From assembly GCF_024609215.1 (NCBI RefSeq), contig NZ_JANIPD030000044.1:1-64000 (forward strand): a DNA stretch of 64,000 bases, in the 5' to 3' direction. A model generated the notes under the pieces. That model searched no databases. It was not told the DNA's origin and was given only the letters and a program-made list of their open reading frames with translations. The stretch's first letter is position 1. Every line of letters starts with the position of its first letter. Below are positions 1 to 64,000 of this stretch, in pieces. A program made the position numbers and the translations under genes. This stretch comes from Curtanaerobium respiraculi. GTDB taxonomy: Bacteria; Actinomycetota; Coriobacteriia; Coriobacteriales; Eggerthellaceae.

Positions 1-154
1 GCATCGTGTTGGGGTTTACCCCCGCTTGAACGGCTAGGTCGCGCACCGATGCGACCTTCTCTCCCGGGGCGAGCCTACCACCCGCAACGTCAGACTTGAT
101 GCGCACGGCAATCTGCCGCCAGATGGGTGACCCGTCTGCAAACTCCCATGGCAC
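1..154 (-). CDS. GntR-family transcriptional regulator, N-terminal part (runs off the window)
   Basis: Translating the minus strand from a GTG at 154 gives MPWEFADGSPIWRQIAVRI, followed by a winged-helix segment ending in VRDLAVQAGVNPNTM, the classic N-terminus of GntR-family DNA-binding domains. A strong GGAGGA ribosome binding site lies just upstream (161-168), which decides the GTG start. Only about 51 codons are inside the window, so the effector domain and subfamily cannot be seen; the short N-terminus resembles the YtrA-type subfamily. A long palindrome lies directly upstream (174-207) and is the obvious autoregulatory operator. Confidence 0.85.
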   Translation of the reverse strand, partial: MPWEFADGSPIWRQIAVRIKSDVAGGRLAPGEKVASVRDLAVQAGVNPNTM

Positions 155-173
155 GCCTATCCTCCTCCCATCT

Positions 174-207
174 GTCTTATTGTACTATGTACTTAGTACA
201 ATAAGAC
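174..207. promoter_or_regulatory. Perfect 14-bp-arm palindrome, operator of the GntR gene
   Basis: Arms GTCTTATTGTACTA (174-187) and TAGTACAATAAGAC (194-207) are exact reverse complements around a 6-bp spacer. The core GTACTA-N6-TAGTAC resembles operators described for YtrA-type GntR repressors. It sits about 20 bp upstream of the gene's RBS, so it probably overlaps the promoter. Confidence 0.8.
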
Positions 208-482
208 ATCGATCAAGAGATGTCAACGACGAATATGCAGATATCATGGGATATCTCACGCTCATCGGGGTTTTAGACGCTTTTCTCAGAGTTTGCGCAG
301 GTAAGGATTGGGGAGGTTCGCTCACCGTCTCAGAACCTGCCGGATGGCTCAAGCGTCCAGGGGTGCGGGGTGCTTGCATGTGCGCACCATTGTTCTGGAA
401 GGATGAGACGGTGCCGTCGGGATAGGGCCACCCGCTCCAAAACCCGCGAGATTCGTATCGGGATGATTTCCAGCCCCAGCCC
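208..482. other. Intergenic stretch without a recognisable gene
   Basis: Open frames on both strands in this interval are short, have unremarkable composition and lack good ribosome binding sites. I see no RNA gene. It lies between the GntR operator and the 3' end of the hydrolase-like gene. Confidence 0.5.
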
Positions 483-1097
483 CTACCCCCTTGGGCCCTC
501 CATATCGGACTGCAAGCTGTAGCGGAAGTCGCAGACGTCATCCCCACCGCCGATCGTCTTGGTGCGGGTGAGCCGCACGCCCATCATCTCGGCCATGGGG
601 AAATCCAAGCGGCAAAGATATGGCGTGAGCTCGGGAACCCCTTCGTCTTGGCATAGGAGGCAGATGCCGCAGGCTGTGTAATCCAGGCCGTAGGCGAAGG
701 TGCCATCAGGCTCCACGATGTCGTAGACCCAGTTGTTCTCGCCTCTCAGCTCGTGCGACTCCGCCGCGTGCAGCTTGCGCTCTTCCATCTTGGAAGCGTC
801 CAGATAGGATCCCGATGCGGCGCCGAGGACCCTGCGGACGATCCCGCTGCCCATAAACCCGCGCTCGATGGCCAGGTAGTTCTCCTCGGGCGAGAGCCCG
901 GTATTGCGACTCATGGCTATGAAATAGGCGCCCATCGCATACGATGCCAGCAGGTTGGCCTGGCTCATAGGCTTGGCTCGCCGCAGGATGGCCGCGTATT
1001 CCCTGCTCACTTCATTGCGTACGGGTTTCGGGATGGCGCCCCTCACCAGCCTGCCGAAGAACCAGCCTATGCCCCTGAGCTTCATCGTATACTTCAT
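483..1097 (-). CDS. L-2-amino-thiazoline-4-carboxylate hydrolase-like protein
   Basis: The protein (about 204 aa) starts MKYTMKLRGIGWFF. Its C-terminal half carries the family signature ACGICLLCQDEGVPE, then PYLCRLDFPM, then a terminal GGGDDVCDF segment, with clustered cysteines and acidic residues. This matches the ATC_hydrolase family (PF14196), named for thiazoline ring opening in the bacterial cysteine route from 2-aminothiazoline-4-carboxylate; most members have unknown substrates. The ATG at 1097 was chosen because an AGGTGG RBS overlaps the stop codon of the upstream methyltransferase, so the two genes are translationally coupled. The longer open frame to 1238 only shadows the methyltransferase. 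The pair follows a GTTAG-N6-CTAAC palindrome and lies beside an iron-type ABC importer, suggesting a metal-related substrate (inference). Confidence 0.75.
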   Translation of the reverse strand: MKYTMKLRGIGWFFGRLVRGAIPKPVRNEVSREYAAILRRAKPMSQANLLASYAMGAYFIAMSRNTGLSPEENYLAIERGFMGSGIVRRVLGAASGSYLDASKMEERKLHAAESHELRGENNWVYDIVEPDGTFAYGLDYTACGICLLCQDEGVPELTPYLCRLDFPMAEMMGVRLTRTKTIGGGDDVCDFRYSLQSDMEGPRG

Positions 1098-1104
1098 CTT
1101 CCAC

Positions 1105-1941
1105 CTACTTCGTGAACAGGAAGTCGCAGGTCTGCCCATCCAGCCGCGCGTGCACCACCTTCGCGCGGCCCCACTTGTCGGCGAAGTACATGAAGACGCG
1201 GGTGCGCAGGCCGAGCCTCCATCCCAACTTCCGAGCATCGTCGTAGAAACCGCTGACCTCCAAGAGCCCTATGCCCGCCCTCGCGGCAAAGTCCCGCGGG
1301 TCATCCAGCCCGAAGTACATGCGCGCAGCTTCGTTGCCCGTTTTCTCCACGTATCTGTTCGTGAACTCGAGGCCCTTGGTGTCGGTGGCGTCGAAGACGA
1401 GCTCGCCCAGAGGAAAGGCAGCCTTCAGGTCGGCGATCATCTGGAGTATCCGATCCTCATGGAAGTACTGCCAAACGCCCGACACTACGAGCAGCGTCGG
1501 CAGCGACGCGTCAACGTGCCATGCCCACCCCATCGCGAACATGTCGCCCTCGACGAGCTCCTCGTTTGCAGCCTGGGAGAGCACTCGCCTGCGGATCGCG
1601 ACGATGTCGGGAAGGTCCACCTGGTAGCAATGCGCCGTGTCGTTTCCAACCCGGCACCAGGTGGTCTCCAGCCCGCCGCCCAGGAACACGACGTTGCCCT
1701 TCGGGTTCCGGGAGATGAACGCGCGCACCATCTCGTCGATCACGTGCGAGCGCGCCACCGATGCCATGCACTCGTACTCGCCGGAATTCGCCGCAATGGC
1801 ACCGCCCGGGATATGCGCCTCCAGAGCGAGCGCCTGCTTGTCGCAGAAGTACTCGGGGAACCGCTTCGACACGTATATGCGCGCCACGAGCGGGATGTAG
1901 GTCGTGTCGGGCACGCCCTCAAAAACCTTTTCGCCATCCAT
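1105..1941 (-). CDS. Class I SAM-dependent O-methyltransferase, leucine carboxyl methyltransferase (LCM) type
   Basis: About 278 aa. The SAM-binding motif reads VVFLGGGLETTWCRV, followed by an acidic strand (YQVDLPDIVAIRRRVL), the layout of the COG3315/LCM family, which O-methylates carboxyl groups or small metabolites. A second motif, LVVSGVWQYFHEDRI, is the typical motif preceding the active-site region. Two start codons are possible, at 1953 and 1941; 1941 has AGGTGG just upstream (1945-1950), though at a short spacing. It is the first gene of a two-gene unit with the thiazoline-hydrolase-like gene. The palindrome at 1957-1972 lies only 15 bp upstream and probably overlaps the promoter. 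The methylated substrate is unknown. Confidence 0.8.
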   Translation of the reverse strand: MDGEKVFEGVPDTTYIPLVARIYVSKRFPEYFCDKQALALEAHIPGGAIAANSGEYECMASVARSHVIDEMVRAFISRNPKGNVVFLGGGLETTWCRVGNDTAHCYQVDLPDIVAIRRRVLSQAANEELVEGDMFAMGWAWHVDASLPTLLVVSGVWQYFHEDRILQMIADLKAAFPLGELVFDATDTKGLEFTNRYVEKTGNEAARMYFGLDDPRDFAARAGIGLLEVSGFYDDARKLGWRLGLRTRVFMYFADKWGRAKVVHARLDGQTCDFLFTK

Positions 1942-1956
1942 ATGCCACCTCATTCA

Positions 1957-1972
1957 GTTAGACATATCTAAC
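1957..1972. promoter_or_regulatory. Shared palindrome GTTAG-N6-CTAAC, copy 1 (putative metal-responsive operator)
   Basis: The sequence is GTTAGACATATCTAAC, perfect 6-bp arms around CATA, directly upstream of the methyltransferase start. The same GTTAG-N6-CTAAC pattern recurs at 15755-15770 and 43409-43424. It resembles the inner part of DtxR/IdeR-type boxes (TTAGG...CCTAA). No DtxR-family gene is in the window. Confidence 0.65.
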
Positions 1973-2103
1973 CGAATGATAGCACTCGAGAATACGAGCT
2001 GATTCACCGCACGGCGAAAGAAGCGCCTGCGTCGAATCGCGGAATCAGGGGACGGGCCGAGGGGAGCACAAGCAACCTCCCGCAACGGGGACGGCAGCGC
2101 CTC

Positions 2104-3192
2104 CTAGAAAAACGAGAGGTATTCCTCGTCGGAGAGCTCGTAGCCATAGAACTGCCTATAGAAGCCCTTGGCCTCTTCTTTGAGGTCGATATCCCCCATC
2201 TGCTCCGGATACACCGTCTGCGCGAGCCACATGAAGCCCAAGATGGCTTCGGGGCTGGGACGATCCCACCAGAATCCCGCAATGGGGCACGAGTAAACCT
2301 GACGGTTCCGAATTGCCTTCAGATCTTTGATCTGGTCGTTGGCATAGAGAGCCTCTATATCGTTCCCGCCTTGGACGACGATGACATCCGGATCCCATTC
2401 GAAGACCTTCTCAATCGTGACATCGCCTTCGATCTCTGATTCCGGCACGGCAAAATCGGCACCGATGGCGTTGACCCAAGTACGCCCCCAGCTAGACTTC
2501 TTGTTCGCCTTCGTGATATCGGCCGCGGAGAGATAGTAGACCTTCTTGCGCGCTGACGTGGGTATTCCCGCCGCACGTTTATCGAGCTCGGCAAAGGTTT
2601 CGTTCCAGCGTTCGACCAGCTCCTGGGCCTTCGCCTCGTTGCCGAGGATCTTGCCAACGTTCAGGAACTCCTGTTTGAGTGTATCGATGGCCGCCCATCC
2701 GATGAGCATGACGTAAGTGGGGATGCCGACATCCGCAATCTGCGCGTTGCCCTTTTCGGAGCTGACGCCCACCAAGGCGACATCGGGTTTCCGGGCGACG
2801 AGAGCTTCGATGTTCAAATCGTCGAAGGAGCCGGCGTCTATCACGTCGTTGAACACCGGATACATCTTGAGCAGTTGAGGGAACCTCTTCATGGAAGGCT
2901 GCGCAACGATCTTGTCAGCGCCGCCGAAGATGGCAACCTCATGGGTCGCACCGCCGTTGCAGGTAATGGCGATGCGATCGACACTTTCCGGGATGGTGAA
3001 CTGATTTCCCTTCGCATCGATCACGATGTTCGATGCCTCTTCCGATGAGCTTGAAGCGCCAGGCCCGTTTGACGTGCTTCCTGCCGGCTGCGTGCAGCCG
3101 TTCAGCAAGGTTGAACCCGTTGCCGCAACCCCCATGACGATCAAGAGCTCGAAGAAGCGCCTTCTGTCGATCATGTTAGCTTTGCCGTTCAT
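2104..3192 (-). CDS. Iron/siderophore/cobalamin ABC transporter substrate-binding lipoprotein
   Basis: This 362-aa protein is the extracellular ligand-binding component of the importer encoded upstream. The N-terminus has a twin-arginine-like IDRRRFF motif, a hydrophobic stretch and a lipobox LLNGC with Cys33, so it is probably exported by Tat and lipid-anchored. The mature part follows the FepB/BtuF (periplasmic-binding class III, PF01497) pattern: a DRIAITCNGGATHE start, an ALVARKPDVALVG segment, and a C-terminal FEWDPDVIVV region. The ATG at 3192 is preceded by AAGGAGGAAAGCA. It is the last gene of a permease-ATPase-binding protein operon, 113 bp after the ATPase gene. The ligand (ferric siderophore, haem or cobalamin) cannot be read from the sequence. 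Confidence 0.88.
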   Translation of the reverse strand: MNGKANMIDRRRFFELLIVMGVAATGSTLLNGCTQPAGSTSNGPGASSSSEEASNIVIDAKGNQFTIPESVDRIAITCNGGATHEVAIFGGADKIVAQPSMKRFPQLLKMYPVFNDVIDAGSFDDLNIEALVARKPDVALVGVSSEKGNAQIADVGIPTYVMLIGWAAIDTLKQEFLNVGKILGNEAKAQELVERWNETFAELDKRAAGIPTSARKKVYYLSAADITKANKKSSWGRTWVNAIGADFAVPESEIEGDVTIEKVFEWDPDVIVVQGGNDIEALYANDQIKDLKAIRNRQVYSCPIAGFWWDRPSPEAILGFMWLAQTVYPEQMGDIDLKEEAKGFYRQFYGYELSDEEYLSFF

Positions 3193-3305
3193 TGCTTTCC
3201 TCCTTTTTCGATCCTTCGGATCATTTCCTACCGCTACGCTTCAAAGCGCACCGCGATCGCTGTTTGCAAGCTTGCGACCCCTTGCCACGCGGATCGAAGC
3301 CTTTT

Positions 3306-4157
3306 TCAAGGCATGATCTTGCGGCTCAGCCCCCCTGCTCCCCCGTCACGTGGACAAGGGCCGTCCTTTGTTTTAAGTAGCGGTACGCATGTGGTCACGG
3401 AGCCGTCGGGATGCTCGGGCACATCGATGGCGGCTATCTTCACGGGGATGCCGTAGGCATCCCGAAGCGTTTCCTCGGTTACGATCTTCTCGACGGCGTC
3501 TATGCGGAAGGGCTTCGTGCGGCTCATGACGGCTGCCTTGTCGCAACACAGGAACGCGTGGTCGGGAAAATGGGAAGTCATGATTATCCCCATGCCCCTT
3601 TGGGACAAGGCGCGAATCTGCGCAAGCACCCGCATCTGGTTCCCGAAATCCAGGCTTGATGTCGGTTCATCCATCATGAGAAACGCCGGATTCTGCATAA
3701 GCGCGCGGGCGATGAGCACCATCTGGCGTTCCCCGCCGCTGATCTCGGTGTATATGCGATCGCGCAGATACGAGATATCGAGAAGCTCGAGAAGCGCATC
3801 GGCCTCCTCGAACGCCTTGCGCGACGGTCCTGCGAAGGGATCGGAACGCGAAATGGATCCCATCACCACCACGTCGATGACCACGAAGGGGAAGGGCGGC
3901 TCATGCACCTGCGGCACATAGCCAATGAAAGACGCCATCTCCTTACGGTCTCTATGGTCGAGGGGATGTCCGTCGATATACAGACCCCCGGACGAGAAGG
4001 GGATGAAGCCCAGAAGCGATTTGAAAAGCGTCGTCTTCCCCACCCCGTTGGGTCCGAGCAGGCATAACACCTCGCCGCTCTCGATTTGGAAGCTGACATC
4101 GTGCACGACATCGATGCCGCGGTAGCCAGCGCAAACATCGCGTACCTCGAGAATCAT
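3306..4157 (-). CDS. FecE/BtuD-type ABC transporter ATP-binding protein
   Basis: This 283-aa protein powers the FecCD-type importer. Walker A is GPNGVGKTT, the signature motif EISGGERQM, Walker B FLMMDEPTSS, and the switch histidine lies in IIMTSHFPDH. The start MILEVRDVCAG at 4157 overlaps the permease stop by 4 bp (ATGA), so translation is coupled. The C-terminal extension after residue about 250, with a stretch of charged and glycine residues, is longer than in many homologues. Confidence 0.92.
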   Translation of the reverse strand: MILEVRDVCAGYRGIDVVHDVSFQIESGEVLCLLGPNGVGKTTLFKSLLGFIPFSSGGLYIDGHPLDHRDRKEMASFIGYVPQVHEPPFPFVVIDVVVMGSISRSDPFAGPSRKAFEEADALLELLDISYLRDRIYTEISGGERQMVLIARALMQNPAFLMMDEPTSSLDFGNQMRVLAQIRALSQRGMGIIMTSHFPDHAFLCCDKAAVMSRTKPFRIDAVEKIVTEETLRDAYGIPVKIAAIDVPEHPDGSVTTCVPLLKTKDGPCPRDGGAGGLSRKIMP

Positions 4158-5176
4158 GGCTGGCCCTTCTTCCTCTTGAGCAGAAGGTAGAAGAAGAACG
4201 GCGCTCCTATGATGGAAGTGAGGATCCCCAGCGGTATCTCGACGGTGAACATGTTGCGCGCCACGTTGTCTACCAAGAGCAGGAAGCTGCCACCAGTGAG
4301 AAACGACATGGGAAGCAGCTCCTTGCAATTCGGCCCCACGAGGAATCGGGCCATATGGGGGATGATGAGCCCTATCCACCCGATCATGCCCGCTATCGAC
4401 ACCGCCGCTGCGGTCAGCAACGTAGCGCAGAAGATGAACGTCGCGCGCAGCCGGTTCACGTTGAGACCCATCGCCTGCGCCTCCTCATCGCCGAATGCCA
4501 TGGTGTTGAGTTGCCAGCGCAGAGCGAACAACGGCGCCATCCCCAGGATGGTTGGCGGCAACAGGAAGACGATGTCCTGTAGATTGATGGTCGAAAGGCT
4601 TCCCATGAGCCAATATGTGATTTCGGGGAGCTTGCTGTCAGGATCGGCGACGTATTTCGTCAGGGTGATGAACGATGAGAAGAGGGTCGATACGATCATG
4701 CCGCCGAGCACCAACATGAGAAGGGCATCTTTCCCCTGGCTCACGCACTTGCAAATGAAATACGCCAGGGCGACCGCCGCGATGCCGAAGATAAACGCAT
4801 TGACCTGGATAATCGCATAGGGGAGAGACAAGAGTATGGCCAGAGCCGCGCCAAAGCCAGCGCCGGAGGAGGCGCCGAGGATATCGGGAGAGACCATGGG
4901 GTTCTTGAAGAGCGCTTGGTACACGCAGCCTGCCACGGAGAGCTCCGCACCGATCACCAGCGCGGCGCAAATACGGGGGAGCCGCACCTTCCACACGATC
5001 GTCTGGACCATCTCGCCTTCCGAGCATGGAAGCCCAAAGGACTTGGACACGATGATATCCACCACCGTAGACGGCTCAATAGGATACTGCCCCACCATGA
5101 ACGACGCGAAGAACAGCACGAGCATGATAATCGAAGCGATGGTTATGTACGCGAAGGTCGATTTTCCCTTTGCCAT
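4154..5176 (-). CDS. FecCD-family iron-complex ABC transporter permease
   Basis: This 340-aa polytopic membrane protein of the FecCD/BtuC family (PF01032) forms the homodimeric channel of the importer. The segment KVRLPRICAALVIGAELSVAG is the highly conserved FecCD N-terminal signature, and IGLIIPHMAR is the coupling-helix motif that contacts the ATPase. About nine to ten hydrophobic segments are visible. The ATG at 5176 is preceded by GGAG at suitable spacing. It is the first gene of the operon. A 7-bp-arm palindrome lies about 265 bp upstream (5439-5456). Confidence 0.92.
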   Translation of the reverse strand: MAKGKSTFAYITIASIIMLVLFFASFMVGQYPIEPSTVVDIIVSKSFGLPCSEGEMVQTIVWKVRLPRICAALVIGAELSVAGCVYQALFKNPMVSPDILGASSGAGFGAALAILLSLPYAIIQVNAFIFGIAAVALAYFICKCVSQGKDALLMLVLGGMIVSTLFSSFITLTKYVADPDSKLPEITYWLMGSLSTINLQDIVFLLPPTILGMAPLFALRWQLNTMAFGDEEAQAMGLNVNRLRATFIFCATLLTAAAVSIAGMIGWIGLIIPHMARFLVGPNCKELLPMSFLTGGSFLLLVDNVARNMFTVEIPLGILTSIIGAPFFFYLLLKRKKGQP

Positions 5177-5622
5177 GTTTACTCCGGCTCGTCGAACTCG
5201 CCCGTTCGTATTCCAGATGTCGCGGCACCCTCTGGGATTCTCCTCAGTTCCAAAACAATGCTCCTCGGCAAATTCATCTTCGATCGCACACCAGGGCAAG
5301 CAGTCATCATGGGACCCGGCACGCTGATTGCCGGATCGCCCCCGATGATACCGATCCCCACCGGACGCCCGAGAATGGCTACGAAGCTCGATCGAGGACG
5401 AACTTCGCACGATCCCCTGCGAATGGTGATAATCTATATATCCTTGCGTAAGGATAATACTTAAACCAGATAAGTCCACCGCTTTATCGATATTCCTATG
5501 AGATGGGGGATTCCCCGTAGAGATCCCAGCGGGACGGATAGCGGAATGCGACCGAACCGGAGCTCGGCTTCGGATCGCTCACGGGCTCGCCGGCTTTGCG
5601 CAAAGCGCAGCGAGTCGCACGG
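5177..5622. other. Intergenic region between the importer operon and the histidine kinase gene
   Basis: No convincing gene is present. A minus-strand frame from a GTG at 5361 (60 codons) overlaps the importer start and has no RBS. The interval holds the palindrome at 5439-5456, a likely leader/promoter of the importer operon, and a short GC-rich hairpin-forming stretch near 5550-5575 downstream of the kinase gene. Confidence 0.5.
5439..5456. promoter_or_regulatory. Palindrome TATCCTT-N4-AAGGATA upstream of the iron-type importer
   Basis: Perfect 7-bp arms (5439-5445 and 5450-5456) around GCGT in an AT-rich patch, the only such patch upstream of the FecCD operon. It is a candidate operator for that operon and differs from the GTTAG-N6-CTAAC boxes, so regulation may be separate. 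Confidence 0.5.
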
Positions 5623-7134
5623 CTATCGTTCGGGGCGGAACCGGGGGATTCGTATCTCAACGACCGATCCCCGTCCTTGCGGGTTGGGCATGAGGGCGAT
5701 ATCTCCCCCATGCGCCTCCACTATCATCTTCGCGATGGACAGACCGAGCCCCCTGCCCCCACGCGATTCTCGGGCCTTGTCGGCCCTATAGAACCGGTCG
5801 AACGCCCTTTCGGCGTCCTCGGGGGCGACCCCGATACCGGTATCGATCACGGAAATGCGCACGCGCCTGCCCTCGAGCGAGGCGTCCACCCGGATCGAAT
5901 CCCCCTCCGATGTGTATTTGATGGCATTGTCGAGCACAATGGCAAGAAGCTGGCAAAGCTTGGCTCGGTCTGCCGAGGCCGTCGCCCCGCTCTGTGCGCG
6001 CGCGGCAAGGTCCTTCCCCTGGAGCTCGGCGTAATCTCGGTAGACGGCAACCATCGACATCACGAGATCGTCGATATCGACCTCTTCCCTCTGAAGCTCG
6101 CCTCCGCCAGAATCGAGTTCTGTCAGCGTCAACAGATCGCCCGCCAAACGTGCGAGCCGGTCGGATTCGTCGATCGTTGCGGCTATGCCCTCGAAATGGT
6201 CGACGATTCGGTCGTTCGGATGCTCTAAAAGCACCTCTTGAGTCGTCTTGATCACGGCAAGCGGGGTACGCAATTCATGGGAGGCGTTCTGCACGAAGTC
6301 CGATTGCTTGCGCCATGATCGCGCGATAGGCTCGACCATTCGACGTGAAAGGAGGTAGCTCACCGCCGCGGCAAGCGCGAGGGCAATCGAGAAACCCACC
6401 GCCATCGATCTCGTGAACGTGGTAAGGATGCTCATCTCCGAATCGACATTGGCGACCACTTGGACGTATCCGAGCGCCGAAGGCCCATCGCCCACGGCCG
6501 AAGTCGTCATACGGAGCAGGTGCCCATCGCATGAGACCGTCTGCGGGGCGCCGAACGACGAGGGGTCGAAAGGAATGTCCTCAAGGTAATCGGGTTCGAT
6601 CTCATAGAGGCTGATGGCGCTTTCGGGCGAGCCTTGCGCATCCCGAATCACAAAGATGAACTGGGGTTTCGCCCCGACGTTGCGCTGCATGATCTCGAGC
6701 AGCCCCGAGGGGAACTCAAGCCCGAAGTCCGCGGGGAGGGCGATGCCATCCTGCGTGGCATCCGCCGTGGCCCCCTCGCGCTCGGCTCCCCCCGTCGACC
6801 CCCCATCGGCGGGCGATTCGAAGGAATCCCCCCCTTCGCCCACCTCGTACGACGAATTCCCGGAACGAACCGGGTCGGCGGCAGAAGCGCCATCGACAGC
6901 GCCCCCTGGCACCGGTTCGCCTCCCGATGAGGAACCGCTCTGCCTGATCCCGTTTTCGAGCGACGTTTGGATCCCCTGAAGCTGAGCATCTATGCCGTCG
7001 AAGAGGTTATCGCTCACCTGCCGATAGATGAAGAACCCCAGTATCAAAAGCAGGGCCGCGAGGACCACGAAAAGCGCGAGCGTCCCGCGTATCAACTCGC
7101 GATTGATCAGTCTCTGCTCCACGCGCGTCGGCAC
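5623..7134 (-). CDS. Membrane sensor histidine kinase
   Basis: This 503-aa protein has TM1 at about residues 17-37, an extracytoplasmic sensor region of about 205 residues, and TM2 at about 243-263. It ends in a catalytic core with the phospho-accepting His286 in NASHELRTPL, an N-box (IVLDNAIKYT), a G1 box (DTGIGV) and a G2 box (GRGLGLSIAK). The external region opens with a low-complexity Ser/Gly/Ala/Asp/Glu stretch (about 65-125), unlike a folded sensor. The GTG start at 7134 overlaps the stop of the response regulator (TAGTG), so the pair is co-translated. Its partner efflux genes are transcribed divergently, suggesting it senses an antimicrobial peptide or envelope stress (inference). Confidence 0.92.
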   Translation of the reverse strand: MPTRVEQRLINRELIRGTLALFVVLAALLLILGFFIYRQVSDNLFDGIDAQLQGIQTSLENGIRQSGSSSGGEPVPGGAVDGASAADPVRSGNSSYEVGEGGDSFESPADGGSTGGAEREGATADATQDGIALPADFGLEFPSGLLEIMQRNVGAKPQFIFVIRDAQGSPESAISLYEIEPDYLEDIPFDPSSFGAPQTVSCDGHLLRMTTSAVGDGPSALGYVQVVANVDSEMSILTTFTRSMAVGFSIALALAAAVSYLLSRRMVEPIARSWRKQSDFVQNASHELRTPLAVIKTTQEVLLEHPNDRIVDHFEGIAATIDESDRLARLAGDLLTLTELDSGGGELQREEVDIDDLVMSMVAVYRDYAELQGKDLAARAQSGATASADRAKLCQLLAIVLDNAIKYTSEGDSIRVDASLEGRRVRISVIDTGIGVAPEDAERAFDRFYRADKARESRGGRGLGLSIAKMIVEAHGGDIALMPNPQGRGSVVEIRIPRFRPER

Positions 7135-7811
7135 TAGGCATCATCTCCCCCGAATAGATAGCCCGCGCCCCGGATGGTTTGCAGATAACGGTCGTATCCG
7201 AAGGGTTTGAGCTGCTTGCGCACAGCGCTTACATATACCTCCACCACGTTCGGGAAGGTATCGGACATGAAGCCCCAAACTTTATCGAATATCTGGGTCT
7301 TGGATATCAGCTGACCTTGGCGGCTCACTAAAAACTCGAGCACATCATACTGGCGCCCCCTCAGCTCGAGCTCTTCGCCACCGATAGATGCGGTGCGCGA
7401 ATCCGGGTAAAGGGTCAGTTCCTTGAAGGTGAATTCGCGCCGGACGAACGAGCTCATGGTCCGGCGCAATATGGCCTCGATACGCAAAAGCAGCTCGTCT
7501 TTGGCGAACGGCTTCGTCAGGTAGTCATCGGCACCGCTTCGGAATCCCCGAATCCTATCGTCGATCCCGCGCAGGGCGGTGAGGATGAGGACCGGAGTAT
7601 CCACTCCCTCGGCACGAAGGCGCTCGAGAACCTCGTACCCGCCCATGTTGGGGAGCATCAGATCGAGCACGATCAGATCGTAGATGCCTTCTTTTGCAAA
7701 AAAGTAACCCTCTTCCCCATCGAAAGCCTGTTGAACCGCGTATGTCGGTTCAAGCACCTGGCGCATCGCCTCCGACAGCCTCACGTTATCATCGATAAGA
7801 AGGATAACCAA
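7134..7811 (-). CDS. OmpR/PhoB-family response regulator
   Basis: This 225-aa protein has a receiver domain with acidic pocket IDD near residues 6-8, phospho-acceptor Asp50 in VLDLMLPN and conserved Lys in TKPFAKDEL. The C-terminal winged helix shows the typical LELRGRQYDVLEFL and VEVYVSAVRKQLKPF segments. It is the first gene of the two-component operon and lies back to back with the efflux operon; a TTTAAGG direct repeat in the shared intergenic region is its probable binding site. Confidence 0.93.
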   Translation of the reverse strand: MVILLIDDNVRLSEAMRQVLEPTYAVQQAFDGEEGYFFAKEGIYDLIVLDLMLPNMGGYEVLERLRAEGVDTPVLILTALRGIDDRIRGFRSGADDYLTKPFAKDELLLRIEAILRRTMSSFVRREFTFKELTLYPDSRTASIGGEELELRGRQYDVLEFLVSRQGQLISKTQIFDKVWGFMSDTFPNVVEVYVSAVRKQLKPFGYDRYLQTIRGAGYLFGGDDA

Positions 7812-7967
7812 AAGAACCAGCCTCCGTCATCCGAATGGTTGTTAGATCACGAGCCCGGCAGCGATCGGGAAAACGGGGCGGGGCAAGCGTGGGACGCATA
7901 AGCGGAAATCTCCGATTTCAAAGAATAATACCCGTTCAAGATGGCCATAGGATAACCAAAATCCGGA

Positions 7968-8001
7968 TTTAAGGAACCTTTAAGGTGACGTTCCCTACAA
8001 T
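7968..8001 (+). promoter_or_regulatory. OmpR-type direct repeat and promoter of the efflux operon
   Basis: TTTAAGG occurs twice (7968-7974 and 7979-7985) with an 11-bp period, the phasing typical of OmpR/PhoB-family regulators. A -10-like TACAAT follows at 7996-8001, so the repeat occupies the -35 position, as in class II activation. It lies in the 224-bp region shared with the divergently transcribed regulator. Confidence 0.65.
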
Positions 8002-8035
8002 CGCAGCGCCAACATCGAAATCGAAAGGAGATCCA

Positions 8036-8272
8036 ATGGCAAAGAAAAACACCCTTTCCAGAATCGTCATCATCGCTCTGATCGCGGCAATTGCGGTGGT
8101 CGGGGCCCTGCTTGCGGTGCAGCATGCAGGCATCCAGCAGGCAGTCGCACCCAATGCCGCTCAAGATCAGGGCCAGAGCTTCGAGGTCGACCCCGACAAT
8201 CCGCCCGAAGGCTTCGAGATCATCAGGGACGGGGAAGCGCCCAGCTCCGCCTCCGCAGGAAAAGCATCGTAG
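8036..8272 (+). CDS. Small single-pass membrane protein heading the efflux operon
   Basis: This 78-aa protein begins MAKKNTLSRIVIIALIAAI: a basic N-terminus, one hydrophobic segment (about 10-30), then an acidic, Pro/Ser-rich outward tail. AAGGAG precedes the ATG at 8036 by about 6 bp. I do not recognise a family. Its position, 26 bp before the adaptor gene, suggests an accessory role in the efflux complex or in signalling to the kinase (inference). Confidence 0.65.
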   Translation: MAKKNTLSRIVIIALIAAIAVVGALLAVQHAGIQQAVAPNAAQDQGQSFEVDPDNPPEGFEIIRDGEAPSSASAGKAS

Positions 8273-8298
8273 CCGCCTGCTTCGACAAGGAAACGAAC

Positions 8299-9210
8299 AT
8301 GAGCAAAACCACTGGAACAAGGATCGCAATCGTCATTCTAGCCGGAGTGCTGGGAATTCTCATCTGGGCGCTCGTCGGGGGATCGTCTTCTCTCGGCCTG
8401 GGCATGCAACAGCCGGACAATGGGGAAGCGGCGCCGCGCACCGCATCGGTCGAAAGGCGCACCATCGAGGCGCTGGTCACCGGACCTGGCGAGATAAAGG
8501 GCTCATCGTCCTCGAGGCTTGAATTGGATTCGAAGCGCAACTTCAAGAGCTTCGATCAGCCCATGAACACTCGAATCGCTCAGGGAGAGACGCTTGTCAG
8601 TTATACGTACGGCAAGCCGCTCGTCGCGCCCTACGACCTCGTGGTCACCGAGAAGAGCCTTCCGAAAGAGGGTAAGCACGTGACAAGCGAGCACAGTCTG
8701 CAGGTTACGCGCATCGACACGATGAACGTCGATATTTCGGTCGGTCAGAACGATGTCGACAAGATCGAGAAAGGGCAGTCCGTAGACGTCGCCATCAGCG
8801 GCGACAAGGAGCGCGTGGTCCGGGGGACCGTGGAATCGATCAATCAGGTTGGAACCTACAGCCCTTCCGGATCGAAGTACACGGTCACGGTATCCATCCC
8901 GAATGAAGACGGCTCCATCCTCGTCGGCATGGCCGCCAATCTGAGCATCAAGACCAAAGAGGCTGCAAACGTCCTGGCCGTGCCGGTGAGTGCGGTCAAG
9001 GTAAACGGGCAGAGCGCCACCGTATCCGTCGTCAAGGCGGATGGCTCCGTGGTGGAAAAGAGCGTCACCCCCGGCCTTTCCGATGGGAAATTCGTCGAAA
9101 TCACCGGAGAGGTCGCTGAAGGAGACCAGGTCGCGCTCAACGAGATAGGATCGGCAACCGAAACCGCCCATTCGAATCAACCCACCGGGACCCGATCCGC
9201 GATGAGCTAG
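8299..9210 (+). CDS. MacA/HlyD-like efflux adaptor (periplasmic adaptor family)
   Basis: This 303-aa protein has one N-terminal membrane anchor (about 9-27) followed by barrel-sandwich and beta-barrel segments, with a SVGQNDVDKIEKGQSVDVAI stretch typical of RND/MacA-type adaptors and a C-terminal VPVSAVKVNGQSATVSVV membrane-proximal domain. The long coiled coil of Gram-negative MacA is missing, as expected where there is no outer-membrane channel. It is the second gene of a four-gene operon with an ABC ATPase and a permease. Confidence 0.85.
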   Translation: MSKTTGTRIAIVILAGVLGILIWALVGGSSSLGLGMQQPDNGEAAPRTASVERRTIEALVTGPGEIKGSSSSRLELDSKRNFKSFDQPMNTRIAQGETLVSYTYGKPLVAPYDLVVTEKSLPKEGKHVTSEHSLQVTRIDTMNVDISVGQNDVDKIEKGQSVDVAISGDKERVVRGTVESINQVGTYSPSGSKYTVTVSIPNEDGSILVGMAANLSIKTKEAANVLAVPVSAVKVNGQSATVSVVKADGSVVEKSVTPGLSDGKFVEITGEVAEGDQVALNEIGSATETAHSNQPTGTRSAMS

Positions 9211-9218
9211 GAGGCGAC

Positions 9219-9934
<716 letters not shown>

Positions 9935-9938
<4 letters not shown>

Positions 9939-11089
9939 ACCTCATCCAAACTCTGCGGGAGTCTTCGCTCAACGTCTTGCGCAACAAGTTCCGCACCGCG
10001 CTTACCATGCTCGGCCTCATAATCGGCATCGCATCCGTCATCGTGCTCGTCGGAATCGGAGACGGCTCGAACGAGCAGGTTGCCAAACGCATCCAATCGC
10101 TGGGCGGAGATGTCATATCGGCCTACACCTACAACAACCGCAGCCTCGATTACAAAGATATCGAGCGCATCCGCGAAAGCGAAAACGTTCTGGCCGTCTC
10201 GCCCTCTAAATTCATCTCCGCAGATGTTACCTGCAACCATACGAAGCTGGGACAGGCAAGCGTCACCGCAGCTGACGAACAGTACCTCGACGCACGCAAT
10301 CTTTCGCTTGAAAGAGGGCGCAATCTATCGGCAATCGATCGAACCAACAAGAGCAAGGTCTGCATCGTCGGCCAAAAGATCGCGAAAGATCTCGGCGGCG
10401 ACGAGCAGGCAGTTGGAAAGACCCTCAAGCTCAACGGACATATCTTCACCATCGTCGGCATCATTCGATCTCAGGGAGAGTCGATGGGGACCGACACGGG
10501 GAAGCTCGTGGCCATCCCCCTCACCGTCGCGCCCGAGCTCGGCGCCGACATGAGCTTCAACGAAGCCTATGCGCGAGCAGCAAACGAGCAGGTCGATGCG
10601 GCGAAAGCCGATTTGGCCTCATATTTCTCCAATGAACGGCAGCTCAGCCCGAACCACTGGACCGTCAACACCCAAGATGAGCTCATCAACGCGACCTCGT
10701 CGGTCAATAAGACGATGTCGGCGCTTCTCGGGGGCATCGCCAGCATCTCCCTGTTAGTGGCGGGCATCGGAGTGATGAACGTGATGCTCGTTTCCGTCGC
10801 CGAACGCGTGAGAGAAATCGGCATCAAGAAAGCGCTCGGGGCGCGGCGAATCGATATTATGGGGCAGTTCCTTACCGAGTCGCTCATCATCAGCGTGCTG
10901 GGAGGCTCTATCGGAATCCTCTGCGGGCTCGGCTTCGGCTTCGCGGCCACGCAAACCGGGGTTGCTTTCGCCCCATCCCCCGCCATCGTCGCAGTGGCGG
11001 CGGCGACAAGCATCGGGATCGGCCTGGTGTTCGGACTTGTTCCGGCATACCGCGCCGCTGCTCTCAATCCGATCGACGCTCTCAAATAG
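9935..11089 (+). CDS. MacB/FtsX-family ABC transporter permease
   Basis: This 384-aa protein has TM1 near residues 20-42, a large extracytoplasmic MacB periplasmic core domain (about 45-240) and a C-terminal three-helix FtsX domain with the conserved GIGVMNVMLVSVAERVREIG and KALGARR motifs. With the adaptor and ATPase it forms a MacAB-type tripartite-like exporter, probably for amphiphilic peptides, macrolides or cell-surface compounds. It is the last gene of the operon. Confidence 0.92.
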
Positions 11090-11533
11090 GGGCCTTTCCG
11101 GCATTCGAATAGCGTGGAAGCAGCCGCCCGGATTAGGCAATAGGAAGATGAAAGGAGCATCAAGCCAATCTGGTTGCCGGTCTTCGTAGACACGGAACCC
11201 AGGAATTCCATCTTCAAGGACCGATAGCCGCAGGGCGCGTCTGCACCCTGCGCTATCCTCGTGTACGGAGACGGCAACGATATCCAACAACATCCTGGAC
11301 CTGCCCGGGAAGGAGCTGCTCATCAAGTCCTACAGGCGGAGTCCTAGCGTCAAGATCGCGGACTTCTGCAAGGCGAACAACATGACAGGCGACATCCCAG
11401 ACGTGGCTCGGAGGATACGACGTGCAGCAATGGGATGCGAGAACGCTTGAGAAACGACTTTCTGGTGCACGATTTTCGCGAAATCGGTTTTTTCGAGCTT
11501 TTTCGCAACGGATTTCCTCAACCCGGCACTTCC
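11090..11533. other. Intergenic stretch with a possible gene remnant
   Basis: Minus and plus frames here are short. One plus-strand reading, about 11266-11450, translates without a stop as protein-like sequence (LPGKELLIKSYRRSPSVKI, then ADFCKANNMT and an Arg-rich end), reminiscent of a helix-turn-helix N-terminus of a transposase or regulator. It has no credible start codon or RBS. I regard it as a probable remnant of unknown origin; the rest shows nothing recognisable. Confidence 0.35.
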
Positions 11534-12169
11534 TCATGCGTCCTCGAACAGGGCCTCATAACCGCGGTGGTAGAAGCGCACGAGCGCCTGCATATTCGCA
11601 AAGGCATCCGCTTCGGCAGGCTCCAATCGGAAGACCTCGAAGAGGCAGGCGAAATACGAGCGCGCGAGCGTGCGAGCGAGCGTATCGGATATCGCGGAGA
11701 TCTTATCGTCGCCCCCCTCGTTGCGGACATCGACGTAGCGGGTGGTGCTTTCCGCCTCGATCTCCACGAACCGCTCCACGTAGTCGGCCCACGGCGTGCC
11801 GCCCGCTTTCTCGAGCACAAGCAGGAACGCATCGCGGTTGTCGTAGAGCACCGAGACGATCCTCTTGTTCACCTCCAGCGTGAAGCCCAGCATGTCCTCC
11901 ATCCCCTGCCGTTCGAAAGGCTGCTCGTAGAACTTTCTCTGGGCGCTTTCGAAAAGCGAGAGCAGCTCGTTCGCCGCCGGCGCCACGATCGCGTTGAAAA
12001 GATCCTGCTTCGTGGAGAAGTATCCGTAGATGGCCCCTGTGGTCAAATCCGCCTTCTGCGCGATGACGCGCAGGGATGCCTTCTCGAACCCCTTCTCCGC
12101 GAATTCCCCTCGCGCCGCGTCCAGGATCCTCTCCCGCGACGCGGCGCCATTCATCGTCTTCACCGCCAT
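11534..12169 (-). CDS. TetR-family transcriptional regulator
   Basis: About 211 aa. The N-terminal HTH reads ERILDAARGEFAEKGFEKAS, then VIAQKADLTTGAIYGYF, a canonical TetR DNA-binding domain. The C-terminal ligand domain is alpha-helical and not assignable. ATG at 12169 (MAVKTMNG) has GAGAGGG just upstream; in-frame ATGs at 12202 and 12211 are also possible. It is the last gene of the operon with the two ABC transporter genes and probably controls it through the ATATAAC-N3-GTTATAT palindrome at 15772-15788. Confidence 0.88.
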   Translation of the reverse strand: MAVKTMNGAASRERILDAARGEFAEKGFEKASLRVIAQKADLTTGAIYGYFSTKQDLFNAIVAPAANELLSLFESAQRKFYEQPFERQGMEDMLGFTLEVNKRIVSVLYDNRDAFLLVLEKAGGTPWADYVERFVEIEAESTTRYVDVRNEGGDDKISAISDTLARTLARSYFACLFEVFRLEPAEADAFANMQALVRFYHRGYEALFEDA

Positions 12170-12229
12170 GCCCTCTCGTCCGCCTGCACCGTTTCGCCCC
12201 ATTATAGGCAAGCGGTCGGCTCCGGATCG

Positions 12230-13969
12230 CTACGCGACGGCTATCTTCCATCCGGCGGCGCGTTCGCGCATGTTCACGAAATCGGCGTAGAGGCCGCCCT
12301 GCTCCATGAGCTCGCCGTGGGTCCCGCGCTGCACGATGCGTCCGGCATCCATCACGAGTATCTGGTCGGCGTCTCGCACGGTCTTCAGCCGATGGGCGAT
12401 CATGATGACGGTCTTACTCTGCGTCAGCTCGGCGATCGCCCGCTGCAGATCCAGCTCGTTTTCCGGGTCGACGTTGGCGGTGGCCTCGTCGAGCACGACG
12501 ATGGGCGCGTCCTTCAGTATGGCGCGCGCGATGGACAACCGCTGCCGCTCGCCTCCCGAAAGCGTCGCCCCGTTCTCGCCGAGGCGCGTGGCGTAACCGT
12601 TCGGGAGCGCGGAGATGAACTCGTCGCAGCACGCCCTGCGCGCGGCGGCAACGACCTGCTCGTGGGTGGCGGCAGGCGTGCCGAACTTGATGTTGTTCTC
12701 GATGGTGTCATCGAACAGGAATACGCCTTGGAACACCGTCGAGAAATTGGCGAGCAGAGCATCCACCCGGTAGTCGCGCACGTCGCGCCCGCCAAGCGCG
12801 ATCCTCCCCTCGTCGACATCCCAGAAGCGCTCGATCAGGCGAACGAGCGTCGTCTTGCCAGAGCCGGACGGTCCCACGATGGCGCAGGAGGTTCCGGCGG
12901 GTACGGTAAGGCTCACGTCCTCGAGCACCCTGCCCGAACCGTAGCCGAAGGACACGTTCTCGACGTTGATATCCAATCCGGGCGCCTCTTCCAAGCCGGC
13001 GCCCTCGTCCATGCCCTTGACGGCGAGCATGGCGTCGACGCGGCCCATGGCAACTTCGATCTGGCGCAATATGGTGGAGAATGCGCCCGACATCTCGAGT
13101 CGGCTGAACACCATGAACGATGCGACTATCATGGTCAGGCTGATGCCTGCGTCCATGGAGCCGGAGACGAGCAGCCAGCACGAGAGCAGGCACATGGCGA
13201 CGCTCGACGCCTTCGATACGAAGGCCTGCATGACAGCGAAGCGCATCGCGGCAAGCTCGAATGCGACATTTTGGCGCTCGCAATCGGCTATAGCGCCGGA
13301 AAGGCGGTCTTGCGCGCTATCGAGCAGGGAAAACGCCCGCACGACGCCGATTCCGCGCACGTATTCGAGCACGGCGCCCACGATGCGCGCCTGCGCCGCG
13401 ACGCGCTTGTCGGAAGTGGCGCGGACGAAGCGCTGCAGGAGTTCCATGCTTCCGGCGAACAGCGCGATGGTTACCAGCGTGAGCAGGCCGAGCCGCCAAT
13501 CGAGCACGAACATCATGGCACAGATCATGAGCGAGAACGCCAGCCCGCCGAGCACGGCCTGATAGACCATGCCGCCGAGGTTCTGCACATCGTCGAGCGT
13601 GTTGGTCATGACGCCCGTCACCTCACCCAGGCTCTTCTCGTTGAAATACCCCATGGGGAGATGGCGCAGCCTGTCCCCCACCTCAGCGCGCTTCCTCCCC
13701 GCATTGCCATAGTTGGCGAAGCAGAAGTTCATGCTCGAGAGGTGGGCGGTGATGAACGAACCCGCGATGCTCGCCAGCATGATGGCGAGCGCGACGAGCG
13801 CGGTGGATCCGGACACCGTGCCGTGTGCGAGGTCGGTGAACACGACCCAGAGGGCCGTGATCTGCAGCGCCTCGAACAGCGCGTGCAGGAAGGTGAAGAC
13901 GAGGCCGCGGATGAGCTTCGGCTGATAGGCGCGTCCGAATGCGAAATACTCTCTGAGAACGGAAATCAT
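12230..13969 (-). CDS. Exporter-fold ABC transporter, second half (YbtQ/IrtB-like)
   Basis: This 579-aa protein fuses a six-helix type IV ABC membrane domain (about 1-320) with an ATPase domain (Walker A GPSGSGKTT, signature LSGGERQRLS, Walker B IVVLDEAT, switch IAHRL). It forms a heterodimer with the product of the gene 14 bp upstream. Pairs of this kind next to a TetR gene include drug exporters, but the membrane domains here look closest to the YbtPQ/IrtAB group, which has an exporter fold yet imports ferric siderophores. Import versus export is an inference from similarity, pairing and the operator upstream. Confidence 0.85.
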   Translation of the reverse strand: MISVLREYFAFGRAYQPKLIRGLVFTFLHALFEALQITALWVVFTDLAHGTVSGSTALVALAIMLASIAGSFITAHLSSMNFCFANYGNAGRKRAEVGDRLRHLPMGYFNEKSLGEVTGVMTNTLDDVQNLGGMVYQAVLGGLAFSLMICAMMFVLDWRLGLLTLVTIALFAGSMELLQRFVRATSDKRVAAQARIVGAVLEYVRGIGVVRAFSLLDSAQDRLSGAIADCERQNVAFELAAMRFAVMQAFVSKASSVAMCLLSCWLLVSGSMDAGISLTMIVASFMVFSRLEMSGAFSTILRQIEVAMGRVDAMLAVKGMDEGAGLEEAPGLDINVENVSFGYGSGRVLEDVSLTVPAGTSCAIVGPSGSGKTTLVRLIERFWDVDEGRIALGGRDVRDYRVDALLANFSTVFQGVFLFDDTIENNIKFGTPAATHEQVVAAARRACCDEFISALPNGYATRLGENGATLSGGERQRLSIARAILKDAPIVVLDEATANVDPENELDLQRAIAELTQSKTVIMIAHRLKTVRDADQILVMDAGRIVQRGTHGELMEQGGLYADFVNMRERAAGWKIAVA

Positions 13970-13983
13970 GGCCGCACCCTCCT

Positions 13984-15738
13984 TCAGGCTGCGTCCCGCG
14001 CACCGATGTGGGCGCGGTACATGTCGGCATAGAGCGGGCAGTCCGCCATGAGCTCGTCATGGGTCCCCTGCGCCTCGATACGGCCCTGGGATACCACGAC
14101 GATGGCATCTGCGTCGCGCACGGTGGAAAGGCGGTGGGCTATCACCACGAGGGTCTTGCCGGCCACGAGTCGCGCGACGGCCGATTCGACCTCGGCCTCG
14201 CTCTCGGGGTCGGCGTAGGCCGTCGCCTCGTCGAGCAGGACGATGGGAGCGTCTTTGAGCATGGCGCGCGCGATGGCGACGCGCTGGCGCTCGCCTCCCG
14301 AAAGATGACCGCCCGAGCTGCCTACAACGGTTTGGTAACCGGCGGGCAGACCCGTGATGAAATCGTGGCACCCCGACGCCTTCGCGCAGGCGACCACCTC
14401 GTCATCGTCCGCATCGGGGCGCCCCATGCGGATGTTGTTCATGATGGTGTCGTCGAACAGATAGCTGTTCTGGTCCACATAGGCGACCTGCTCCGCCAGC
14501 TGATCGGCGGTGAGCTCTTCGAGCGAACGGCCCCCGATGCGCACGCTGCCGCCGTCCGGGTCCCAGAATCCGGCGATGAGGCGGGCGAGCGTCGACTTGC
14601 CCGAGCCCGACGGCCCCACGAGCGCCGTCACGCCCCCCTCTTCGATGGAAAGGTCGACGCCGTGGATGACCTCCGCATCGCCGTACGAGAAGCGGACATC
14701 CGAAAGCTCGATGCCATGGCCGTCGAGGTCGGCCGGCGCGGATGCGCGGTGCTGGTCGGCAATGTCGAGCACCCGCGAGATCTCGCCCACCGTGGTGCCG
14801 ATCTGCGCCAAGGAGTCGGTGAAGCTCATAGCCGAGTACAGCGGAGGGAAGATGCCCACCGAAAGCACGGCGCACATGGCGAAGGCGGCAGGCTCGAGCG
14901 TGCCCTGGGAGACGAACAGGCAGCCCAGCGGCAGCACGGTCACGAGCGTCGCCGGCGCCACGGACAGCGTTCCGTCGGACCATATCTGGCAATGCGCCAT
15001 CCAATCGATGAACGAATGCGCCGACGTATGCACGGCACGGGAGAACTTCTCGTACGAGCTGGCCGATTGGCCGAATGCCTTGATGACCTCGATGCCCGCG
15101 ACGTACTCCACCGAGGCGTCGTTCATGGCCTTGCCCGCCTCGACGGTGCGGCCGTACCATTCCTCGTAGTCCCGTGTCATCCCCGCCATGCACAGCATGC
15201 CGAGCGCGATGGGCACGAGCGCGGCGAGGGCGAGCCTCCAGTCGAGGGTGAACAGGTACACGATGACTGCCAGGGGCACCAGCAGGTTGGAGGTGAGCTC
15301 GGGCACGGCATGGGCGAGCATGGTCTCGATGCTGTCGACCTTCTCCACCATGAGCGATTTCAGCGTCCCCGAAGGGGTCTCGAGCACGCGGCCCATGGGG
15401 ACGTGGACGAGCTTCTCGGCCAGGAGGCGGCGGATATGCGAGATCGTGGCGAACGTGGCGATGTGCGAGATCGCCGTGGAGGCGAAGTGGAACACGAGGT
15501 AGACGAGGTAGCCGACGGCGGCAACGATCCCCCAATACAGGAAGAAGCTCCACTCCCTCCCCCCGTCGAGGATCCCCGCGACCATGTTGCCGGCGGCGAA
15601 ATAGGGAACGATGCTCCCGGCGACCCCGATGATCGCCAGAACGACGCTCACGGCATAGCTGCCCTTCCGCTCCGACCACCCCAAGAGCAATGCCACGGGG
15701 GAGGGATCTCTGGGCGTTTCAGATTTCGAACGAGCCAT
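13984..15738 (-). CDS. Exporter-fold ABC transporter, first half (YbtP/IrtA-like)
   Basis: This 584-aa half-transporter has an N-terminal type IV membrane domain (about 20-330) and a C-terminal ATPase (Walker A GPSGSGKST, signature LSGGERQRVAIARAM, Walker B IVLLDEAT, switch VIAHRLS). The first helix pair reads SIVPYFAAGNMV, which resembles siderophore-importing exporter-fold ABC proteins. No SIP-type ferric reductase domain, as in mycobacterial IrtA, is attached. It heads the operon. Two palindromes, a shared GTTAG-N6-CTAAC box and a TetR-like operator, sit within 50 bp of its start. Confidence 0.85.
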   Translation of the reverse strand: MARSKSETPRDPSPVALLLGWSERKGSYAVSVVLAIIGVAGSIVPYFAAGNMVAGILDGGREWSFFLYWGIVAAVGYLVYLVFHFASTAISHIATFATISHIRRLLAEKLVHVPMGRVLETPSGTLKSLMVEKVDSIETMLAHAVPELTSNLLVPLAVIVYLFTLDWRLALAALVPIALGMLCMAGMTRDYEEWYGRTVEAGKAMNDASVEYVAGIEVIKAFGQSASSYEKFSRAVHTSAHSFIDWMAHCQIWSDGTLSVAPATLVTVLPLGCLFVSQGTLEPAAFAMCAVLSVGIFPPLYSAMSFTDSLAQIGTTVGEISRVLDIADQHRASAPADLDGHGIELSDVRFSYGDAEVIHGVDLSIEEGGVTALVGPSGSGKSTLARLIAGFWDPDGGSVRIGGRSLEELTADQLAEQVAYVDQNSYLFDDTIMNNIRMGRPDADDDEVVACAKASGCHDFITGLPAGYQTVVGSSGGHLSGGERQRVAIARAMLKDAPIVLLDEATAYADPESEAEVESAVARLVAGKTLVVIAHRLSTVRDADAIVVVSQGRIEAQGTHDELMADCPLYADMYRAHIGARDAA

Positions 15739-15754
15739 ATCCGTCCTTTCATTT

Positions 15755-15770
15755 GTTAGGGTAAGCTAAC
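15755..15770. promoter_or_regulatory. Shared palindrome GTTAG-N6-CTAAC, copy 2
   Basis: GTTAGGGTAAGCTAAC lies 17 bp upstream of the first ABC gene. The extended site TTAGGGTAAGCTAAC matches the DtxR/IdeR consensus TTAGGTTAGCCTAACCTAA at about 13 of 19 positions by eye. Arms are the same as in copies 1957-1972 and 43409-43424. Confidence 0.65.
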
Positions 15771-15771
15771 T

Positions 15772-15788
15772 ATATAACACTGTTATAT
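15772..15788. promoter_or_regulatory. Palindrome ATATAAC-N3-GTTATAT, probable TetR operator
   Basis: Perfect 7-bp arms around ACT, abutting the GTTAG-N6-CTAAC box. Arm length and spacing fit a TetR operator, and the operon's last gene is a TetR regulator. The AT-rich arms also contain -10-like sequence, so binding would block the promoter. Confidence 0.6.
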
Positions 15789-16307
15789 CGATTTGAAAAG
15801 ACCGATTGGCGAAATCCCCGAACGCGAGGCAGGGGTGCGACGGTTTTCTCGGAGCGTCTCTCTGTTAGCGGTTATTCGGAGCTCCTTCTTGCTGATACAC
15901 GATATCAGCTCCCCGCAATCGCCGCAGCGAAATCCCGCGCCGATTCGTGGACGAAGAAGCTCCGCGCGATATCCTGTGCCGTGGCGTCCGCGCGCACGAG
16001 GAACCGTGCGTCAACGGCTGCACCAGCTCGACCGGCGCGACGTCGTCCGCGTGCACAAGGAACCGTGGACCGTCCCTTAGGGTACGGCTCCACGGACAAC
16101 GACCGCATCGCCGTGGCCGAAGACGGGAGCATCATGCAGGGATACGGGGTGGCTGCGCGGCGCCCGCCTTCACGATGCCCGACGATGACGTGAAGGTCAC
16201 TGCCGCGTCGAGGAGCTCGATGCCCCGAACCGAGCAGCGATGGCCTGCGCTCGGAAGGGCCTTCCTCCCAAGACGATGGCGCTGGCAGAGGAAATCGCCC
16301 GAGCCGC
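15789..16307. other. Intergenic stretch, possible decayed gene on the minus strand
   Basis: No intact gene fits. A minus-strand frame ending at about 15908 gives a protein-like tail (ATAQDIARSFFVHESARDF followed by AAAIAGS and stop), but upstream it turns into Arg-rich shadow sequence and no start with an RBS is visible. It may be the C-terminal remnant of a degraded gene of unknown type. Confidence 0.3.
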
Positions 16308-16350
16308 GAAAAAAACCGTGCCTCGGGGGAGAATCCCGAGACACGGTTCC
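16308..16350 (-). terminator. Rho-independent terminator of the SDR gene
   Basis: On the minus strand, AACCGTG/CTCGGG pairs with CCCGAG/CACGGTT, with one mismatch between the two stem blocks, and is followed by a run of T (the A-run at 16309-16315). It lies 30 bp beyond the SDR stop codon. Confidence 0.8.
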
Positions 16351-16379
16351 ACGTTGATGCGATCTGACCGGCAGACAGG

Positions 16380-17141
16380 CTATGCTGCGTCCCACCCGCC
16401 ATCAACCGGCATGATCACGCCGTTGACGAAGCTTGATTCATCGCTGGCGAGGAACAGCATGGCCTGCGCCAACTGCTCTGGCTCGCCCTGCCCGGGAAGG
16501 TTCGCCATGTTCAGTTTGACGCGATTGTAACCTGCCTCGCTTACCCCGGTCATCGACTGGGCGATATTGGTCTTCACCGCACCGGGGGCGATGGCGTTGC
16601 AGCGAATACCGTCGGGGGCGTACATGAAGGCGGTATTGCGCGTAATGCCCACGCCCGCGTGCTTGCTCGCCGTGTAGGCGACGCCGGCAATAGCGCCGCG
16701 CAGGCCGCCGTCGGACAGGTTGTTCACGATAACCCCCTTGATGCCGTTCTCCTTGAAGTAGCGCACCGCGTACTGGCAGGAGTACAGCAGGCTCTTCACG
16801 TTCACGGCGAACACCTTGTCCCAACGCTCCTCGGCGATGTCTTCGATGCCCTCCATGCCATCCATGATGCCGGCGTTGTTCACGATGATATCGAAGCGCC
16901 CCCACGTGCTGATTGCAAACCGGAACATCGCCTCGACCGATTCCCTGCTTGCCACGTTCGCGATGCAGCCGACAGCCTCCCCGCCAGCATCCTTTATCCC
17001 GGCGACGACGTCGTTCACACGATCCTCGGCGATATCGGCGACCACGACTTTGGCACCCTCCCTTGCGAAGAGCTCCGCGGTTGCTTTGCCCATGCCGCTT
17101 CCAGCTCCGGTCACGATGGCGATCTTGTTTTCGAGCCTCAT
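16380..17141 (-). CDS. Short-chain dehydrogenase/reductase (classical SDR)
   Basis: This 253-aa NAD(P)-dependent oxidoreductase shows TGAGSGMGK (nucleotide-binding glycine motif, about residues 12-20), NNAGIMDG, a serine in NNLSDGG and the catalytic YTASKHA (YxxxK) motif. It ends in the conserved substrate-loop region APGAVKTNIAQSM and MPVDGGWD. An acidic residue after the second strand (VVADIAED) suggests NAD over NADP. Coriobacteria carry many SDRs acting on steroids, bile acids and polyols, but the substrate cannot be inferred here. ATG at 17141 follows GGAAAGGAAATACC. It stands alone between two terminators. Confidence 0.9.
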   Translation of the reverse strand: MRLENKIAIVTGAGSGMGKATAELFAREGAKVVVADIAEDRVNDVVAGIKDAGGEAVGCIANVASRESVEAMFRFAISTWGRFDIIVNNAGIMDGMEGIEDIAEERWDKVFAVNVKSLLYSCQYAVRYFKENGIKGVIVNNLSDGGLRGAIAGVAYTASKHAGVGITRNTAFMYAPDGIRCNAIAPGAVKTNIAQSMTGVSEAGYNRVKLNMANLPGQGEPEQLAQAMLFLASDESSFVNGVIMPVDGGWDAA

Positions 17142-17276
17142 GGTATTTCCTTTCCGAGAACGGTTTGCCTGTTCTGGCCATACAGGCGCAGGGTACCGGA
17201 AGGACGCGATCCCGCCAGAGGGAATAATCCCTTGATCGGGGAGCAGAAAGCTATCCATGATGATCGAGGGCGTGTT

Positions 17277-17326
17277 CTCTCCTCGGTGCAAGAATCAGCG
17301 TATGCTTTTTCTTGCACCGAGGAGAG
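17277..17326. terminator. 18-bp-arm hairpin between the SDR gene and the DUF gene pair
   Basis: Arms CTCTCCTCGGTGCAAGAA (17277-17294) and its exact complement (17309-17326) enclose a 14-nt loop. It lies 47 bp beyond the stop at 17374 and is probably the terminator of the two-gene unit ending there, though no clear T-run follows. Confidence 0.6.
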
Positions 17327-17373
17327 GACGGACGGCATCGGCAGCTGCCAGAACGAGCACCAGCAGCGCGCGT

Positions 17374-18087
17374 CTACACGAAAAGAACGGTGACGACGGT
17401 CCCTACGGTGAGGATGAACGTTACGACGGACGACATGCACAAGCCGACGATTCCGCAGAAGCGGCCCGTGTAGGCTTTGTGCTGGTAGCCGCGCTTGAGC
17501 AGCACGGAATTCGCCACGAGTATTGCGGTGACGCCCAACACGACCGCCGGAATACCCGTGAAGAACAGGAAGAGCGAAGCCAAGCCGAGTACGAGCGCCA
17601 AGATCGAGATGCCGTTCGACTCGGGCGGAGCGATCTTCACCAGGCTCAAAATGTTCTCGACCGTCCCGTCCGCGTTCGGCTGGACGGGGACTGGGCGCTG
17701 CCACCTGGGCGGGCCGGCGAGCAGGCTCGCGTCTGCGAGCAGGGACTCCAGGTACGCGGCGTAGAGTGCCAGCGCCTGGGGCGCCACCCCGCGTAACTCG
17801 CCCGAAAGCCCCATATCGCCGGTGTCGCGCGCCAAACTCCGGAGCTGTGCCTGCTGCCCGGCGGAGTTGGCCATGACCGCCAAGACCACCTTGCCCGAAC
17901 GCGGGAAGACGCATATCACGCTGCGCCCGGTCGCAGGGAGCATGACGTAGTCCTCGAACGCACCGGCGGCGGGCCTTCCCACCACGAAGTCATTGTAACG
18001 GGCCTTGTCCCAGCGCTGCTGCATGAGATCGGAAAGCTCCCGCAGGGTCAGGGTCCGATTGGTTGCAATGGCTTCGCGAGTCTTCAC
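17374..18087 (-). CDS. Membrane protein of unknown function (DUF4190-like C-terminus)
   Basis: This 237-aa protein has a soluble N-terminal part (about 1-150) with a conserved-looking FPRSGKVVLAVMANSAG stretch. It ends in two or three hydrophobic helices (about 160-237; ILALVLGLASLFLFFTGIPA, then VLGVTAILVANSVLL and the final VVTFILTVGTVVTVLFV), a pattern seen in DUF4190-type small membrane proteins. It overlaps the upstream zinc-ribbon gene by 4 bp (ATGA), so the two are coupled. The function is unknown. Confidence 0.7.
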   Translation of the reverse strand: MKTREAIATNRTLTLRELSDLMQQRWDKARYNDFVVGRPAAGAFEDYVMLPATGRSVICVFPRSGKVVLAVMANSAGQQAQLRSLARDTGDMGLSGELRGVAPQALALYAAYLESLLADASLLAGPPRWQRPVPVQPNADGTVENILSLVKIAPPESNGISILALVLGLASLFLFFTGIPAVVLGVTAILVANSVLLKRGYQHKAYTGRFCGIVGLCMSSVVTFILTVGTVVTVLFV

Positions 18088-18878
18088 CTTGACCGGCTTT
18101 CCCCGACCGAGTCGGCGGCCTTCTTAAATGCGGACAACATAGTGGGGCGGTACCCCCAGTCAATTCTGGGACAGTTGCCCGTTACGCGGAGTATGGGCTG
18201 CGAAGCCGTACCGGTGATCATCTGGGACAGGCGGTAGCATTCCGCATACCAGTTATCGTACTGCTGGTGGGACTGCTCGGACATGGTTGTCTTCCCTACC
18301 GGACCGTAGCCGCCGGGAAGAGCGCGCCGGTCCATGCCCCCGTGCACGTACCCGGCGACGGCCGGGAACTCGGCGTGCCGCATGAGCGGCAAGTTCACGG
18401 CGATTCCGATGTGGAAAAAGTAGAAGTGCGTGCGCGAATCGACTGCCCCGGCATCCCCGCACTCTTCTTCGATGTACTCGACGACGACGGCGTGCACATC
18501 CTGGACGTCGGCCAGACGCATCACGTCGGCATGCCCATCGTTACCGCACACCACGCGGAACAGCCCCCTCGCACGGTCGACCTCGAAGATCGTCTCGCCA
18601 TTCGTGATGTCGGTGTAGACCTCCACCGGGTTGAATACCGCATCGAGCTGTTTGCAATCCTCACGCCACGCCAAGTGGGCGCGGTACTCATCTACGGTGA
18701 AGGGCGTGAAGGACTTACCACCCGAGGGACTGTCGAGCGGGACCATTTCGACATAGGGCGAAATACGCTCCTGGCAATCCTTGCAGAGCCACCCGCCATC
18801 GATCAACGACCCGCCGCGTAAACCGCCCGTTTTCGCCCCGCATGCAAGGCACAGCTTGTCTTTCCCAAAAAGCCCCAT
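18084..18878 (-). CDS. Zinc-ribbon protein of unknown function
   Basis: About 264 aa. The N-terminus MGLFGKDKLCLACGAKTGG followed by WLCKDCQ has two CxxC pairs, a DUF4428-type zinc ribbon. The rest has a stretch GETIFEVDRARGLFRVVCG that resembles a beta-rich DUF4428-associated domain, but no enzyme motif is visible. ATG at 18878 is preceded by GAGGGCGAGGGCC; an in-frame ATG at 18899 is less likely. It forms a two-gene unit with the downstream membrane protein. Confidence 0.7.
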   Translation of the reverse strand: MGLFGKDKLCLACGAKTGGLRGGSLIDGGWLCKDCQERISPYVEMVPLDSPSGGKSFTPFTVDEYRAHLAWREDCKQLDAVFNPVEVYTDITNGETIFEVDRARGLFRVVCGNDGHADVMRLADVQDVHAVVVEYIEEECGDAGAVDSRTHFYFFHIGIAVNLPLMRHAEFPAVAGYVHGGMDRRALPGGYGPVGKTTMSEQSHQQYDNWYAECYRLSQMITGTASQPILRVTGNCPRIDWGYRPTMLSAFKKAADSVGESRSR

Positions 18879-18929
18879 GGCCCTCGCCCTCCTCTGCATC
18901 TCCTGCAGTTTTGCGAACGCTCCCGCCGG

Positions 18930-19358
18930 CTATGCGGTTCCCTTCTTGACGAAGGTCGCATCCACGCGGGTCAGATGGAGCTTTCCGTCAGTCAGGGTGC
19001 CTTTGCATATATCGTCAGCTGCCTTAAGGTACATTTCGGTTTCGCTCGACGCTTCCCAGACCTCATCAACGCTCTTCGACTCTCCGGTTTTCCCGTAGTT
19101 GAGCGTTCCGGTGCCGTCCGCGTTAATTGTCAGGTTCATGTAATAGCCGACCTCCTTCTGAGCGAGGACGACGTCTTCGTGCGATCTGGCGTCGAGCTCG
19201 TAGACCTCCCATTCGCCCACGAAGTTGGCAGCGTATGGGGTTGCGGAACTCGAAGACGGCTCGCTCGAAGCTGACGGGCTGCCGCCGCAGCCCACGAGGG
19301 CGAAGCACAACGCGCATGCCACCGCGATGATTACGAGCGCAAGTTTCCTGTTCTCCAC
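18930..19358 (-). CDS. Small secreted lipoprotein of unknown function
   Basis: About 142 aa, with a signal peptide and lipobox (VACALCFALVGCGG, modified Cys), a Ser/Ala-rich linker, then a compact beta-rich domain with FVGEWEVYELDA and DGTGTLNYGK segments. The layout resembles small lipocalin-like/DUF lipoproteins that are common in Coriobacteriia. The GTG start at 19358 follows AAGGGGAATCCC. Confidence 0.7.
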   Translation of the reverse strand: MENRKLALVIIAVACALCFALVGCGGSPSASSEPSSSSATPYAANFVGEWEVYELDARSHEDVVLAQKEVGYYMNLTINADGTGTLNYGKTGESKSVDEVWEASSETEMYLKAADDICKGTLTDGKLHLTRVDATFVKKGTA

Positions 19359-20329
19359 GGGATTCCCCTTTCCCCAAGCCGGTATGCGCAATGCGCACTA
19401 TCTCTGAAGAACATATCCCCGCGAGGGGTGCGTGCGTCAAGGGGAAAACCGTGCCAATCGTGACACGGTTCGCGCCAAACGCTTTCGACGGACCACGGCA
19501 AACAGCTCTCGTTTCAGCGCGGTCTGGAGTCTGCGGATCGGTTCCGGTCGCCCTGAGGGCCAACATCCCGCCTTTCTCGCTTTTTTCGAACCTGCGATTC
19601 TCCTCCTTACGTGCGTAGTTTTGCATCCGACCAGGTCAAATGGGTGAACAAATGGATCGCCTTTTCATCCCATACCTCTCTCGAATGAGAAACCCTCGAA
19701 GTTGGCGCTCCGGAGCCCGTTTTATGCCCTCCAGCTTCCGAAAAGCCTAGAAACCCTGAAATTTGGCGCTCGGACAAACCAAAGAAGCGCACTACGTTGG
19801 GAAAGGTCATCGTGAGTGGCAAGCGCCTCATTCCGCTCAAAGGATGAGGCTATATTCCAAGAGCTGTTCTCACGTGCTTGAGGTAATTCTTCTTGAAGGA
19901 CTCGATTGTTCCGAAGAACTTAGAGGATAAGCCCGTCGTGGATATCGACCCACACTACGCTATTTAGATGAGCTCGAGCCCATTCTTCACTAACTCAAAG
20001 CTAAATGAAAACCGACTAATTCCTGACCAAAGCCAACCTAGTCAGTGTGAGCCATGCCAAAGTCAGCATCCAGTCAGTCGTGAAATCGTTACCGCTAACA
20101 AAAATCTGGGCTGTGCACGTAATCTTTCGGTAGGTAAAGACCAGAAGGCGGATCGTATGCCTTATGCCAACGTCCATCATCTATATCGTCCTGCACCCAT
20201 ACCCGCTTCAAGGTAACGAGTAAAATATGAAGGGCGCTATCGAGGCCTTACCAGTTTCTTTTCTTGACAATGTCAGTACGAAAGCTGTCTTTCACCACTT
20301 TTTCCAGTTAATCTCAGCTAAACATTACA
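19359..20329. other. 970-bp gene-poor stretch with a direct repeat and lower GC
   Basis: No frame here has a credible start, composition and family. The part from about 19850 to 20330 is visibly more AT-rich than its surroundings and may be residue of a transferred element. It holds an imperfect 26-bp direct repeat (19688-19713 and 19750-19775) and a short inverted repeat GCCTCAT/ATGAGGC near 19825-19852. Confidence 0.45.
19688..19775. repeat. Imperfect 26-bp direct repeat, 62-bp period
   Basis: Two copies of AGAAACCCT...TTGGCGCTC, at 19688-19713 and 19750-19775, differ at a few positions. The spacing is too irregular and the copies too few for a CRISPR array. Confidence 0.5.
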
Positions 20330-21344
20330 CCCCTTGTTGATCGCACGCCATATAGCGAAGCCGCTCGCCGCATTGCCTAGCGCCACGCCCGCATAGATCT
20401 CCCAGTCGCGTCGCATGAGCCAATCGCGACCATGTTCTCGTAGACGTGGCCCCAGTCCATGTTTCGCGTGCCCAGTTTCGCATAGCGGAAAGCATGGTCG
20501 GCGAGGTAGTACTTGTCACCACTCATCAGGTACCTCTTTCCGCGGATGTCGTAGCGGCGTACGCGGTAAAACGCGAAGGCTTCGCATAGGTAGTCCATGT
20601 ATGCGCCGACAGTCTTGTCGTTGGCCTTTTCGCCACCGTTTCTTCAGGGCATCAGCGATACTGCGCGCGGAGCTGATGTTGGAAATGTTGTCCATCATGA
20701 AATCCGCGAGCCGATTGAGCATTTCCGGATTGCGTATACCGTGTTTCTGCCTGATGTCGCGTACGATAAGCGTGTCGAAAACATCGGCGACGTATCGGTA
20801 GCGATCCCCTTCGTTTTTATACACGTGCGAGCCCGACATGCCGCCCGTTCTCGTATACGATTCGAAAGCGGCGTCCACGCTGCTGGAATTGCCGAAGTAT
20901 TCGCGGTATTCGGAGAAGGAGAACGGATAGATCTCGAACGTGCGCCCGGTAAACAGCGTGGCGAGGTCGCTGCTCATGAGGAAGGCATTCGAGCCCGTGA
21001 TGTAGATATCGTACTTCTCGGAGGCATGCAGCCAGTTGACTGCCTTCTCGAAACCTTCGACAACTGAGCCTCGTCTATGAGGAGGTATTTTCGACGCCAG
21101 CGACATAGTGTTCTTCCACGTACCCGTTCAGCGCATGGTATTCCATCAGCATCTCGTATTCGGCAAGGTTGAAGTTCACCTGCATGATGTTTGCCTTGTG
21201 GTCGCTGCTCTTTATATATGCTTTGAACGCCTCGAGGAGCTTCGATTTGCCGGCGCGCCTCACTCCCGTAATCACCTTGATATCGGGAGTGCCCATCACG
21301 TCGATGAGCTTTTGAAAATACGGTTTCCGCTCTATGAGTTTCAT
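20330..21344 (-). pseudogene. Decayed AAA-type ATPase with C-terminal DUF4143 (several frameshifts)
   Basis: Read through its breaks, this is a typical ATPase of the AAA_14/DUF4143 family. MKLIERKPYFQKLIDVMG starts at 21344, the Walker A region is ITGVRRAGKSKLL, a Walker B-like KYLLIDEAQL is at about 21085, then YDIYITGSNAFLMSSDLATLF, and a DUF4143 part (YLCEAFAFYRVRRYDIRGK). The frame changes at about 21085, again about 15 bp later, near 20640 and near 20410, where ENMVAI continues as a different frame ending in ALGNAASG. At least four indels mean it is not functional unless sequencing errors are involved. Such ATPases are often horizontally acquired; the low-GC region beside it fits that. 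Confidence 0.85.
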
Positions 21345-21517
21345 GCCAGTTTCCGATTCCTCTATACCTATTTCGCGATATCGCAATAATTTCAATTTCG
21401 CGAAATAGGTGTAGAACAACCTCTCCGAATCCATTATGCAAGTTCTTTGCAAGTTGCCAGCAGTTTCTGGCCGAAGCAAAAAAGGCCAGGGCTCTAAGCC
21501 ACTGACCTAGGAAAATT

Positions 21518-21594
21518 TGGTAGCCCGTACGAGATTCGAACTCGTGATCTCCGCCTTGAGAGGGCGATGTCCTAAACCGCTAGACGAACGGGCC
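21518..21594 (-). tRNA. tRNA-Glu (CTC anticodon)
   Basis: The minus-strand cloverleaf starts GGCCCGTTCGTCTAGCGG; the anticodon loop in GCCCTCTCAAGGC carries CTC. The T-arm GAGTTCGAATCTC and an encoded CCA are present. It lies 3 bp from the tRNA-Gln gene on the same strand, so both are probably co-transcribed. Confidence 0.92.
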
Positions 21595-21597
21595 ATA

Positions 21598-21670
21598 TGG
21601 CTGGGGTAGCAGGAGTCGAACCCACACATATGGTACCAGAAACCACTGTACTACCATTATACGATACCCC
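21598..21670 (-). tRNA. tRNA-Gln (CTG anticodon)
   Basis: The minus-strand cloverleaf starts TGGGGTATCGTATAATGG; the anticodon loop TTCTGGT carries CTG, flanked by GTGGT/ACCAT stems. The T-arm is GTGGGTTCGACTCCTGC and CCA is encoded. The U1-A72 acceptor pair is the usual glutamine identity feature. Confidence 0.92.
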
Positions 21671-21793
21671 AGTAGGTGCGATCCGCGCTCCGCTCAAGCG
21701 CCTCAACGCGAGTGGATATACTACGCATCGTCCCCGCTCACGTCAAGCAGCTTGCACGATTATGGAGAATGAAAGCACAACCCGCCCGGGAAC

Positions 21794-22732
21794 CTACTCG
21801 TATTCGGGAAACACGCGCGTCACGCCATCCACCTGCTCCATCATCACGCCGTCCACGTCGCGCGCGAACTTGCTCAGCTTGCTGTACCCGAAATCCTTCA
21901 TGTTGAAGTCGGGGAACTCGTCGTGGATCTTGCCTCCCAGCACGCCCAGCGCAACGCCATCGCGCGAGCGGCTCCTCACGAGCTCGCGCATGAACGCCAC
22001 CACGTTCTGCAGCAGCGCATCCGTATCGCGCAGGCTCACCAGCACGCTGTTCTCGCGCCGGTCGACGCGCAGGTTCGGGAAACTCTCCAAGAACTTGCTC
22101 AGCTGGCTGTATCCGAACGAGCGCACGTCGAAATCGGGGTAGATGCGCACCAGGCGGCTTCCCAACTCCGATGCAGACACATCGCCGCCCGCATCGTTGA
22201 TGATCCCCGTGATGGCATCCGCGACATCGCGCTGGCTCGTTCCCTCGTCCTGTTGGGGCGAAGGAGCCACAGACTCTTCGGTCTCGTCGGCCTCGATCAC
22301 CAATTCCAGGCTGGTGAACACCGTGCAGGCGCTACGAAACGACCGCGGGGTCTTCTTCTCCCCCATGCCCACCACGGTCATGCCGGCATCGCGTAGGCGG
22401 CTTGCCAGCCGCGTGAAGTCGCTGTCGCTTGACACGATGCAGAATCCGTCCACCTTGCCCTCATACAGGATATCCATGGCATCGATGATCAGGAAGCTGT
22501 CCGTGGCGTTCTTGCCCTTCGTGTTGGCAAACTGCTGCATGGGGGTCAGCGAGTATTCCGCCAGCACATCCTTCCATTTGCCCATCTGAGTGCTGGTCCA
22601 GTCACCGTAGATGCGGCGGTAGGTCACCTGGCCGTGACGGCTGGTCAGCTCGTTCATGATGCCCTGGATATACTTGGCCGACACGTTATCCGAGTCGATG
22701 AGCAGGGCGAATGACTTGCGTTCTTCTTCCAT
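21794..22732 (-). CDS. NYN-domain protein with two OST-HTH/LOTUS domains
   Basis: This 312-aa protein opens with an NYN (PIN-like) nuclease domain at about residues 8-150. It has LLIDSDNVSAKY (first catalytic Asp), TDSFLIIDAMDILY and CIVSSDSDFTRLASRLRDAG, giving the acidic residues of the active site. Two OST-HTH/LOTUS RNA-binding domains follow (about 180-240 and 250-312), each with an FGYSQLSKF or FGYSKLSKF core. This architecture, related to eukaryotic limkain-b1, is also known in bacteria and implies RNA binding with possible RNase activity; its target is unknown. The ATG at 22732 is preceded by GAGAAAG. The neighbour in the opposite direction is the CCA-adding enzyme. Confidence 0.88.
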   Translation of the reverse strand: MEEERKSFALLIDSDNVSAKYIQGIMNELTSRHGQVTYRRIYGDWTSTQMGKWKDVLAEYSLTPMQQFANTKGKNATDSFLIIDAMDILYEGKVDGFCIVSSDSDFTRLASRLRDAGMTVVGMGEKKTPRSFRSACTVFTSLELVIEADETEESVAPSPQQDEGTSQRDVADAITGIINDAGGDVSASELGSRLVRIYPDFDVRSFGYSQLSKFLESFPNLRVDRRENSVLVSLRDTDALLQNVVAFMRELVRSRSRDGVALGVLGGKIHDEFPDFNMKDFGYSKLSKFARDVDGVMMEQVDGVTRVFPEYE

Positions 22733-22879
22733 GCATGCGCTTTCTCGTGCGAAACCCCCTGCGGGGGCGTATGCCCTGCGGAGGCGTATGACGCGGAAGC
22801 CGTACGGCATCGTAAGTCGATTGCGCGCAAAAACCGCCGCGTCGTTTGCTTTAGCCGATATTCTAACGCACGGCACAGG

Positions 22880-22885
22880 TACAAT
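22880..22885 (+). promoter_or_regulatory. -10 element of cca, implying a leaderless mRNA
   Basis: TACAAT ends 6 bp before the ATG at 22892, so transcription would start at or next to the start codon, and no RBS is visible upstream of that ATG. Confidence 0.5.
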
Positions 22886-22891
22886 AGCCGC

Positions 22892-24250
22892 ATGAGCAAA
22901 GACAGCACCATATCCGTACCTGCTAGCGATTCCGCACTCCGCGCGCTCTCCATCCTTGAGGATGCCGGGCTCGAGGCATGGATGGTGGGCGGCTGCGTGC
23001 GCGACGCCCTGCTCGGCCGACCCGTCAACGACATCGACATCGCGTGCTCAGGTCTATGGCGGGAAAGCAAGGCGGCATTCGAGGCGGCAGGATGCAACGC
23101 GTTCGAAACCGGCACCGCCCACGGGACGATAACCGCCCAGGTGGACGGCGAACTGTTCGAGGTGACCACCTACCGCGTGGATGGATCGTACTCCGACGGC
23201 CGCCATCCCGATACGGTCACGTTCACGCGATCGATCGACGAGGATCTCGCCCGCCGCGATTTCACGGTGAATGCAATGGCATATCATCCGGATCGCGGCT
23301 TGCATGACCCGTTCGTGGGACGGGAGGACCTCGCCGCAAAGGTGCTGCGCGCGGTCGGCTCTCCCGAGAAGCGCTTCCAGGAGGATGCCTTGCGCATCGT
23401 CCGGGGCGTACGCTTCGCCAGCCAACTAGGGTTCGCGATCGAACCCGCCACCGCGCAAGCCATGCGCTTCCAAGCAGCCGGGCTGCAACGCATCGCGGTG
23501 GAGCGCATCGCCCACGAGCTGACCGGCATGCTCTGCGGGGAGCACGTCCACGACGCACTCATGGACCACGCCGACATCGTGTTCGCCGTCCTCCCCGAGC
23601 TGCGACCGCTCTATCGGTTCGAGCAGCACACGAAATACCATATCTACGACGTGTGGGAGCACACCGCCTACGTGGTGGAATACGTTGAATCCGCCCCGCT
23701 CAACCGTTGGGCGGCGCTGTTCCACGACTGCGGCAAGCCCGATGCCTTCTTTATGGAAGGCGACGTCGGGCATTTCTACGGCCATGCGAAGCTTTCGGTG
23801 CCCATCGCGAAAACGGCGATGGGCAGGCTGAAGCTGCCGCCTCGGTTCATCCACGACGTCTGCCTACTCGTCCGCGAGCATGACACCGTAGTGCCCCCGA
23901 AGCCGAAAAGTGTGAAGAGGATGCTGCGGAAGTTGGGCGGCAGCGAAAGCCTGTTCCGCGACCTCTGCGACCTCAAGCGGGCGGATTCCCGCGCGCACGC
24001 CCCCGACCACCGCACGGGCATCGGGCTCGCCAACGAACTGGAAGCATGCCTCGATCAGGTGCTCGCCGAAGGCCAGGCGTTCACGTTGAAGCAACTCGCA
24101 GTCAAAGGCGGCGATATCATCGCCCTCGGCGTACCGGCGGGGCCGAGCGTGGGCATGATCCTGAACCAGCTCCTCGAGGCCGTTATGGAAGAGCGCGTGC
24201 CCAACGATCGAGATGCCCTGATCGACCTTGCGCTCCGCCTGCGCAGCTAA
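22892..24250 (+). CDS. cca: CCA tRNA nucleotidyltransferase with HD domain
   Basis: This 452-aa enzyme adds or repairs the 3' CCA of tRNAs. The nucleotidyltransferase head contains VGGCVRDALLGRPVNDIDIA with the metal-binding DxD, then RRDFTVNAMAY (RRD motif) and an EDALRIVRGVRFASQL motif (ERxxxE-like region). A central HD domain follows (FHDCGKPDAF), as in bacterial class II CCA-adding enzymes of the Bacillus/actinobacterial type. The tRNA genes lie nearby. It converges on the amidohydrolase gene, with a large hairpin element in between. Confidence 0.93.
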   Translation: MSKDSTISVPASDSALRALSILEDAGLEAWMVGGCVRDALLGRPVNDIDIACSGLWRESKAAFEAAGCNAFETGTAHGTITAQVDGELFEVTTYRVDGSYSDGRHPDTVTFTRSIDEDLARRDFTVNAMAYHPDRGLHDPFVGREDLAAKVLRAVGSPEKRFQEDALRIVRGVRFASQLGFAIEPATAQAMRFQAAGLQRIAVERIAHELTGMLCGEHVHDALMDHADIVFAVLPELRPLYRFEQHTKYHIYDVWEHTAYVVEYVESAPLNRWAALFHDCGKPDAFFMEGDVGHFYGHAKLSVPIAKTAMGRLKLPPRFIHDVCLLVREHDTVVPPKPKSVKRMLRKLGGSESLFRDLCDLKRADSRAHAPDHRTGIGLANELEACLDQVLAEGQAFTLKQLAVKGGDIIALGVPAGPSVGMILNQLLEAVMEERVPNDRDALIDLALRLRS

Positions 24251-24294
24251 GCCCCTGGCATGAGCGGGAAAACCAGGAAGCCTTACGACCCCGC

Positions 24295-24496
24295 CGCCCC
24301 TCGGAGCGAGACGCCCTGTGGAATATTCTGAACATCCTCTATGTGCGCCATTCATAATGGCGCAACCTTTCGCTGCATGCGAAAGATTCAAGAACAAGCA
24401 TGAGGCAGCGCAATGCAGGGGCCTTCTGAAGGTTGATTATCTTCAGAAGGCCCCCAATGAAGCGGGGTCCCACAGGGCGTCCCGCTCCGAGGGGCG
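24295..24496. other. Nested inverted-repeat element with three internal hairpins (candidate structured RNA or mobile element)
   Basis: Arms at 24295-24321 and 24470-24496 are complementary over 27 bp with one mismatch. Between them are three perfect hairpins: GCGCCATT/AATGGCGC (about 24345-24363), CTTTCGC/GCGAAAG (about 24368-24386) and a 14-bp stem GGGGCCTTCTGAAG/CTTCAGAAGGCCCC (24418-24431 and 24441-24454). As RNA this folds into a four-way-junction shape. It fills the gap between the convergent cca and amidohydrolase genes. No coding frame is plausible. It could act as a bidirectional terminator, but it is far larger than usual and lacks T-runs. Confidence 0.7.
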
Positions 24497-24574
24497 AGCC
24501 TCGCTGGCACGTCAGACAACGAAGAACCGATTTCGAGACGCAGATACCTACTTGCCCCGGCAGGGCTGCATCCT

Positions 24575-25867
24575 CTACAGCGCGCCCTCGATGCGTTCGA
24601 CCGTGGCGGAACATTCCGCCATCGCGCGCTCGACATCGATTCCCGACCACGCGCCATCGCGATACCGTACGCTGCCATCCACCATGGTAAGGCACACGTC
24701 GGACCCGTGTCCCGCGTACACCGCGTTCGCCACCATATCCGTCGCCGGGCTCCATGAGGGACCGCTCGCGTCCAGCACGCATAGATCGGCCTTGAAACCC
24801 TCCTTTACCAGTCCGCAATCATCGCGCCCCTGCGAGAGGGCGCCCGCCCGCGTGGCGGCGAACAGCACCTGGGCTGGCGTGATAGCTGCCGCGTCCCGCG
24901 TCGAACCGCACGTGGCCAGCGCCATCGTGTACGCATCCTGGAACATGTCGTGGTTGTTGTTCGAAGAGCAGCCGTCGGTGCCCAGGGCCACCTGCACGCC
25001 TTCGGCGAGCATGCGCTTGACCGGTGCGAACCCGCTGCCCAGCTTCATATTGGACACGGGGCACGTCGCCACCGTCACGCCCGCCTCGCGCAATATGGCG
25101 AAATCCTCGTCCTCCAGCCAAACGCAATGCGCCGCCGTGGTTGGGTTCCCGAACACGCCTAGGCTGTTGAAATACGCGATGGGCGTCATTCCGCCGTGGC
25201 GCTGCTTGCATTCCTCGGTCTCGAGCTCGGTCTCGCTCGCATGCAGATGCATGCGCAGGCCCCGCTCGGCGGCGTATTCCGCCGCGCCGCGACACGTAAG
25301 CGGATTGCTGGTGTACTCGCCGTGGATGCACACGTCCAACCTCAGCCGGCCGTCGCTCGCACCGTGATAGCGCAGCAGATCCTCATTCAGTTTGAATAGG
25401 GGATATTCCCGATAGGGCTTCTTCTCGAAGGCAAGCAGCCCTTCGCATGCGTTGATCTTCATGCCCGCCTCGTCCGCCGCCTTGAAACGCAGCTCCGTGG
25501 CGTAATACATGTCGGTGAAGCCCACCGTGCCGTAGCGGAGCATCTCCGCGCACGCCAGCACCGTTCCCCAGTAGTTGTCCTCGGGGGTCATCTTCGCCTC
25601 GAAGGGCCAGATGCGGTCGTTCAACCAGGCTTGCAACGGCATCGCCTCGCCGTAACCGCGCAGAATCGTCATGGCGGAATGTGCGTGCGCGTTGAACATC
25701 CCGGGCATCAGCAAACGGCCTCCACCTGGGTATACCTCGCCGTATCCACCCGCATCGACCGGCGGCTTGTCCCCAACATACGAGATGCGGTCGCCTCTCG
25801 TGCCCACCCAGCAGTGGGGCTTGAAGCGGAAATCCTCGTCGATGATGCCGATATCGCTGAATAGCAT
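24575..25867 (-). CDS. Amidohydrolase family protein (deaminase type, COG0402)
   Basis: This 430-aa metal-dependent hydrolase has the N-terminal metal motif FNAHAHSAMTILRGYGE (HxH), a later HLHASETE (His), an Asn-Met-Lys-Leu segment and GTDGCSSNNNHDMFQ with the catalytic Asp. The pattern matches the MtaD/SsnA/guanine deaminase group, which deaminates S-adenosylhomocysteine, 5'-methylthioadenosine or related compounds; the exact substrate is open. The start MLFSDIGIIDEDF at 25867 was chosen over an upstream frame of shadow composition. It converges on cca. Confidence 0.88.
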   Translation of the reverse strand: MLFSDIGIIDEDFRFKPHCWVGTRGDRISYVGDKPPVDAGGYGEVYPGGGRLLMPGMFNAHAHSAMTILRGYGEAMPLQAWLNDRIWPFEAKMTPEDNYWGTVLACAEMLRYGTVGFTDMYYATELRFKAADEAGMKINACEGLLAFEKKPYREYPLFKLNEDLLRYHGASDGRLRLDVCIHGEYTSNPLTCRGAAEYAAERGLRMHLHASETELETEECKQRHGGMTPIAYFNSLGVFGNPTTAAHCVWLEDEDFAILREAGVTVATCPVSNMKLGSGFAPVKRMLAEGVQVALGTDGCSSNNNHDMFQDAYTMALATCGSTRDAAAITPAQVLFAATRAGALSQGRDDCGLVKEGFKADLCVLDASGPSWSPATDMVANAVYAGHGSDVCLTMVDGSVRYRDGAWSGIDVERAMAECSATVERIEGAL

Positions 25868-26051
25868 GCGCGCCTCTTTCGCCTTGTTGCACCGTCTCAG
25901 TATGGCACAGATCGAGCGGTTCGACGCCATGGAACCCCCTGCCACGGTATCCGAAGCGGGCGGGCAGGCGCTCCCCGCGCGATCGGGATGCTACAATTCA
26001 TCGGATGGAGCATCTGCCCCGCGCACCTCAACCCCGCAGGAGGACTCTGCG

Positions 26052-27686
26052 ATGATCGACGAAATGCACGTGCGCGATATCGCGCTGATCGAAGACGCCG
26101 CGCTCGCGCCGGCGCGCGGCCTCACCGTAATCACCGGCGAGACGGGCGCGGGCAAGACGGCCCTGCTCTCCGCGTTGAAACTGCTGGTGGGCGAACGGGC
26201 GGACGCAACGATGGTGCGGCAGGGAACGGCCCGGGCATCCGTTGAGGGACGCGTCTTCTCCGGAGTAGGGGATGTCGAGGGGACGGTCGCTGAGCGCACG
26301 CTCTCCGCCGACGGCAGGAGTCGCGTCCATATCAACGGGTCGATCGGTAGCGTGCGCCAGTTGGCGGAACTCGTGGGATCGACCGTCGACCTCTGCGGGC
26401 AGCATGAGCACCAGCGCCTGATGAGGCCCGCGAACCACCGTGCCATGCTGGATACTTGGGTGGCCGGCGATATAGAACGGGCGGCGAACGCCTATCGGGA
26501 TGCCTGGGCGAGTGCGAAGGCGGCGGCCGACGCCGTGGAGACGATCCGCGCTGCGGGCGATCTGGGCAGCGAAGCGCTCGACCAGGCGCGGTACACGCTC
26601 AACCGCATTGCAGAGACAAACCCCCAAGGCGGGGAATACGAGGAGATCCTGGAAAAACTGCCCCTGCTCGAGAACGCCGAATCTCTGCTGCAAGCCACCG
26701 GCGGCGCCCACGAGGCGCTTTCAGGGGAAGCGAGAGCGCTTGATGCGATCGGGCAAGCCGTCACGCTGTTGGAGGGCATGGCGGAAGTTGACGGATCCCT
26801 GGGAGAGGCGGCGCAAAGCCTGCGCGAGGCATCGTATGTGGTCGAAGACGTCGCACGCGACATGGGCGCCTACGCGGACACCGTCGAATACGACCCCCAA
26901 GCGCTCGCGCAGATGCAGGAGCGCATCAGCCAGCTGCAGATGCTCATGCGCACCTGGGGTCCCACCATGGACAACGTATTCGAGGCCTGGGATGAAGCAC
27001 GCCAGACGATCTCTGCGGTGGAGGGATTCGAGAAAAACCTCGCGAAAGCCCAGGCAGCACAGCAGGATGCCGAAGAGCGCTTGGCAGCCGCCGCTGCCGA
27101 ACTGCACAGCGCGCGCCGCGATGCCGCACCGAAATTCGCCGATGCCGTCACAAAGCAGATGGCGCGCCTTGAGCTGGGCAGTGCCCAGCTGGTCTGCTCG
27201 GTCGAGAAGCAAAACCGGGAACGCTGGACGGCGGAAGGGCCCGATGCCGTCGAATTCCTTTTCAAGCCAGGTTCCGGCATGCAGGCGCGTCCGCTCGCCA
27301 AGATCGCTTCCGGCGGCGAGGTCAGCCGCGTCATGCTCGCCATCAAGGTGGTTCTTGGGAGCGCCGACAGCGTGGAAACGCTCGTGTTCGACGAAGTGGA
27401 TGCGGGCGTCGGCGGTGCCACGGCGCGCAGCCTCGCCGATGTGTTGCAGGACTTGGCGGAAACGCACCAGGTGATCGTTGTCACCCATCTCGCCCAAGTC
27501 GCCGTGCGAGGCACGGTCCACTACACGGTTGTGAAATCGGACGGCGCGCAGCCGGTCACCACATTGGAAGCGGTGGAAGGAGAGGCACGCGAGCGGGAAA
27601 TCGCCCGCATGCTCTCCGGCGATGCTTCGGAAGCGTCGCTCGCCCACGCGCGGAAGCTGCTTGCGGAAGCCGAGCGAGCGCGCTGA
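26052..27686 (+). CDS. recN: DNA repair protein RecN
   Basis: This 544-aa SMC-like ATPase acts in double-strand-break repair. It has an N-terminal Walker A (TGETGAGKTALLSALKLL), a long coiled-coil middle (about 150-370; Glu/Ala/Gln-rich) and a C-terminal half with signature KIASGGEVSRVMLAIK, Walker B TLVFDEVDAGVGGATA and VVTHLAQVA. The ATG at 26052 follows a strong GCAGGAGG; a -10-like TACAAT is at 25992-25997. The last codons (LLAEAERAR) and stop lie in DNA shared with a repeat near 34660, so the C-terminus may have been remodelled by that element. Confidence 0.95.
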   Translation: MIDEMHVRDIALIEDAALAPARGLTVITGETGAGKTALLSALKLLVGERADATMVRQGTARASVEGRVFSGVGDVEGTVAERTLSADGRSRVHINGSIGSVRQLAELVGSTVDLCGQHEHQRLMRPANHRAMLDTWVAGDIERAANAYRDAWASAKAAADAVETIRAAGDLGSEALDQARYTLNRIAETNPQGGEYEEILEKLPLLENAESLLQATGGAHEALSGEARALDAIGQAVTLLEGMAEVDGSLGEAAQSLREASYVVEDVARDMGAYADTVEYDPQALAQMQERISQLQMLMRTWGPTMDNVFEAWDEARQTISAVEGFEKNLAKAQAAQQDAEERLAAAAAELHSARRDAAPKFADAVTKQMARLELGSAQLVCSVEKQNRERWTAEGPDAVEFLFKPGSGMQARPLAKIASGGEVSRVMLAIKVVLGSADSVETLVFDEVDAGVGGATARSLADVLQDLAETHQVIVVTHLAQVAVRGTVHYTVVKSDGAQPVTTLEAVEGEAREREIARMLSGDASEASLAHARKLLAEAERAR

Positions 27687-27757
27687 CGTGCGCGAACGGG
27701 GATCGATCCGCTCCGGCGCCAGCATGTCGTCCTTGGGCTGGCGGAATTCATCAGCGG
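27663..27757. repeat. MITE-like repeat copy at the 3' end of recN
   Basis: About 90 bp here matches 34650-34752 closely, including GCGCGAACGGGGATC and CCGCTCCGGCGCCAGCATG. Its right end GGCGGAATTCATCAG (27740-27754) is the exact reverse complement of 34607-34621. The left terminal repeat is missing, so this copy looks truncated and fused to recN. Confidence 0.7.
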
Positions 27758-27802
27758 TTCCGCAGCGCCTGCACAACCCGGAAATATCGAAGCGCGAATC
27801 CG

Positions 27803-28813
27803 CTACACCACGATATGCGGGCCCGGCGGTGCAATGCGATACCGTGCCGACCCGTCATCGTCAATGCGCCGCTGCGCCCTGCCCTGGTCACAGAGCTCCT
27901 CGAAGTACGCGAGCAGCTTGGTCAAGCGGAACGCCTGCTCAACAGTGGAGAACGTCGCGAAGCCGCCCACGCGGTAGCCGTAGAACACCCGGGCGAATTC
28001 GGCCGCCGTCATCCACTCGTCGCGCGCGGCCAGGATATCGCCCGCCTTCTTCACGATCTTCCCGAAGCTGTCCTCGATGCCGTCGATCACCTCGTCGATC
28101 GCCTGCTCGCCGAACACGGGATGCAAATGCGCTGGGAACATGACGCGAGGATGTAACGCGCGCACCGCCTCCAGCGACTCGTGGAAGCGCTCCATGTCGT
28201 GCCGATCGAGCCGCATGGACGTCACCGCGGGCACGATGCCGTCGATGATCTGATCCCCCGTGAACACGATGCCGGTCTCCTCTTCGTAGAGCCCGCCGTG
28301 CCCTTTCGCATGGCCTGCGAACTCGATAACCCGGAACGTGCGCGAGCCGATGCGCACGGTTTCCCCCGCATCGAGCTTCTCGATGGGATGCCCGATCGCA
28401 GCCTCCGACGCATTTGCATCGATCTGATGGTACGTCCTCCGATGCGAAGGACCCGCCTCGAATCCGGCGAGCCGGAACACGTCGGCGGGGTCGAACGGCT
28501 CCCCCTCGTTCCTGCTGCGCCGCATCTCCAACCGCGCCCCTTCGCTGGCGAGTTGGCTCGCATTGCCCGTGTGGTCTCGGTGCAGGTGCGTCAACCAGAG
28601 CGTCGTGCGGTTGGCGGGAACGCCGACCTCGTCGAGCAGGCGGTACGAGCATTCGTTCTCGCCTGCGCCCGCATCGACCAACAGCGCCTCCCCTTCCGAT
28701 TCGACCACGTACAGGGAAAGGAACCCGGCGGAAAAGGGCTGGGTGGTCCCGAAGACGCCCTTCGCCCAGCAGAGAACCTCCTGATTTCCAACGGTTTCCA
28801 CTTCTTTCGGCAT
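27803..28813 (-). CDS. Metallo-beta-lactamase-fold hydrolase
   Basis: This 336-aa protein has the MBL metal motif THLHRDHTGNA (HxHxDH) near residues 78-88, a second metal histidine in EFAGHAKGHGG, the bridging Asp in VFTGDQIID and a later His in FPAHLHPVF. The C-terminal tail (about 240-336) has a helical winged-helix-like segment (EWMTAAEFARVFYGYR), as in MBL proteins acting on thioesters or lactones. The start MPKEVETVG at 28813 was chosen over a longer frame. It is divergent from the rib operon; the promoter region is shared. Confidence 0.85.
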   Translation of the reverse strand: MPKEVETVGNQEVLCWAKGVFGTTQPFSAGFLSLYVVESEGEALLVDAGAGENECSYRLLDEVGVPANRTTLWLTHLHRDHTGNASQLASEGARLEMRRSRNEGEPFDPADVFRLAGFEAGPSHRRTYHQIDANASEAAIGHPIEKLDAGETVRIGSRTFRVIEFAGHAKGHGGLYEEETGIVFTGDQIIDGIVPAVTSMRLDRHDMERFHESLEAVRALHPRVMFPAHLHPVFGEQAIDEVIDGIEDSFGKIVKKAGDILAARDEWMTAAEFARVFYGYRVGGFATFSTVEQAFRLTKLLAYFEELCDQGRAQRRIDDDGSARYRIAPPGPHIVV

Positions 28814-28880
28814 GGATGCCCTCCCTTGCAATCGATTGGCCCATGGTACACCTCCCGCGCGGGCAGGTGGAAATCTCCGG

Positions 28881-28909
28881 TTGCACGATACACGAAGTGC
28901 GCCTATACT
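28881..28909 (+). promoter_or_regulatory. sigma-70-type promoter of the riboflavin operon
   Basis: TTGCAC (28881-28886), a 17-bp spacer and TATACT (28904-28909) give a near-consensus promoter ending about 12 bp before the FMN riboswitch. Confidence 0.75.
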
Positions 28910-28921
28910 TCCCGCAGAGCA

Positions 28922-29049
28922 ACTGTTCAGGGCGAGGTGAGATTCCTCACTGGCGGTAACGGCATCGCGCCGGAGTCCGCGACCCTTCGCAAGAAGGCTG
29001 ATCTGGTGAAAATCCAGGACCAACGGTTACAGTCCGGATGGAAGAGCAG
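28922..29049 (+). promoter_or_regulatory. FMN riboswitch (RFN element)
   Basis: The conserved RFN blocks are all present in order: TTCAGGGCGAGGTGAGATTC, CACTGGCGGTAA, GTCCGCGACCC, CTGATCTGGTGAAAATCC, GGACCAACGGTTACAGTCC and GGATGGAAGAG. The element ends directly at the ribD RBS, so FMN binding probably controls translation initiation by hiding the AGGAGG, as is usual in actinobacteria. Confidence 0.96.
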
Positions 29050-29057
29050 GAGGCACG

Positions 29058-30194
29058 ATGGCTACCCCATCTGCATTCGACGCGCATATGATGCGCCGCG
29101 CAATCAACCTTGCGGCGACGGCCGCAGGTTGGACGAACCCCAATCCTTTGGTCGGCGCCGTCCTCGTGCGCGATGGCCGCATCATCGGCGAAGGCTGCCA
29201 TGAGCGCTACGGCAAGCCCCACGCAGAGCGCAACGCCCTTTCCCACTGCACGGAAGACCCGACGGGCGCCACCCTGTACGTGACGCTCGAACCGTGCAAC
29301 CACACCGGCAAGCAACCGCCGTGCACCGACGCGATTCTCGAAGCGGGCATCGTCCGCGTGGTGGTGGGATCGCGCGACCCGAACCCCTTGGTGGCGGGAC
29401 GGGGCAACCAGCGGCTGCGCGATGCGGGCATCCGCGTGGACACCGACGTCCTGAAAGAAGAATGCGACGCGCTGAACCCCATCTTTTTCCATTTCATCAC
29501 GCGGAAACGCCCCCTCGTGGTCGCGAAATGGGCGATGACGATGGACGGCAAGGTCGCTACCCGCACGGGCGATGCGCGTTGGGTGTCCGGAGACGCTTCG
29601 CGCGGCGATTGCCACGACCTGCGCCACCGTTTGGCGGCGGTCATGGTCGGCGCGGGCACGGTGGCGGCCGATGACCCTGCGCTCACGGCACGCCGCGGCG
29701 TCCCCAGCAACCAGCCGCTGCGCGTCGTGTGCAGCTCCGCCGGCAGCCTGCCCGCAGGATGCAATCTTTTGAGGACCGCCGGCAAAGCGCCCCTTCTGAT
29801 CGCCTGCGTCGAGAGTCGGGCGCTGCGGCCGCCCATGGTTGCGCCCGAGCAGATCCTCCCCCTGCCGGCAGACGGAAGCGGCAGGCCCAGCCTCCCCCAT
29901 CTGATGGACGAGTTGGGACGCCGCGGAATCGACTCCGTGCTCGTGGAGGGCGGCCCCACCCTGCATGCGTCGCTATTCGAGGCGGACCTGGTGGACGAGG
30001 TAATCATCTACCTCGCACCGAAGGTCTGCGGCGGAGCGTCAGCCCCCTCCCCCATCGGGGGATTCGGCGCAAAGCTGATGACCGATGCGCAGACGTGGCG
30101 CCTTGCCCGCACCGAGCAGTTAGGGGACGACCTGAAGCTCGTATACCACCGCGCGGGAGCTCCTGGGAATGCAAGACAGCGGAAGGAGGCCTAG
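29058..30194 (+). CDS. ribD: Bifunctional diaminohydroxyphosphoribosylaminopyrimidine deaminase / reductase
   Basis: This 378-aa enzyme performs steps two and three of riboflavin synthesis. The N-terminal deaminase domain (about 1-145) has the zinc motifs PHAERNAL and PCNHTGKQPPC. The C-terminal reductase (about 150-365) has KWAMTMDGKVATRTGDARWVSG-like NADPH contacts and the VEGGPTLHASLF motif. The ATG at 29058 follows AGGAGG. It is the first gene of the ribDEBAH operon under the FMN riboswitch; its stop directly abuts the ribE start. Confidence 0.96.
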   Translation: MATPSAFDAHMMRRAINLAATAAGWTNPNPLVGAVLVRDGRIIGEGCHERYGKPHAERNALSHCTEDPTGATLYVTLEPCNHTGKQPPCTDAILEAGIVRVVVGSRDPNPLVAGRGNQRLRDAGIRVDTDVLKEECDALNPIFFHFITRKRPLVVAKWAMTMDGKVATRTGDARWVSGDASRGDCHDLRHRLAAVMVGAGTVAADDPALTARRGVPSNQPLRVVCSSAGSLPAGCNLLRTAGKAPLLIACVESRALRPPMVAPEQILPLPADGSGRPSLPHLMDELGRRGIDSVLVEGGPTLHASLFEADLVDEVIIYLAPKVCGGASAPSPIGGFGAKLMTDAQTWRLARTEQLGDDLKLVYHRAGAPGNARQRKEA

Positions 30195-30857
30195 ATGTTC
30201 ACCGGCATCATCGAAGAGATCGGCACCGTCGAGCGCGTTCTTTCCGGAGCGCGCGCAGGCAGCATCACCATCGCTGCGGCGCGTGTGCTCGAAGACGCGC
30301 ACGCGGGGGACAGCATCGCGGTCAACGGGGCCTGCCTCACCGTCACCTCCTTCGACGCGCGGTCCTTCACCGCCGACGTCATGCCCGAAACGCTGCGCCG
30401 CACCGGACTGGGGCAGCTCCATGCGGGCGACCCGGTCAACTTGGAACGTGCCATGGCCGCCGACGGGCGCTTCGGGGGGCATATCGTCTCCGGCCACATC
30501 GACGGCACGGGGCGCATCGCCCGCATCGCCCGTGAGCAGAACGCCCGCATACTGCGCATCGAGACCACGCCGGCCATCTGCTCCCTCATCGTGGAGAAGG
30601 GGTCGATCGCCATCGATGGCACCAGCCTGACCGTCGCCACCGTCGAGCGGGACGCCTTCACCGTCAGCATCATCCCCCATACCGTGGAGGCGACCGCGCT
30701 GCTGCGCAAACCCGTCGGCACCGTGGTGAACCTTGAAAACGACATCGTGGGCAAATACGTCCAAAAGCTGATTGCCCCGGGGACCGCTCCACCCACCCCC
30801 TCGCCGCCGGGCAAATCCGGACTCACCTTGGATTATTTGCAAGCGAATGGATTTTAA
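30195..30857 (+). CDS. ribE: Riboflavin synthase, alpha subunit
   Basis: This 220-aa enzyme joins two 6,7-dimethyl-8-ribityllumazines into riboflavin. It begins [15 protein letters not shown], the invariant N-terminus, and has two lumazine-binding repeats (about 1-95 and 98-195), each with a [16 protein letters not shown]- or [15 protein letters not shown]-type motif. The start abuts the ribD stop and the RBS GGAAGGAGG lies inside ribD. Confidence 0.95.
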
Positions 30858-30867
30858 TAGGAGCATC

Positions 30868-32070
30868 ATGAACACCGTCGAAGAAGCCCTGCACGAACTC
30901 CAGGCCGGCCATATGATCATGGTCGTAGACGACCCCGACCGCGAGAACGAGGGCGACCTTATCTGCGCCGCGCAATACGCCACGCAGGCGAACGTGAACT
31001 TCATGGCGACCCACGCGAAGGGGCTCATCTGCATGCCCATGAGCCCGGACCTCGCCCGCAAGCTGAACTTCCAGCAGATGGTCAGCGAGAACACGGACAA
31101 CCATGAGACCGCCTTCACGGTCTCGATCGACCACGCGAGCACCACCACCGGCATCAGCGCCGCCGAACGCAGCGTCACGGCCCTCAAGACAGTGGAAGAC
31201 GATGCGAAGCCGGAGGATTTCCGCCGGCCCGGTCACATGTTCCCCCTGGTGGCGAAACCCGGCGGCGTGCTGGAGCGCAACGGGCACACCGAGGCCACCG
31301 TCGACCTGCTGCGCCACGCCGGCATGAAGCAGTGCGGCCTGTGCTGCGAGATCATGCGCGACGACGGCACGATGATGCGCACGAGCGAGCTGAAGGGGAA
31401 GGCCGAGGAATGGAACCTGGCGTTCATCAGCATCAAGCAGCTGCAGGACTACTGCCGGGAGCACGACAACCATATGCAGGAGGTGGCGGTAGCCAAGCTG
31501 CCGACCACCTGCGGGGAGTTCCGCATCCACGGGTTCCGCAACGATATCACCGGCGAGGAGCACGTCGCCTTAGTCAAAGGGGACATCGGCAACGGACGCG
31601 ACGTGCTGTGCCGCGTGCACAGCGAATGCTTGACCGGCGACGTGTTCGGAAGCCGCCGCTGCGACTGCGGCGATCAGCTGCACGCGGCCATGCACATGAT
31701 CGAGGAGGAAGGCCGCGGCGTGATCCTGTACATGCGCCAGGAAGGGCGCGGCATCGGGCTGATGAACAAAATCCGCGCCTACGCGCTGCAGGAGCGGGGC
31801 CTGGATACCGTGGAGGCCAACGTCGCCTTGGGATTCGAGCCCGATCTGCGCGAATATTGGAGCGGCGCGCAGATCCTGCGCAACCTGGGCTGCCGCACCA
31901 TCCGCCTGCTCACCAACAACCCCGACAAGGTATACGGGCTGGGTGGATTCAACCTGGAGATCGTCGAGCGCGTTCCCATCGAGATCGAACCGCAAGACGA
32001 CGACCGTGCCTATCTGCAGACGAAGGCCGACAAAATGGGCCACGTCTTCGAAACCATACTGAACGATTAG
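30868..32070 (+). CDS. ribBA: Bifunctional 3,4-dihydroxy-2-butanone-4-phosphate synthase / GTP cyclohydrolase II
   Basis: This 400-aa fusion makes both precursors of riboflavin. The N-terminal DHBP synthase domain (about 1-200) has the acidic loop [11 protein letters not shown] and the HTEATVDL motif. The C-terminal GTP cyclohydrolase II domain (about 205-400) has the zinc-binding [15 protein letters not shown] (three Cys), the catalytic [11 protein letters not shown] and [12 protein letters not shown]. The ATG at 30868 follows AATAGGAGCATC. Confidence 0.96.
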
Positions 32071-32122
32071 CGAAACGAAAAACGGCGCGCGGGATTCGGG
32101 CGCCCCAAAGAAAGGAATCGCC

Positions 32123-32596
32123 ATGGCCGTCACCACCCTCGAGGGAAATGCCTACGCAAGCGGCATCCGCGTGGGAATCGTCTGCGCGCGCTTCAACGAG
32201 ATCATCACCAACAAGCTCCTGGGCGGAGCCCTCGACGGGCTTCACCGCCATTCCGTGGAGGAGGAGCAGGTGACCGTCGCCTGGGTGCCCGGCGCATTCG
32301 AGATGCCCGTGATCGCGCAAAAGATGGCGCAATCCGGGGAATACGACGCCGTCATCTGCCTGGGAGCCGTCATCCGCGGCGCGACGAGCCACTACGACGT
32401 CGTAGTGAACGAGGTCGGCAAGGGCATCGCCCAAGCGTCTTTGAAAACCGGGGTGCCCGTGATGATGGGCGTGCTGACGACCGACACCATCGAGCAGGCG
32501 ATCGAACGCGCCGGCAGCAAGGCGGGCAACAAGGGCTTCGAATGCGCGGTCGGCGCCATTGAGATGGCGAACCTCATACGCGCCCTCGGCAAGTAA
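32123..32596 (+). CDS. ribH: 6,7-dimethyl-8-ribityllumazine synthase
   Basis: This 157-aa protein catalyses the penultimate step and normally forms pentamers or 60-mers. Motifs are [42 protein letters not shown] (with the catalytic His) and [11 protein letters not shown]. The ATG at 32123 has AAAGGAATCGCC upstream. It closes the rib operon; a GGCGGTT...AACCGCC hairpin follows at 32612-32653. Confidence 0.96.
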
Positions 32597-32611
32597 ACCC
32601 GGTCCGCACCC

Positions 32612-32653
32612 GGCGGTTGCGTCCGTAGGACTTGCCTTATGGACGTAACCGCC
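32612..32653 (+). terminator. Hairpin terminator of the rib operon
   Basis: GGCGGTTGCGTCC pairs with GGACGTAACCGCC (one mismatch) around a 16-nt loop, 15 bp after the ribH stop. No clear T-run follows, so it may be a weak or Rho-assisted site. Confidence 0.55.
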
Positions 32654-32867
32654 CGCTCGCGCATCGGGACGCGGTTGCCGCTGTTCCCGAGGATCCCTTA
32701 TCGCCAATTCCGCCCCGGCCTTCAGGCTGAAAGAAGGCCCAGAGCCTGCGGCACCGCGGGCGAGATGCCCCCCGATTCGCGCATGGTATCTGGAACCTGA
32801 CGCCCCGCCTGCGAAAACCTCCTCGTCGCGCCTATAATGGGCTCTCGTTCATGATAAGGAGTTTCAT

Positions 32868-33536
32868 ATGGGCACATCGAACATTCGCACCATCGTCTTC
32901 GACTACGACGGCACGCTGCACGACTGCCTCGTCATATTCGGCCAGGCGTTCCAGCGGGCATGGGATAACCTCGCCGCAGCGGGCCATGTCGAGCCGCACG
33001 TGTTCACAGAGGCGGAACGCGCCTCCTGCATCGGTCTCACGTACAAGGAGCTATGGAGCGGCTTGGTGCCGGACCTTCCGGAAAAGATCTGGATGCCCGA
33101 GGCCCAGGAGATCACGAACAAGATGCTGCAGCTGATCGAAGACGGGACCGCCCGGCTGTACCCCGGCGTGCCCGAAATGCTGCAGCGCCTGAAAGACGAC
33201 GGCTTCACATTGGTGTTCCTGAGCAACTGCCGCATTCCGTACCGGGATGCGATGCGGAAGCGTTTCAGCCTGGATCGGTGGTTCTCCGCATATTTCGCGG
33301 GAGAGGAGTACGATTTCGCCCCGAAGGCGGATATCTTCAAACAGCACATCGAACCCGCCTTCCCCGGCGGCTTCGTGTTCGTCGGCGACCGCTACAAGGA
33401 CATCGCAGCCGCATTCGCCAACGACATGCCCTGCGTCGGATGCACCTATGGGTTCGGTACCCGCGAAGAATTGGCGGGTGCGACGGCGCTGGCCGACTCC
33501 CCCAGCCAGATTGCGGGTATCATAGAAGCCCTGTAG
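32868..33536 (+). CDS. HAD-family hydrolase, phosphoglycolate phosphatase-like
   Basis: This 222-aa phosphatase has FDYDGTLHD (nucleophile and acid Asp) near residues 11-19, a helical cap domain (about 22-95), motif II LVFLSNCR and motif III/IV GFVFVGDRYKDIAAAFAND. The pattern fits Gph/PGMB-type HADs acting on small sugar phosphates. A TATAAT -10 box is at 32833-32838, 29 bp upstream of the start, so it has its own promoter after the rib operon. Confidence 0.88.
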   Translation: MGTSNIRTIVFDYDGTLHDCLVIFGQAFQRAWDNLAAAGHVEPHVFTEAERASCIGLTYKELWSGLVPDLPEKIWMPEAQEITNKMLQLIEDGTARLYPGVPEMLQRLKDDGFTLVFLSNCRIPYRDAMRKRFSLDRWFSAYFAGEEYDFAPKADIFKQHIEPAFPGGFVFVGDRYKDIAAAFANDMPCVGCTYGFGTREELAGATALADSPSQIAGIIEAL

Positions 33537-33620
33537 GCTTCTTTCGCAAGGGATTCCGATGGTAACCGATCGCTGCCCAATCCGCATCCGGCGCCATGCG
33601 GCGCGGGAAGGCGGCCGCAT

Positions 33621-34610
33621 ATGATCTTCTATTTCAGCGCCACGGGCAATTCGCTCGAGGCGGCGCGCACCATCGCGTCCGTCAGCCACGATGCGCTGGT
33701 GGATATCGGGCGGGCCGTCAAAACGAGCCGCTTCACCTTCCCGGTCGAGCAGGGCACCAACCTGGGGTTCGTGGTTCCCACATACGCATGGAGCACCCCG
33801 CGCATCGTCGACGATTTCGTTCGGAACCTCGAGTTCACCACCCCCAACGGCAACCCGTTCGTACCCGGTTACTCCTTTGTCATCCTCACCTGCGGCAGCT
33901 TCGTGGGGAATGCGGCGCGCTTCCTCGAGAAACTGCTGAGGAAACACCAGGGCATCCGACTCGATTCCACGTTCTCGATCCAGAACGTCGACAGCTGCAT
34001 CTTCCTCATGGGGCCCGGAAGCCCGAAGCGGCAGGAGAAGCTTCAGCGCAGCGCCCATTCCGCCGCCCGCGCCATCGGCTATCTCGTCGATGGCAAACGC
34101 ATCACGCGGCAGGAGAGGCGAACCGCCATCGGAGCGCTTATGTCGGTATTTACCTGCCACGAGAATAAGGCGGTGAGCACGAAACCCTTCAGCGTCGACG
34201 GGGAGGCGTGCATCCATTGCGGACTATGCGAGGAACGCTGCCCCACGAACACCATCCACCTGGAAGAGGGCCTGCCCGTTTGGGAGAGGGGAACCTGCAC
34301 TTGGTGCATGGCATGCGTGCAGCGCTGCCCGACCGCGGCCATCCAGTACGGTGCGAGCACGCGCCGGCGCGCGCGGTACACGCACCCCATCCTCTCCGCC
34401 AGCCCCACCTTCCACAGCGATGCCGTCAAGCAGGTGGACATGTCCATCCCCGACCCCGAGCCCATCGTCGTCGAGCGCTGGGAGGAACCCGAGGTCGAGG
34501 AGGCGGATTTCGACCCGCCGGCGCCCGGGAAGATCGGCGCTTCCCCGAAAGCTGAGGATGCCGACGAAGGGACGGGGGAAGCAGTTCCGAGCCTGCGAGG
34601 AAAGCACTGA
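33621..34610 (+). CDS. EFR1-family flavodoxin/ferredoxin fusion, C-terminally truncated
   Basis: This 329-aa protein has an N-terminal flavodoxin-like fold (MIFYFSATGNSLEAARTIA at about 1-19, then FVVPTYAWSTPRI), and a two-cluster ferredoxin domain in the C-terminal third. The clusters are CIHCGLCEERCPTNTI and CTWCMACVQRCPTAAIQ, both CxxCxxCxxxCP. It is a single-protein electron carrier of the EFR1 type, common in anaerobes. After an acidic stretch the stop at 34608 lies inside a MITE-like repeat. Past that repeat, the same frame runs on with 63 more acidic, Glu/Pro-rich codons to 34961, so the tail was apparently cut off by insertion. Confidence 0.9.
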   Translation: MIFYFSATGNSLEAARTIASVSHDALVDIGRAVKTSRFTFPVEQGTNLGFVVPTYAWSTPRIVDDFVRNLEFTTPNGNPFVPGYSFVILTCGSFVGNAARFLEKLLRKHQGIRLDSTFSIQNVDSCIFLMGPGSPKRQEKLQRSAHSAARAIGYLVDGKRITRQERRTAIGALMSVFTCHENKAVSTKPFSVDGEACIHCGLCEERCPTNTIHLEEGLPVWERGTCTWCMACVQRCPTAAIQYGASTRRRARYTHPILSASPTFHSDAVKQVDMSIPDPEPIVVERWEEPEVEEADFDPPAPGKIGASPKAEDADEGTGEAVPSLRGKH

Positions 34611-34752
34611 TGAATTCCGCCTTGGCCGGGGGCGGCGGGCTGAGTGCCAAAGCGGCGAAAGGCGAGCGAGCGCACTGACACGTGCGCGAACGGGGATCGG
34701 GCCGCTCCGGCGCCAGCATGCCGTCCTCGGGCTGGCGGAATCCGTCAGCGCC
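34607..34752. mobile_element. Small MITE-like element with 15-bp terminal inverted repeats
   Basis: The left end CTGATGAATTCCGCC (34607-34621) and right end GGCGGAATCCGTCAG (34734-34748) are inverted repeats matching 13 of 15. The inner part (34650-34748) matches the DNA at recN's 3' end. It carries no gene. The element supplies the stop codon of the upstream EFR1 gene. Confidence 0.65.
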
Positions 34753-34964
34753 TAGATGCAACCGACGCGGAAGAGACGGCGGAAAGCACCTCAGCGGACG
34801 ACTCCGAGGAAAAGCCCGAGGAAACGAACCCCGGTTCCCCTGCGATGGGCGAGCCGGAGAGGCCTCCCGCAGGCAGCGAAGACGGGGGCGCCGTCGCCGT
34901 CGGAAACCCAGATGCGGAAGATCAAGGGTTGGGAAAGCCGGGGGCGGGAGCCAACGGCTAAGCG
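34753..34964 (+). pseudogene. Severed acidic C-terminal tail of the EFR1 ferredoxin gene
   Basis: In the same frame as the EFR1 gene, codons downstream of the MITE-like element read as a Glu/Asp/Pro/Gly-rich tail (DATDAEETAESTSADDSEEK and on to GLGKPGAGANG) before a TAA at 34962. The composition matches the acidic stretch before the truncation. No start or RBS is present, so it is probably untranslated now. Confidence 0.6.
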
Positions 34965-35078
34965 GGTGCGCGGCGACGGAGGCATCCGTCATCCGCCGTC
35001 CCCGGGCGATCCGTTTCAGGAAAAGGAGAAACGCCGCCGAGCTTTTGCAACGTGACAGCGCTTCTTACCCCATTCGGA

Positions 35079-35096
35079 TAAAAGCGGGGATCCCGC
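35079..35096 (-). terminator. Rho-independent terminator of cysK
   Basis: On the minus strand GCGGGATCCCCGC forms a short stem and is followed by TTTTAT. It lies 13-30 bp after the cysK stop. Confidence 0.75.
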
Positions 35097-35108
35097 CCCG
35101 TCGAGCTC

Positions 35109-36032
35109 CTAATCGGGGAGCATCGACAGATAGCGCTCGCCCGTGTCGGGCAGGAGCGCGATGATAGTCTTGCCCGCGAATTCGGGGCGCTGCGCGATGC
35201 GGGCGGCCGCCGCTGCCGCCGCCCCCGAGCTGATGCCCACCAGCAGGCCGAGCTCATGGCTCATTTTACGCTGGTATTCGAATGCGGTGGCCGAATCGAT
35301 GTGGACCAGCTCGTCGTAGATGCCCATATCCATGGTTTCGGGAACGAATCCGGGGGCCAACCCCTGGATCTTATGCTTGCCGGACGGCTTGCCTGCCAGC
35401 ACTTGGCTTTCCTCGGGTTCGACTGCGAAAATCTTGACGGCGGGATTCCGCTCGCGCAGGTACTTCCCCGCTCCGGAAATCGTGCCGCCGGTCCCCACGC
35501 CCGCTACGAACGCATCAACTGCACCCTCGGTTGCATCCCAAATCTCGGGACCGGTGGTCTCGTAATGCACGCGCGGGTTCACAGGATTGGTGAACTGGCT
35601 GGGCGCGAAGCTGTTCGGCGTGGTGGCGAGGAGCTCCTTGGCCTTTTTGTCCGCACCGGGCACGCCTTCGGAGCCGGGCGTGAGGATCAGCTCCGCCCCG
35701 TACGATCTGATTAGATCGCGCCGCTCGACGCTCATGGTCTCCGGCATGGTGATGATGAGCTTGTATCCGCGCGAGGCTGCCACCATCGCAAGGCCGACGC
35801 CCGTGTTCCCGCTCGTGCTTTCGATGAGCACGGTGTCCTTATCAATGAGCCCGCGCGCTTCCCCGTCGTCGATGATCGCCTTGGCAATACGATCCTTGAC
35901 CGAGCCGCCCGGGTTCGCCGCTTCGTACTTACCCCAGATCGTGGCCGAGCCGTCTCCAATCCCCGAGATGTCGATAAGCGGGGTTTTGCCGATCAGCTGA
36001 TCGATCGAGCGCGCCCTTTCGATGTTGCCCAT
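35109..36032 (-). CDS. cysK: Cysteine synthase A (O-acetylserine sulfhydrylase)
   Basis: This 307-aa PLP enzyme makes cysteine from O-acetylserine and sulfide. Lys46 in NPGGSVKDRIA is the PLP-binding residue, followed by STSGNTGVGLA (substrate loop), GTGGTISGAGKYLRE (phosphate-binding) and GISSGAAAAAA. The ATG at 36032 follows GGAAGTTCTCCT. It stands alone in its direction and is divergent from an Rrf2-type regulator gene, separated by 140 bp holding a palindrome. Confidence 0.95.
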   Translation of the reverse strand: MGNIERARSIDQLIGKTPLIDISGIGDGSATIWGKYEAANPGGSVKDRIAKAIIDDGEARGLIDKDTVLIESTSGNTGVGLAMVAASRGYKLIITMPETMSVERRDLIRSYGAELILTPGSEGVPGADKKAKELLATTPNSFAPSQFTNPVNPRVHYETTGPEIWDATEGAVDAFVAGVGTGGTISGAGKYLRERNPAVKIFAVEPEESQVLAGKPSGKHKIQGLAPGFVPETMDMGIYDELVHIDSATAFEYQRKMSHELGLLVGISSGAAAAAAARIAQRPEFAGKTIIALLPDTGERYLSMLPD

Positions 36033-36067
36033 AGGAGAACTTCCTTCTCTTCGTTCGTCTTTTTATT

Positions 36068-36086
36068 TCCTAGGCTATCGCTAGGA
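36068..36086. promoter_or_regulatory. Palindrome TCCTAG-N7-CTAGGA in the cysK/Rrf2 divergent region
   Basis: Perfect 6-bp arms (36068-36073 and 36081-36086) lie 35 bp upstream of cysK, where an operator of the divergent Rrf2 regulator would be expected. Confidence 0.6.
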
Positions 36087-36172
36087 TTTATTTGCGTCAA
36101 GCAGAGGATGGCGAACCTCCATACTTCGTGGGGTATACTGTGACGCGGAAATCGAAAAAGAGGGGAGGCCCC

Positions 36173-36598
36173 ATGCGCATTTCAACGAAAGGACGCTACG
36201 CTCTGCGACTCGCCATCGACATCGCCGCCCATGAGTGCGATGGGCCGGTCTCGTTACGCGAGGCGTCGAATCGGACGAATATCTCCGTAAAGTACCTTGA
36301 GCAACTCGCAGGCGCCATGGTGCATGCGGGCATCCTCTCAAGTACCCGTGGAGCACATGGCGGATACCGTCTTACCGGCGATGCCTCGCATTTCACAGCG
36401 GGCGACGTGCTTCGGGCGAGCGAAGGCAGCACCGCTCCGGTCGCGTGCCTCGATGATGGCGCCGGCATCTGCCCGCGGCGCAGCGAATGCGAGACGATCG
36501 GCTTCTGGGAGGGGCTCGAAAAGACGATCGACGACTACGTGGACAGCGTGACGCTGCGAGACCTCGTCCCCACCGCACACGCAACCGCCACGACATAG
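36173..36598 (+). CDS. Rrf2-family transcriptional regulator (IscR/CymR type)
   Basis: This 141-aa protein begins MRISTKGRYALRLAIDIA and has the Rrf2 wHTH (VSLREASNRTNISVKYLEQL, then STRGAHGGYRL). Three cysteines (C-x7-C-x5-C in ACLDDGAGICPRRSEC) sit where IscR-type regulators bind an Fe-S cluster, so cluster sensing is possible; CymR-type members lack them and sense O-acetylserine via CysK. The divergent cysK makes a sulfur/cysteine signal likely. A TATACT -10 box is at 36134-36139. ATG at 36173 follows GAGGGGAGGCCCC. Confidence 0.9.
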   Translation: MRISTKGRYALRLAIDIAAHECDGPVSLREASNRTNISVKYLEQLAGAMVHAGILSSTRGAHGGYRLTGDASHFTAGDVLRASEGSTAPVACLDDGAGICPRRSECETIGFWEGLEKTIDDYVDSVTLRDLVPTAHATATT

Positions 36599-36599
36599 C

Positions 36600-37078
36600 G
36601 TGACGGGCAACCGTATTGTTTGTCACACTCCGTGACACGCAACCGGGCGGATTCTAGCGGTCATTGCACCACGATGAAGGATGTGATGCGATGTGCGGCT
36701 CCAGGTACACGATAGATGATTGGCGGGCGGTCCGCCGGGAGCTCGACCGGGGCGCAACGGTGCGCGGAGCGGCTGCCGCGGCGGGCGTCGACCGCGGGGC
36801 CGTGCGGCGGCGGGGCAAATCCGCCGACCCGCCGGAATGGATGTGGTTGCAGATGGAGATCCCCGCAGAGCCCGCGGCGCCGGCCCCGAGGCGCTCGCCG
36901 AAGGCCAGGCTGAGCTACGAGCAGCGCGTGATCATATTCTGCATGCGTGTCAGGCAACCGCATGCTTTGTCACGTGACGGGCACGCCTCGGATTGGCTGC
37001 CTAGGGGTACGAAAAATCGTCCGCATCCCCATGGTTTGTCACAACAAAATCGTAACAAAGCGTGCGGTTGCCTGGCAC
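36600..37078. repeat. Three copies of a 27-bp intergenic repeat (GTGACAAAGCATGCGGTTG family)
   Basis: Copies lie at 36600-36626 (minus), 36947-36973 (minus) and 37052-37078 (plus). They share the core ACAAAGCATGCGGTTG followed by GCxxGxCAC. A 20-bp segment GGTACGAAAAATCGTCCGCA (37006-37025) between them recurs at 38635-38654. The ends GTGAC/GGCAC make each unit partly palindromic. Confidence 0.75.
36691..36950 (+). pseudogene. Truncated HTH protein, likely transposase (IS30-like) N-terminus
   Basis: MCGSRYTIDDWRAVRREL at 36691 is followed by a helix-turn-helix (ATVRGAAAAAGVDRGAVRRR) and LSYEQRVIIFCMR, a start seen in IS30-type transposases. After about residue 85 the frame runs into the dispersed GTGACAAAGC repeat (from 36947) and the remainder (to 37158) is shadow sequence. 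It is therefore probably a decayed insertion-sequence fragment. Confidence 0.55.
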
Positions 37079-37106
37079 GGCTACGCAGCTGCCCGCCGCC
37101 ATCAAA

Positions 37107-37140
37107 GGGTGACGGGAACCCTAAAGGGTCCCCGTCACCC
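37107..37140. terminator. Strong hairpin terminator downstream of map
   Basis: GGGTGACGGG pairs with CCCGTCACCC and ACCCT with AGGGT in a near-continuous 34-nt stem; on the minus strand it is followed by TTTGAT. It lies 30 bp beyond the map stop codon. Confidence 0.7.
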
Positions 37141-37169
37141 GAAACGTGCACAATGTAAATCGAACAGAG

Positions 37170-38063
37170 CTACCAGCTGATGAGCTCGTAGCCATCCTCT
37201 GTCACCACGAGCTGCACCTCCCACTGAGCGCTGTCGCTGCCGTCGGCGGTGCGCACGGTCCAACCATTCGGATCGTTCATGTCGATAGCTGCCCTGCCCG
37301 CATTCACCATAGGTTCGATGGTGAAGCACATTCCGGGCACCAAGATGGGACCAGTACCCGCCTTTGCAACGAAGCTAACGAAGGGATCCTCGTGGAACTC
37401 CAGGCCGATGCCGTGTCCGCCGAATTCCGCCACCACGGAATAGCCGGCTTCGGTTGCCACCTTGTTCACGGCAGCGCTGACATCTCCCAGATGAGTCCAC
37501 GGCTTCACCGCGGCAAGCCCGGCCTGAACGCTTTCGCGCGTGACCTCGCACAAGCGTCGACGTTTCTCGCTCACCTCGCCAACGTAGAACATCCGGCTGG
37601 AATCGCTGAAATACCCATTTCGAATCGTGGACATATCGATGTTGACGATATCGCCCTCCTTCAGGATATCGTCCTTCGAGGGAATGCCGTGACACACGAC
37701 GTCGTTGATGCTCGTGCACACGCTTTTCGGGAATCCCTCGTAATCCAAATCGGCAGGGATCGCGTTATGGGCGGCACAGTAATCGTAGATCCACTTGTCG
37801 ATCTCCTCGGTTGACACGCCGGGCCTCACCAGCTCCCCCACCCCGTCGAGCACGCCCACGTTAACTTCCGCGGAGTACTTCATACCCTCGATGTCTAACT
37901 TGGTCTTGAGCAGGGAGCGATGGGGGATCTCCTCCCCTTTCTCCCACAGCTCCTGCATGCGCTCGTCGTTACGCGCATGGCATTTTTTGTATTTTCGCCC
38001 GCTGCCACACCAGCAATTGTCGTTGCGACCGGGATTCTTCATTCCATCGAACATCAAAGACAT
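37170..38063 (-). CDS. map: Methionine aminopeptidase, type I, with N-terminal SEC-C zinc motif
   Basis: About 297 aa. It removes the initiator methionine. The N-terminus carries a SEC-C motif (CWCGSGRKYKKCH), which tethers such MetAPs to ribosomes. The catalytic domain has the metal ligands in NIDMSTIRNGYFSD (two Asp), FGGHGIGLEFHE (His), TIEPM (Glu) and the terminal WEVQLVV (Glu). ATG at 38063 was chosen because AAAGGTG lies 8 bp upstream; a GTG at 38072 is in frame. Repeat-rich DNA flanks both ends. Confidence 0.95.
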   Translation of the reverse strand: MSLMFDGMKNPGRNDNCWCGSGRKYKKCHARNDERMQELWEKGEEIPHRSLLKTKLDIEGMKYSAEVNVGVLDGVGELVRPGVSTEEIDKWIYDYCAAHNAIPADLDYEGFPKSVCTSINDVVCHGIPSKDDILKEGDIVNIDMSTIRNGYFSDSSRMFYVGEVSEKRRRLCEVTRESVQAGLAAVKPWTHLGDVSAAVNKVATEAGYSVVAEFGGHGIGLEFHEDPFVSFVAKAGTGPILVPGMCFTIEPMVNAGRAAIDMNDPNGWTVRTADGSDSAQWEVQLVVTEDGYELISW

Positions 38064-38190
38064 GATTCGCACCTTTCAGCTGCATGTTTTTTCGCTCCAC
38101 ATGATAATCCAATCGCAGAACGAGGACAGCATGGTTAGGAAAGGCGAATACAAAGTCCTTAGCGAGAGGACACCATGAAGGCGCCAGAAT

Positions 38191-38730
38191 GTGACAAAGT
38201 CTACGGTTTGCTGGCACCTACGGGGCTGGCACCCGGTTGGCTGGCACCGATGAAGACGCCGGGATGTGACAAAGCATGCGGTTGGCTGGCACGGTTGGCG
38301 ATCGCTGGGCCAAATTTCAAGGATAATCGCATCCGACCTCCACCCGAACGAGCATATTCGGTATCTGCTATTCAATAGCCCCTGTTCAAAAGCGAATCAA
38401 TTGAGCCGTCTGATCGGACAGGGCAGAGGAAATGCGATTATCCGACTAAAATGGCCCCGGAGGGAGCGCTGAACCAACGTAAAATGCGATTTGCTCCGCA
38501 GATTGGCCCTCACCGGTAAAGATTGTCGGTGCATATGAGCGCCCGCTGACGTGCCCACCCCGCATGCTTTGTCAATGGCAGCGGGGGAAGCGGACGAATA
38601 GTTGGACCAACTTGGTCCGGTTAGGCAGCCTGACGGTACGAAAAATCGTCCGCACCCCCAACGCCGCCGTACCAAAGCATGCGATTGCCCGGCGCAGGGT
38701 ACAGTGACAAAGCATGCGGTTGGCTGGCAC
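38191..38730. repeat. Cluster of two dispersed repeat families between map and uvrB
   Basis: Family A (GTGACAAAGCATGCGGTTG, 27 bp): plus copies at 38191-38217, 38266-38292 and 38704-38730, with partial copies at about 38222-38249, 38551-38575 (minus) and 38671-38695. Family B (26 bp, ends GGGCCA...AATCGCAT): 38307-38332 (plus), 38432-38457 and 38484-38509 (minus). The 20-mer seen at 37006 recurs at 38635-38654. No gene fits in this 735-bp interval (38064-38798). Confidence 0.8.
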
Positions 38731-38798
38731 ACGGCACAGGCACACGTGGAGAACGGTACGCCGAAAAGAAAACCGCACCCCGTCGAACTGGCAAAATG

Positions 38799-40919
38799 CT
38801 AGCGACGCTGGCGCTTGCCGTATTTGCTTCCCTTGCGGGCGGATTTCTTCAGATCGGCCAGCGCCTCGGTTTCGCTGGATCCCTCATACTGCGCCCGCAG
38901 CTTCACCACCTCGTCGCGCAGCTGCGCCGCGCGCTCGAAATCCATGTCGGCACTCGCCGCGGCCATCTCTTCCTCCAAGCTGGACAGGATGCGCAGCACT
39001 TCCTCGCGCGCCAAGCTGGCGAGCTGCAGGTTGACCTGCTCGCTCGTGCTCTCGTCATCGGAGAAGCCGACGATATCGCTGATGGCCTTGCGGATGGTCT
39101 GCGGCTCTATCCCGTGCTCCTCATTGTACGCCATCTGCATCTTGCGGCGGCGGTTGGTTTCCGTGATGGCCAGGTCCATGCTGTCGGTCGTCTTGTCCGC
39201 GTACATGATCACTTGGCCGCTGACGTTGCGGGCAGCACGGCCGATGGTCTGGATGAGCGACCGGTAGTTGCGCAGGAAACCCTCCTTGTCGGCGTCTAAT
39301 ATGGCTACAAGCGACACCTCCGGCAAGTCGAGCCCTTCGCGCAACAGGTTGATGCCCACGAGCACGTCGAACTTGCCCAAACGCAGATCGCGCAATATAT
39401 CCACGCGATCGAGCGTGCCGATGTCCGAGTGCATGTAATTCGCCCGTATCCCCTCGTCGAGAAGATGGTCGGTCAAATCCTCCGCCATCTTCTTCGTGAG
39501 TGTGGTTACCAGCACGCGCTCCTTCCGCTCGGCCCGCATCCGTATCTCGTCGATGATGTCGTCGATCTGGCTCGCGCTGGGCCGCACGATGATCTCCGGG
39601 TCGAGCAGGCCCGTGGGCCGGATGATCTGCTCCACGGTCTTCTGCGTCACGCGCTTCTCGTAATCGCCCGGGGTGGCGCTGACGTAGATGAACTGCGGCA
39701 CCCGCTGCTCGAATTCGTCGAAGCGCAGGGGGCGGTTGTCCAAGCAGCTGGGCAGCCGGAACCCATGCTCCGCCAACGTGACCTTGCGGCTGCGGTCCCC
39801 TTCGTGCATGCCGCGGATCTGCGGCACCGTCACGTGGCTCTCGTCGATGATGCAGAGGAAATCATCGGGAAAATAGTCGATCAACGTGTACGGCGGCTCA
39901 CCCGGCGCGCGCCCGTCAAGATGGCGCGAGTAGTTCTCGATGCCGCTGCAGAAGCCCATCGTCTCCATCATCTCGAGATCGTAGGTGGTGCGCATCTCCA
40001 AACGCTGAGCTTCGAGCAGTTTCCCCTCGCTCTTGAACTGCTGCAGGCGCACGCGCAACTCGTCGCGAATCGTGCGGATGGCGTGGTCCATCTTAGGCTT
40101 TGCCGTCACATAATGGCTCGCGGGCCATATGGGAAGCGCCTCGAACGAGTTCACCGCCTCACCCGTCACGTTCCCGATCTCGGTGATAGATTCCACCTCG
40201 TCGCCCCAGAACTCCACGCGCACGGGATTGTCCGCGTAGGCGGGAAACACATCCACTGCGTCCCCCCGCACGCGGAACGTGCCGCGGGACAGCTCGTAGT
40301 CGTTGCGGTCGTATTGGATATCCACGAGCCCTCGGATGAAATCGTCGCGATCCATCGGCTTCTCCCTGTCCACGAACACCGCCATGCCCGCGTAGTCCGC
40401 CGGGCTGCCGATGCCGTAGATGCAGGAGACCGATGCGACCACGATCACATCGCGGCGCGAAAGCAATGCGGCTGTCGCGGCATGCCGCAGCTTCTCGACC
40501 TCCTCGTTGATGCTGGCATCCTTCTCGATGAACGTGTCCGTGGTGGGTACGTATGCCTCGGGCTGGTAGTAGTCGTAGTAGCTTACGAAGTACACCACGG
40601 CGTTGTCCGGGAAGAAGTCCTTCAACTCCGCGGCGATCTGGGCGGCCAGCGTCTTGTTGGGCTCCAGCACCAGCGTGGGCTTGCCCGTTGCCTCGATGGT
40701 TTTGGCCATGGTGAACGTCTTGCCGCTTCCGGTGACGCCGAGCAGCGTTTGGTAGCGAAGGCCGTCCTCCACGCCTTGCGCGAGCTGATGGATGGCCTGG
40801 GGCTGGTCGCCGGAAGGCTCGAAAGGGGCCTTCACCGTCAACGGCTGGCTGGCAAGGCGCACATCGGGCAGCTTGCCCTCCATCGGGGCGCCTTCGATAT
40901 TCCGTAAATGCTGCGACAT
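38799..40919 (-). CDS. uvrB: Excinuclease ABC subunit B
   Basis: This 706-aa protein is the damage-verifying helicase-like subunit of nucleotide excision repair. Walker A is [13 protein letters not shown] (from residue 61), the beta-hairpin is [22 protein letters not shown], the helicase motifs include [17 protein letters not shown] and QTIGRAARN, and the C-terminal UvrC-binding UVR domain ends the protein. An alternative ATG at 40883 (MEGKLPDV) is possible. The stop of coaE directly abuts the first ATG, so the two are an operon. Confidence 0.96.
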
Positions 40920-41522
40920 CTACGAGGTGATCTGCTTCCACACGCGGTCGGTCTGGGTCTCCAGCTCTTCCAGCGTGCCCTTGTTGCTGATCACGTAATC
41001 GCTCCATATCGCGCGCTGTGTGTCGGCGGGCTGCCGGGCGATGCGGTTCTTCACGTCCTGCGGATCGAATCCCTTGGCGATGGCGCGCTCGAGCCGCACG
41101 CGCGTGGGGCACGTGACGGCGATGATGCCGTCGTTCCCGCGGATAAGCGGGGCGAAGGTGCCCTCGGGGCCGTCGTAAACGGAAATCTCGATCACCAGGT
41201 TCTCGACGCCCTCCTCCCGCAGTGCGGCAACCTTCTCCTGCGCCAGCTTCAGCAGGCGCGGCTGGGAGATCGCATTCAATTTGATGGTGTTGGCAGGGGT
41301 GGAGAAGGCGGCCTCAGCGAGCTTCGGCCGGTTGATCTGGCCGTCCTCGGTCAATATGTCGTTCCCGAACGTGCTGGTCATCAGCGCCACCACCTCGGGT
41401 TTCAGCAGCACCTCATGCCCGACTTTGTCCAAATCGAGCAGACGGGCCCCACGCTCCTCGAGCAGCTTGGCGACCGTGGTCTTTCCCGAGCCGATACCGC
41501 CGATGAGTATGAATTCCTTCAT
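40920..41522 (-). CDS. coaE: Dephospho-CoA kinase
   Basis: This 200-aa kinase catalyses the last step of coenzyme A synthesis. The P-loop is GGIGSGKTTVAK at the N-terminus, followed by DLDKVGHEV and a central IEISVYDGPEG segment, with RLERAIAKGFDPQDVKNRI as the typical lid/CoA-binding region. It begins directly after the rpsA terminator and is in operon with uvrB. Confidence 0.92.
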   Translation of the reverse strand: MKEFILIGGIGSGKTTVAKLLEERGARLLDLDKVGHEVLLKPEVVALMTSTFGNDILTEDGQINRPKLAEAAFSTPANTIKLNAISQPRLLKLAQEKVAALREEGVENLVIEISVYDGPEGTFAPLIRGNDGIIAVTCPTRVRLERAIAKGFDPQDVKNRIARQPADTQRAIWSDYVISNKGTLEELETQTDRVWKQITS

Positions 41523-41712
41523 GGTGCCTCCTGTGCTGATGAAACGCGCCCCCTATCGGATGCTCTGGGCGCAGGGACTTCGCTGCATATCCTAGCAAGA
41601 ATGCAGCACTTCGTGCGCGGCAATCGCAGCAATCATGGTAATCGGCATTTTCGCAGGTGGCGAGCGGATATTTGGAAAGTGCGAAGGCGCCCTCCATACT
41701 CGGCGCACAGAA

Positions 41713-41745
41713 GAAGGGCCCGCCCGGGGGGAGCGGACCCTTCGA
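41713..41745 (-). terminator. Terminator of rpsA
   Basis: On the minus strand a GC-rich stem (GAAGGGTCCGC pairing with GGGCCCTTC-type sequence) lies about 30 bp after the rpsA stop codon. Confidence 0.6.
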
Positions 41746-41768
41746 TCGAGCGCGTTTCAGCGCAGAGG

Positions 41769-42980
41769 CTATTCGGCGCCCTGCTCGCGGGCGGCGCGCT
41801 CGGCGGCGCGCTTCTCCTGACGGATGCGCTTCTCCTCCAGAGCGGCCGGATCGGGTTCGGCGACGGCAATCTCGATGCCCAGCTCCTCGGCGGCGGCCTT
41901 CATGGACAAGCTGATGCGGCGACGCTCCTTGTTGATCTCCATGACCTTGACCTTGACCTCGTCGCCCGCATGCACGACCTGCGTGGGGGTATCGATGTGG
42001 CGGTTGGCCATCTCGGAGATGTGCACCAGGCCCTCGACGTTGGGGCCGAGCTCCACGAACGCGCCGAACGGAACAGTCTTGGTGACCTTGCCGTCGGCGA
42101 TGCTGTTGACGGGGTAGCTCTCCACCAGCTTGACCCACGGATCCTCGGTGGTCTGCTTCAGACCCAGGCTGATGCGCTCGCGCTGCAGATCGACGTCGAG
42201 CACCTCGACCTCGACCTCGTCGCCCACCTTGACGACTTCGCTGGGATGGTTCACATGGCTCCAGGAGAGCTCGGAGATGTGCACCAGGCCGTCGATGCCG
42301 CCCAAATCCACGAAGGCGCCGAAGTCGACGATGCTGGACACGGTACCCTTCAGGCGCATGCCCTTGGACAGGCGGGACAGGATCTCGGCACGCTCGTTCT
42401 TGCGGCCTTCCTCCAGCAGCACGCGGCGGGAAAGGACGACGTTGTTGCGGTTGCGGTCCATTTCGATGACGCGGGCTTCCAGCTCGGTGCCCATGTACAT
42501 GTCCAGGTCCTTCACGCGGCGAAGGTCGACCAGCGAAGCGGGCAGGAAGCCGCGCAGGCCGATGTCCAGGATCAGGCCGCCCTTGACGACTTCGATGACC
42601 TCGCCCGTGACGGTCTCGCCGGCCTTGAATTTGTCTTCCACGGAAATCCAGGCGCGCTCGTACTCCGCACGCTTCTTCGACAGGATGAGGCGGCCGTCCT
42701 TGTCCTCTTTCTGAAGGACCAGCGCTTCCAGCTTGTCGCCCAGCGAAACGATCTCGGAAGGATCGGCATCCTTGCGGATGGAGAGCTCGCGGCTGGGAAT
42801 GACACCCTCGCTCTTGAAGCCGATGTCGACGAGCACCTCGTCATGCTCGATCTTGACGACGGTGCCGTCGACCAGATCGCCCTCATCGAACTCGGTGAGC
42901 GTGCCATCGATCATCTCGTTCATCTTCTCATCGGAGACGTCCTCGTAATCGATCACAGACGGGTTCTTGATTTCGGTCAA
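41769..42980 (-). CDS. rpsA: 30S ribosomal protein S1 (four S1 domains)
   Basis: This 403-aa protein carries four S1 RNA-binding domains, at about 35-105, 120-185, 205-275 and 290-360, each with GD-V-GTV or [12 protein letters not shown] type repeats, then a charged helical tail. Actinobacterial S1 typically has four rather than six domains. It begins with TTG at 42980 (TTGACCGAAATC), preceded by AAGGGG at -9. The preceding leader is about 140 nt; an extended -10 TGCTACAAT is on the minus strand near 43122-43130. Confidence 0.94.
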
Positions 42981-43408
42981 AATGGACCCCTTTCATAAAA
43001 ACGGGGACCCTTCGTCATGATTGCGTGCTACGTACCATGTTCACAACATCGAATGTGAGCAAAACATGTCTCGGGGGCCAATATTCCTCCCTGCGCGACC
43101 CGTTATCGCACAAGTTCGCTCATTGTAGCACGACCCCCCGCGATGCCGCCGTGAATTCGGCGGGTTTTCACGCCCGCGAGCCGAACCGGAGGTTGTTGTT
43201 CGCACCCCGGCATGCGGCGGCCGGAGCGCCGCTTGGGACGGGGCGATCAGCCCGGCTGCTTGGGAAACGTCCCTCGCAGGGGTTTGGACGGGCAAAGCCC
43301 GAAAAACCAGCGGTTCCTTAGAGGAAGAACAGGCATCGTGATGGAGAAAGCCAGATCCCTTTCGGATGCTATCAGGAATAAAAATCACAGCAGGATATAT
43401 TACGAGCA
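42981..43408. other. Intergenic region: rpsA leader and promoter plus unassigned GC-rich hairpins
   Basis: The minus-strand rpsA promoter (TACAAT at 43122-43127) and its 140-nt leader occupy 42981-43130; the leader contains a GTTCACA/TGTGAGC-type inverted repeat near 43040-43065. From 43140 to 43340 lies GC-rich DNA with several short stems (for example CGGGCAAAGCCCG). I find no match to a known riboswitch and no gene. Confidence 0.5.
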
Positions 43409-43424
43409 GTTAGACTTGTCTAAC
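43409..43424. promoter_or_regulatory. Shared palindrome GTTAG-N6-CTAAC, copy 3
   Basis: GTTAGACTTGTCTAAC, perfect 6-bp arms around CTTG, lies 69 bp upstream of the ECF S-component gene. Arms are identical to copy 1 (1957-1972). Confidence 0.65.
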
Positions 43425-43492
43425 ATATGTGCTTGCAATAGAGCGGCTCCAAGGCTGCCGCACCCACCATCGCTTCGTTTGGAGGTTGTCTC

Positions 43493-44083
43493 ATGAGTCA
43501 GAAGAAATTGCAAGCCAGGGACTTCATCACCATAGGCATCTTCACGGCCATCCTCTGGGTCGTCCAGATGATCCCCATGATGGCAGGTTTTCTCTCGCCC
43601 TACATCATCGCCGGCTACTGCGTGCTCATCCCGCTGTTCACCGCGATTCCGATGATGCTGTACTACGCGAAGATAGAGAAATTCGGCATGATCACCATCA
43701 CATCGATCATCGTGGCCATCCTGCTCTTCGTTTTCGGAATGGGCTTCACGGGCGCTCCGATCTGCATCGTTTCCGGCATCATCGCCGACCTTATCGCAAG
43801 ATCCGGCAGCTACAAGAGCAAGAGAAAGTCGGCGTTGAGCTTCGGGATGTTCTGCGTGTGGGTATCTGCAAGCTATCTTCCCTTGGTTATCACTGCGGAT
43901 TCGTACAAGCAGAGCCTTCTTGAAGGTGGATATCAACAGGATTTCGTCAACACGCTGTTCGCCATCGTGACCCCCGAGACGTACCCGCTGATCATCGTCG
44001 GCTGCTTCGTCTTCGGCGTCATCAGCTCATATCTTGGCATGGCCGTGGTCAAGAAGAATTTCGAAAAAGCAGGGATCGTTTAG
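43493..44083 (+). CDS. ECF transporter S component, MptE/Trep_Strep type
   Basis: This 196-aa integral membrane protein has about six hydrophobic segments, beginning MSQKKLQARDFITIGIFTAI and including ILWVVQMIPMMAGFLSPYII and MFCVWVSASYLPLVITADSY. This matches the Trep_Strep family of ECF substrate-binding subunits. The ATG at 43493 follows GGAGGTTGTCTC. The ligand is unknown; related systems in streptococci and lactobacilli have been linked to haem or iron acquisition. It is the first gene of a four-gene operon with the T and A components and an AraC regulator. Confidence 0.85.
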   Translation: MSQKKLQARDFITIGIFTAILWVVQMIPMMAGFLSPYIIAGYCVLIPLFTAIPMMLYYAKIEKFGMITITSIIVAILLFVFGMGFTGAPICIVSGIIADLIARSGSYKSKRKSALSFGMFCVWVSASYLPLVITADSYKQSLLEGGYQQDFVNTLFAIVTPETYPLIIVGCFVFGVISSYLGMAVVKKNFEKAGIV

Positions 44084-44086
44084 TTA

Positions 44087-44830
44087 ATGGCCGGAGAAGG
44101 GAATCGAGATGCCGCCGGCGTCCTCCACCTCGATCCGAGGACGAAACTGCTCATCATGGTTCTGTTCTCGGTCGTGGTGATGTTCGACGTTGTAGACGGC
44201 CCTGCCTACATCGTGAGGACGATCATGACCTTCATACCCGTCGTCCTAGTGTGCTTGGAAGGAAAGGTCCATATAGGAGCGCGATTCACCGTCCTGTTCA
44301 TAGCGGCGACGTTGCTCCAATCGTTCGCGCAGCAGAACATCCACGGCATGCTCGGCATGATCGTCTTATTCATATGCTATATGGTCACCCAATTCGCGCC
44401 GACGGTGATCATGGTCGGATATTGCATCACGACGACGAAAATCAGCGAATTCATGGCAGCGATGGTGCGAATGCGCTGCCCGCAGGGACTCTCGATCGCC
44501 GTGGCGGTCATGATGCGCTTCTTCCCGACGCTCGCCGAAGAATACCGTTCCATTCGAGATGCCATGAAGATGCGCGGGATCCGGTTCGGTGGCGGGAAAG
44601 TGACGAAGATGGTCGAATACCGTCTGAGCCCGTTGCTGTTCTCATGCGTCAACATCGGCGACGAGCTCTCCGCGGCGGCGATAACTCGCGGGCTGGGAGC
44701 CCCGGTCAAACGCACGAACGTATGCGAGATCGGCATCCGCAAGCGCGATGTCCTCATCCTGATCGCGACAACCGCCTTCACCGTGCTCTACTTGCATCTC
44801 ACGCTTCAGCATGGAAGCGTGATCGCATGA
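44087..44830 (+). CDS. ECF transporter T component (EcfT/CbiQ family)
   Basis: This 247-aa membrane protein couples the S component to the ATPases. It begins with LHLDPRTKLLIMVLFSVVV, followed by several membrane helices and a C-terminal cytoplasmic coupling region with MRMRCPQGLSIAVAVMMRFF and RGIRFGGG, corresponding to the Ala-Arg-Gly coupling helices of CbiQ/EcfT. The stop overlaps the next start by 4 bp. Confidence 0.88.
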   Translation: MAGEGNRDAAGVLHLDPRTKLLIMVLFSVVVMFDVVDGPAYIVRTIMTFIPVVLVCLEGKVHIGARFTVLFIAATLLQSFAQQNIHGMLGMIVLFICYMVTQFAPTVIMVGYCITTTKISEFMAAMVRMRCPQGLSIAVAVMMRFFPTLAEEYRSIRDAMKMRGIRFGGGKVTKMVEYRLSPLLFSCVNIGDELSAAAITRGLGAPVKRTNVCEIGIRKRDVLILIATTAFTVLYLHLTLQHGSVIA

Positions 44831-46347
44831 TAGAAATCGAGGATGCGACGTTCACCTATGCGGGGCTCGAGCGAAGCGGCATCGCCGATATCAACCTGGC
44901 CATCGACGATGGCGAGTGCGTGCTGCTATGCGGGGCATCCGGGTGCGGGAAGACCACGGTCACCAGGCTCATCAACGGGCTCGTCCCGCATTTTTTCAAA
45001 GGCGAGCTCACGGGTAAAATCACGGTAAACGGCAACGACATAGGCGAGAAGGAGCTCTACGATCTGGCGGGAATCGTGGGAAGCGTCTTCCAAAACCCGC
45101 GCAGCCAGTTCTTCTCAGTCGATACGGACGGGGAAATCGTATTCGGGCCCGAGAACATCGGCATCCCCAAAGATGGGATACTCGAACGAAAGGCCCACGT
45201 CATCAACGCGTTTAATCTAGAATCGCTCATGAACCGCAGCCTGTTCGAGTTGTCCGGCGGAGAGAAGCAGAAAATAGCATGCGGTTCCGTCGCAGCGCTT
45301 CTGCCCGAAATCATCATTCTCGACGAACCGTCATCGAATCTCGATTGGGATTCGATCCGCGATTTGCGAAATATAATCGAGCTCTGGAAAAGCCAGGGCA
45401 AAACCGTCATCGTGTCGGAGCATAGGCTTTGGTATCTGAAAGACGTCATCGATCGGGCCGTCTATATGGAAAACGGCCGGATCGTGCACGAATGGGATAG
45501 GGAGCGTTTCTCGGCGATGGACGCGGACGAGCTTGCAGCGTTCGAGCTGCGTCCCGTCGACATCGAGGAACGATACATGGCGGAATTCTCCGCACCGGTC
45601 GTGCCTCCCTCGGGATCCGCCGATTCCGCCGAACCGCTGCAAAGCCCTGGACGGCCGGACGCAAGCGCCCCCGATGCGATATCGATCAGAGATTTCTACT
45701 TCACTTACACGCCGAGGAAATACCTCTTCGTCAAGAAGAAGCTCACCCCGGACGATGCAGATATCTGCACGATCCGCATACCGCGCATCAACGTGAGGAA
45801 AGGCGAGGTCTGCGGCATCATCGGCAGAAACGGATCGGGAAAATCAACCTTTCTGCGATGCCTGTGCGGTCTGGAGAAAACATGCATCGGCTCGGTGGAG
45901 ATCGGAGGGAGGGCATACGCGGGCAAGAAGCTTGCAAACGTATGCTATCTGGTCATGCAGGATGTCAACCACCAGCTGTTCACCGACAGCGTGATCTCGG
46001 AAGTGATGCTCTCGATGGACGATCCCGACGAGGCGGCGGCGATGGGCATCCTTGACGAGCTGGATCTCCTGGAGTTCAAGGACAAGCACCCCATGGCGCT
46101 TTCCGGCGGGCAGAAGCAACGCGTCGCAATCGCCTCGGCATTGGCTTCGAACGCGGAGATCCTGCTGTTCGACGAGCCGACATCGGGACTGGATTACGGC
46201 CATATGAAAGAAGTCTCGCAGCTCCTTCGCGACATCGCGGGGAGCGACAAAGCCGTTTTCGTATCAACCCACGATCCGGAGTTCTTAGCGGAATGCTGCG
46301 ATCGCACGATTCTCATCGTAGACGGCGCGGCCAGGGAGATTCGATGA
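44827..46347 (+). CDS. ECF transporter ATPase with two fused ATP-binding domains
   Basis: This 506-aa protein contains two complete ABC ATPases (EcfA-EcfA' fusion). Domain 1 (about 1-215) has Walker A CGASGCGKTTVTRLI, signature ELSGGEKQKIACG and Walker B IIILDEPSSNLDW. Domain 2 (about 280-506) has Walker A GRNGSGKSTFLRC, signature ALSGGQKQRVAIASAL and Walker B ILLFDEPTSGLDYG. Both halves seem active. The start at 44827 is coupled to ecfT and its stop to the AraC gene. Confidence 0.92.
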   Translation: MIEIEDATFTYAGLERSGIADINLAIDDGECVLLCGASGCGKTTVTRLINGLVPHFFKGELTGKITVNGNDIGEKELYDLAGIVGSVFQNPRSQFFSVDTDGEIVFGPENIGIPKDGILERKAHVINAFNLESLMNRSLFELSGGEKQKIACGSVAALLPEIIILDEPSSNLDWDSIRDLRNIIELWKSQGKTVIVSEHRLWYLKDVIDRAVYMENGRIVHEWDRERFSAMDADELAAFELRPVDIEERYMAEFSAPVVPPSGSADSAEPLQSPGRPDASAPDAISIRDFYFTYTPRKYLFVKKKLTPDDADICTIRIPRINVRKGEVCGIIGRNGSGKSTFLRCLCGLEKTCIGSVEIGGRAYAGKKLANVCYLVMQDVNHQLFTDSVISEVMLSMDDPDEAAAMGILDELDLLEFKDKHPMALSGGQKQRVAIASALASNAEILLFDEPTSGLDYGHMKEVSQLLRDIAGSDKAVFVSTHDPEFLAECCDRTILIVDGAAREIR

Positions 46348-47360
46348 TGGGGGATGCGAAACATACCATCTTGAGCCAATTCAAGAAGGTGCCTGGTTCT
46401 CGAGCGTTGTCCGGCGACGCGGGGATCGAGATACCCCTGCCATCGTCAAATGGGGCTTTCCAAGGGAAGATGGTCTCGGTATTCCCCGGAGGGGGCCTGC
46501 TTCTCAACATCATCGATATTCGCTCGGCGAGCATACCCGATTGCCTTTCGAAACCCGACGCCGCGGCAAGGAGGCTCAAGGTGAACTTCTGCGCGAAGGG
46601 ACGCTGCGAACTTGAGACTAAATCCAGAAAATGCACGTTCCTCACCGCAGGAGAAATCGCTATCGACGCAGGCCAAACGTATGAAACGTATTTCTATCCG
46701 ACCGAGGAATACCTTGGGTTCGAGCTCATCGGGTACATCGACGGCCTCGACGGCGATGCCGACGCGCCCAAGATCCCCGCGATGGACGACCTGTTCGACC
46801 GCTGCACGGCAAGCGAGCACCCCTGGATCCGCAACGCGGGCAAGCACCTGGCTGACTTCTACGATGTATTCAAATTCTACCTGGACAGGGACCTCGGACA
46901 CGACCTCGTTTTCCTCAAGTGCGCCGAGCTCCTGACATGTCTGAGCCGAATCGACTTCGAAAGCACGCAACTCGCCCGAACGTACTACACTCCCTCGAAA
47001 ATGGAGATCGCGAAACGCGCAAGATCCATTATCATGTCCGATTTATCCGTTCGCCATACCGCCAAATCGCTCGCCGATCGATTCGGGGTAAGCGAAACCA
47101 GCCTGAAAAACTACTTCAAAAGCGTGTATGGTTGCGGATATGCCGAATTCCAACATGATATACGGATGAAAAAGGCGGCCGAGCTCCTTCGCGAATCGAA
47201 CGATAGAATCGCCGACATCAGCGCAGCGGTGGGCTTTGCCACGCAAGCGAAATTCGGGGTTGCATTCAAGAACCGATTCGGATCCACCCCCTTGGAATAT
47301 CGCCGTATGGATAGGCTCAATTCCAAAGAGGTGGAGGGACGCGTTGACCTCGAGCGGTAA
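46344..47360 (+). CDS. AraC-family transcriptional regulator in the ECF operon
   Basis: About 338 aa. The C-terminal tandem HTH domain (about 235-325) reads LADRFGVSETSLKNYFKSVYG and ISAAVGFATQAKFGVAFKNRFGSTP. The long N-terminal ligand domain (about 1-225) resembles PchR-type AraC regulators, which bind siderophores. The first start ATGATG overlaps the ATPase stop by 4 bp. Co-transcription with the transporter indicates it senses the transported substrate and activates uptake (inference). Confidence 0.88.
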   Translation: MMGDAKHTILSQFKKVPGSRALSGDAGIEIPLPSSNGAFQGKMVSVFPGGGLLLNIIDIRSASIPDCLSKPDAAARRLKVNFCAKGRCELETKSRKCTFLTAGEIAIDAGQTYETYFYPTEEYLGFELIGYIDGLDGDADAPKIPAMDDLFDRCTASEHPWIRNAGKHLADFYDVFKFYLDRDLGHDLVFLKCAELLTCLSRIDFESTQLARTYYTPSKMEIAKRARSIIMSDLSVRHTAKSLADRFGVSETSLKNYFKSVYGCGYAEFQHDIRMKKAAELLRESNDRIADISAAVGFATQAKFGVAFKNRFGSTPLEYRRMDRLNSKEVEGRVDLER

Positions 47361-47394
47361 AAGGAGCGAAGCCCGGAAGGGGAGATGACGGACC

Positions 47395-47420
47395 GCCCGA
47401 CCGCCCTGCGGCAGGCGGTC
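47395..47420. terminator. Hairpin between the convergent AraC and antiporter genes
   Basis: GACCGCC pairs with GGCGGTC around a short CTGCGGCA loop, 35-60 bp after the AraC gene stop and just before the antiporter stop. No T-run; probably a bidirectional stop. Confidence 0.55.
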
Positions 47421-47424
47421 CCGC

Positions 47425-48804
47425 TTAGAGGAAGAACACGAGGCTGTCGATAGCGAACAGCGGGATGAGAATCGCGCCGCTCCAGCCCATATAGGCGAAG
47501 AAGCTGGGCATCTTCACGTTCGCGCTTTCGGCGATGTTCTTGACCATGAAGTTGGGAGCGTTGCCGATGTAGGTGTTCGCTCCCATGAACACGGCGCCGG
47601 CGGAAATCGCCAGGAGCATCTTCGGATCCACGATGCCGACCGCGGTGGACAGCGCGTTCGCAGCGGTGCTGCCGAGCGCCCCGGCCGTTGTCATGAACAC
47701 GACGTACGTGGGGCTGTTGTCCAAGAACGAGCTGAGCGCGCCCGTGGCCCAGAAGAACTTCAAGGGCGAGTCGATACCCAAGCTCGCGCCGTTGGTACGC
47801 AGGAGCATGAGGGCAGGAATCATCGTGATGAAGATGCCGATGAACAGCTTGGCGACCTCCGCGATGGGGCCCCATTCGAAGTTGTTGTCCTCGCGCAGCT
47901 CCTTCGGAGTGGTCTTCAGAGAAAGGGCCATCGCGATGAGGATGAGCACGATCTGGACGATGTAGTCCACGCCGATGTGGACGCCTTCCACATCGAAGCC
48001 GTATGTCGCACCGGTAGCGGGATCGATGAATGCCTCCATCTGGGGGATGGAGCCGTTCAGGATGACGGCGATGATGATCACGGCAAGGAAGAAGAGGTTG
48101 TGCCAGCCCTCGATGCGGATGGGGGTGCGCTCGTCCGCCGCATCCTCCAACGCCAGAGCCTCGGCGCCCTCCTTGCCTTCCTTCTTGATGTAATGACGGT
48201 CGATCAGGGCGAACACGATGAGCATGATGACCGTGTTGAACACCAGCATCGGCCAGATATGCTCAAGCGTCCAGAAGAACGGAACGCCGCGCAGGTAGCC
48301 CAAGAACAGCGGAGGGTCGCCCAACGGTGTCAGACAGCCGCCCATGTTGGCGACGAGGAAGATGAAGAACACGACGATATGCGCCTTATGCTTGCGCCAT
48401 AGGTTTGCACGAAGCACCGGGCGGATAAGCAGCATGGCGGCGCCAGTGGTGCCCACCCAGCTGGCGATGAACGTGCCCAAGGCGAGCAGCACGACGTTGT
48501 TCTTCGTCGTGCCCACGATGGTGCCCTTGACGTGGATGCCGCCCGCGACGGTGAACAGCCCCAGCAGCAGCACGATGAAGGGCACGTAGTCGCCCAGCAC
48601 CGTCTCCGCCAAGCTCTCGACGGTCACGCCGAACCCGAAGACCGCGGTGAACGGGATCAGGAAGACCAGCGACCAAAACATCGCGACATGCAGCTCGTGG
48701 GCCTCCCACCATTCTCCTTTGACCAATGGAAAAATCGCGATGGAAAGCAGCATGCCCGCGAATGGGATGATGCTCCATATCGGCAATACGCTTCCAATAT
48801 CCAT
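47425..48804 (-). CDS. Na+/H+ antiporter-like membrane protein (NhaD / ArsB superfamily)
   Basis: This 459-aa protein has about eleven to twelve hydrophobic segments. Typical motifs are GTFIASWVGTTGAAMLLIRPVLR, FIFLVANMGGCLTPLGDPPLFLGYLRG, and SSFLDNSPTYVVF near residue 375, as in NhaD-type antiporters and the related ion transporters. The start MDIGSVLPIW at 48804 is preceded by GAGGAGAAGGGCAC. It is transcribed alone and converges on the AraC gene. Confidence 0.88.
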   Translation of the reverse strand: MDIGSVLPIWSIIPFAGMLLSIAIFPLVKGEWWEAHELHVAMFWSLVFLIPFTAVFGFGVTVESLAETVLGDYVPFIVLLLGLFTVAGGIHVKGTIVGTTKNNVVLLALGTFIASWVGTTGAAMLLIRPVLRANLWRKHKAHIVVFFIFLVANMGGCLTPLGDPPLFLGYLRGVPFFWTLEHIWPMLVFNTVIMLIVFALIDRHYIKKEGKEGAEALALEDAADERTPIRIEGWHNLFFLAVIIIAVILNGSIPQMEAFIDPATGATYGFDVEGVHIGVDYIVQIVLILIAMALSLKTTPKELREDNNFEWGPIAEVAKLFIGIFITMIPALMLLRTNGASLGIDSPLKFFWATGALSSFLDNSPTYVVFMTTAGALGSTAANALSTAVGIVDPKMLLAISAGAVFMGANTYIGNAPNFMVKNIAESANVKMPSFFAYMGWSGAILIPLFAIDSLVFFL

Positions 48805-49003
48805 GTGCCCTTCTCCTCTCCTCAAGATAACCCCCGCATTTTAGCCCAAGAACCCGCATGCGCAAAACAGAAGCCTATCGGAAGCGCATATTCCTGACAC
48901 CGAAACCAGATGCGGCATTGCGCAGGTCGTGTGCGTGCAGATCCCAAGGGAGCCGTCCCAATGCCCGAATTTTGAAATATTGATAAGTTTTCTTACTTTC
49001 AAC

Positions 49004-49051
49004 GGAAACCGAAGTTTCCTTCCGTATAATAATAAGCAACCTTAGTTGTTA
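49004..49051 (+). promoter_or_regulatory. Promoter and palindromes of the His-rich MarR gene
   Basis: A TATAAT -10 box is at 49025-49030. A perfect GGAAAC-CGAA-GTTTCC palindrome (49004-49019) lies just upstream, and an imperfect TAAGCAAC/GTTGTTA pair (49033-49051) lies just downstream, flanking the promoter. Either could be the MarR operator, giving autoregulation. Confidence 0.5.
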
Positions 49052-49073
49052 TCGATGATAGAAAGGATATGCC

Positions 49074-49643
49074 ATGCCCACCGACAACGAAGAGCTCATG
49101 AACGATCTGCAGAGGGTTTCCGCCGTTCTCCGCCGCAGCCATCACGACCAGATGAAAGGCGGCCATCGTCATCGGCATCACGGCGCCGAGGCCGCCGGCG
49201 AGGACCATGCGCACCACGGGAAGAAATGCCATGGCGCCGAGGGCAAAGGCGCCGGCCACGGCTATGGCAGCCACAAGTGCCACGGGGGAAGCGGACGCCA
49301 CGGCCAGAACCGCATCCTCGCTGTGCTGGTCATGCAGGACGGCACCAGTCAGAAGGATCTCGCCTACCTGCTGGGAATCCGCCCGCAAAGCCTGACCCAG
49401 GCGCTCGAATCCCTGGAAGCGCATGGGTACATCACGCGCAAGCAGGACGAGAGCGACCACCGCACCCGCCGCGTGTTCTTGACGGAGAAGGGCGCGGGAC
49501 GCGCCGCGAAAGTCGCCGAAGATCGCAAGAGCTACGCCGACAACGCCCTGGGCATGCTCTCCGAGGATGAGAAGGAGCAGCTGTCGGACATCTTGGCGAA
49601 GATCAACGCCGGCCTGGACGAGAAACTCGCAGAGGGCGAATAG
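49074..49643 (+). CDS. MarR-family regulator with a His-rich metal-binding-like insert
   Basis: This 189-aa protein has the MarR winged helix at about 80-160 (QKDLAYLLGIRPQSLTQAL, then LEAHGYITRKQDESDHRTRRVFLTEKG, wing included) and a helical dimerisation tail. Between the first helix and the wHTH is a 50-residue insert (about 22-75) with 14 His and 2 Cys (HRHRHHG, EDHAHHGKKCHG, GSHKCHG). It probably binds Ni, Zn, Co or Cu, making metal sensing or storage a reasonable hypothesis. The ATG at 49074 follows GAAAGGATATGCC. Confidence 0.88.
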   Translation: MPTDNEELMNDLQRVSAVLRRSHHDQMKGGHRHRHHGAEAAGEDHAHHGKKCHGAEGKGAGHGYGSHKCHGGSGRHGQNRILAVLVMQDGTSQKDLAYLLGIRPQSLTQALESLEAHGYITRKQDESDHRTRRVFLTEKGAGRAAKVAEDRKSYADNALGMLSEDEKEQLSDILAKINAGLDEKLAEGE

Positions 49644-49685
49644 GCGGGCAACGCCTCCCCGGGACACGCGCCTTCCCGCACGACC

Positions 49686-49720
49686 GAGGCCCCTCGCGGC
49701 AACCAGCCGTGAGGGGCCTC
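49686..49720 (+). terminator. Strong hairpin terminator of the MarR gene
   Basis: GAGGCCCCTC-GCGGC pairs with GCCGT-GAGGGGCCTC around AACCA, a stem of about 14-15 bp, 43 bp after the stop codon. No T-run. Confidence 0.7.
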
Positions 49721-49802
49721 CCCTCTCAAGAGGGTGCAGGGAAGAACGTCGATTACGATTTCGCCACCCGCGAGGGGCCTCCCCTCTCAAGGGAATGCAG
49801 GG
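49711..49802. repeat. 31-bp direct repeat after the MarR gene
   Basis: GAGGGGCCTCCCCTCTCAAG plus a TGCAGGG end occurs at 49711-49741 and 49772-49802, 28 of 31 identical, with a 61-bp period; the first copy forms the distal arm of the terminator. The rest of 49803-49983 shows no gene. Confidence 0.7.
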
Positions 49803-49983
49803 TCATCGCATAGGCATGCGCGTTCGCCGGAGCGGCGAAATCGCACGTGACGGTTCGGTCCGCGCAGGGCCGCGAAACGCTCCGAACCGCAATCCGCACA
49901 TGCAGGGCGCTTCGATCCCTCCTGTGCAGACCGGGCTGGAAGCCTCCGCCTCCAGCCCGGCCATCGAAACTCGTTTGAAAACG

Positions 49984-51897
49984 TCAGGAAACGCGCCCGT
50001 CCGGTTTCCGAACCGCCGCCTGCAGCCGAGCGAGGACGCTGTCCGCGATGCCCTCCGCATCCAAGCCGAGGCGCTCGAACAGTATTTCGACATCGCCCTG
50101 CTCGATGAAGGCATCGGGAATCCCCAAGACCAGAGCGGGAACGGCGAGCCCGCTTCGGGCAAGCTCCCCCAAGGCGGCTTCGCCCACGCCTCCGCGGACC
50201 ACGCCCTCCTCCACCGTCACCATCAACTTCGTATCGGCAGCGGCGCGCACGGCCTCCGCGTCGATCGGCTTCACCCAGCGCATATCCACCACACGTGCCT
50301 GGATTCCTTGTTCGGCAAGGATATCGGCGGCACCGAGGGCGTTTTGAACCATGCGCCCCCACGCCAATATGGCAACGTCTTCGCCTTCACGGACCACGCG
50401 GCTCCTCCCCACGTCCCAGGTCTCATGCTTAGGAGGAAGCTTCGCGCCGACGCCTTCGCCGCGCGGGTAGCGCAGGGCCACGGGGCCGTCCATCTTCAAG
50501 GCGGTGTGCAGGGCTGCCACCAGCTCGGCTTCGTCGGACGGAGCCATCGCGCGCATGCCCGGTATCATCCGCAGGTACACCATGTCGAGCGTGCCATGGT
50601 GCGTCGGACCGTCGTCGCCCACCAGGCCGGCGCGGTCGACGGCGAACACCACATGCCGCCTCGCCAACGCGCAATCGATATCGATCTGGTCTATGGCGCG
50701 CTGCAGGAACGTGGAGTAGATGCACACGACAGGCTTCTTGCCACCCGCCGCAAGACCGCTTGAAAGCGCGACCGCATGCTCCTCGGTGATGCCAGTATCG
50801 ATGAATCGCTTGGGGAAGCGCTTCGAGAACGGCGCCAAGCCGGTGCCGTCCTTCATCGCCGCCGTGATGGCGATGATGGCCTTGTCCTTGCTCGCCTCCT
50901 TCATCAGGGCGTCGCCGAACACCGACGTGTACTTCGGTTTCGCGGCGGGGTTCTTGATGAGCTCGCCTTTGGCGACGTCGAAGGGACCCACCCCGTGGTA
51001 GAGCTCGGGGTTGCTCTGCGCGGGCGGGTAGCCGTTACCCTTGCGCGTCATCACGTGGACGAGCACCGGGCCGTCCGATTGCAGCGACATGCGCAGCACC
51101 TCGCGCAGCTGAGCCAGGTCGTGCCCGTTCACCGGCGCCGTGCAGGTGATATCGAGCTGCTCGAACACCATCGTGTCGGGGACGACGAACTGCTTCATCG
51201 ACTCCTTCATGTTGCGGCCGAAGTCGAGCATGGCCTGCGTGAGCGGACCCGAATGCTCCATCGCCTCCTGCATGGTATCGCGCGTGCGCCGGTACTGCGA
51301 GGACATGCGCATGTAGCCGAGATGCTGGACGAGCGCCCCCACGGGACGCGAGATCGACATGCCGTTGTCGTTCAGCACGATGACCATGCGCGCCTGCTCT
51401 TGGCCGATATGGTTGAGGGCCTCGAACGCCATGCCGCCCGAAAGCGCCGCATCGCCGATGACCGCGACGATGTTGTTCTTCTTGCCATCGAGATCGCGCG
51501 CGCGGGCAAGGCCCATCGCCACCGAGAGGCTGTCGGAGGCATGGCCTGAGGGGTGCACGTCGTAGGGGCTCTCGGAGGGGTTGGGGAACCCGGTGATGCC
51601 GTCGATCTGGCGCAGCGTCCTGAATCGGTCGCGGCGGCCGGTCAGCAGCTTGTGGGCGTACGCCTGGTGTCCCACATCGAAGACGATCTTGTCCTCAGGG
51701 CAGTTGAGGATCGAGTGCAGGGCGACGATGATCTCGACCGCACCGAGGCTCGGGGCGAGATGGCCGCCGTTGGTCGAGGTGGTCGATATGATCTCCTGCC
51801 TGATCTCGTTGCAGAGCCGCGAAAGGTCCCCCAGCGGCAGGGCGTGCAGATCCTGCGGACTGTTGATCCTGTCGAGTATGCGCTTCGGCTTGTCCAC
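49984..51897 (-). CDS. dxs: 1-deoxy-D-xylulose-5-phosphate synthase
   Basis: This 637-aa thiamine-diphosphate enzyme makes DXP for isoprenoid (MEP) synthesis. Motifs are GGHLAPSLGAVE, FDVGHQAYAHKLLTGR, VIGDAALSGGMAFEALNH (ThDP motif; the usual GDG is GDA here), GTGLAPFSKRFP, DTGITEEHAV (catalytic Glu) and DRAGLVGDDGPTHHG. It ends the accC-asp23-nusB-xseB-dxs run; a short gap to xseB. Confidence 0.95.
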   Translation of the reverse strand: MDKPKRILDRINSPQDLHALPLGDLSRLCNEIRQEIISTTSTNGGHLAPSLGAVEIIVALHSILNCPEDKIVFDVGHQAYAHKLLTGRRDRFRTLRQIDGITGFPNPSESPYDVHPSGHASDSLSVAMGLARARDLDGKKNNIVAVIGDAALSGGMAFEALNHIGQEQARMVIVLNDNGMSISRPVGALVQHLGYMRMSSQYRRTRDTMQEAMEHSGPLTQAMLDFGRNMKESMKQFVVPDTMVFEQLDITCTAPVNGHDLAQLREVLRMSLQSDGPVLVHVMTRKGNGYPPAQSNPELYHGVGPFDVAKGELIKNPAAKPKYTSVFGDALMKEASKDKAIIAITAAMKDGTGLAPFSKRFPKRFIDTGITEEHAVALSSGLAAGGKKPVVCIYSTFLQRAIDQIDIDCALARRHVVFAVDRAGLVGDDGPTHHGTLDMVYLRMIPGMRAMAPSDEAELVAALHTALKMDGPVALRYPRGEGVGAKLPPKHETWDVGRSRVVREGEDVAILAWGRMVQNALGAADILAEQGIQARVVDMRWVKPIDAEAVRAAADTKLMVTVEEGVVRGGVGEAALGELARSGLAVPALVLGIPDAFIEQGDVEILFERLGLDAEGIADSVLARLQAAVRKPDGRVS

Positions 51898-51945
51898 GTG
51901 TATCCCTCTTCCCGCCCCGCGCCCGGACGGACGTGGGGAGGCGGC

Positions 51946-52188
51946 CTAGATGCTCTCCTCCGCCGTGCGCGCGGGGGCATCCCCCATCTGGGCCGTCTCG
52001 TCTTCAGCGGCATCGCGGGCGGCGATGCCCTCCTCGAGCAGGCTCGATGCCTGCATTCCCAATTGAACCGCCTCTTCGAACAGGTCGAGGGCATCGTCCA
52101 AAGGCATGCCCTCGTCCTCTACCTGGCGCCCGATTTCCCTCAGGCGCTCGTTGATATGCTCGAAGGTCGGCTTCTCCTGCGACTCCAT
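51946..52188 (-). CDS. xseB: Exodeoxyribonuclease VII small subunit
   Basis: This 80-aa acidic helical protein has the XseB core FEHINERLREIGRQVE and MPLDDALDLFEEAVQLG. ATG at 52188 follows GCGGAG, one base after the nusB stop region. The large subunit gene xseA, which usually sits next to it, is not in this window, so it must be elsewhere. Confidence 0.9.
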   Translation of the reverse strand: MESQEKPTFEHINERLREIGRQVEDEGMPLDDALDLFEEAVQLGMQASSLLEEGIAARDAAEDETAQMGDAPARTAEESI

Positions 52189-52189
52189 A

Positions 52190-52651
52190 TTACTCCGCAT
52201 CGCCTTCGCCGGAAGCGGATTCGGCCGCAGCGGCCGCCTCGAGGCTGCGGGCTATGGAGCCAAGCACCCCGTTGACGAACCCGGCGGATTCGTCTTCGCC
52301 GCCGAAGGAGCGCGCGAGTTCGATCGCCTCGTTGATGGCGACCGAAACCGGCACGTCGTCCGCATAGCGCATCTCGTAGACGGCGACGCTCATGATCGAG
52401 CGGTCGACCAGCGGCATGCGGTCGACCGACCAGTTCTTCGAGGCGGCCGTCAGCAGGCGGTTGATCTCCGCCTCGTGGGAGCCCACCCCGCGCACCAGCT
52501 TGACGGCGTAGTCGGGCAGTTTGCCCGCATCGGGAACCGCATCGGCGCGGTCCGCGATATCCCAGGCGGCATCGCCCGTGATGATGCTCTCGTAGAGGAC
52601 CTGGGCAGCCAAGCGCCGCGAGAGCGTGCGCTCTGCATGGTTGTTCGACAT
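52190..52651 (-). CDS. nusB: Transcription antitermination protein NusB
   Basis: This 153-aa helical protein binds boxA RNA with NusE. It has the NusB signature ERTLSRRLAAQVLYESI at the N-terminus and DVPVSVAINEAIELARSF and GFVNGVLGSIARSL motifs at the C-terminus. It lies between asp23 and xseB in one operon. Confidence 0.92.
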   Translation of the reverse strand: MSNNHAERTLSRRLAAQVLYESIITGDAAWDIADRADAVPDAGKLPDYAVKLVRGVGSHEAEINRLLTAASKNWSVDRMPLVDRSIMSVAVYEMRYADDVPVSVAINEAIELARSFGGEDESAGFVNGVLGSIARSLEAAAAAESASGEGDAE

Positions 52652-52660
52652 CCGCTGCCC

Positions 52661-53005
52661 CTACTCGAAGCGGATGCCGTCGATGTACACGTCGACGGAC
52701 GAGACGGTAAGGCCCACCTGCGTGAGCACGGCATCGACGACTGCTTGGCGGATCGCCTCGGCAAGCTCGGGCAGGATCGCGCCGAACTGCGCCTCCACAT
52801 GCACGCCCGCGGCGATGGTGCCATCGTCGGTGGGGGCGACGTCGATGCCTTGCGTGGCGGGCTTGCTCTGCAACGCGGAAAGGATCCCGCTCGCACTGGG
52901 AACCCCGACGTTGGCAACGCCCTCGACGTTCTTGACCGCGATGGAGATCACGGTTTCCACGACGCCGTCGGCAAGTGTCATACCCTCAATGTTCAAACTG
53001 GGCAT
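52661..53005 (-). CDS. Asp23/Gls24-family envelope stress protein
   Basis: This 114-aa protein has the family core LADGVVETVISIAVKNVEGVA and GTIAAGVHVEAQFGAILPEL, then VDVYIDGIRFE at the end. It is a cytoplasmic, membrane-associated protein in Gram-positives. It starts one base after the accC stop. Its position between accC and nusB is the usual one in Firmicutes and actinobacteria. Confidence 0.9.
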   Translation of the reverse strand: MPSLNIEGMTLADGVVETVISIAVKNVEGVANVGVPSASGILSALQSKPATQGIDVAPTDDGTIAAGVHVEAQFGAILPELAEAIRQAVVDAVLTQVGLTVSSVDVYIDGIRFE

Positions 53006-53006
53006 G

Positions 53007-54352
53007 CTATTCTCCCATCTCGGTTTCGATGAAGTCGGTGTAGGCCTCCCCGCGCTCGAACGCGGGGATCCCGAGCACCTTCTGGTGGAAGGAAATCGTG
53101 GTTTTCACGCCCTCGATCTCCAGCTCGGATAGAGCGCGCTTCGCACGGGCGATCGCCTCCGCGCGGTCGTAGCCCCATACGATGAGCTTCGCGATCAGCG
53201 AATCGTAGAACGGGCTGATGCGGGCGCCCTCTTCGAGGTACGTCTCGACGCGGATGCCCGGGCCGGCGGGGAGCGTGAACTTCGTGATGGTGCCGGGGCT
53301 GGGCATGAAGTTATGGTCGGGGTCCTCGGCGTTGATGCGGAATTCGATCGCGTGGCCGTACGGCGTGAACGGCGCGCGCTCGGCGCACGCCAGGGGCTCG
53401 CCTGCGGCGATGCGGATCTGCTCTTTGATGATGTCGGTGCCGGTGATCTGCTCCGTCACGGGATGCTCGACCTGCACGCGGGTATTCATCTCCATAAAGT
53501 AGAACTTGCCGTCCTGGTCGAGCAGGAACTCGATGGTGCCCGCGTTGCGATAATCCACCGCTCGCACGGCCTTGATGGCGGCAACGCCCATGGCCCGGCG
53601 CGTCTCGGCATCGAGGGCGGGGCTCGGGGCCTCCTCCAGGAGCTTCTGGTGGCGGCGCTGGATGCTGCAGTCGCGCTCGCACAGGGCGACGCGGTTGCCA
53701 AAGTCGTCCGCAAGGATCTGTATCTCCACGTGGCGCGGGCGCAGCACGAGCTTCTCAAGGTAGACGTCGCCGTTGCCGAAGGCGGCAGCCGCCTCGGTCT
53801 TGGCCGCCTGGTATTCCTTCTCCAAATCGGCGGGGTCGTGCACTTCGCGCATGCCCTTGCCGCCGCCGCCGGCGCTCGCCTTGATGAGCACGGGATAACC
53901 CACCTTGGCGGCGAATTCCGCCGCCTCCTCCACGGTGTCGACCGTGCCGATGCTCCCGGGCACCGTCGGCACTCCGCAGCGCTTCATGGTGTCGCGCGCG
54001 ACGCTCTTATTGCCCATCGCCTCGATGCAGTCCGGCGAAGGGCCGATCCAGACGATGTCGTTGTCCATGCACGCGCGGGCAAAGTCGGCGTTTTCGGCCA
54101 AGAAGCCGTAACCGGGATGGATGGCCTGGGCGCCGGTCGTTGTCGCCGCGGCGATGATGTTCGGCATGGCCAGGTAGCTCTTCGTGGCGGGAGCGGGCCC
54201 GATGCACACGGCCTCGTCGGCATAGCGCACCGGCAGGGTGTCCGCGTCCTCCGTCGAATAGACGGCGACGGTCTTCACGCCCAGCTCCCGGGCGGCCCGC
54301 ATGATGCGCAGAGCCACTTCCCCGCGGTTGGCGATGAGGATCTTATCGAACA

Positions 54353-54353
<1 letters not shown>
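53007..54353 (-). CDS. accC: Biotin carboxylase (AccC type)
   Basis: This 448-aa enzyme charges the biotinyl carrier with bicarbonate and ATP. It begins MFDKILIANRGEVALRIMRA, has the ATP-grasp loop KASAGGGGKGMREV and EMNTRVQVEHPVTE (catalytic site) and NRVALCERDCSIQRRHQK. The ATG at 54353 overlaps the stop of the upstream carboxyltransferase-BCCP gene (TGATG); a GTG at 54356 is in frame. With the upstream gene it gives a two-subunit pyruvate or acyl-CoA carboxylase. Confidence 0.94.
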
Positions 54354-56248
<1,895 letters not shown>

Positions 56249-56276
56249 GCGAAACCTCCTTGATAATTGAAGTCAC

Positions 56277-56282
56277 ATTATA
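56277..56282 (-). promoter_or_regulatory. -10 box (TATAAT) of the carboxylase operon
   Basis: On the minus strand a consensus TATAAT lies 29 bp before the ATG at 56248, preceded by AGGAGG just before the start. A short leader is implied. Confidence 0.65.
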
Positions 56283-56337
56283 GGGAAACATGCCGCATCG
56301 GGCTTTACCGCATCAAAATTCATAGTCAATCTACCCA

Positions 56338-56382
56338 TTCCCCAGACCAGCGGACCGTCGAACGGGCGTCCCATCTGGGGTC
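56338..56382 (+). other. Hairpin in the sstT leader
   Basis: CCCCAGA (56340-56346) pairs with TCTGGGG (about 56374-56380) and encloses a GGAC/GTCC stem. It lies about 110 bp upstream of sstT. It may be a leader structure; I could not match it to any known riboswitch. Confidence 0.4.
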
Positions 56383-56489
56383 TTGGACGCACGCGGAGCG
56401 GAGCGCGCCGTTGAGGCGATTTTTGCTTGCACGCGATAGAGCGTTAAAGGAAAATAGGGCGGTTCATATCCATACGGGAAGGAATCATC

Positions 56490-57764
56490 GTGGGTAATCT
56501 TTGGAGAACATGGAATTCATGGAGCCTGATCGGCCGCATCGTCTGCGGTTTGGTCATAGGCACCATCCTGGCGCTCGTCGTGCCGGGGAGCGAATGGATC
56601 GCATTGCTCGGCACGCTGTTCGTATCGGCTCTGAAGGCGGTAGCACCCGTGCTCGTCTTCTTCCTGGTCATCAGCGCGCTGTGCAATGCGACCAAGTCCG
56701 GTGCCATGAAGCGCATCGTCGTGCTGTACGTCATCGGCACGTTCATCGCGGGAATCGTGGCGGTCTGCGCCAGCTTCCTGTTCCCGCTGCAGCTGACGCT
56801 CCAGGGCGTCGAGGCGGCGAACAAGACGGCGCCGTCCGGCGTGGGCGAAGTGCTCAGCAACCTGCTTACCAACATCGTCAGCAATCCGGTCGGATCGCTC
56901 ACCGAGGCGAACTTCCTGGCGATCCTCACCTGGGCGATCCTCATCGGCATCGCCCTGCGTGCGGCAAGCGACGGGACGAAGCGGATCCTGGCGGATACGG
57001 CGGATGCCGTGCAGAAGGTCGTGCGCTGGGTCATCGCCTTCGCGCCCTTCGGCGTGCTGGGCCTGGTCTACAACGCCGTCACCACCAGCGGCATCGAGAT
57101 CTTCACCGAATACGGGGAGCTCATCCTCATCCTCGTCGGCTGCATGGCGATCATCGCGTTCATCACCAACCCGATCATGGTCTACCTCAACATCCATCGC
57201 AACCCGTTCCCCCTGGTGTTCCGCTGCCTAAAGGATTCGGCCATCACGGCGTTCTTCACCCGCAGCTCCGCGGCGAACATCCCCATCAACATGGAGCTGT
57301 GCCGCAAGCTCGGGCTTGACAAGGACAACTACTCCGTGTCGATCCCCCTGGGCGCCACGGTCAACATGGCCGGCGCCTGCGTGACGATCACCGTCATGAG
57401 CATGGCCGCGGCCCAGACGCTGGGCATCCAGGTCGATTTCCTCACCGCCGTTATCCTATGCGTGCTCTCCGCTGTGAGCGCGGCCGGCGCTTCCGGCGTC
57501 GCGGGCGGCAGCCTCCTGCTCATCCCGGTCGCCTGCTCGCTTCTGGGCGTCCCCACGGACATCGCCATGCAGATGGTGGGCGTCGGGTTCATCATCGGCG
57601 TGATCCAAGACAGCTGCGAAACGGCCCTGAACTCCAGCTCCGACGCCCTGTTCACCGCCACGGCCGAATACGCCAATTGGAACAAGGTGGGCGTGGAATA
57701 CCAGGCCGGTCGCGACCACGAGCCCGTGGACGCGGACCTGCTGCCCGCCGCGCGCATCGCGTAG
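56490..57764 (+). CDS. sstT: Serine/threonine:Na+ symporter
   Basis: This 424-aa DAACS-family transporter has about eight membrane helices plus hairpin loops. TRSSAANIPINMELCRKLG is the conserved SstT/GltPh hairpin-1 segment and PLGATVNMAGACVTITVMS the TM7 NMAG motif for sodium binding. The GTG at 56490 follows GGAAGGAATCATC. It is followed by a 28-bp perfect palindrome terminator. Confidence 0.92.
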   Translation: MGNLWRTWNSWSLIGRIVCGLVIGTILALVVPGSEWIALLGTLFVSALKAVAPVLVFFLVISALCNATKSGAMKRIVVLYVIGTFIAGIVAVCASFLFPLQLTLQGVEAANKTAPSGVGEVLSNLLTNIVSNPVGSLTEANFLAILTWAILIGIALRAASDGTKRILADTADAVQKVVRWVIAFAPFGVLGLVYNAVTTSGIEIFTEYGELILILVGCMAIIAFITNPIMVYLNIHRNPFPLVFRCLKDSAITAFFTRSSAANIPINMELCRKLGLDKDNYSVSIPLGATVNMAGACVTITVMSMAAAQTLGIQVDFLTAVILCVLSAVSAAGASGVAGGSLLLIPVACSLLGVPTDIAMQMVGVGFIIGVIQDSCETALNSSSDALFTATAEYANWNKVGVEYQAGRDHEPVDADLLPAARIA

Positions 57765-57794
57765 CGGCTTCTGTTGATACCGCGTTGCTTATGC

Positions 57795-57822
57795 GAAGGA
57801 CCGCCCCGCGGGGCGGTCCTTC
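57795..57822 (+). terminator. 28-bp perfect palindromic terminator after sstT
   Basis: GAAGGACCGCCCCG and its exact complement form a 14-bp stem with no loop bases, 31 bp after the stop. The TTCC tail and GC-rich stem fit intrinsic termination. Confidence 0.75.
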
Positions 57823-57859
57823 CGGTATAGTCAGGTGAACCGAATCAAGGAGTCTGATC

Positions 57860-58876
57860 TTGGCACCTGCACACGGCAAACACGGCAAGCCGGGCGCGCA
57901 TGCTGCCCATGCGAGGCGCCGCCGCCCCATCGGATGCATCATCGCGGGCATCGTCGCCGCCCTCCTTCTCGCAGCCGTCCTCGCGGGCACCGCGCTCTTC
58001 CCCAACGCCGCGCGCGAACTCGCGGATTCGCTTCTTCCGGGTGCAGGCATCTCGGTGCCGTCGGAAACCTCGGCGAGCGCCCCGGCCAGCCGTCCATCCG
58101 TTTCCGACCCTCCGGCCCCACGGTCCTCATCCCCGGCATCCACGCCGCCAGCCGGCGCGAAGGCCCCGCTGAAGACCGCGCAGATCGCAGCATGCGGCGA
58201 TGTCGCGATCCGCTGCCCCATCGAGCCCGCATCCATCACGGGGGTGCTCTTCCATCAAGCCTCGTACGATTACGCCCTGCAGATGACCACGCAGCTGCCC
58301 GCAGCCGACGCGGAGACGTGCTGGAGCACGAATGCGATCCGCGTGAACAACGCGCAGACCGATGTATCCGGGTGGGTGGACGCCGATGCGCTGCATCTGT
58401 GGCGCACGGGCGCGTCCACCGACATGGACACATCGATCGACACCGGCGCGGCAGCCGGAACCCCGGTATACGCCCCCGTCACCGGCACGGTGATCAAGGT
58501 GTGCGACTATCTTCTGTACGACGAGCTGCCCGATATCGAGATCCATATCCAGCCCGACGGGCACCCCGAGCTCGACTGCGTGATCATCCACACCACGGAC
58601 TGCCAGGTGACCGCCGGCCAAAGGGTCGAGGCGGGGGTCACCCGGATATCCAGCATTCGGGACATCGCATCGACGATAAGCGGCGTGCAGCTCGAATCGT
58701 TCACCGAGGACGGCGGGAACCACGTCCACGTGCAGGTCAACGATGCCGATGCACCGGGATATCGGTTGAAGAAGCTGATCAGCGCGGTCCTCACCGGGCA
58801 GGAAACGCCCGAGCAGGCTGCGGCGCAGCATGCCGCCGAAGAGGAGGCGAGAGCGGCGGCCGAAGCCGCCGCCTAG
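57860..58876 (+). CDS. Membrane-anchored protein with M23-like (LytM) domain
   Basis: This 338-aa protein starts with TTG at 57860 (AAGGAG 9 bp upstream). It has a basic His/Arg-rich N-terminus, one membrane helix (about 25-45), a Pro/Ser/Ala-rich linker (about 60-100), and a beta-rich domain (about 170-300). GTPVYAPVTGTVIKV, VIIHTTDCQV and NHVHVQVN resemble LytM/M23 folds. The zinc-binding HxxxD of active endopeptidases is not clearly visible, only HVHVQ, so it may be degenerate. Cell-wall role inferred. Confidence 0.75.
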   Translation: MAPAHGKHGKPGAHAAHARRRRPIGCIIAGIVAALLLAAVLAGTALFPNAARELADSLLPGAGISVPSETSASAPASRPSVSDPPAPRSSSPASTPPAGAKAPLKTAQIAACGDVAIRCPIEPASITGVLFHQASYDYALQMTTQLPAADAETCWSTNAIRVNNAQTDVSGWVDADALHLWRTGASTDMDTSIDTGAAAGTPVYAPVTGTVIKVCDYLLYDELPDIEIHIQPDGHPELDCVIIHTTDCQVTAGQRVEAGVTRISSIRDIASTISGVQLESFTEDGGNHVHVQVNDADAPGYRLKKLISAVLTGQETPEQAAAQHAAEEEARAAAEAAA

Positions 58877-58891
58877 AAGCACTGACGAAGG

Positions 58892-59452
58892 CTAGACGCG
58901 CTTGACGAAGCGGCCGTCGCGGGTGTCGATCTGAACTTTCTCCCCCACGTTGATGTACATGGGGATGTTCACCACGGCGCCAGTCTCGAGCGTGGCGGGC
59001 TTCGTGCCGCCCTGCACCGTGTCGCCCTTGAAGCCCGGATCCGTCTCGGCGACCTCGAGCTCAACGAACATCTGCGGCGTCACGCTGATCAGCTCATCGC
59101 CCGCGTACTGCAGCGTCACCTCGTCGCTTTCCTTCAGCCAGTTGGCGGTGTCGCCGATGACATCGGCGGGGATGTTCATCTGCTCGTAGTTGTTGGGGTC
59201 CATGAAGTAGAAGTCGGCGCCGTCGGTATAGAGGTACTGCATCTTCTTCTCTTCCATGCGCACGGAATCGAACTTCGTTCCGCTGTTGAACGTGTATTCG
59301 ACCACCCGGCCGCTGCGGATGTCGCGCAGCTTGGTGCGCACGAACGCACCGCCCTTGCCGGGCTTCACGTGCTGGAACTCCTGGATGGTCCACAGCTTGC
59401 GGTTGTACTCGATGCAGATACCGTTCTTGAAGTCGGCAGTGGAAATCGCCAT
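58892..59452 (-). CDS. efp: Elongation factor P
   Basis: This 186-aa protein rescues ribosomes stalled at polyproline. It begins MAISTADFKNGICIEYN and has the KOW-like loop HVKPGKGGAF with Lys33 at the tip where modification occurs, then two OB domains ending GEKVQIDTRDGRF. It follows pepP on the minus strand, the normal pepP-efp pairing. Confidence 0.95.
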   Translation of the reverse strand: MAISTADFKNGICIEYNRKLWTIQEFQHVKPGKGGAFVRTKLRDIRSGRVVEYTFNSGTKFDSVRMEEKKMQYLYTDGADFYFMDPNNYEQMNIPADVIGDTANWLKESDEVTLQYAGDELISVTPQMFVELEVAETDPGFKGDTVQGGTKPATLETGAVVNIPMYINVGEKVQIDTRDGRFVKRV

Positions 59453-59485
59453 TGGCTGATACCCTTCTTTTCGTGTTGCAAACCG

Positions 59486-60577
59486 CTAGATAATAACGAT
59501 GTCGTGCGTAGATTGCGTGAAGACCTGGAATCCACCGTCGGTCACCACGCCGTAATCCTCCAGACGCATGCCGAACTCCCCTTCGAGGTAGATGCCCGGC
59601 TCCACCGTCACCACGTTGCCAGCCTGCAGAGGCTCATCGTTGCGAGGGGACAGCAAGGGCTCCTCGTGGACGTCGATGCCGACGCCGTGGCCCAGCCCGT
59701 GCCCCATCTTCCCGCCGAATCCGGCGGCGGCGAGCACGTCCTCCGCCATCCGATGCGCCGCAGCGCCCGTCACGCCGGGCTTGAGGAAGGCCTCGACCGA
59801 CTCGTTCGCCTCGCGCAGCGCGCGGTAGGCATCGCGTTTGCGCCGGTCGGGCTCGCCGAGGAACACCGTGCGCGTCATATCGCTGCAATAGCCGCGGGCA
59901 CGCGCCCCGAAATCCATGACGACGCACTGCCCCGCCTCCAGAACGGTGTCCCCGGGAATCGCGTGCGGGCTCGCGCCGTGGGGGCCGGCGGCGACGATGC
60001 TTCCAAACGCAAGGCCCTCCGCGCCGTGGCAGAGCATGAAATGCTCCAGCTCGACCTTCACCTGGCGCTCCGTCATGCCAGGTTTCATGAAGCCGATGAT
60101 ATGGTCGAACGCCGCGTCAGTGATAGCCTGCGCATGCCTCAGCCGGTCGATTTCCGCGGCATCCTTGACCGCGCGCAGCCCCAGCACCAGATCGTGCGTT
60201 TCGAAGAAGCGCTCCCGCGCGCCGTCGCCGAGCTCCTTTTCGAGGGCGCGGAATTCCGCAAGCGCCATCCCATCCTCCAGGGCGAGGGGGAACGGGGGCC
60301 GCTGGCCCTTGAGCCATTCCGCATGGCTCATGCGCGCATCGTCGATGCGGACGGGGCCGCCCTCAGCCGCCCTGCGGCAGGCGGCGCTGTAGCGGGAATC
60401 CGTATGCAGGACGGCATCGTCGCCTGTCACGAGCAGGGCGTGGGCCTGCTCGTCGTCGAACACGCCATCGAAAGCGGTCAGCCAGGCGATGTTGCCCGTA
60501 TCGCGGACGAGGATCGCATCCTGCTCCAAAGCCGAGCGGACCTTCGCAAGCCGCGCGGCGCTCAATTCGCTGTTCAT
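59486..60577 (-). CDS. pepP: Xaa-Pro aminopeptidase, M24 family
   Basis: This 363-aa protein has the M24 metal ligands in VMDFGARARGYCSDMTRT (two Asp), GHGLGHGVGIDVHEEP (His), VTVEPGIYL (Glu) and MRLEDYGVV (Glu). The N-terminal creatinase-like domain (about 1-125) is intact. Two adjacent ATGs at 60580 and 60577 are possible; the second has a better spacing to AGGAG. A 109-bp gap separates it from aroB. Confidence 0.9.
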   Translation of the reverse strand: MNSELSAARLAKVRSALEQDAILVRDTGNIAWLTAFDGVFDDEQAHALLVTGDDAVLHTDSRYSAACRRAAEGGPVRIDDARMSHAEWLKGQRPPFPLALEDGMALAEFRALEKELGDGARERFFETHDLVLGLRAVKDAAEIDRLRHAQAITDAAFDHIIGFMKPGMTERQVKVELEHFMLCHGAEGLAFGSIVAAGPHGASPHAIPGDTVLEAGQCVVMDFGARARGYCSDMTRTVFLGEPDRRKRDAYRALREANESVEAFLKPGVTGAAAHRMAEDVLAAAGFGGKMGHGLGHGVGIDVHEEPLLSPRNDEPLQAGNVVTVEPGIYLEGEFGMRLEDYGVVTDGGFQVFTQSTHDIVII

Positions 60578-60686
60578 CATGCTCCTATCAATACTCCTGC
60601 CCGCAGACGGCATCGATGCTGCCGACCTGCTCGGCTCCGCACCTCCGTGCGCGGCGTCCCTGCAAGCGAGAGCGCGCCGCGAAAGA

Positions 60687-61784
60687 TCAGCGGTCCGCCA
60701 GCCAATCCTCCATCTGCGCACGCAGGATTTCGCGCCCGACCGTTTCGATGCTCCACGAGCCCACATCATGCGGCAGGACGAATCGGACGCCGTCGCCGGA
60801 CGGCTCGTCAACCCGCATCGCATCGATCAGCCCGTCGGGGTCGGCCGCAAGCGGGATGCGCTCCACGCCCAACGCGTCGAGCAGGCCATCCTGCTCCTCG
60901 ACAAAGGCCGGCGATGCCCCGCACACCGCCGCGCCCAACCGTGCGGAGAGGCGCATGCCCTCCGCGATGCACCGGCCGTGGCCGAAGGCGCCGTATCCGG
61001 CGATTCTCTCGATAGCGCATCCCAGCTCGGAGCCGTAGCGCAAGCAGGAGCGCACCTCATCGTCGGTCGCATCCCCGGCAACGACCCCCGCCCTGAACAC
61101 CAGGCAGCGGGCGATCATCTCGCGCAGCAGCTCCTCATCATGAGATGCCAACCCCCGCGCACGCTCGCACATCCAGAAGAAGGATTCGTCGGAAGACAGG
61201 ACCGCAGCCCGCACCGCTTCGGCCCAGCCGTTGCCCCACTCCCCCTCCGGCAGCGAGGAAAGCGCGTTCGTGTCCACACAGACGAAGCGGGGGCGCGCCG
61301 TGACGCTGGCGATGTCCTTTCCCACCGGCAGGTCGATGGACGACCTGCCGTCGATCGCGAGGGAGACCATCGCACGCAGGGTCGTGGGCACGTGCACGAG
61401 GTTGACCCCGCCGGAGAACGTCGCCGCGACGAATCCCGCCACGTCGAGGACCATGCCGCCGCCCAAGGCGATGATGCAGCACGTCCGATCGAGTCCCAGT
61501 TGGGCCATCGTCTGCCAGAGTTCCGCGACAACGCGGACATTCTTCGTCGCCTCGCCTGCGGGTAGCACGACCTCGCGGCAGGGAAGCTGGGCCGCGAGCA
61601 TGCGCTCGCGCACCGCATCAAGGTAGAGCGGCGCCACATTCGCGTCAGAGACGATGAGCACCGATGAGGTGCCGGGCGCATCGGAGCGCACATGCGCCCC
61701 CAAGCTGCTGAACGTCCCCGGGCCGATGCGCACGTCGTAGGCGTCGCCGTCCGCGAAATTCACCACTACCTTAATACTGGGCAT
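60687..61784 (-). CDS. aroB: 3-dehydroquinate synthase
   Basis: This 365-aa NAD/zinc enzyme performs step two of the shikimate pathway. Motifs are LPAGEATKNV, DRTCCIIALGGGMVLDVAGFVA (glycine-rich NAD loop), VHVPTTLRAMVSLAIDGRSSID and LRYGSELGCAIERIAGYGAFGHGRCIAEG (zinc His pair region). The start at 61784 overlaps the aroK stop by 19 bp, so the genes are coupled. Confidence 0.94.
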   Translation of the reverse strand: MPSIKVVVNFADGDAYDVRIGPGTFSSLGAHVRSDAPGTSSVLIVSDANVAPLYLDAVRERMLAAQLPCREVVLPAGEATKNVRVVAELWQTMAQLGLDRTCCIIALGGGMVLDVAGFVAATFSGGVNLVHVPTTLRAMVSLAIDGRSSIDLPVGKDIASVTARPRFVCVDTNALSSLPEGEWGNGWAEAVRAAVLSSDESFFWMCERARGLASHDEELLREMIARCLVFRAGVVAGDATDDEVRSCLRYGSELGCAIERIAGYGAFGHGRCIAEGMRLSARLGAAVCGASPAFVEEQDGLLDALGVERIPLAADPDGLIDAMRVDEPSGDGVRFVLPHDVGSWSIETVGREILRAQMEDWLADR

Positions 61785-62317
61785 AGCACACCCTCCTCGA
61801 TCAACATGCGTTTCACCTCGTGCGCCATCGATCCGGCGGTCTTTCCATTGGAGTCCACCGTGACATCGGCGAGCTCCGCATAGTACGGCAACAGCTCCCT
61901 ATTCGCGCGGCGCACGGAGCCCATCGTCTCGAAGAACGGCCGGGAATCGTGATTGCTAATCCGAGCGGAGCTCTCCTCGGGCAGCACGTGGACGTACACC
62001 ACGAACCCCGATTCCGCGAGGATCTTGCGGCACCTCCTCCCCGCGACGAGACCGCCCCCGCAGGCGATGAGCAGAGGGTCGCCACCGACGAACCGCTCCA
62101 ACTCGTCGGCCTCCATCTCGGAGAAGCGCTCCTGCCCTTCCTCAAGCAAGAGCTCCTTCGCGTCGCGCCCGTACCGCCGTCCCAGCGCCCGGTCGATGTC
62201 GACCGAGGCGAGGCCGCAATCGCGGGCGAGCCGGCGCGCCAAGGTGGTCTTCCCGGCGCCCATGAATCCGATGAGGAACACCGAGCGTTTTAATTCGTAT
62301 CGCTGTCGAGGCTCCAT
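61766..62317 (-). CDS. aroK: Shikimate kinase
   Basis: This 183-aa kinase has Walker A GFMGAGKTTLARRLA, the shikimate-binding DIDRALGRRYGRDAKELLLEEG and LIACGGGLVAG, and an RPF lid (DSRPFFETMGSV). It sits 3 bp after aroC and overlaps aroB, one aroCKB operon. Confidence 0.94.
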   Translation of the reverse strand: MEPRQRYELKRSVFLIGFMGAGKTTLARRLARDCGLASVDIDRALGRRYGRDAKELLLEEGQERFSEMEADELERFVGGDPLLIACGGGLVAGRRCRKILAESGFVVYVHVLPEESSARISNHDSRPFFETMGSVRRANRELLPYYAELADVTVDSNGKTAGSMAHEVKRMLIEEGVLCPVLR

Positions 62318-62320
62318 GGT

Positions 62321-63493
62321 CTACCTCGATTGCGTCCTGATGCGCTGCAGGTAGGTGCGCAGGTTCGCCTTGATGTCCGCCATGTTGTCGGAGCCGAATT
62401 TCGACAGGTATGCGTTCGCCAGCACGAACGTCACCTCGGCTTCGGCGACCACCGCGGCCGAGGGCACGGCGCATACGTCGCCACGCTCTCTGCTCGCCAG
62501 GGCGGGCTCCAGCGTGTCGATGTTCACCGTGCGCAGGGGGTTCTTCAACGTGGGGATGGGTTTCATGGCGGCGGTGATGACCAGGGGCATCCCCGTCGTC
62601 ATGCCGCCCTCCAGGCCGCCCGCGTTGTTGCTGGAACGATAGAAGCCGCGCTCGCGCGACTGCATGATGGGGTCGTGCACGTCGGAGCCGGACCGCTTCG
62701 CCGCCTCGAATCCCAATCCGAACTCCACGCCCTTGATGGCGGGGATGCTGAAAAGCGCGGCGCCGAGCTGGCTGGTCAGGCGGTTGGGTCCAACGTCGAA
62801 TCCGCCGAGGCCCGGCACCAGGCCCGTCGCCACCACGCGGAACGTGCCGCCGAGGCTCTCCCCCTGCACCCGGGCGACGTCGATCATCTTCTTCATCCGC
62901 TCCGACGCCGCCGCATCGGGGCAGCGCACCTCGGATAACTCGATATCGGCGGGATTGCATCGGACGGGGCCTTGGAAGGGGCTGTCCTCGACCCACTCGG
63001 CCTGGCCGATGCGCGTGACGTAGCTGAAGACCTCGACCCCCAAGGCGGCCAAAAGCTCCTTGGCCACCCCAGCCGCCGCGACACGCGCCGCCGTCTCGCG
63101 TGCGCTGGCGCGCTCAAGGACGGTGCGGCAATCGTCGGAGTTGTTTTTGAGCACGCCGACCAGGTCCGCGTGGCCCGGGCGCGGCGTGACCTCGCGCATC
63201 AATCCCTCCGGGGGGTTTCCGGTCACCGACATCCGGTCGGACCAGTTGGCCCAATCCCGATTGGCTATGGCGAGCGCGATGGGCGTGCCCAGCGTGAGGC
63301 CGAATCGGACGCCCGAGGTAATGATCACCTCGTCGGCTTCGATCTGCTGGCGCCCCCCGCGCCCATAGCCCGCCTGCCTGCGTTTGAGGTCGGCGTTGAT
63401 ATCCGATGCGGAGACCTTCAAGCCGGCCGGCACGCCGCTGACGATCGCCGTCAGCTGCGGCCCGTGCGACTCGCCCGCTGTAACGAACTGCAT
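62321..63493 (-). CDS. aroC: Chorismate synthase
   Basis: This 390-aa FMN-dependent enzyme makes chorismate. N-terminal FVTAGESHGPQLTAIVSG, KRRQAGYGRGGRQQIEAD, RPGHADLVGVLKNNSDDCR-type motif and SSNNAGGLEGGMTTGMPL are diagnostic. ATG at 63493 follows AAAAGGAACAACC. First of the aroCKB genes. Confidence 0.95.
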   Translation of the reverse strand: MQFVTAGESHGPQLTAIVSGVPAGLKVSASDINADLKRRQAGYGRGGRQQIEADEVIITSGVRFGLTLGTPIALAIANRDWANWSDRMSVTGNPPEGLMREVTPRPGHADLVGVLKNNSDDCRTVLERASARETAARVAAAGVAKELLAALGVEVFSYVTRIGQAEWVEDSPFQGPVRCNPADIELSEVRCPDAAASERMKKMIDVARVQGESLGGTFRVVATGLVPGLGGFDVGPNRLTSQLGAALFSIPAIKGVEFGLGFEAAKRSGSDVHDPIMQSRERGFYRSSNNAGGLEGGMTTGMPLVITAAMKPIPTLKNPLRTVNIDTLEPALASRERGDVCAVPSAAVVAEAEVTFVLANAYLSKFGSDNMADIKANLRTYLQRIRTQSR

Positions 63494-63507
63494 GGTTGTT
63501 CCTTTTC

Positions 63508-64000
63508 TCACTGGGTGCGCTTCGATTCTACCATTGCAGTTTCGGGCTGCCTCTCTCCCATCAAGGCGTTTTCAAATGCACGGATAACCTTCGTATGCTT
63601 CAGATCGACTGTCGCCAGCGGGCAGACAAGGTATCCCGCCATACCCAGCAGGTGGGCCCCCAGGATGTCGGTCGAGATCTGGTCGCCGACCACGACGGTG
63701 CTCGATCTGCTGGCGCCCATCATCGCGCGGGCGCGCAGAAAGCCATGCGGAAGCGGCTTGCATGCCTTCGCCACCACGGGGATGCCCAGTTTGCCCCCCC
63801 ATTCGTACGGGGAGGCATGCCAGTTGTTGGAGACGATGCACAAGTCGACGCCGGCCTCGCACGCGCGGGCGAGCCAGGCACGCACGTCGCGGGGGACATC
63901 ATGCGTCTGCCGGGAGAGGATCGTGTTGTCCATATCCAAAAGCACGCACGAGTACCCCGCGCCGATCACATCCTTGCCCACATCGATTGCGGAGATGCGG
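63508..64000 (-). CDS. YqeG-family HAD phosphatase (5' end beyond the window)
   Basis: The visible part reads LLDMDNTILSRQTHD (HAD motif I), CIVSNNWHAS (motif II), KACKPLPHGF (Lys) and STVVVGDQISTDILGAHL (motif IV), as in YqeG-type class III HAD phosphatases. The frame continues upstream of the GTG at 63981 with RISAID, a pattern of the family's true N-terminus, so the start probably lies past position 64000. It is 14 bp ahead of aroC in the same operon. Confidence 0.88.
   Translation of the reverse strand, partial: RISAIDVGKDVIGAGYSCVLLDMDNTILSRQTHDVPRDVRAWLARACEAGVDLCIVSNNWHASPYEWGGKLGIPVVAKACKPLPHGFLRARAMMGASRSSTVVVGDQISTDILGAHLLGMAGYLVCPLATVDLKHTKVIRAFENALMGERQPETAMVESKRTQ

What the first reader, a model, noticed from the sequence alone, without database searches (positions are those of the whole stretch)
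1957..43424. Shared palindrome GTTAG-N6-CTAAC at three metal/siderophore-type loci: candidate undescribed regulon
Three palindromes with identical GTTAG/CTAAC arms occur at 1957-1972, 15755-15770 and 43409-43424, each right before a promoter-proximal gene: methyltransferase + thiazoline-hydrolase-like pair, YbtPQ-like ABC pair, and ECF + AraC operon. Two have perfect 6-bp arms. The pattern resembles DtxR/IdeR iron boxes (site 2 matches that consensus at about 13 of 19). By chance a given 10-bp spaced pattern would occur about once per million bases, so three well-placed copies in 64 kb are meaningful. Proposed: a metal-responsive regulon for siderophore or haem scavenging.
Basis: partly seen in the sequence, partly recalled or inferred. 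Interest (0 to 1): 0.85.

Follow-up and report, generated by a model that had tools for sequence, protein, structure and literature searches.

The report
Iron-repressor operators in gut bacteria
Three identical DNA palindromes in this bacterium are very probably binding sites of a small iron-sensing repressor that controls many iron-uptake and siderophore genes, and the same site marks iron genes in a good part of the related repressor loci of other gut anaerobes.

Summary
The three GTTAG-N6-CTAAC sites are real and part of a genome-wide set: 17 exact copies in 2.50 Mb, 0 for the reversed control, 17 of 17 intergenic. Nearby genes include feoAB, ferrochelatase, DUF3793-flavodoxin, a thiazoline-type siderophore NRPS, and gene runs holding six of eight Trep_Strep ECF genes. 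Two short DtxR-family proteins carry the DtxR-type Met/Cys/Glu/His ligands; each has a site upstream (one exact, one with a mismatch). In 80 public loci fetched only by DtxR similarity the pattern occurs 77 times (1.2 expected, reversed control 1) in 38 loci, none in 42; 26 of 80 dtxR genes have an exact copy within 400 bp upstream, control 0; 36 of 77 copies precede feo genes. The core equals that of the operator of EqbA, a short DtxR repressor with Fe2+-enhanced binding (PMC3672683), and is a relaxed 14-bp single-dimer IdeR box (PMC8464063). No binding or expression was measured here.

The parts
1957..1972 (.). Operator 1, GTTAGACATATCTAAC, 15 bp upstream of the LCM methyltransferase gene (minus strand)
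1105..1941 (-). LCM-type SAM methyltransferase, first gene behind operator 1
   Evidence: Pfam PF04072 E 1.2e-7, over cut-off; TIGR00027 below cut-off
483..1097 (-). ATC_hydrolase family protein, second gene behind operator 1
   Evidence: Pfam PF14196 E 1.7e-24; no NCBIfam match
2104..5176 (-). FecBCD-type ABC importer (binding protein 2104-3192, ATPase 3306-4157, FecCD permease 4154-5176) beside operator 1, pointing toward it; not shown to be controlled by it
   Evidence: Pfam PF01497, PF00005 and PF01032
15755..15770 (.). Operator 2, GTTAGGGTAAGCTAAC, 16 bp upstream of the ATG at 15738, next to a TATATA stretch
13984..15738 (-). ABC transporter with fused membrane and ATPase parts, first gene behind operator 2 (the likeness to YbtPQ is by layout, no call matched YbtP or YbtQ)
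   Evidence: Pfam PF00664 + PF00005; the 25 NCBIfam models shown, of 187, are all below cut-off, mostly exporters
12230..13969 (-). Partner ABC transporter half
   Evidence: Pfam PF00664 + PF00005
11534..12169 (-). TetR-family regulator after the ABC pair
   Evidence: Pfam PF00440 E 7.6e-16
43409..43424 (.). Operator 3, GTTAGACTTGTCTAAC, 68 bp upstream of the ECF operon, with TATATT shortly before it
43493..44083 (+). ECF transporter S component, Trep_Strep/MptD family
   Evidence: Pfam PF09605 E 6.2e-54; TIGR02185 over its cut-off
44087..44830 (+). ECF T component (CbiQ)
   Evidence: Pfam PF02361
44827..46347 (+). Double ECF ATPase
   Evidence: Pfam PF00005, two stretches
46344..47360 (+). 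AraC-family regulator, last gene of the ECF run
   Evidence: Pfam PF12833 E 1.3e-21

Best explanation
The palindromes are operators of a short (about 125 aa) DtxR/IdeR-type repressor. The genome has two 72%-identical copies with the same recognition helix, both outside the window. With iron plentiful, Fe2+ binds the Met/Cys/Glu/His site, a dimer sits on the 16-bp operator close to the -10 region and start, and transcription of iron-acquisition operons is blocked; under iron starvation they are released. In the window this would switch a methyltransferase/ATC-hydrolase pair, an ABC pair and an ECF transporter with its own AraC regulator. Shown: the sites, their placement, the target families, the repressor genes with their ligands, and the linkage of the pattern to dtxR and feo genes in other bacteria. 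Inferred: that these two proteins bind, that Fe2+ is the co-repressor here, that binding represses, and that one dimer suffices.
For: 17 exact sites vs 0 reversed control; 17 of 17 intergenic. Iron-related targets. Two DtxR genes with sites upstream: dtxR2 exact at -308 and one-mismatch at -39, dtxR1 one-mismatch at -150. Ligands M11, C102, E105, H106 invariant in 15 sequences and aligned with those columns of the diphtheria repressor. Co-occurrence: of 60 family genomes, the 14 whose best DtxR2 match has over 104 bits have 73 sites vs 15 control, the other 46 have 48 vs 46 (Mann-Whitney p 3.7e-5; without the own genome 56 vs 15, p 9.9e-5; the cut was set after seeing the tables). 80 loci fetched by DtxR only: 77 sites, 1.2 expected, reversed control 1; 26 of 80 dtxR with an exact upstream site, control 0; genes behind the 77: feo 36, dtxR 26, DUF3793 7, FecE-like 2, other 6. 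The published EqbA operator contains GTTAGATGTATCTAAC; binding needs the palindrome and is enhanced by Fe2+. IdeR binds a half-box as one dimer.
Against: No binding or expression data for this organism. 42 of the 80 DtxR loci hold no exact site, and 54 of 80 dtxR have none within 400 bp upstream. The nearest solved structure by sequence is MntR. At the DtxR ancillary-site residues Glu83 and His98 (recalled) DtxR2 has T84 and E98. Own sites prefer A or G at position 6, those outside Coriobacteriia prefer C, so specificity is not identical. EqbA has Asn where these have Met. Of 14 Met-type dtxR genes parsed in the family, 2 of them own, 7 have no site within one mismatch upstream. One of eight Trep_Strep gene runs has no site in the stretch fetched. 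One-mismatch totals are close to the reversed control. The exact site nearest the main feo cluster is 483 bp from feoA; nearer ones have a mismatch.
Confidence: 0.92

Rival explanations
1. The same short DtxR proteins act, but on Mn2+ (MntR-like) or on several divalent metals, so the regulon is for metals in general.
For: Best PDB sequence match is MntR; EqbA binding was also enhanced by Zn2+ and, less, by Mn2+.
Against: The Met/Cys pair is the iron-type pair according to the passage in PMC3672683 that cites Guedon and Helmann; targets are feoAB, ferrochelatase, siderophore NRPS; no manganese transporter was seen among the targets scanned.
Confidence: 0.1
2. The palindromes are sites of another regulator: one of the AraC or TetR proteins near some sites, or one of two Fur-family proteins.
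For: AraC genes stand in or beside several target gene runs, also beside dtxR2 and feoB; two Fur-family genes exist.
Against: Sites also precede DUF3793, HMA, ferrochelatase and NRPS genes where no AraC was called next to them; sites follow dtxR in loci of other phyla and the DtxR subtype across the family; the EqbA operator shares the core.
Confidence: 0.04
3. Chance palindromes in A+T-rich promoter gaps of a G+C-rich genome.
For: One-mismatch copies are hardly more common than the reversed pattern; two-mismatch copies in the window are at background.
Against: 17 vs 0 exact; 1 hit in total for 29 control arms in the window; sites at orthologous feo and DUF3793-flavodoxin genes of relatives.
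Confidence: 0.01

Closest known systems
EqbA and its operator in the equibactin locus of ICESe2 (PMC3672683; passages, section 9 read)
   Same: Short DtxR-family repressor without the SH3 domain; operator contains GTTAG-N6-CTAAC exactly; the locus holds a salicylate/thiazoline NRPS, an importer (eqbHIJ) and YbtPQ-like ABC genes (eqbKL), the kinds of targets found here.
   Different: EqbA has Asn/Cys rather than Met/Cys ligands and was studied on one promoter with a 36-bp palindrome; here two paralogues face 17 exact sites, with feo, dtxR and other targets. The authors called the operator unlike other iron boxes.
DtxR/IdeR iron box TTAGGTTAGSCTAACCTAA and its 14-bp single-dimer form TTAGGNNNNCCTAA (PMC8464063; passages)
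   Same: TTAG/CTAA arms at the same spacing; the C-to-T change at position 1, tolerated by IdeR, is the variant at window sites 1 and 3; iron-acquisition targets.
   Different: Flanks of the own sites carry little information (at most 0.40 bit), so no second offset dimer site is seen; the outer G/C is in the pattern searched; regulators lack an SH3 domain; some dtxR genes have a site upstream (26 of 80 exact), while the paper found none for ideR in S. erythraea. The strict 14-bp form with one mismatch is not enriched here (34 vs 37).
MntR of Bacillus and E. coli
   Same: Two-domain protein of similar length; best PDB sequence match.
   Different: Met and Cys stand at the MntR Asp and Glu ligand columns; targets are iron, not manganese, genes.

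Membership tests
DtxR/IdeR-type iron-dependent repressor regulon | Regulator with the Fe_dep_repress and Fe_dep_repr_C domains | tested here: met
   PF01325 and PF02742 over cut-off in both proteins
DtxR/IdeR-type iron-dependent repressor regulon | Primary metal site Met10, Cys102, Glu105, His106 | tested here: met
   M11, C102, E105, H106 invariant in 15 sequences and aligned with DtxR chain 1bi0; in 76 of 80 public loci the pair is M and C, 1 is N and C, 3 not parsed. Residue roles are recalled, in part supported
DtxR/IdeR-type iron-dependent repressor regulon | C-terminal SH3-like domain | tested here: not met
   Proteins of 123 and 125 aa; median 123 aa and at most 146 in the 77 parsed public relatives, counted from the first Met
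DtxR/IdeR-type iron-dependent repressor regulon | 19-bp two-dimer box | tested here: not met
   Only the 16-bp core is conserved; fits a relaxed 14-bp single-dimer form
DtxR/IdeR-type iron-dependent repressor regulon | Sites upstream of iron-acquisition genes | tested here: met
DtxR/IdeR-type iron-dependent repressor regulon | Fe2+-dependent binding and repression | not testable with these tools
   needs gel shift and expression data
MntR manganese regulon | Asp8 and Glu99 metal ligands | tested here: not met
   Met and Cys at those columns (MntR numbering recalled)
EqbA-type operator | GTTAG-N6-CTAAC palindrome bound by a short DtxR protein | tested here: inconclusive
   Palindrome present and short DtxR genes present; binding in this organism not tested

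The most novel reading that the evidence does not exclude
GTTAG-N6-CTAAC is a general single-dimer iron box of a clade of SH3-less, Met/Cys-type DtxR repressors that serve as a main iron switch in obligate gut and rumen anaerobes (Coriobacteriia and Bacillota such as Lachnospiraceae, Oscillospiraceae, Ruminococcus-type and Erysipelotrichaceae genomes); in this Denitrobacterium it was extended to a set of siderophore and haem scavenging systems built on Trep_Strep ECF transporters and to a nitrogenase-like cluster.
Probability: 0.5. Interest if true: 0.65.

Novelty: new variant of a known kind. Interest (0 to 1): 0.5.

Why it matters
To my knowledge iron regulation in gut and rumen anaerobes is poorly charted. 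A short, exact pattern that marks iron genes in many such genomes would let iron regulons be listed by sequence alone, connects an operator that its discoverers found unlike other iron boxes (EqbA) with the IdeR half-box, and suggests a role in iron scavenging for Trep_Strep ECF transporters, DUF3793 and ATC_hydrolase-family proteins.

Tried and rejected
Reversed pattern as control at one mismatch: 30 hits against 41, so I do not claim the one-mismatch sites by count, only by placement. The narrower pattern TTAGGNNNNCCTAA with one mismatch is not enriched over its reversed control (34 vs 37). A link between recognition-helix residues and the base at position 6 was tried; 46 of 80 helices were not parsed and the Denitrobacterium-type group had 4 base counts, so nothing is concluded. 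AraC, TetR and Fur as the binder: rejected for the reasons under rivals. A TAnnnT (-10-like) element ends -1 to 9 nt before the operator in 10 of 17 sites, against 5, 5, 0 and 2 of 17 in equal bins further up: suggestive, modest. Paper searches: the pattern in six spellings found only PMC8464063; Eggerthella lenta + iron + DtxR none; Coriobacteriia + siderophore + DtxR one paper, seen only in the listing; the listings showed no title on a regulon of this group, and PMC12709192 was seen in passages only (an equibactin-like NRPS with an ECF importer in staphylococci). The library holds open-licence papers only, so work elsewhere, and regulon collections, could not be checked. No structure prediction was run.
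Full report
OBSERVATION. The three palindromes are at the stated places and are the only exact matches in the window; 0.01 is expected. At two mismatches the window is at background (8 vs 6.9). Among 30 arm rearrangements, GTTAG has 3 hits and the 29 others 1 in all. In the window's own genome (2,495,890 bases, 44 contigs, 99.5% complete) there are 17 exact sites and 0 for the reversed pattern; with one mismatch, 41 against 30. My simple codon-based gene caller puts 17 of 17 exact sites in intergenic gaps; 15 of 17 lie 15-118 bp from a downstream start, the others 222 and 419 bp. The 21 one-mismatch sites in fetched stretches (of 24 in the genome) are intergenic too, against 11 of 75 control-arm hits.

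ORGANISM. The genome shares its genus with G024; contig 68 of G024 (11,820 bases, dtxR ending at 11,249) corresponds to a public record of the same length and gene position titled uncultured Denitrobacterium sp.. So the window is probably from a Denitrobacterium (Eggerthellaceae, Coriobacteriia); this is an inference.

TARGETS. Genes beside exact sites: LCM methyltransferase and ATC_hydrolase; an ABC pair; Trep_Strep ECF with AraC (all window). In L017: an ABC ATPase, an HMA protein, ferrochelatase, flavin reductase-rubredoxin, a DUF3793 protein, a fused ABC transporter, dtxR2 at 292 bp, and an exact site 483 bp from feoA-feoA-feoB and 419 bp from a threonine-synthase-like gene, with two one-mismatch sites about 76 and 105 bp from the first feoA. 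Elsewhere: AraC and a CbiQ/ECF/ABC run (L018); DUF3793-flavodoxin (L019); aryl-AMP ligase and an NRPS (L020); an NMT1-type ABC importer (L021); AraC and an ABC pair followed by Trep_Strep (L022); AraC followed by Trep_Strep (L023); an ECF/ABC run (L024); an ECF run with AraC, and an HMA protein (L025). One-mismatch sites lie before dtxR1 and a divergent ABC ATPase-sufB pair, a second feoAB, a CRP-type regulator, an ABC pair, a Trep_Strep run and others. Not every neighbour is an evident iron gene (AraC, threonine synthase, an AAA/DUF4143 protein). Of 8 Trep_Strep genes in the genome, 6 lie in gene runs headed by an exact site, 1 by a one-mismatch site, and 1 (C2:34221) has none in the stretch fetched; that the runs are operons is inferred from spacing.

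SIDEROPHORE GENES. The operator at C2:292436 lies between a ligase best matched by DHB-AMP ligase (below its cut-off) and an NRPS that starts carrier protein-cyclisation-type domain (Pfam Condensation; signature DxxxxDxxS read by eye). Two further NRPS pieces at C12 and C32 carry the same signature; one has adenylation, methyltransferase, carrier and thioesterase domains, the other methyltransferase and carrier. This recalls equibactin, whose NRPS has three cyclisation domains, a methyltransferase and a thioesterase; that the pieces form one cluster is inferred.

REGULATOR. Two DtxR-family genes exist, 72% identical, with identical SKPTISEWMGKL helices. Sites stand at -308 (exact) and -39 (one mismatch) of dtxR2 and -150 (one mismatch) of dtxR1. 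The primary metal ligands align with those of DtxR. Two Fur-family genes exist as well.

RELATIVES. In 60 family genomes, the 14 with a close relative of DtxR2 carry 73 sites vs 15 control; the other 46 carry 48 vs 46. Upstream 400 bp of dtxR: Met-type (14, two of them own) 4 exact and 7 within one mismatch, control 0 and 1; Asp-type (42) 3 exact and 8 within one mismatch, control 0 and 0; 12 loci were not parsed, among them L052, which has an exact site at -64. In 13 relatives, an exact site lies at feo genes in 7 (G048, G038, G008, G018, G014, G019, and G029, where it is 443 bp from feoA with a one-mismatch site nearer; in G038, whose DtxR is Asp-type, it is between feoA and feoB), and upstream of DUF3793-flavodoxin in 3 (G009, G024, G029); G009 has two exact sites upstream of the orthologue of the nitrogenase-like cluster. 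In G024 an exact site abuts a methyltransferase-LCM protein, and another precedes a protein with a haem-binding Shp domain, followed by one with a NEAT match below its cut-off.

TEST WITHOUT CHOOSING BY MOTIF. The 80 best loci (of 586) from one scan of 84,980 species genomes, fetched by DtxR similarity alone, are mostly titled as gut or rumen Clostridia. In their 1.20 Mb the pattern occurs 77 times (1.2 expected from base composition; reversed 1) and has the highest enrichment among five-base palindromes with at least 6 copies, at gap 6 and over gaps 2-8. The sites fall in 38 loci; 42 have none, among them the one titled Spirochaetes. Gene behind each of the 77: feo 36, dtxR 26, DUF3793 7, FecE-like 2, other 6. 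Position 6 is A or G in 82% of own half-sites and C in 65% of half-sites of the 74 sites outside Coriobacteriia.

LITERATURE. PMC3672683 prints the EqbA operator; its centre is GTTAGATGTATCTAAC. Recombinant EqbA needs the palindrome, binding is enhanced by Fe2+ and Zn2+ and less by Mn2+, and deletion of eqbA raised eqbE transcript 13-fold. PMC8464063 shows IdeR binding a half box as one dimer, proposes TTAGGNNNNCCTAA, and finds no significant effect of the C-to-T change at position 1. Window sites 1 and 3 are that variant.

CONCLUSION. The sites are very probably operators of a short iron-type DtxR repressor. The regulon here and its spread are, as far as the searches named under Tried and rejected reach, not described; the operator core and the mechanism are.

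Noticed in passing
L016:2391-8823 (own genome, outside the window); L089 (G009): NifH-like protein, two NifE/NifD-like proteins and a FecCD/ATPase/binding-protein importer in one cluster, with a one-mismatch operator here and two exact operators before the G009 orthologue: a probably iron-regulated nitrogenase-like system of unknown role.
   Followed up: partly
L020, L237, L238 (own genome): Pieces of a thiazoline-type siderophore NRPS with three cyclisation-type domains, two of the pieces running into contig ends or filling a contig.
   Followed up: partly
G000, eight places listed: Eight Trep_Strep ECF S components in a 2.5-Mb genome, several with AraC regulators or ABC pairs nearby; none in the 14 control genomes.
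   Followed up: partly
L055, L064, L114, L116, L117, L126: A second DtxR type (Asp at the Met position) in many Eggerthellaceae has, in these 6 of 42, related sites near GTTAGCCTATACTAAC about 230-340 bp upstream, so a sister regulator may use a close variant of the box.
   Followed up: partly
L026:3840-3869: Two one-mismatch operators overlapping by two bases, about 320 bp before a protein of at least 1271 aa (cut by the stretch) with an MBG domain.
   Followed up: no
L096:2643-5000 (G024): A protein with a Shp haem-binding domain, and one with a weak NEAT match, behind an exact operator in a species of the same genus.
   Followed up: partly
L017:14758-15677; L099, L070, L105: feoAAB stands divergent from a threonine-synthase-like gene with operators in the gap, here and in G029, G048 and G019.
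   Followed up: no
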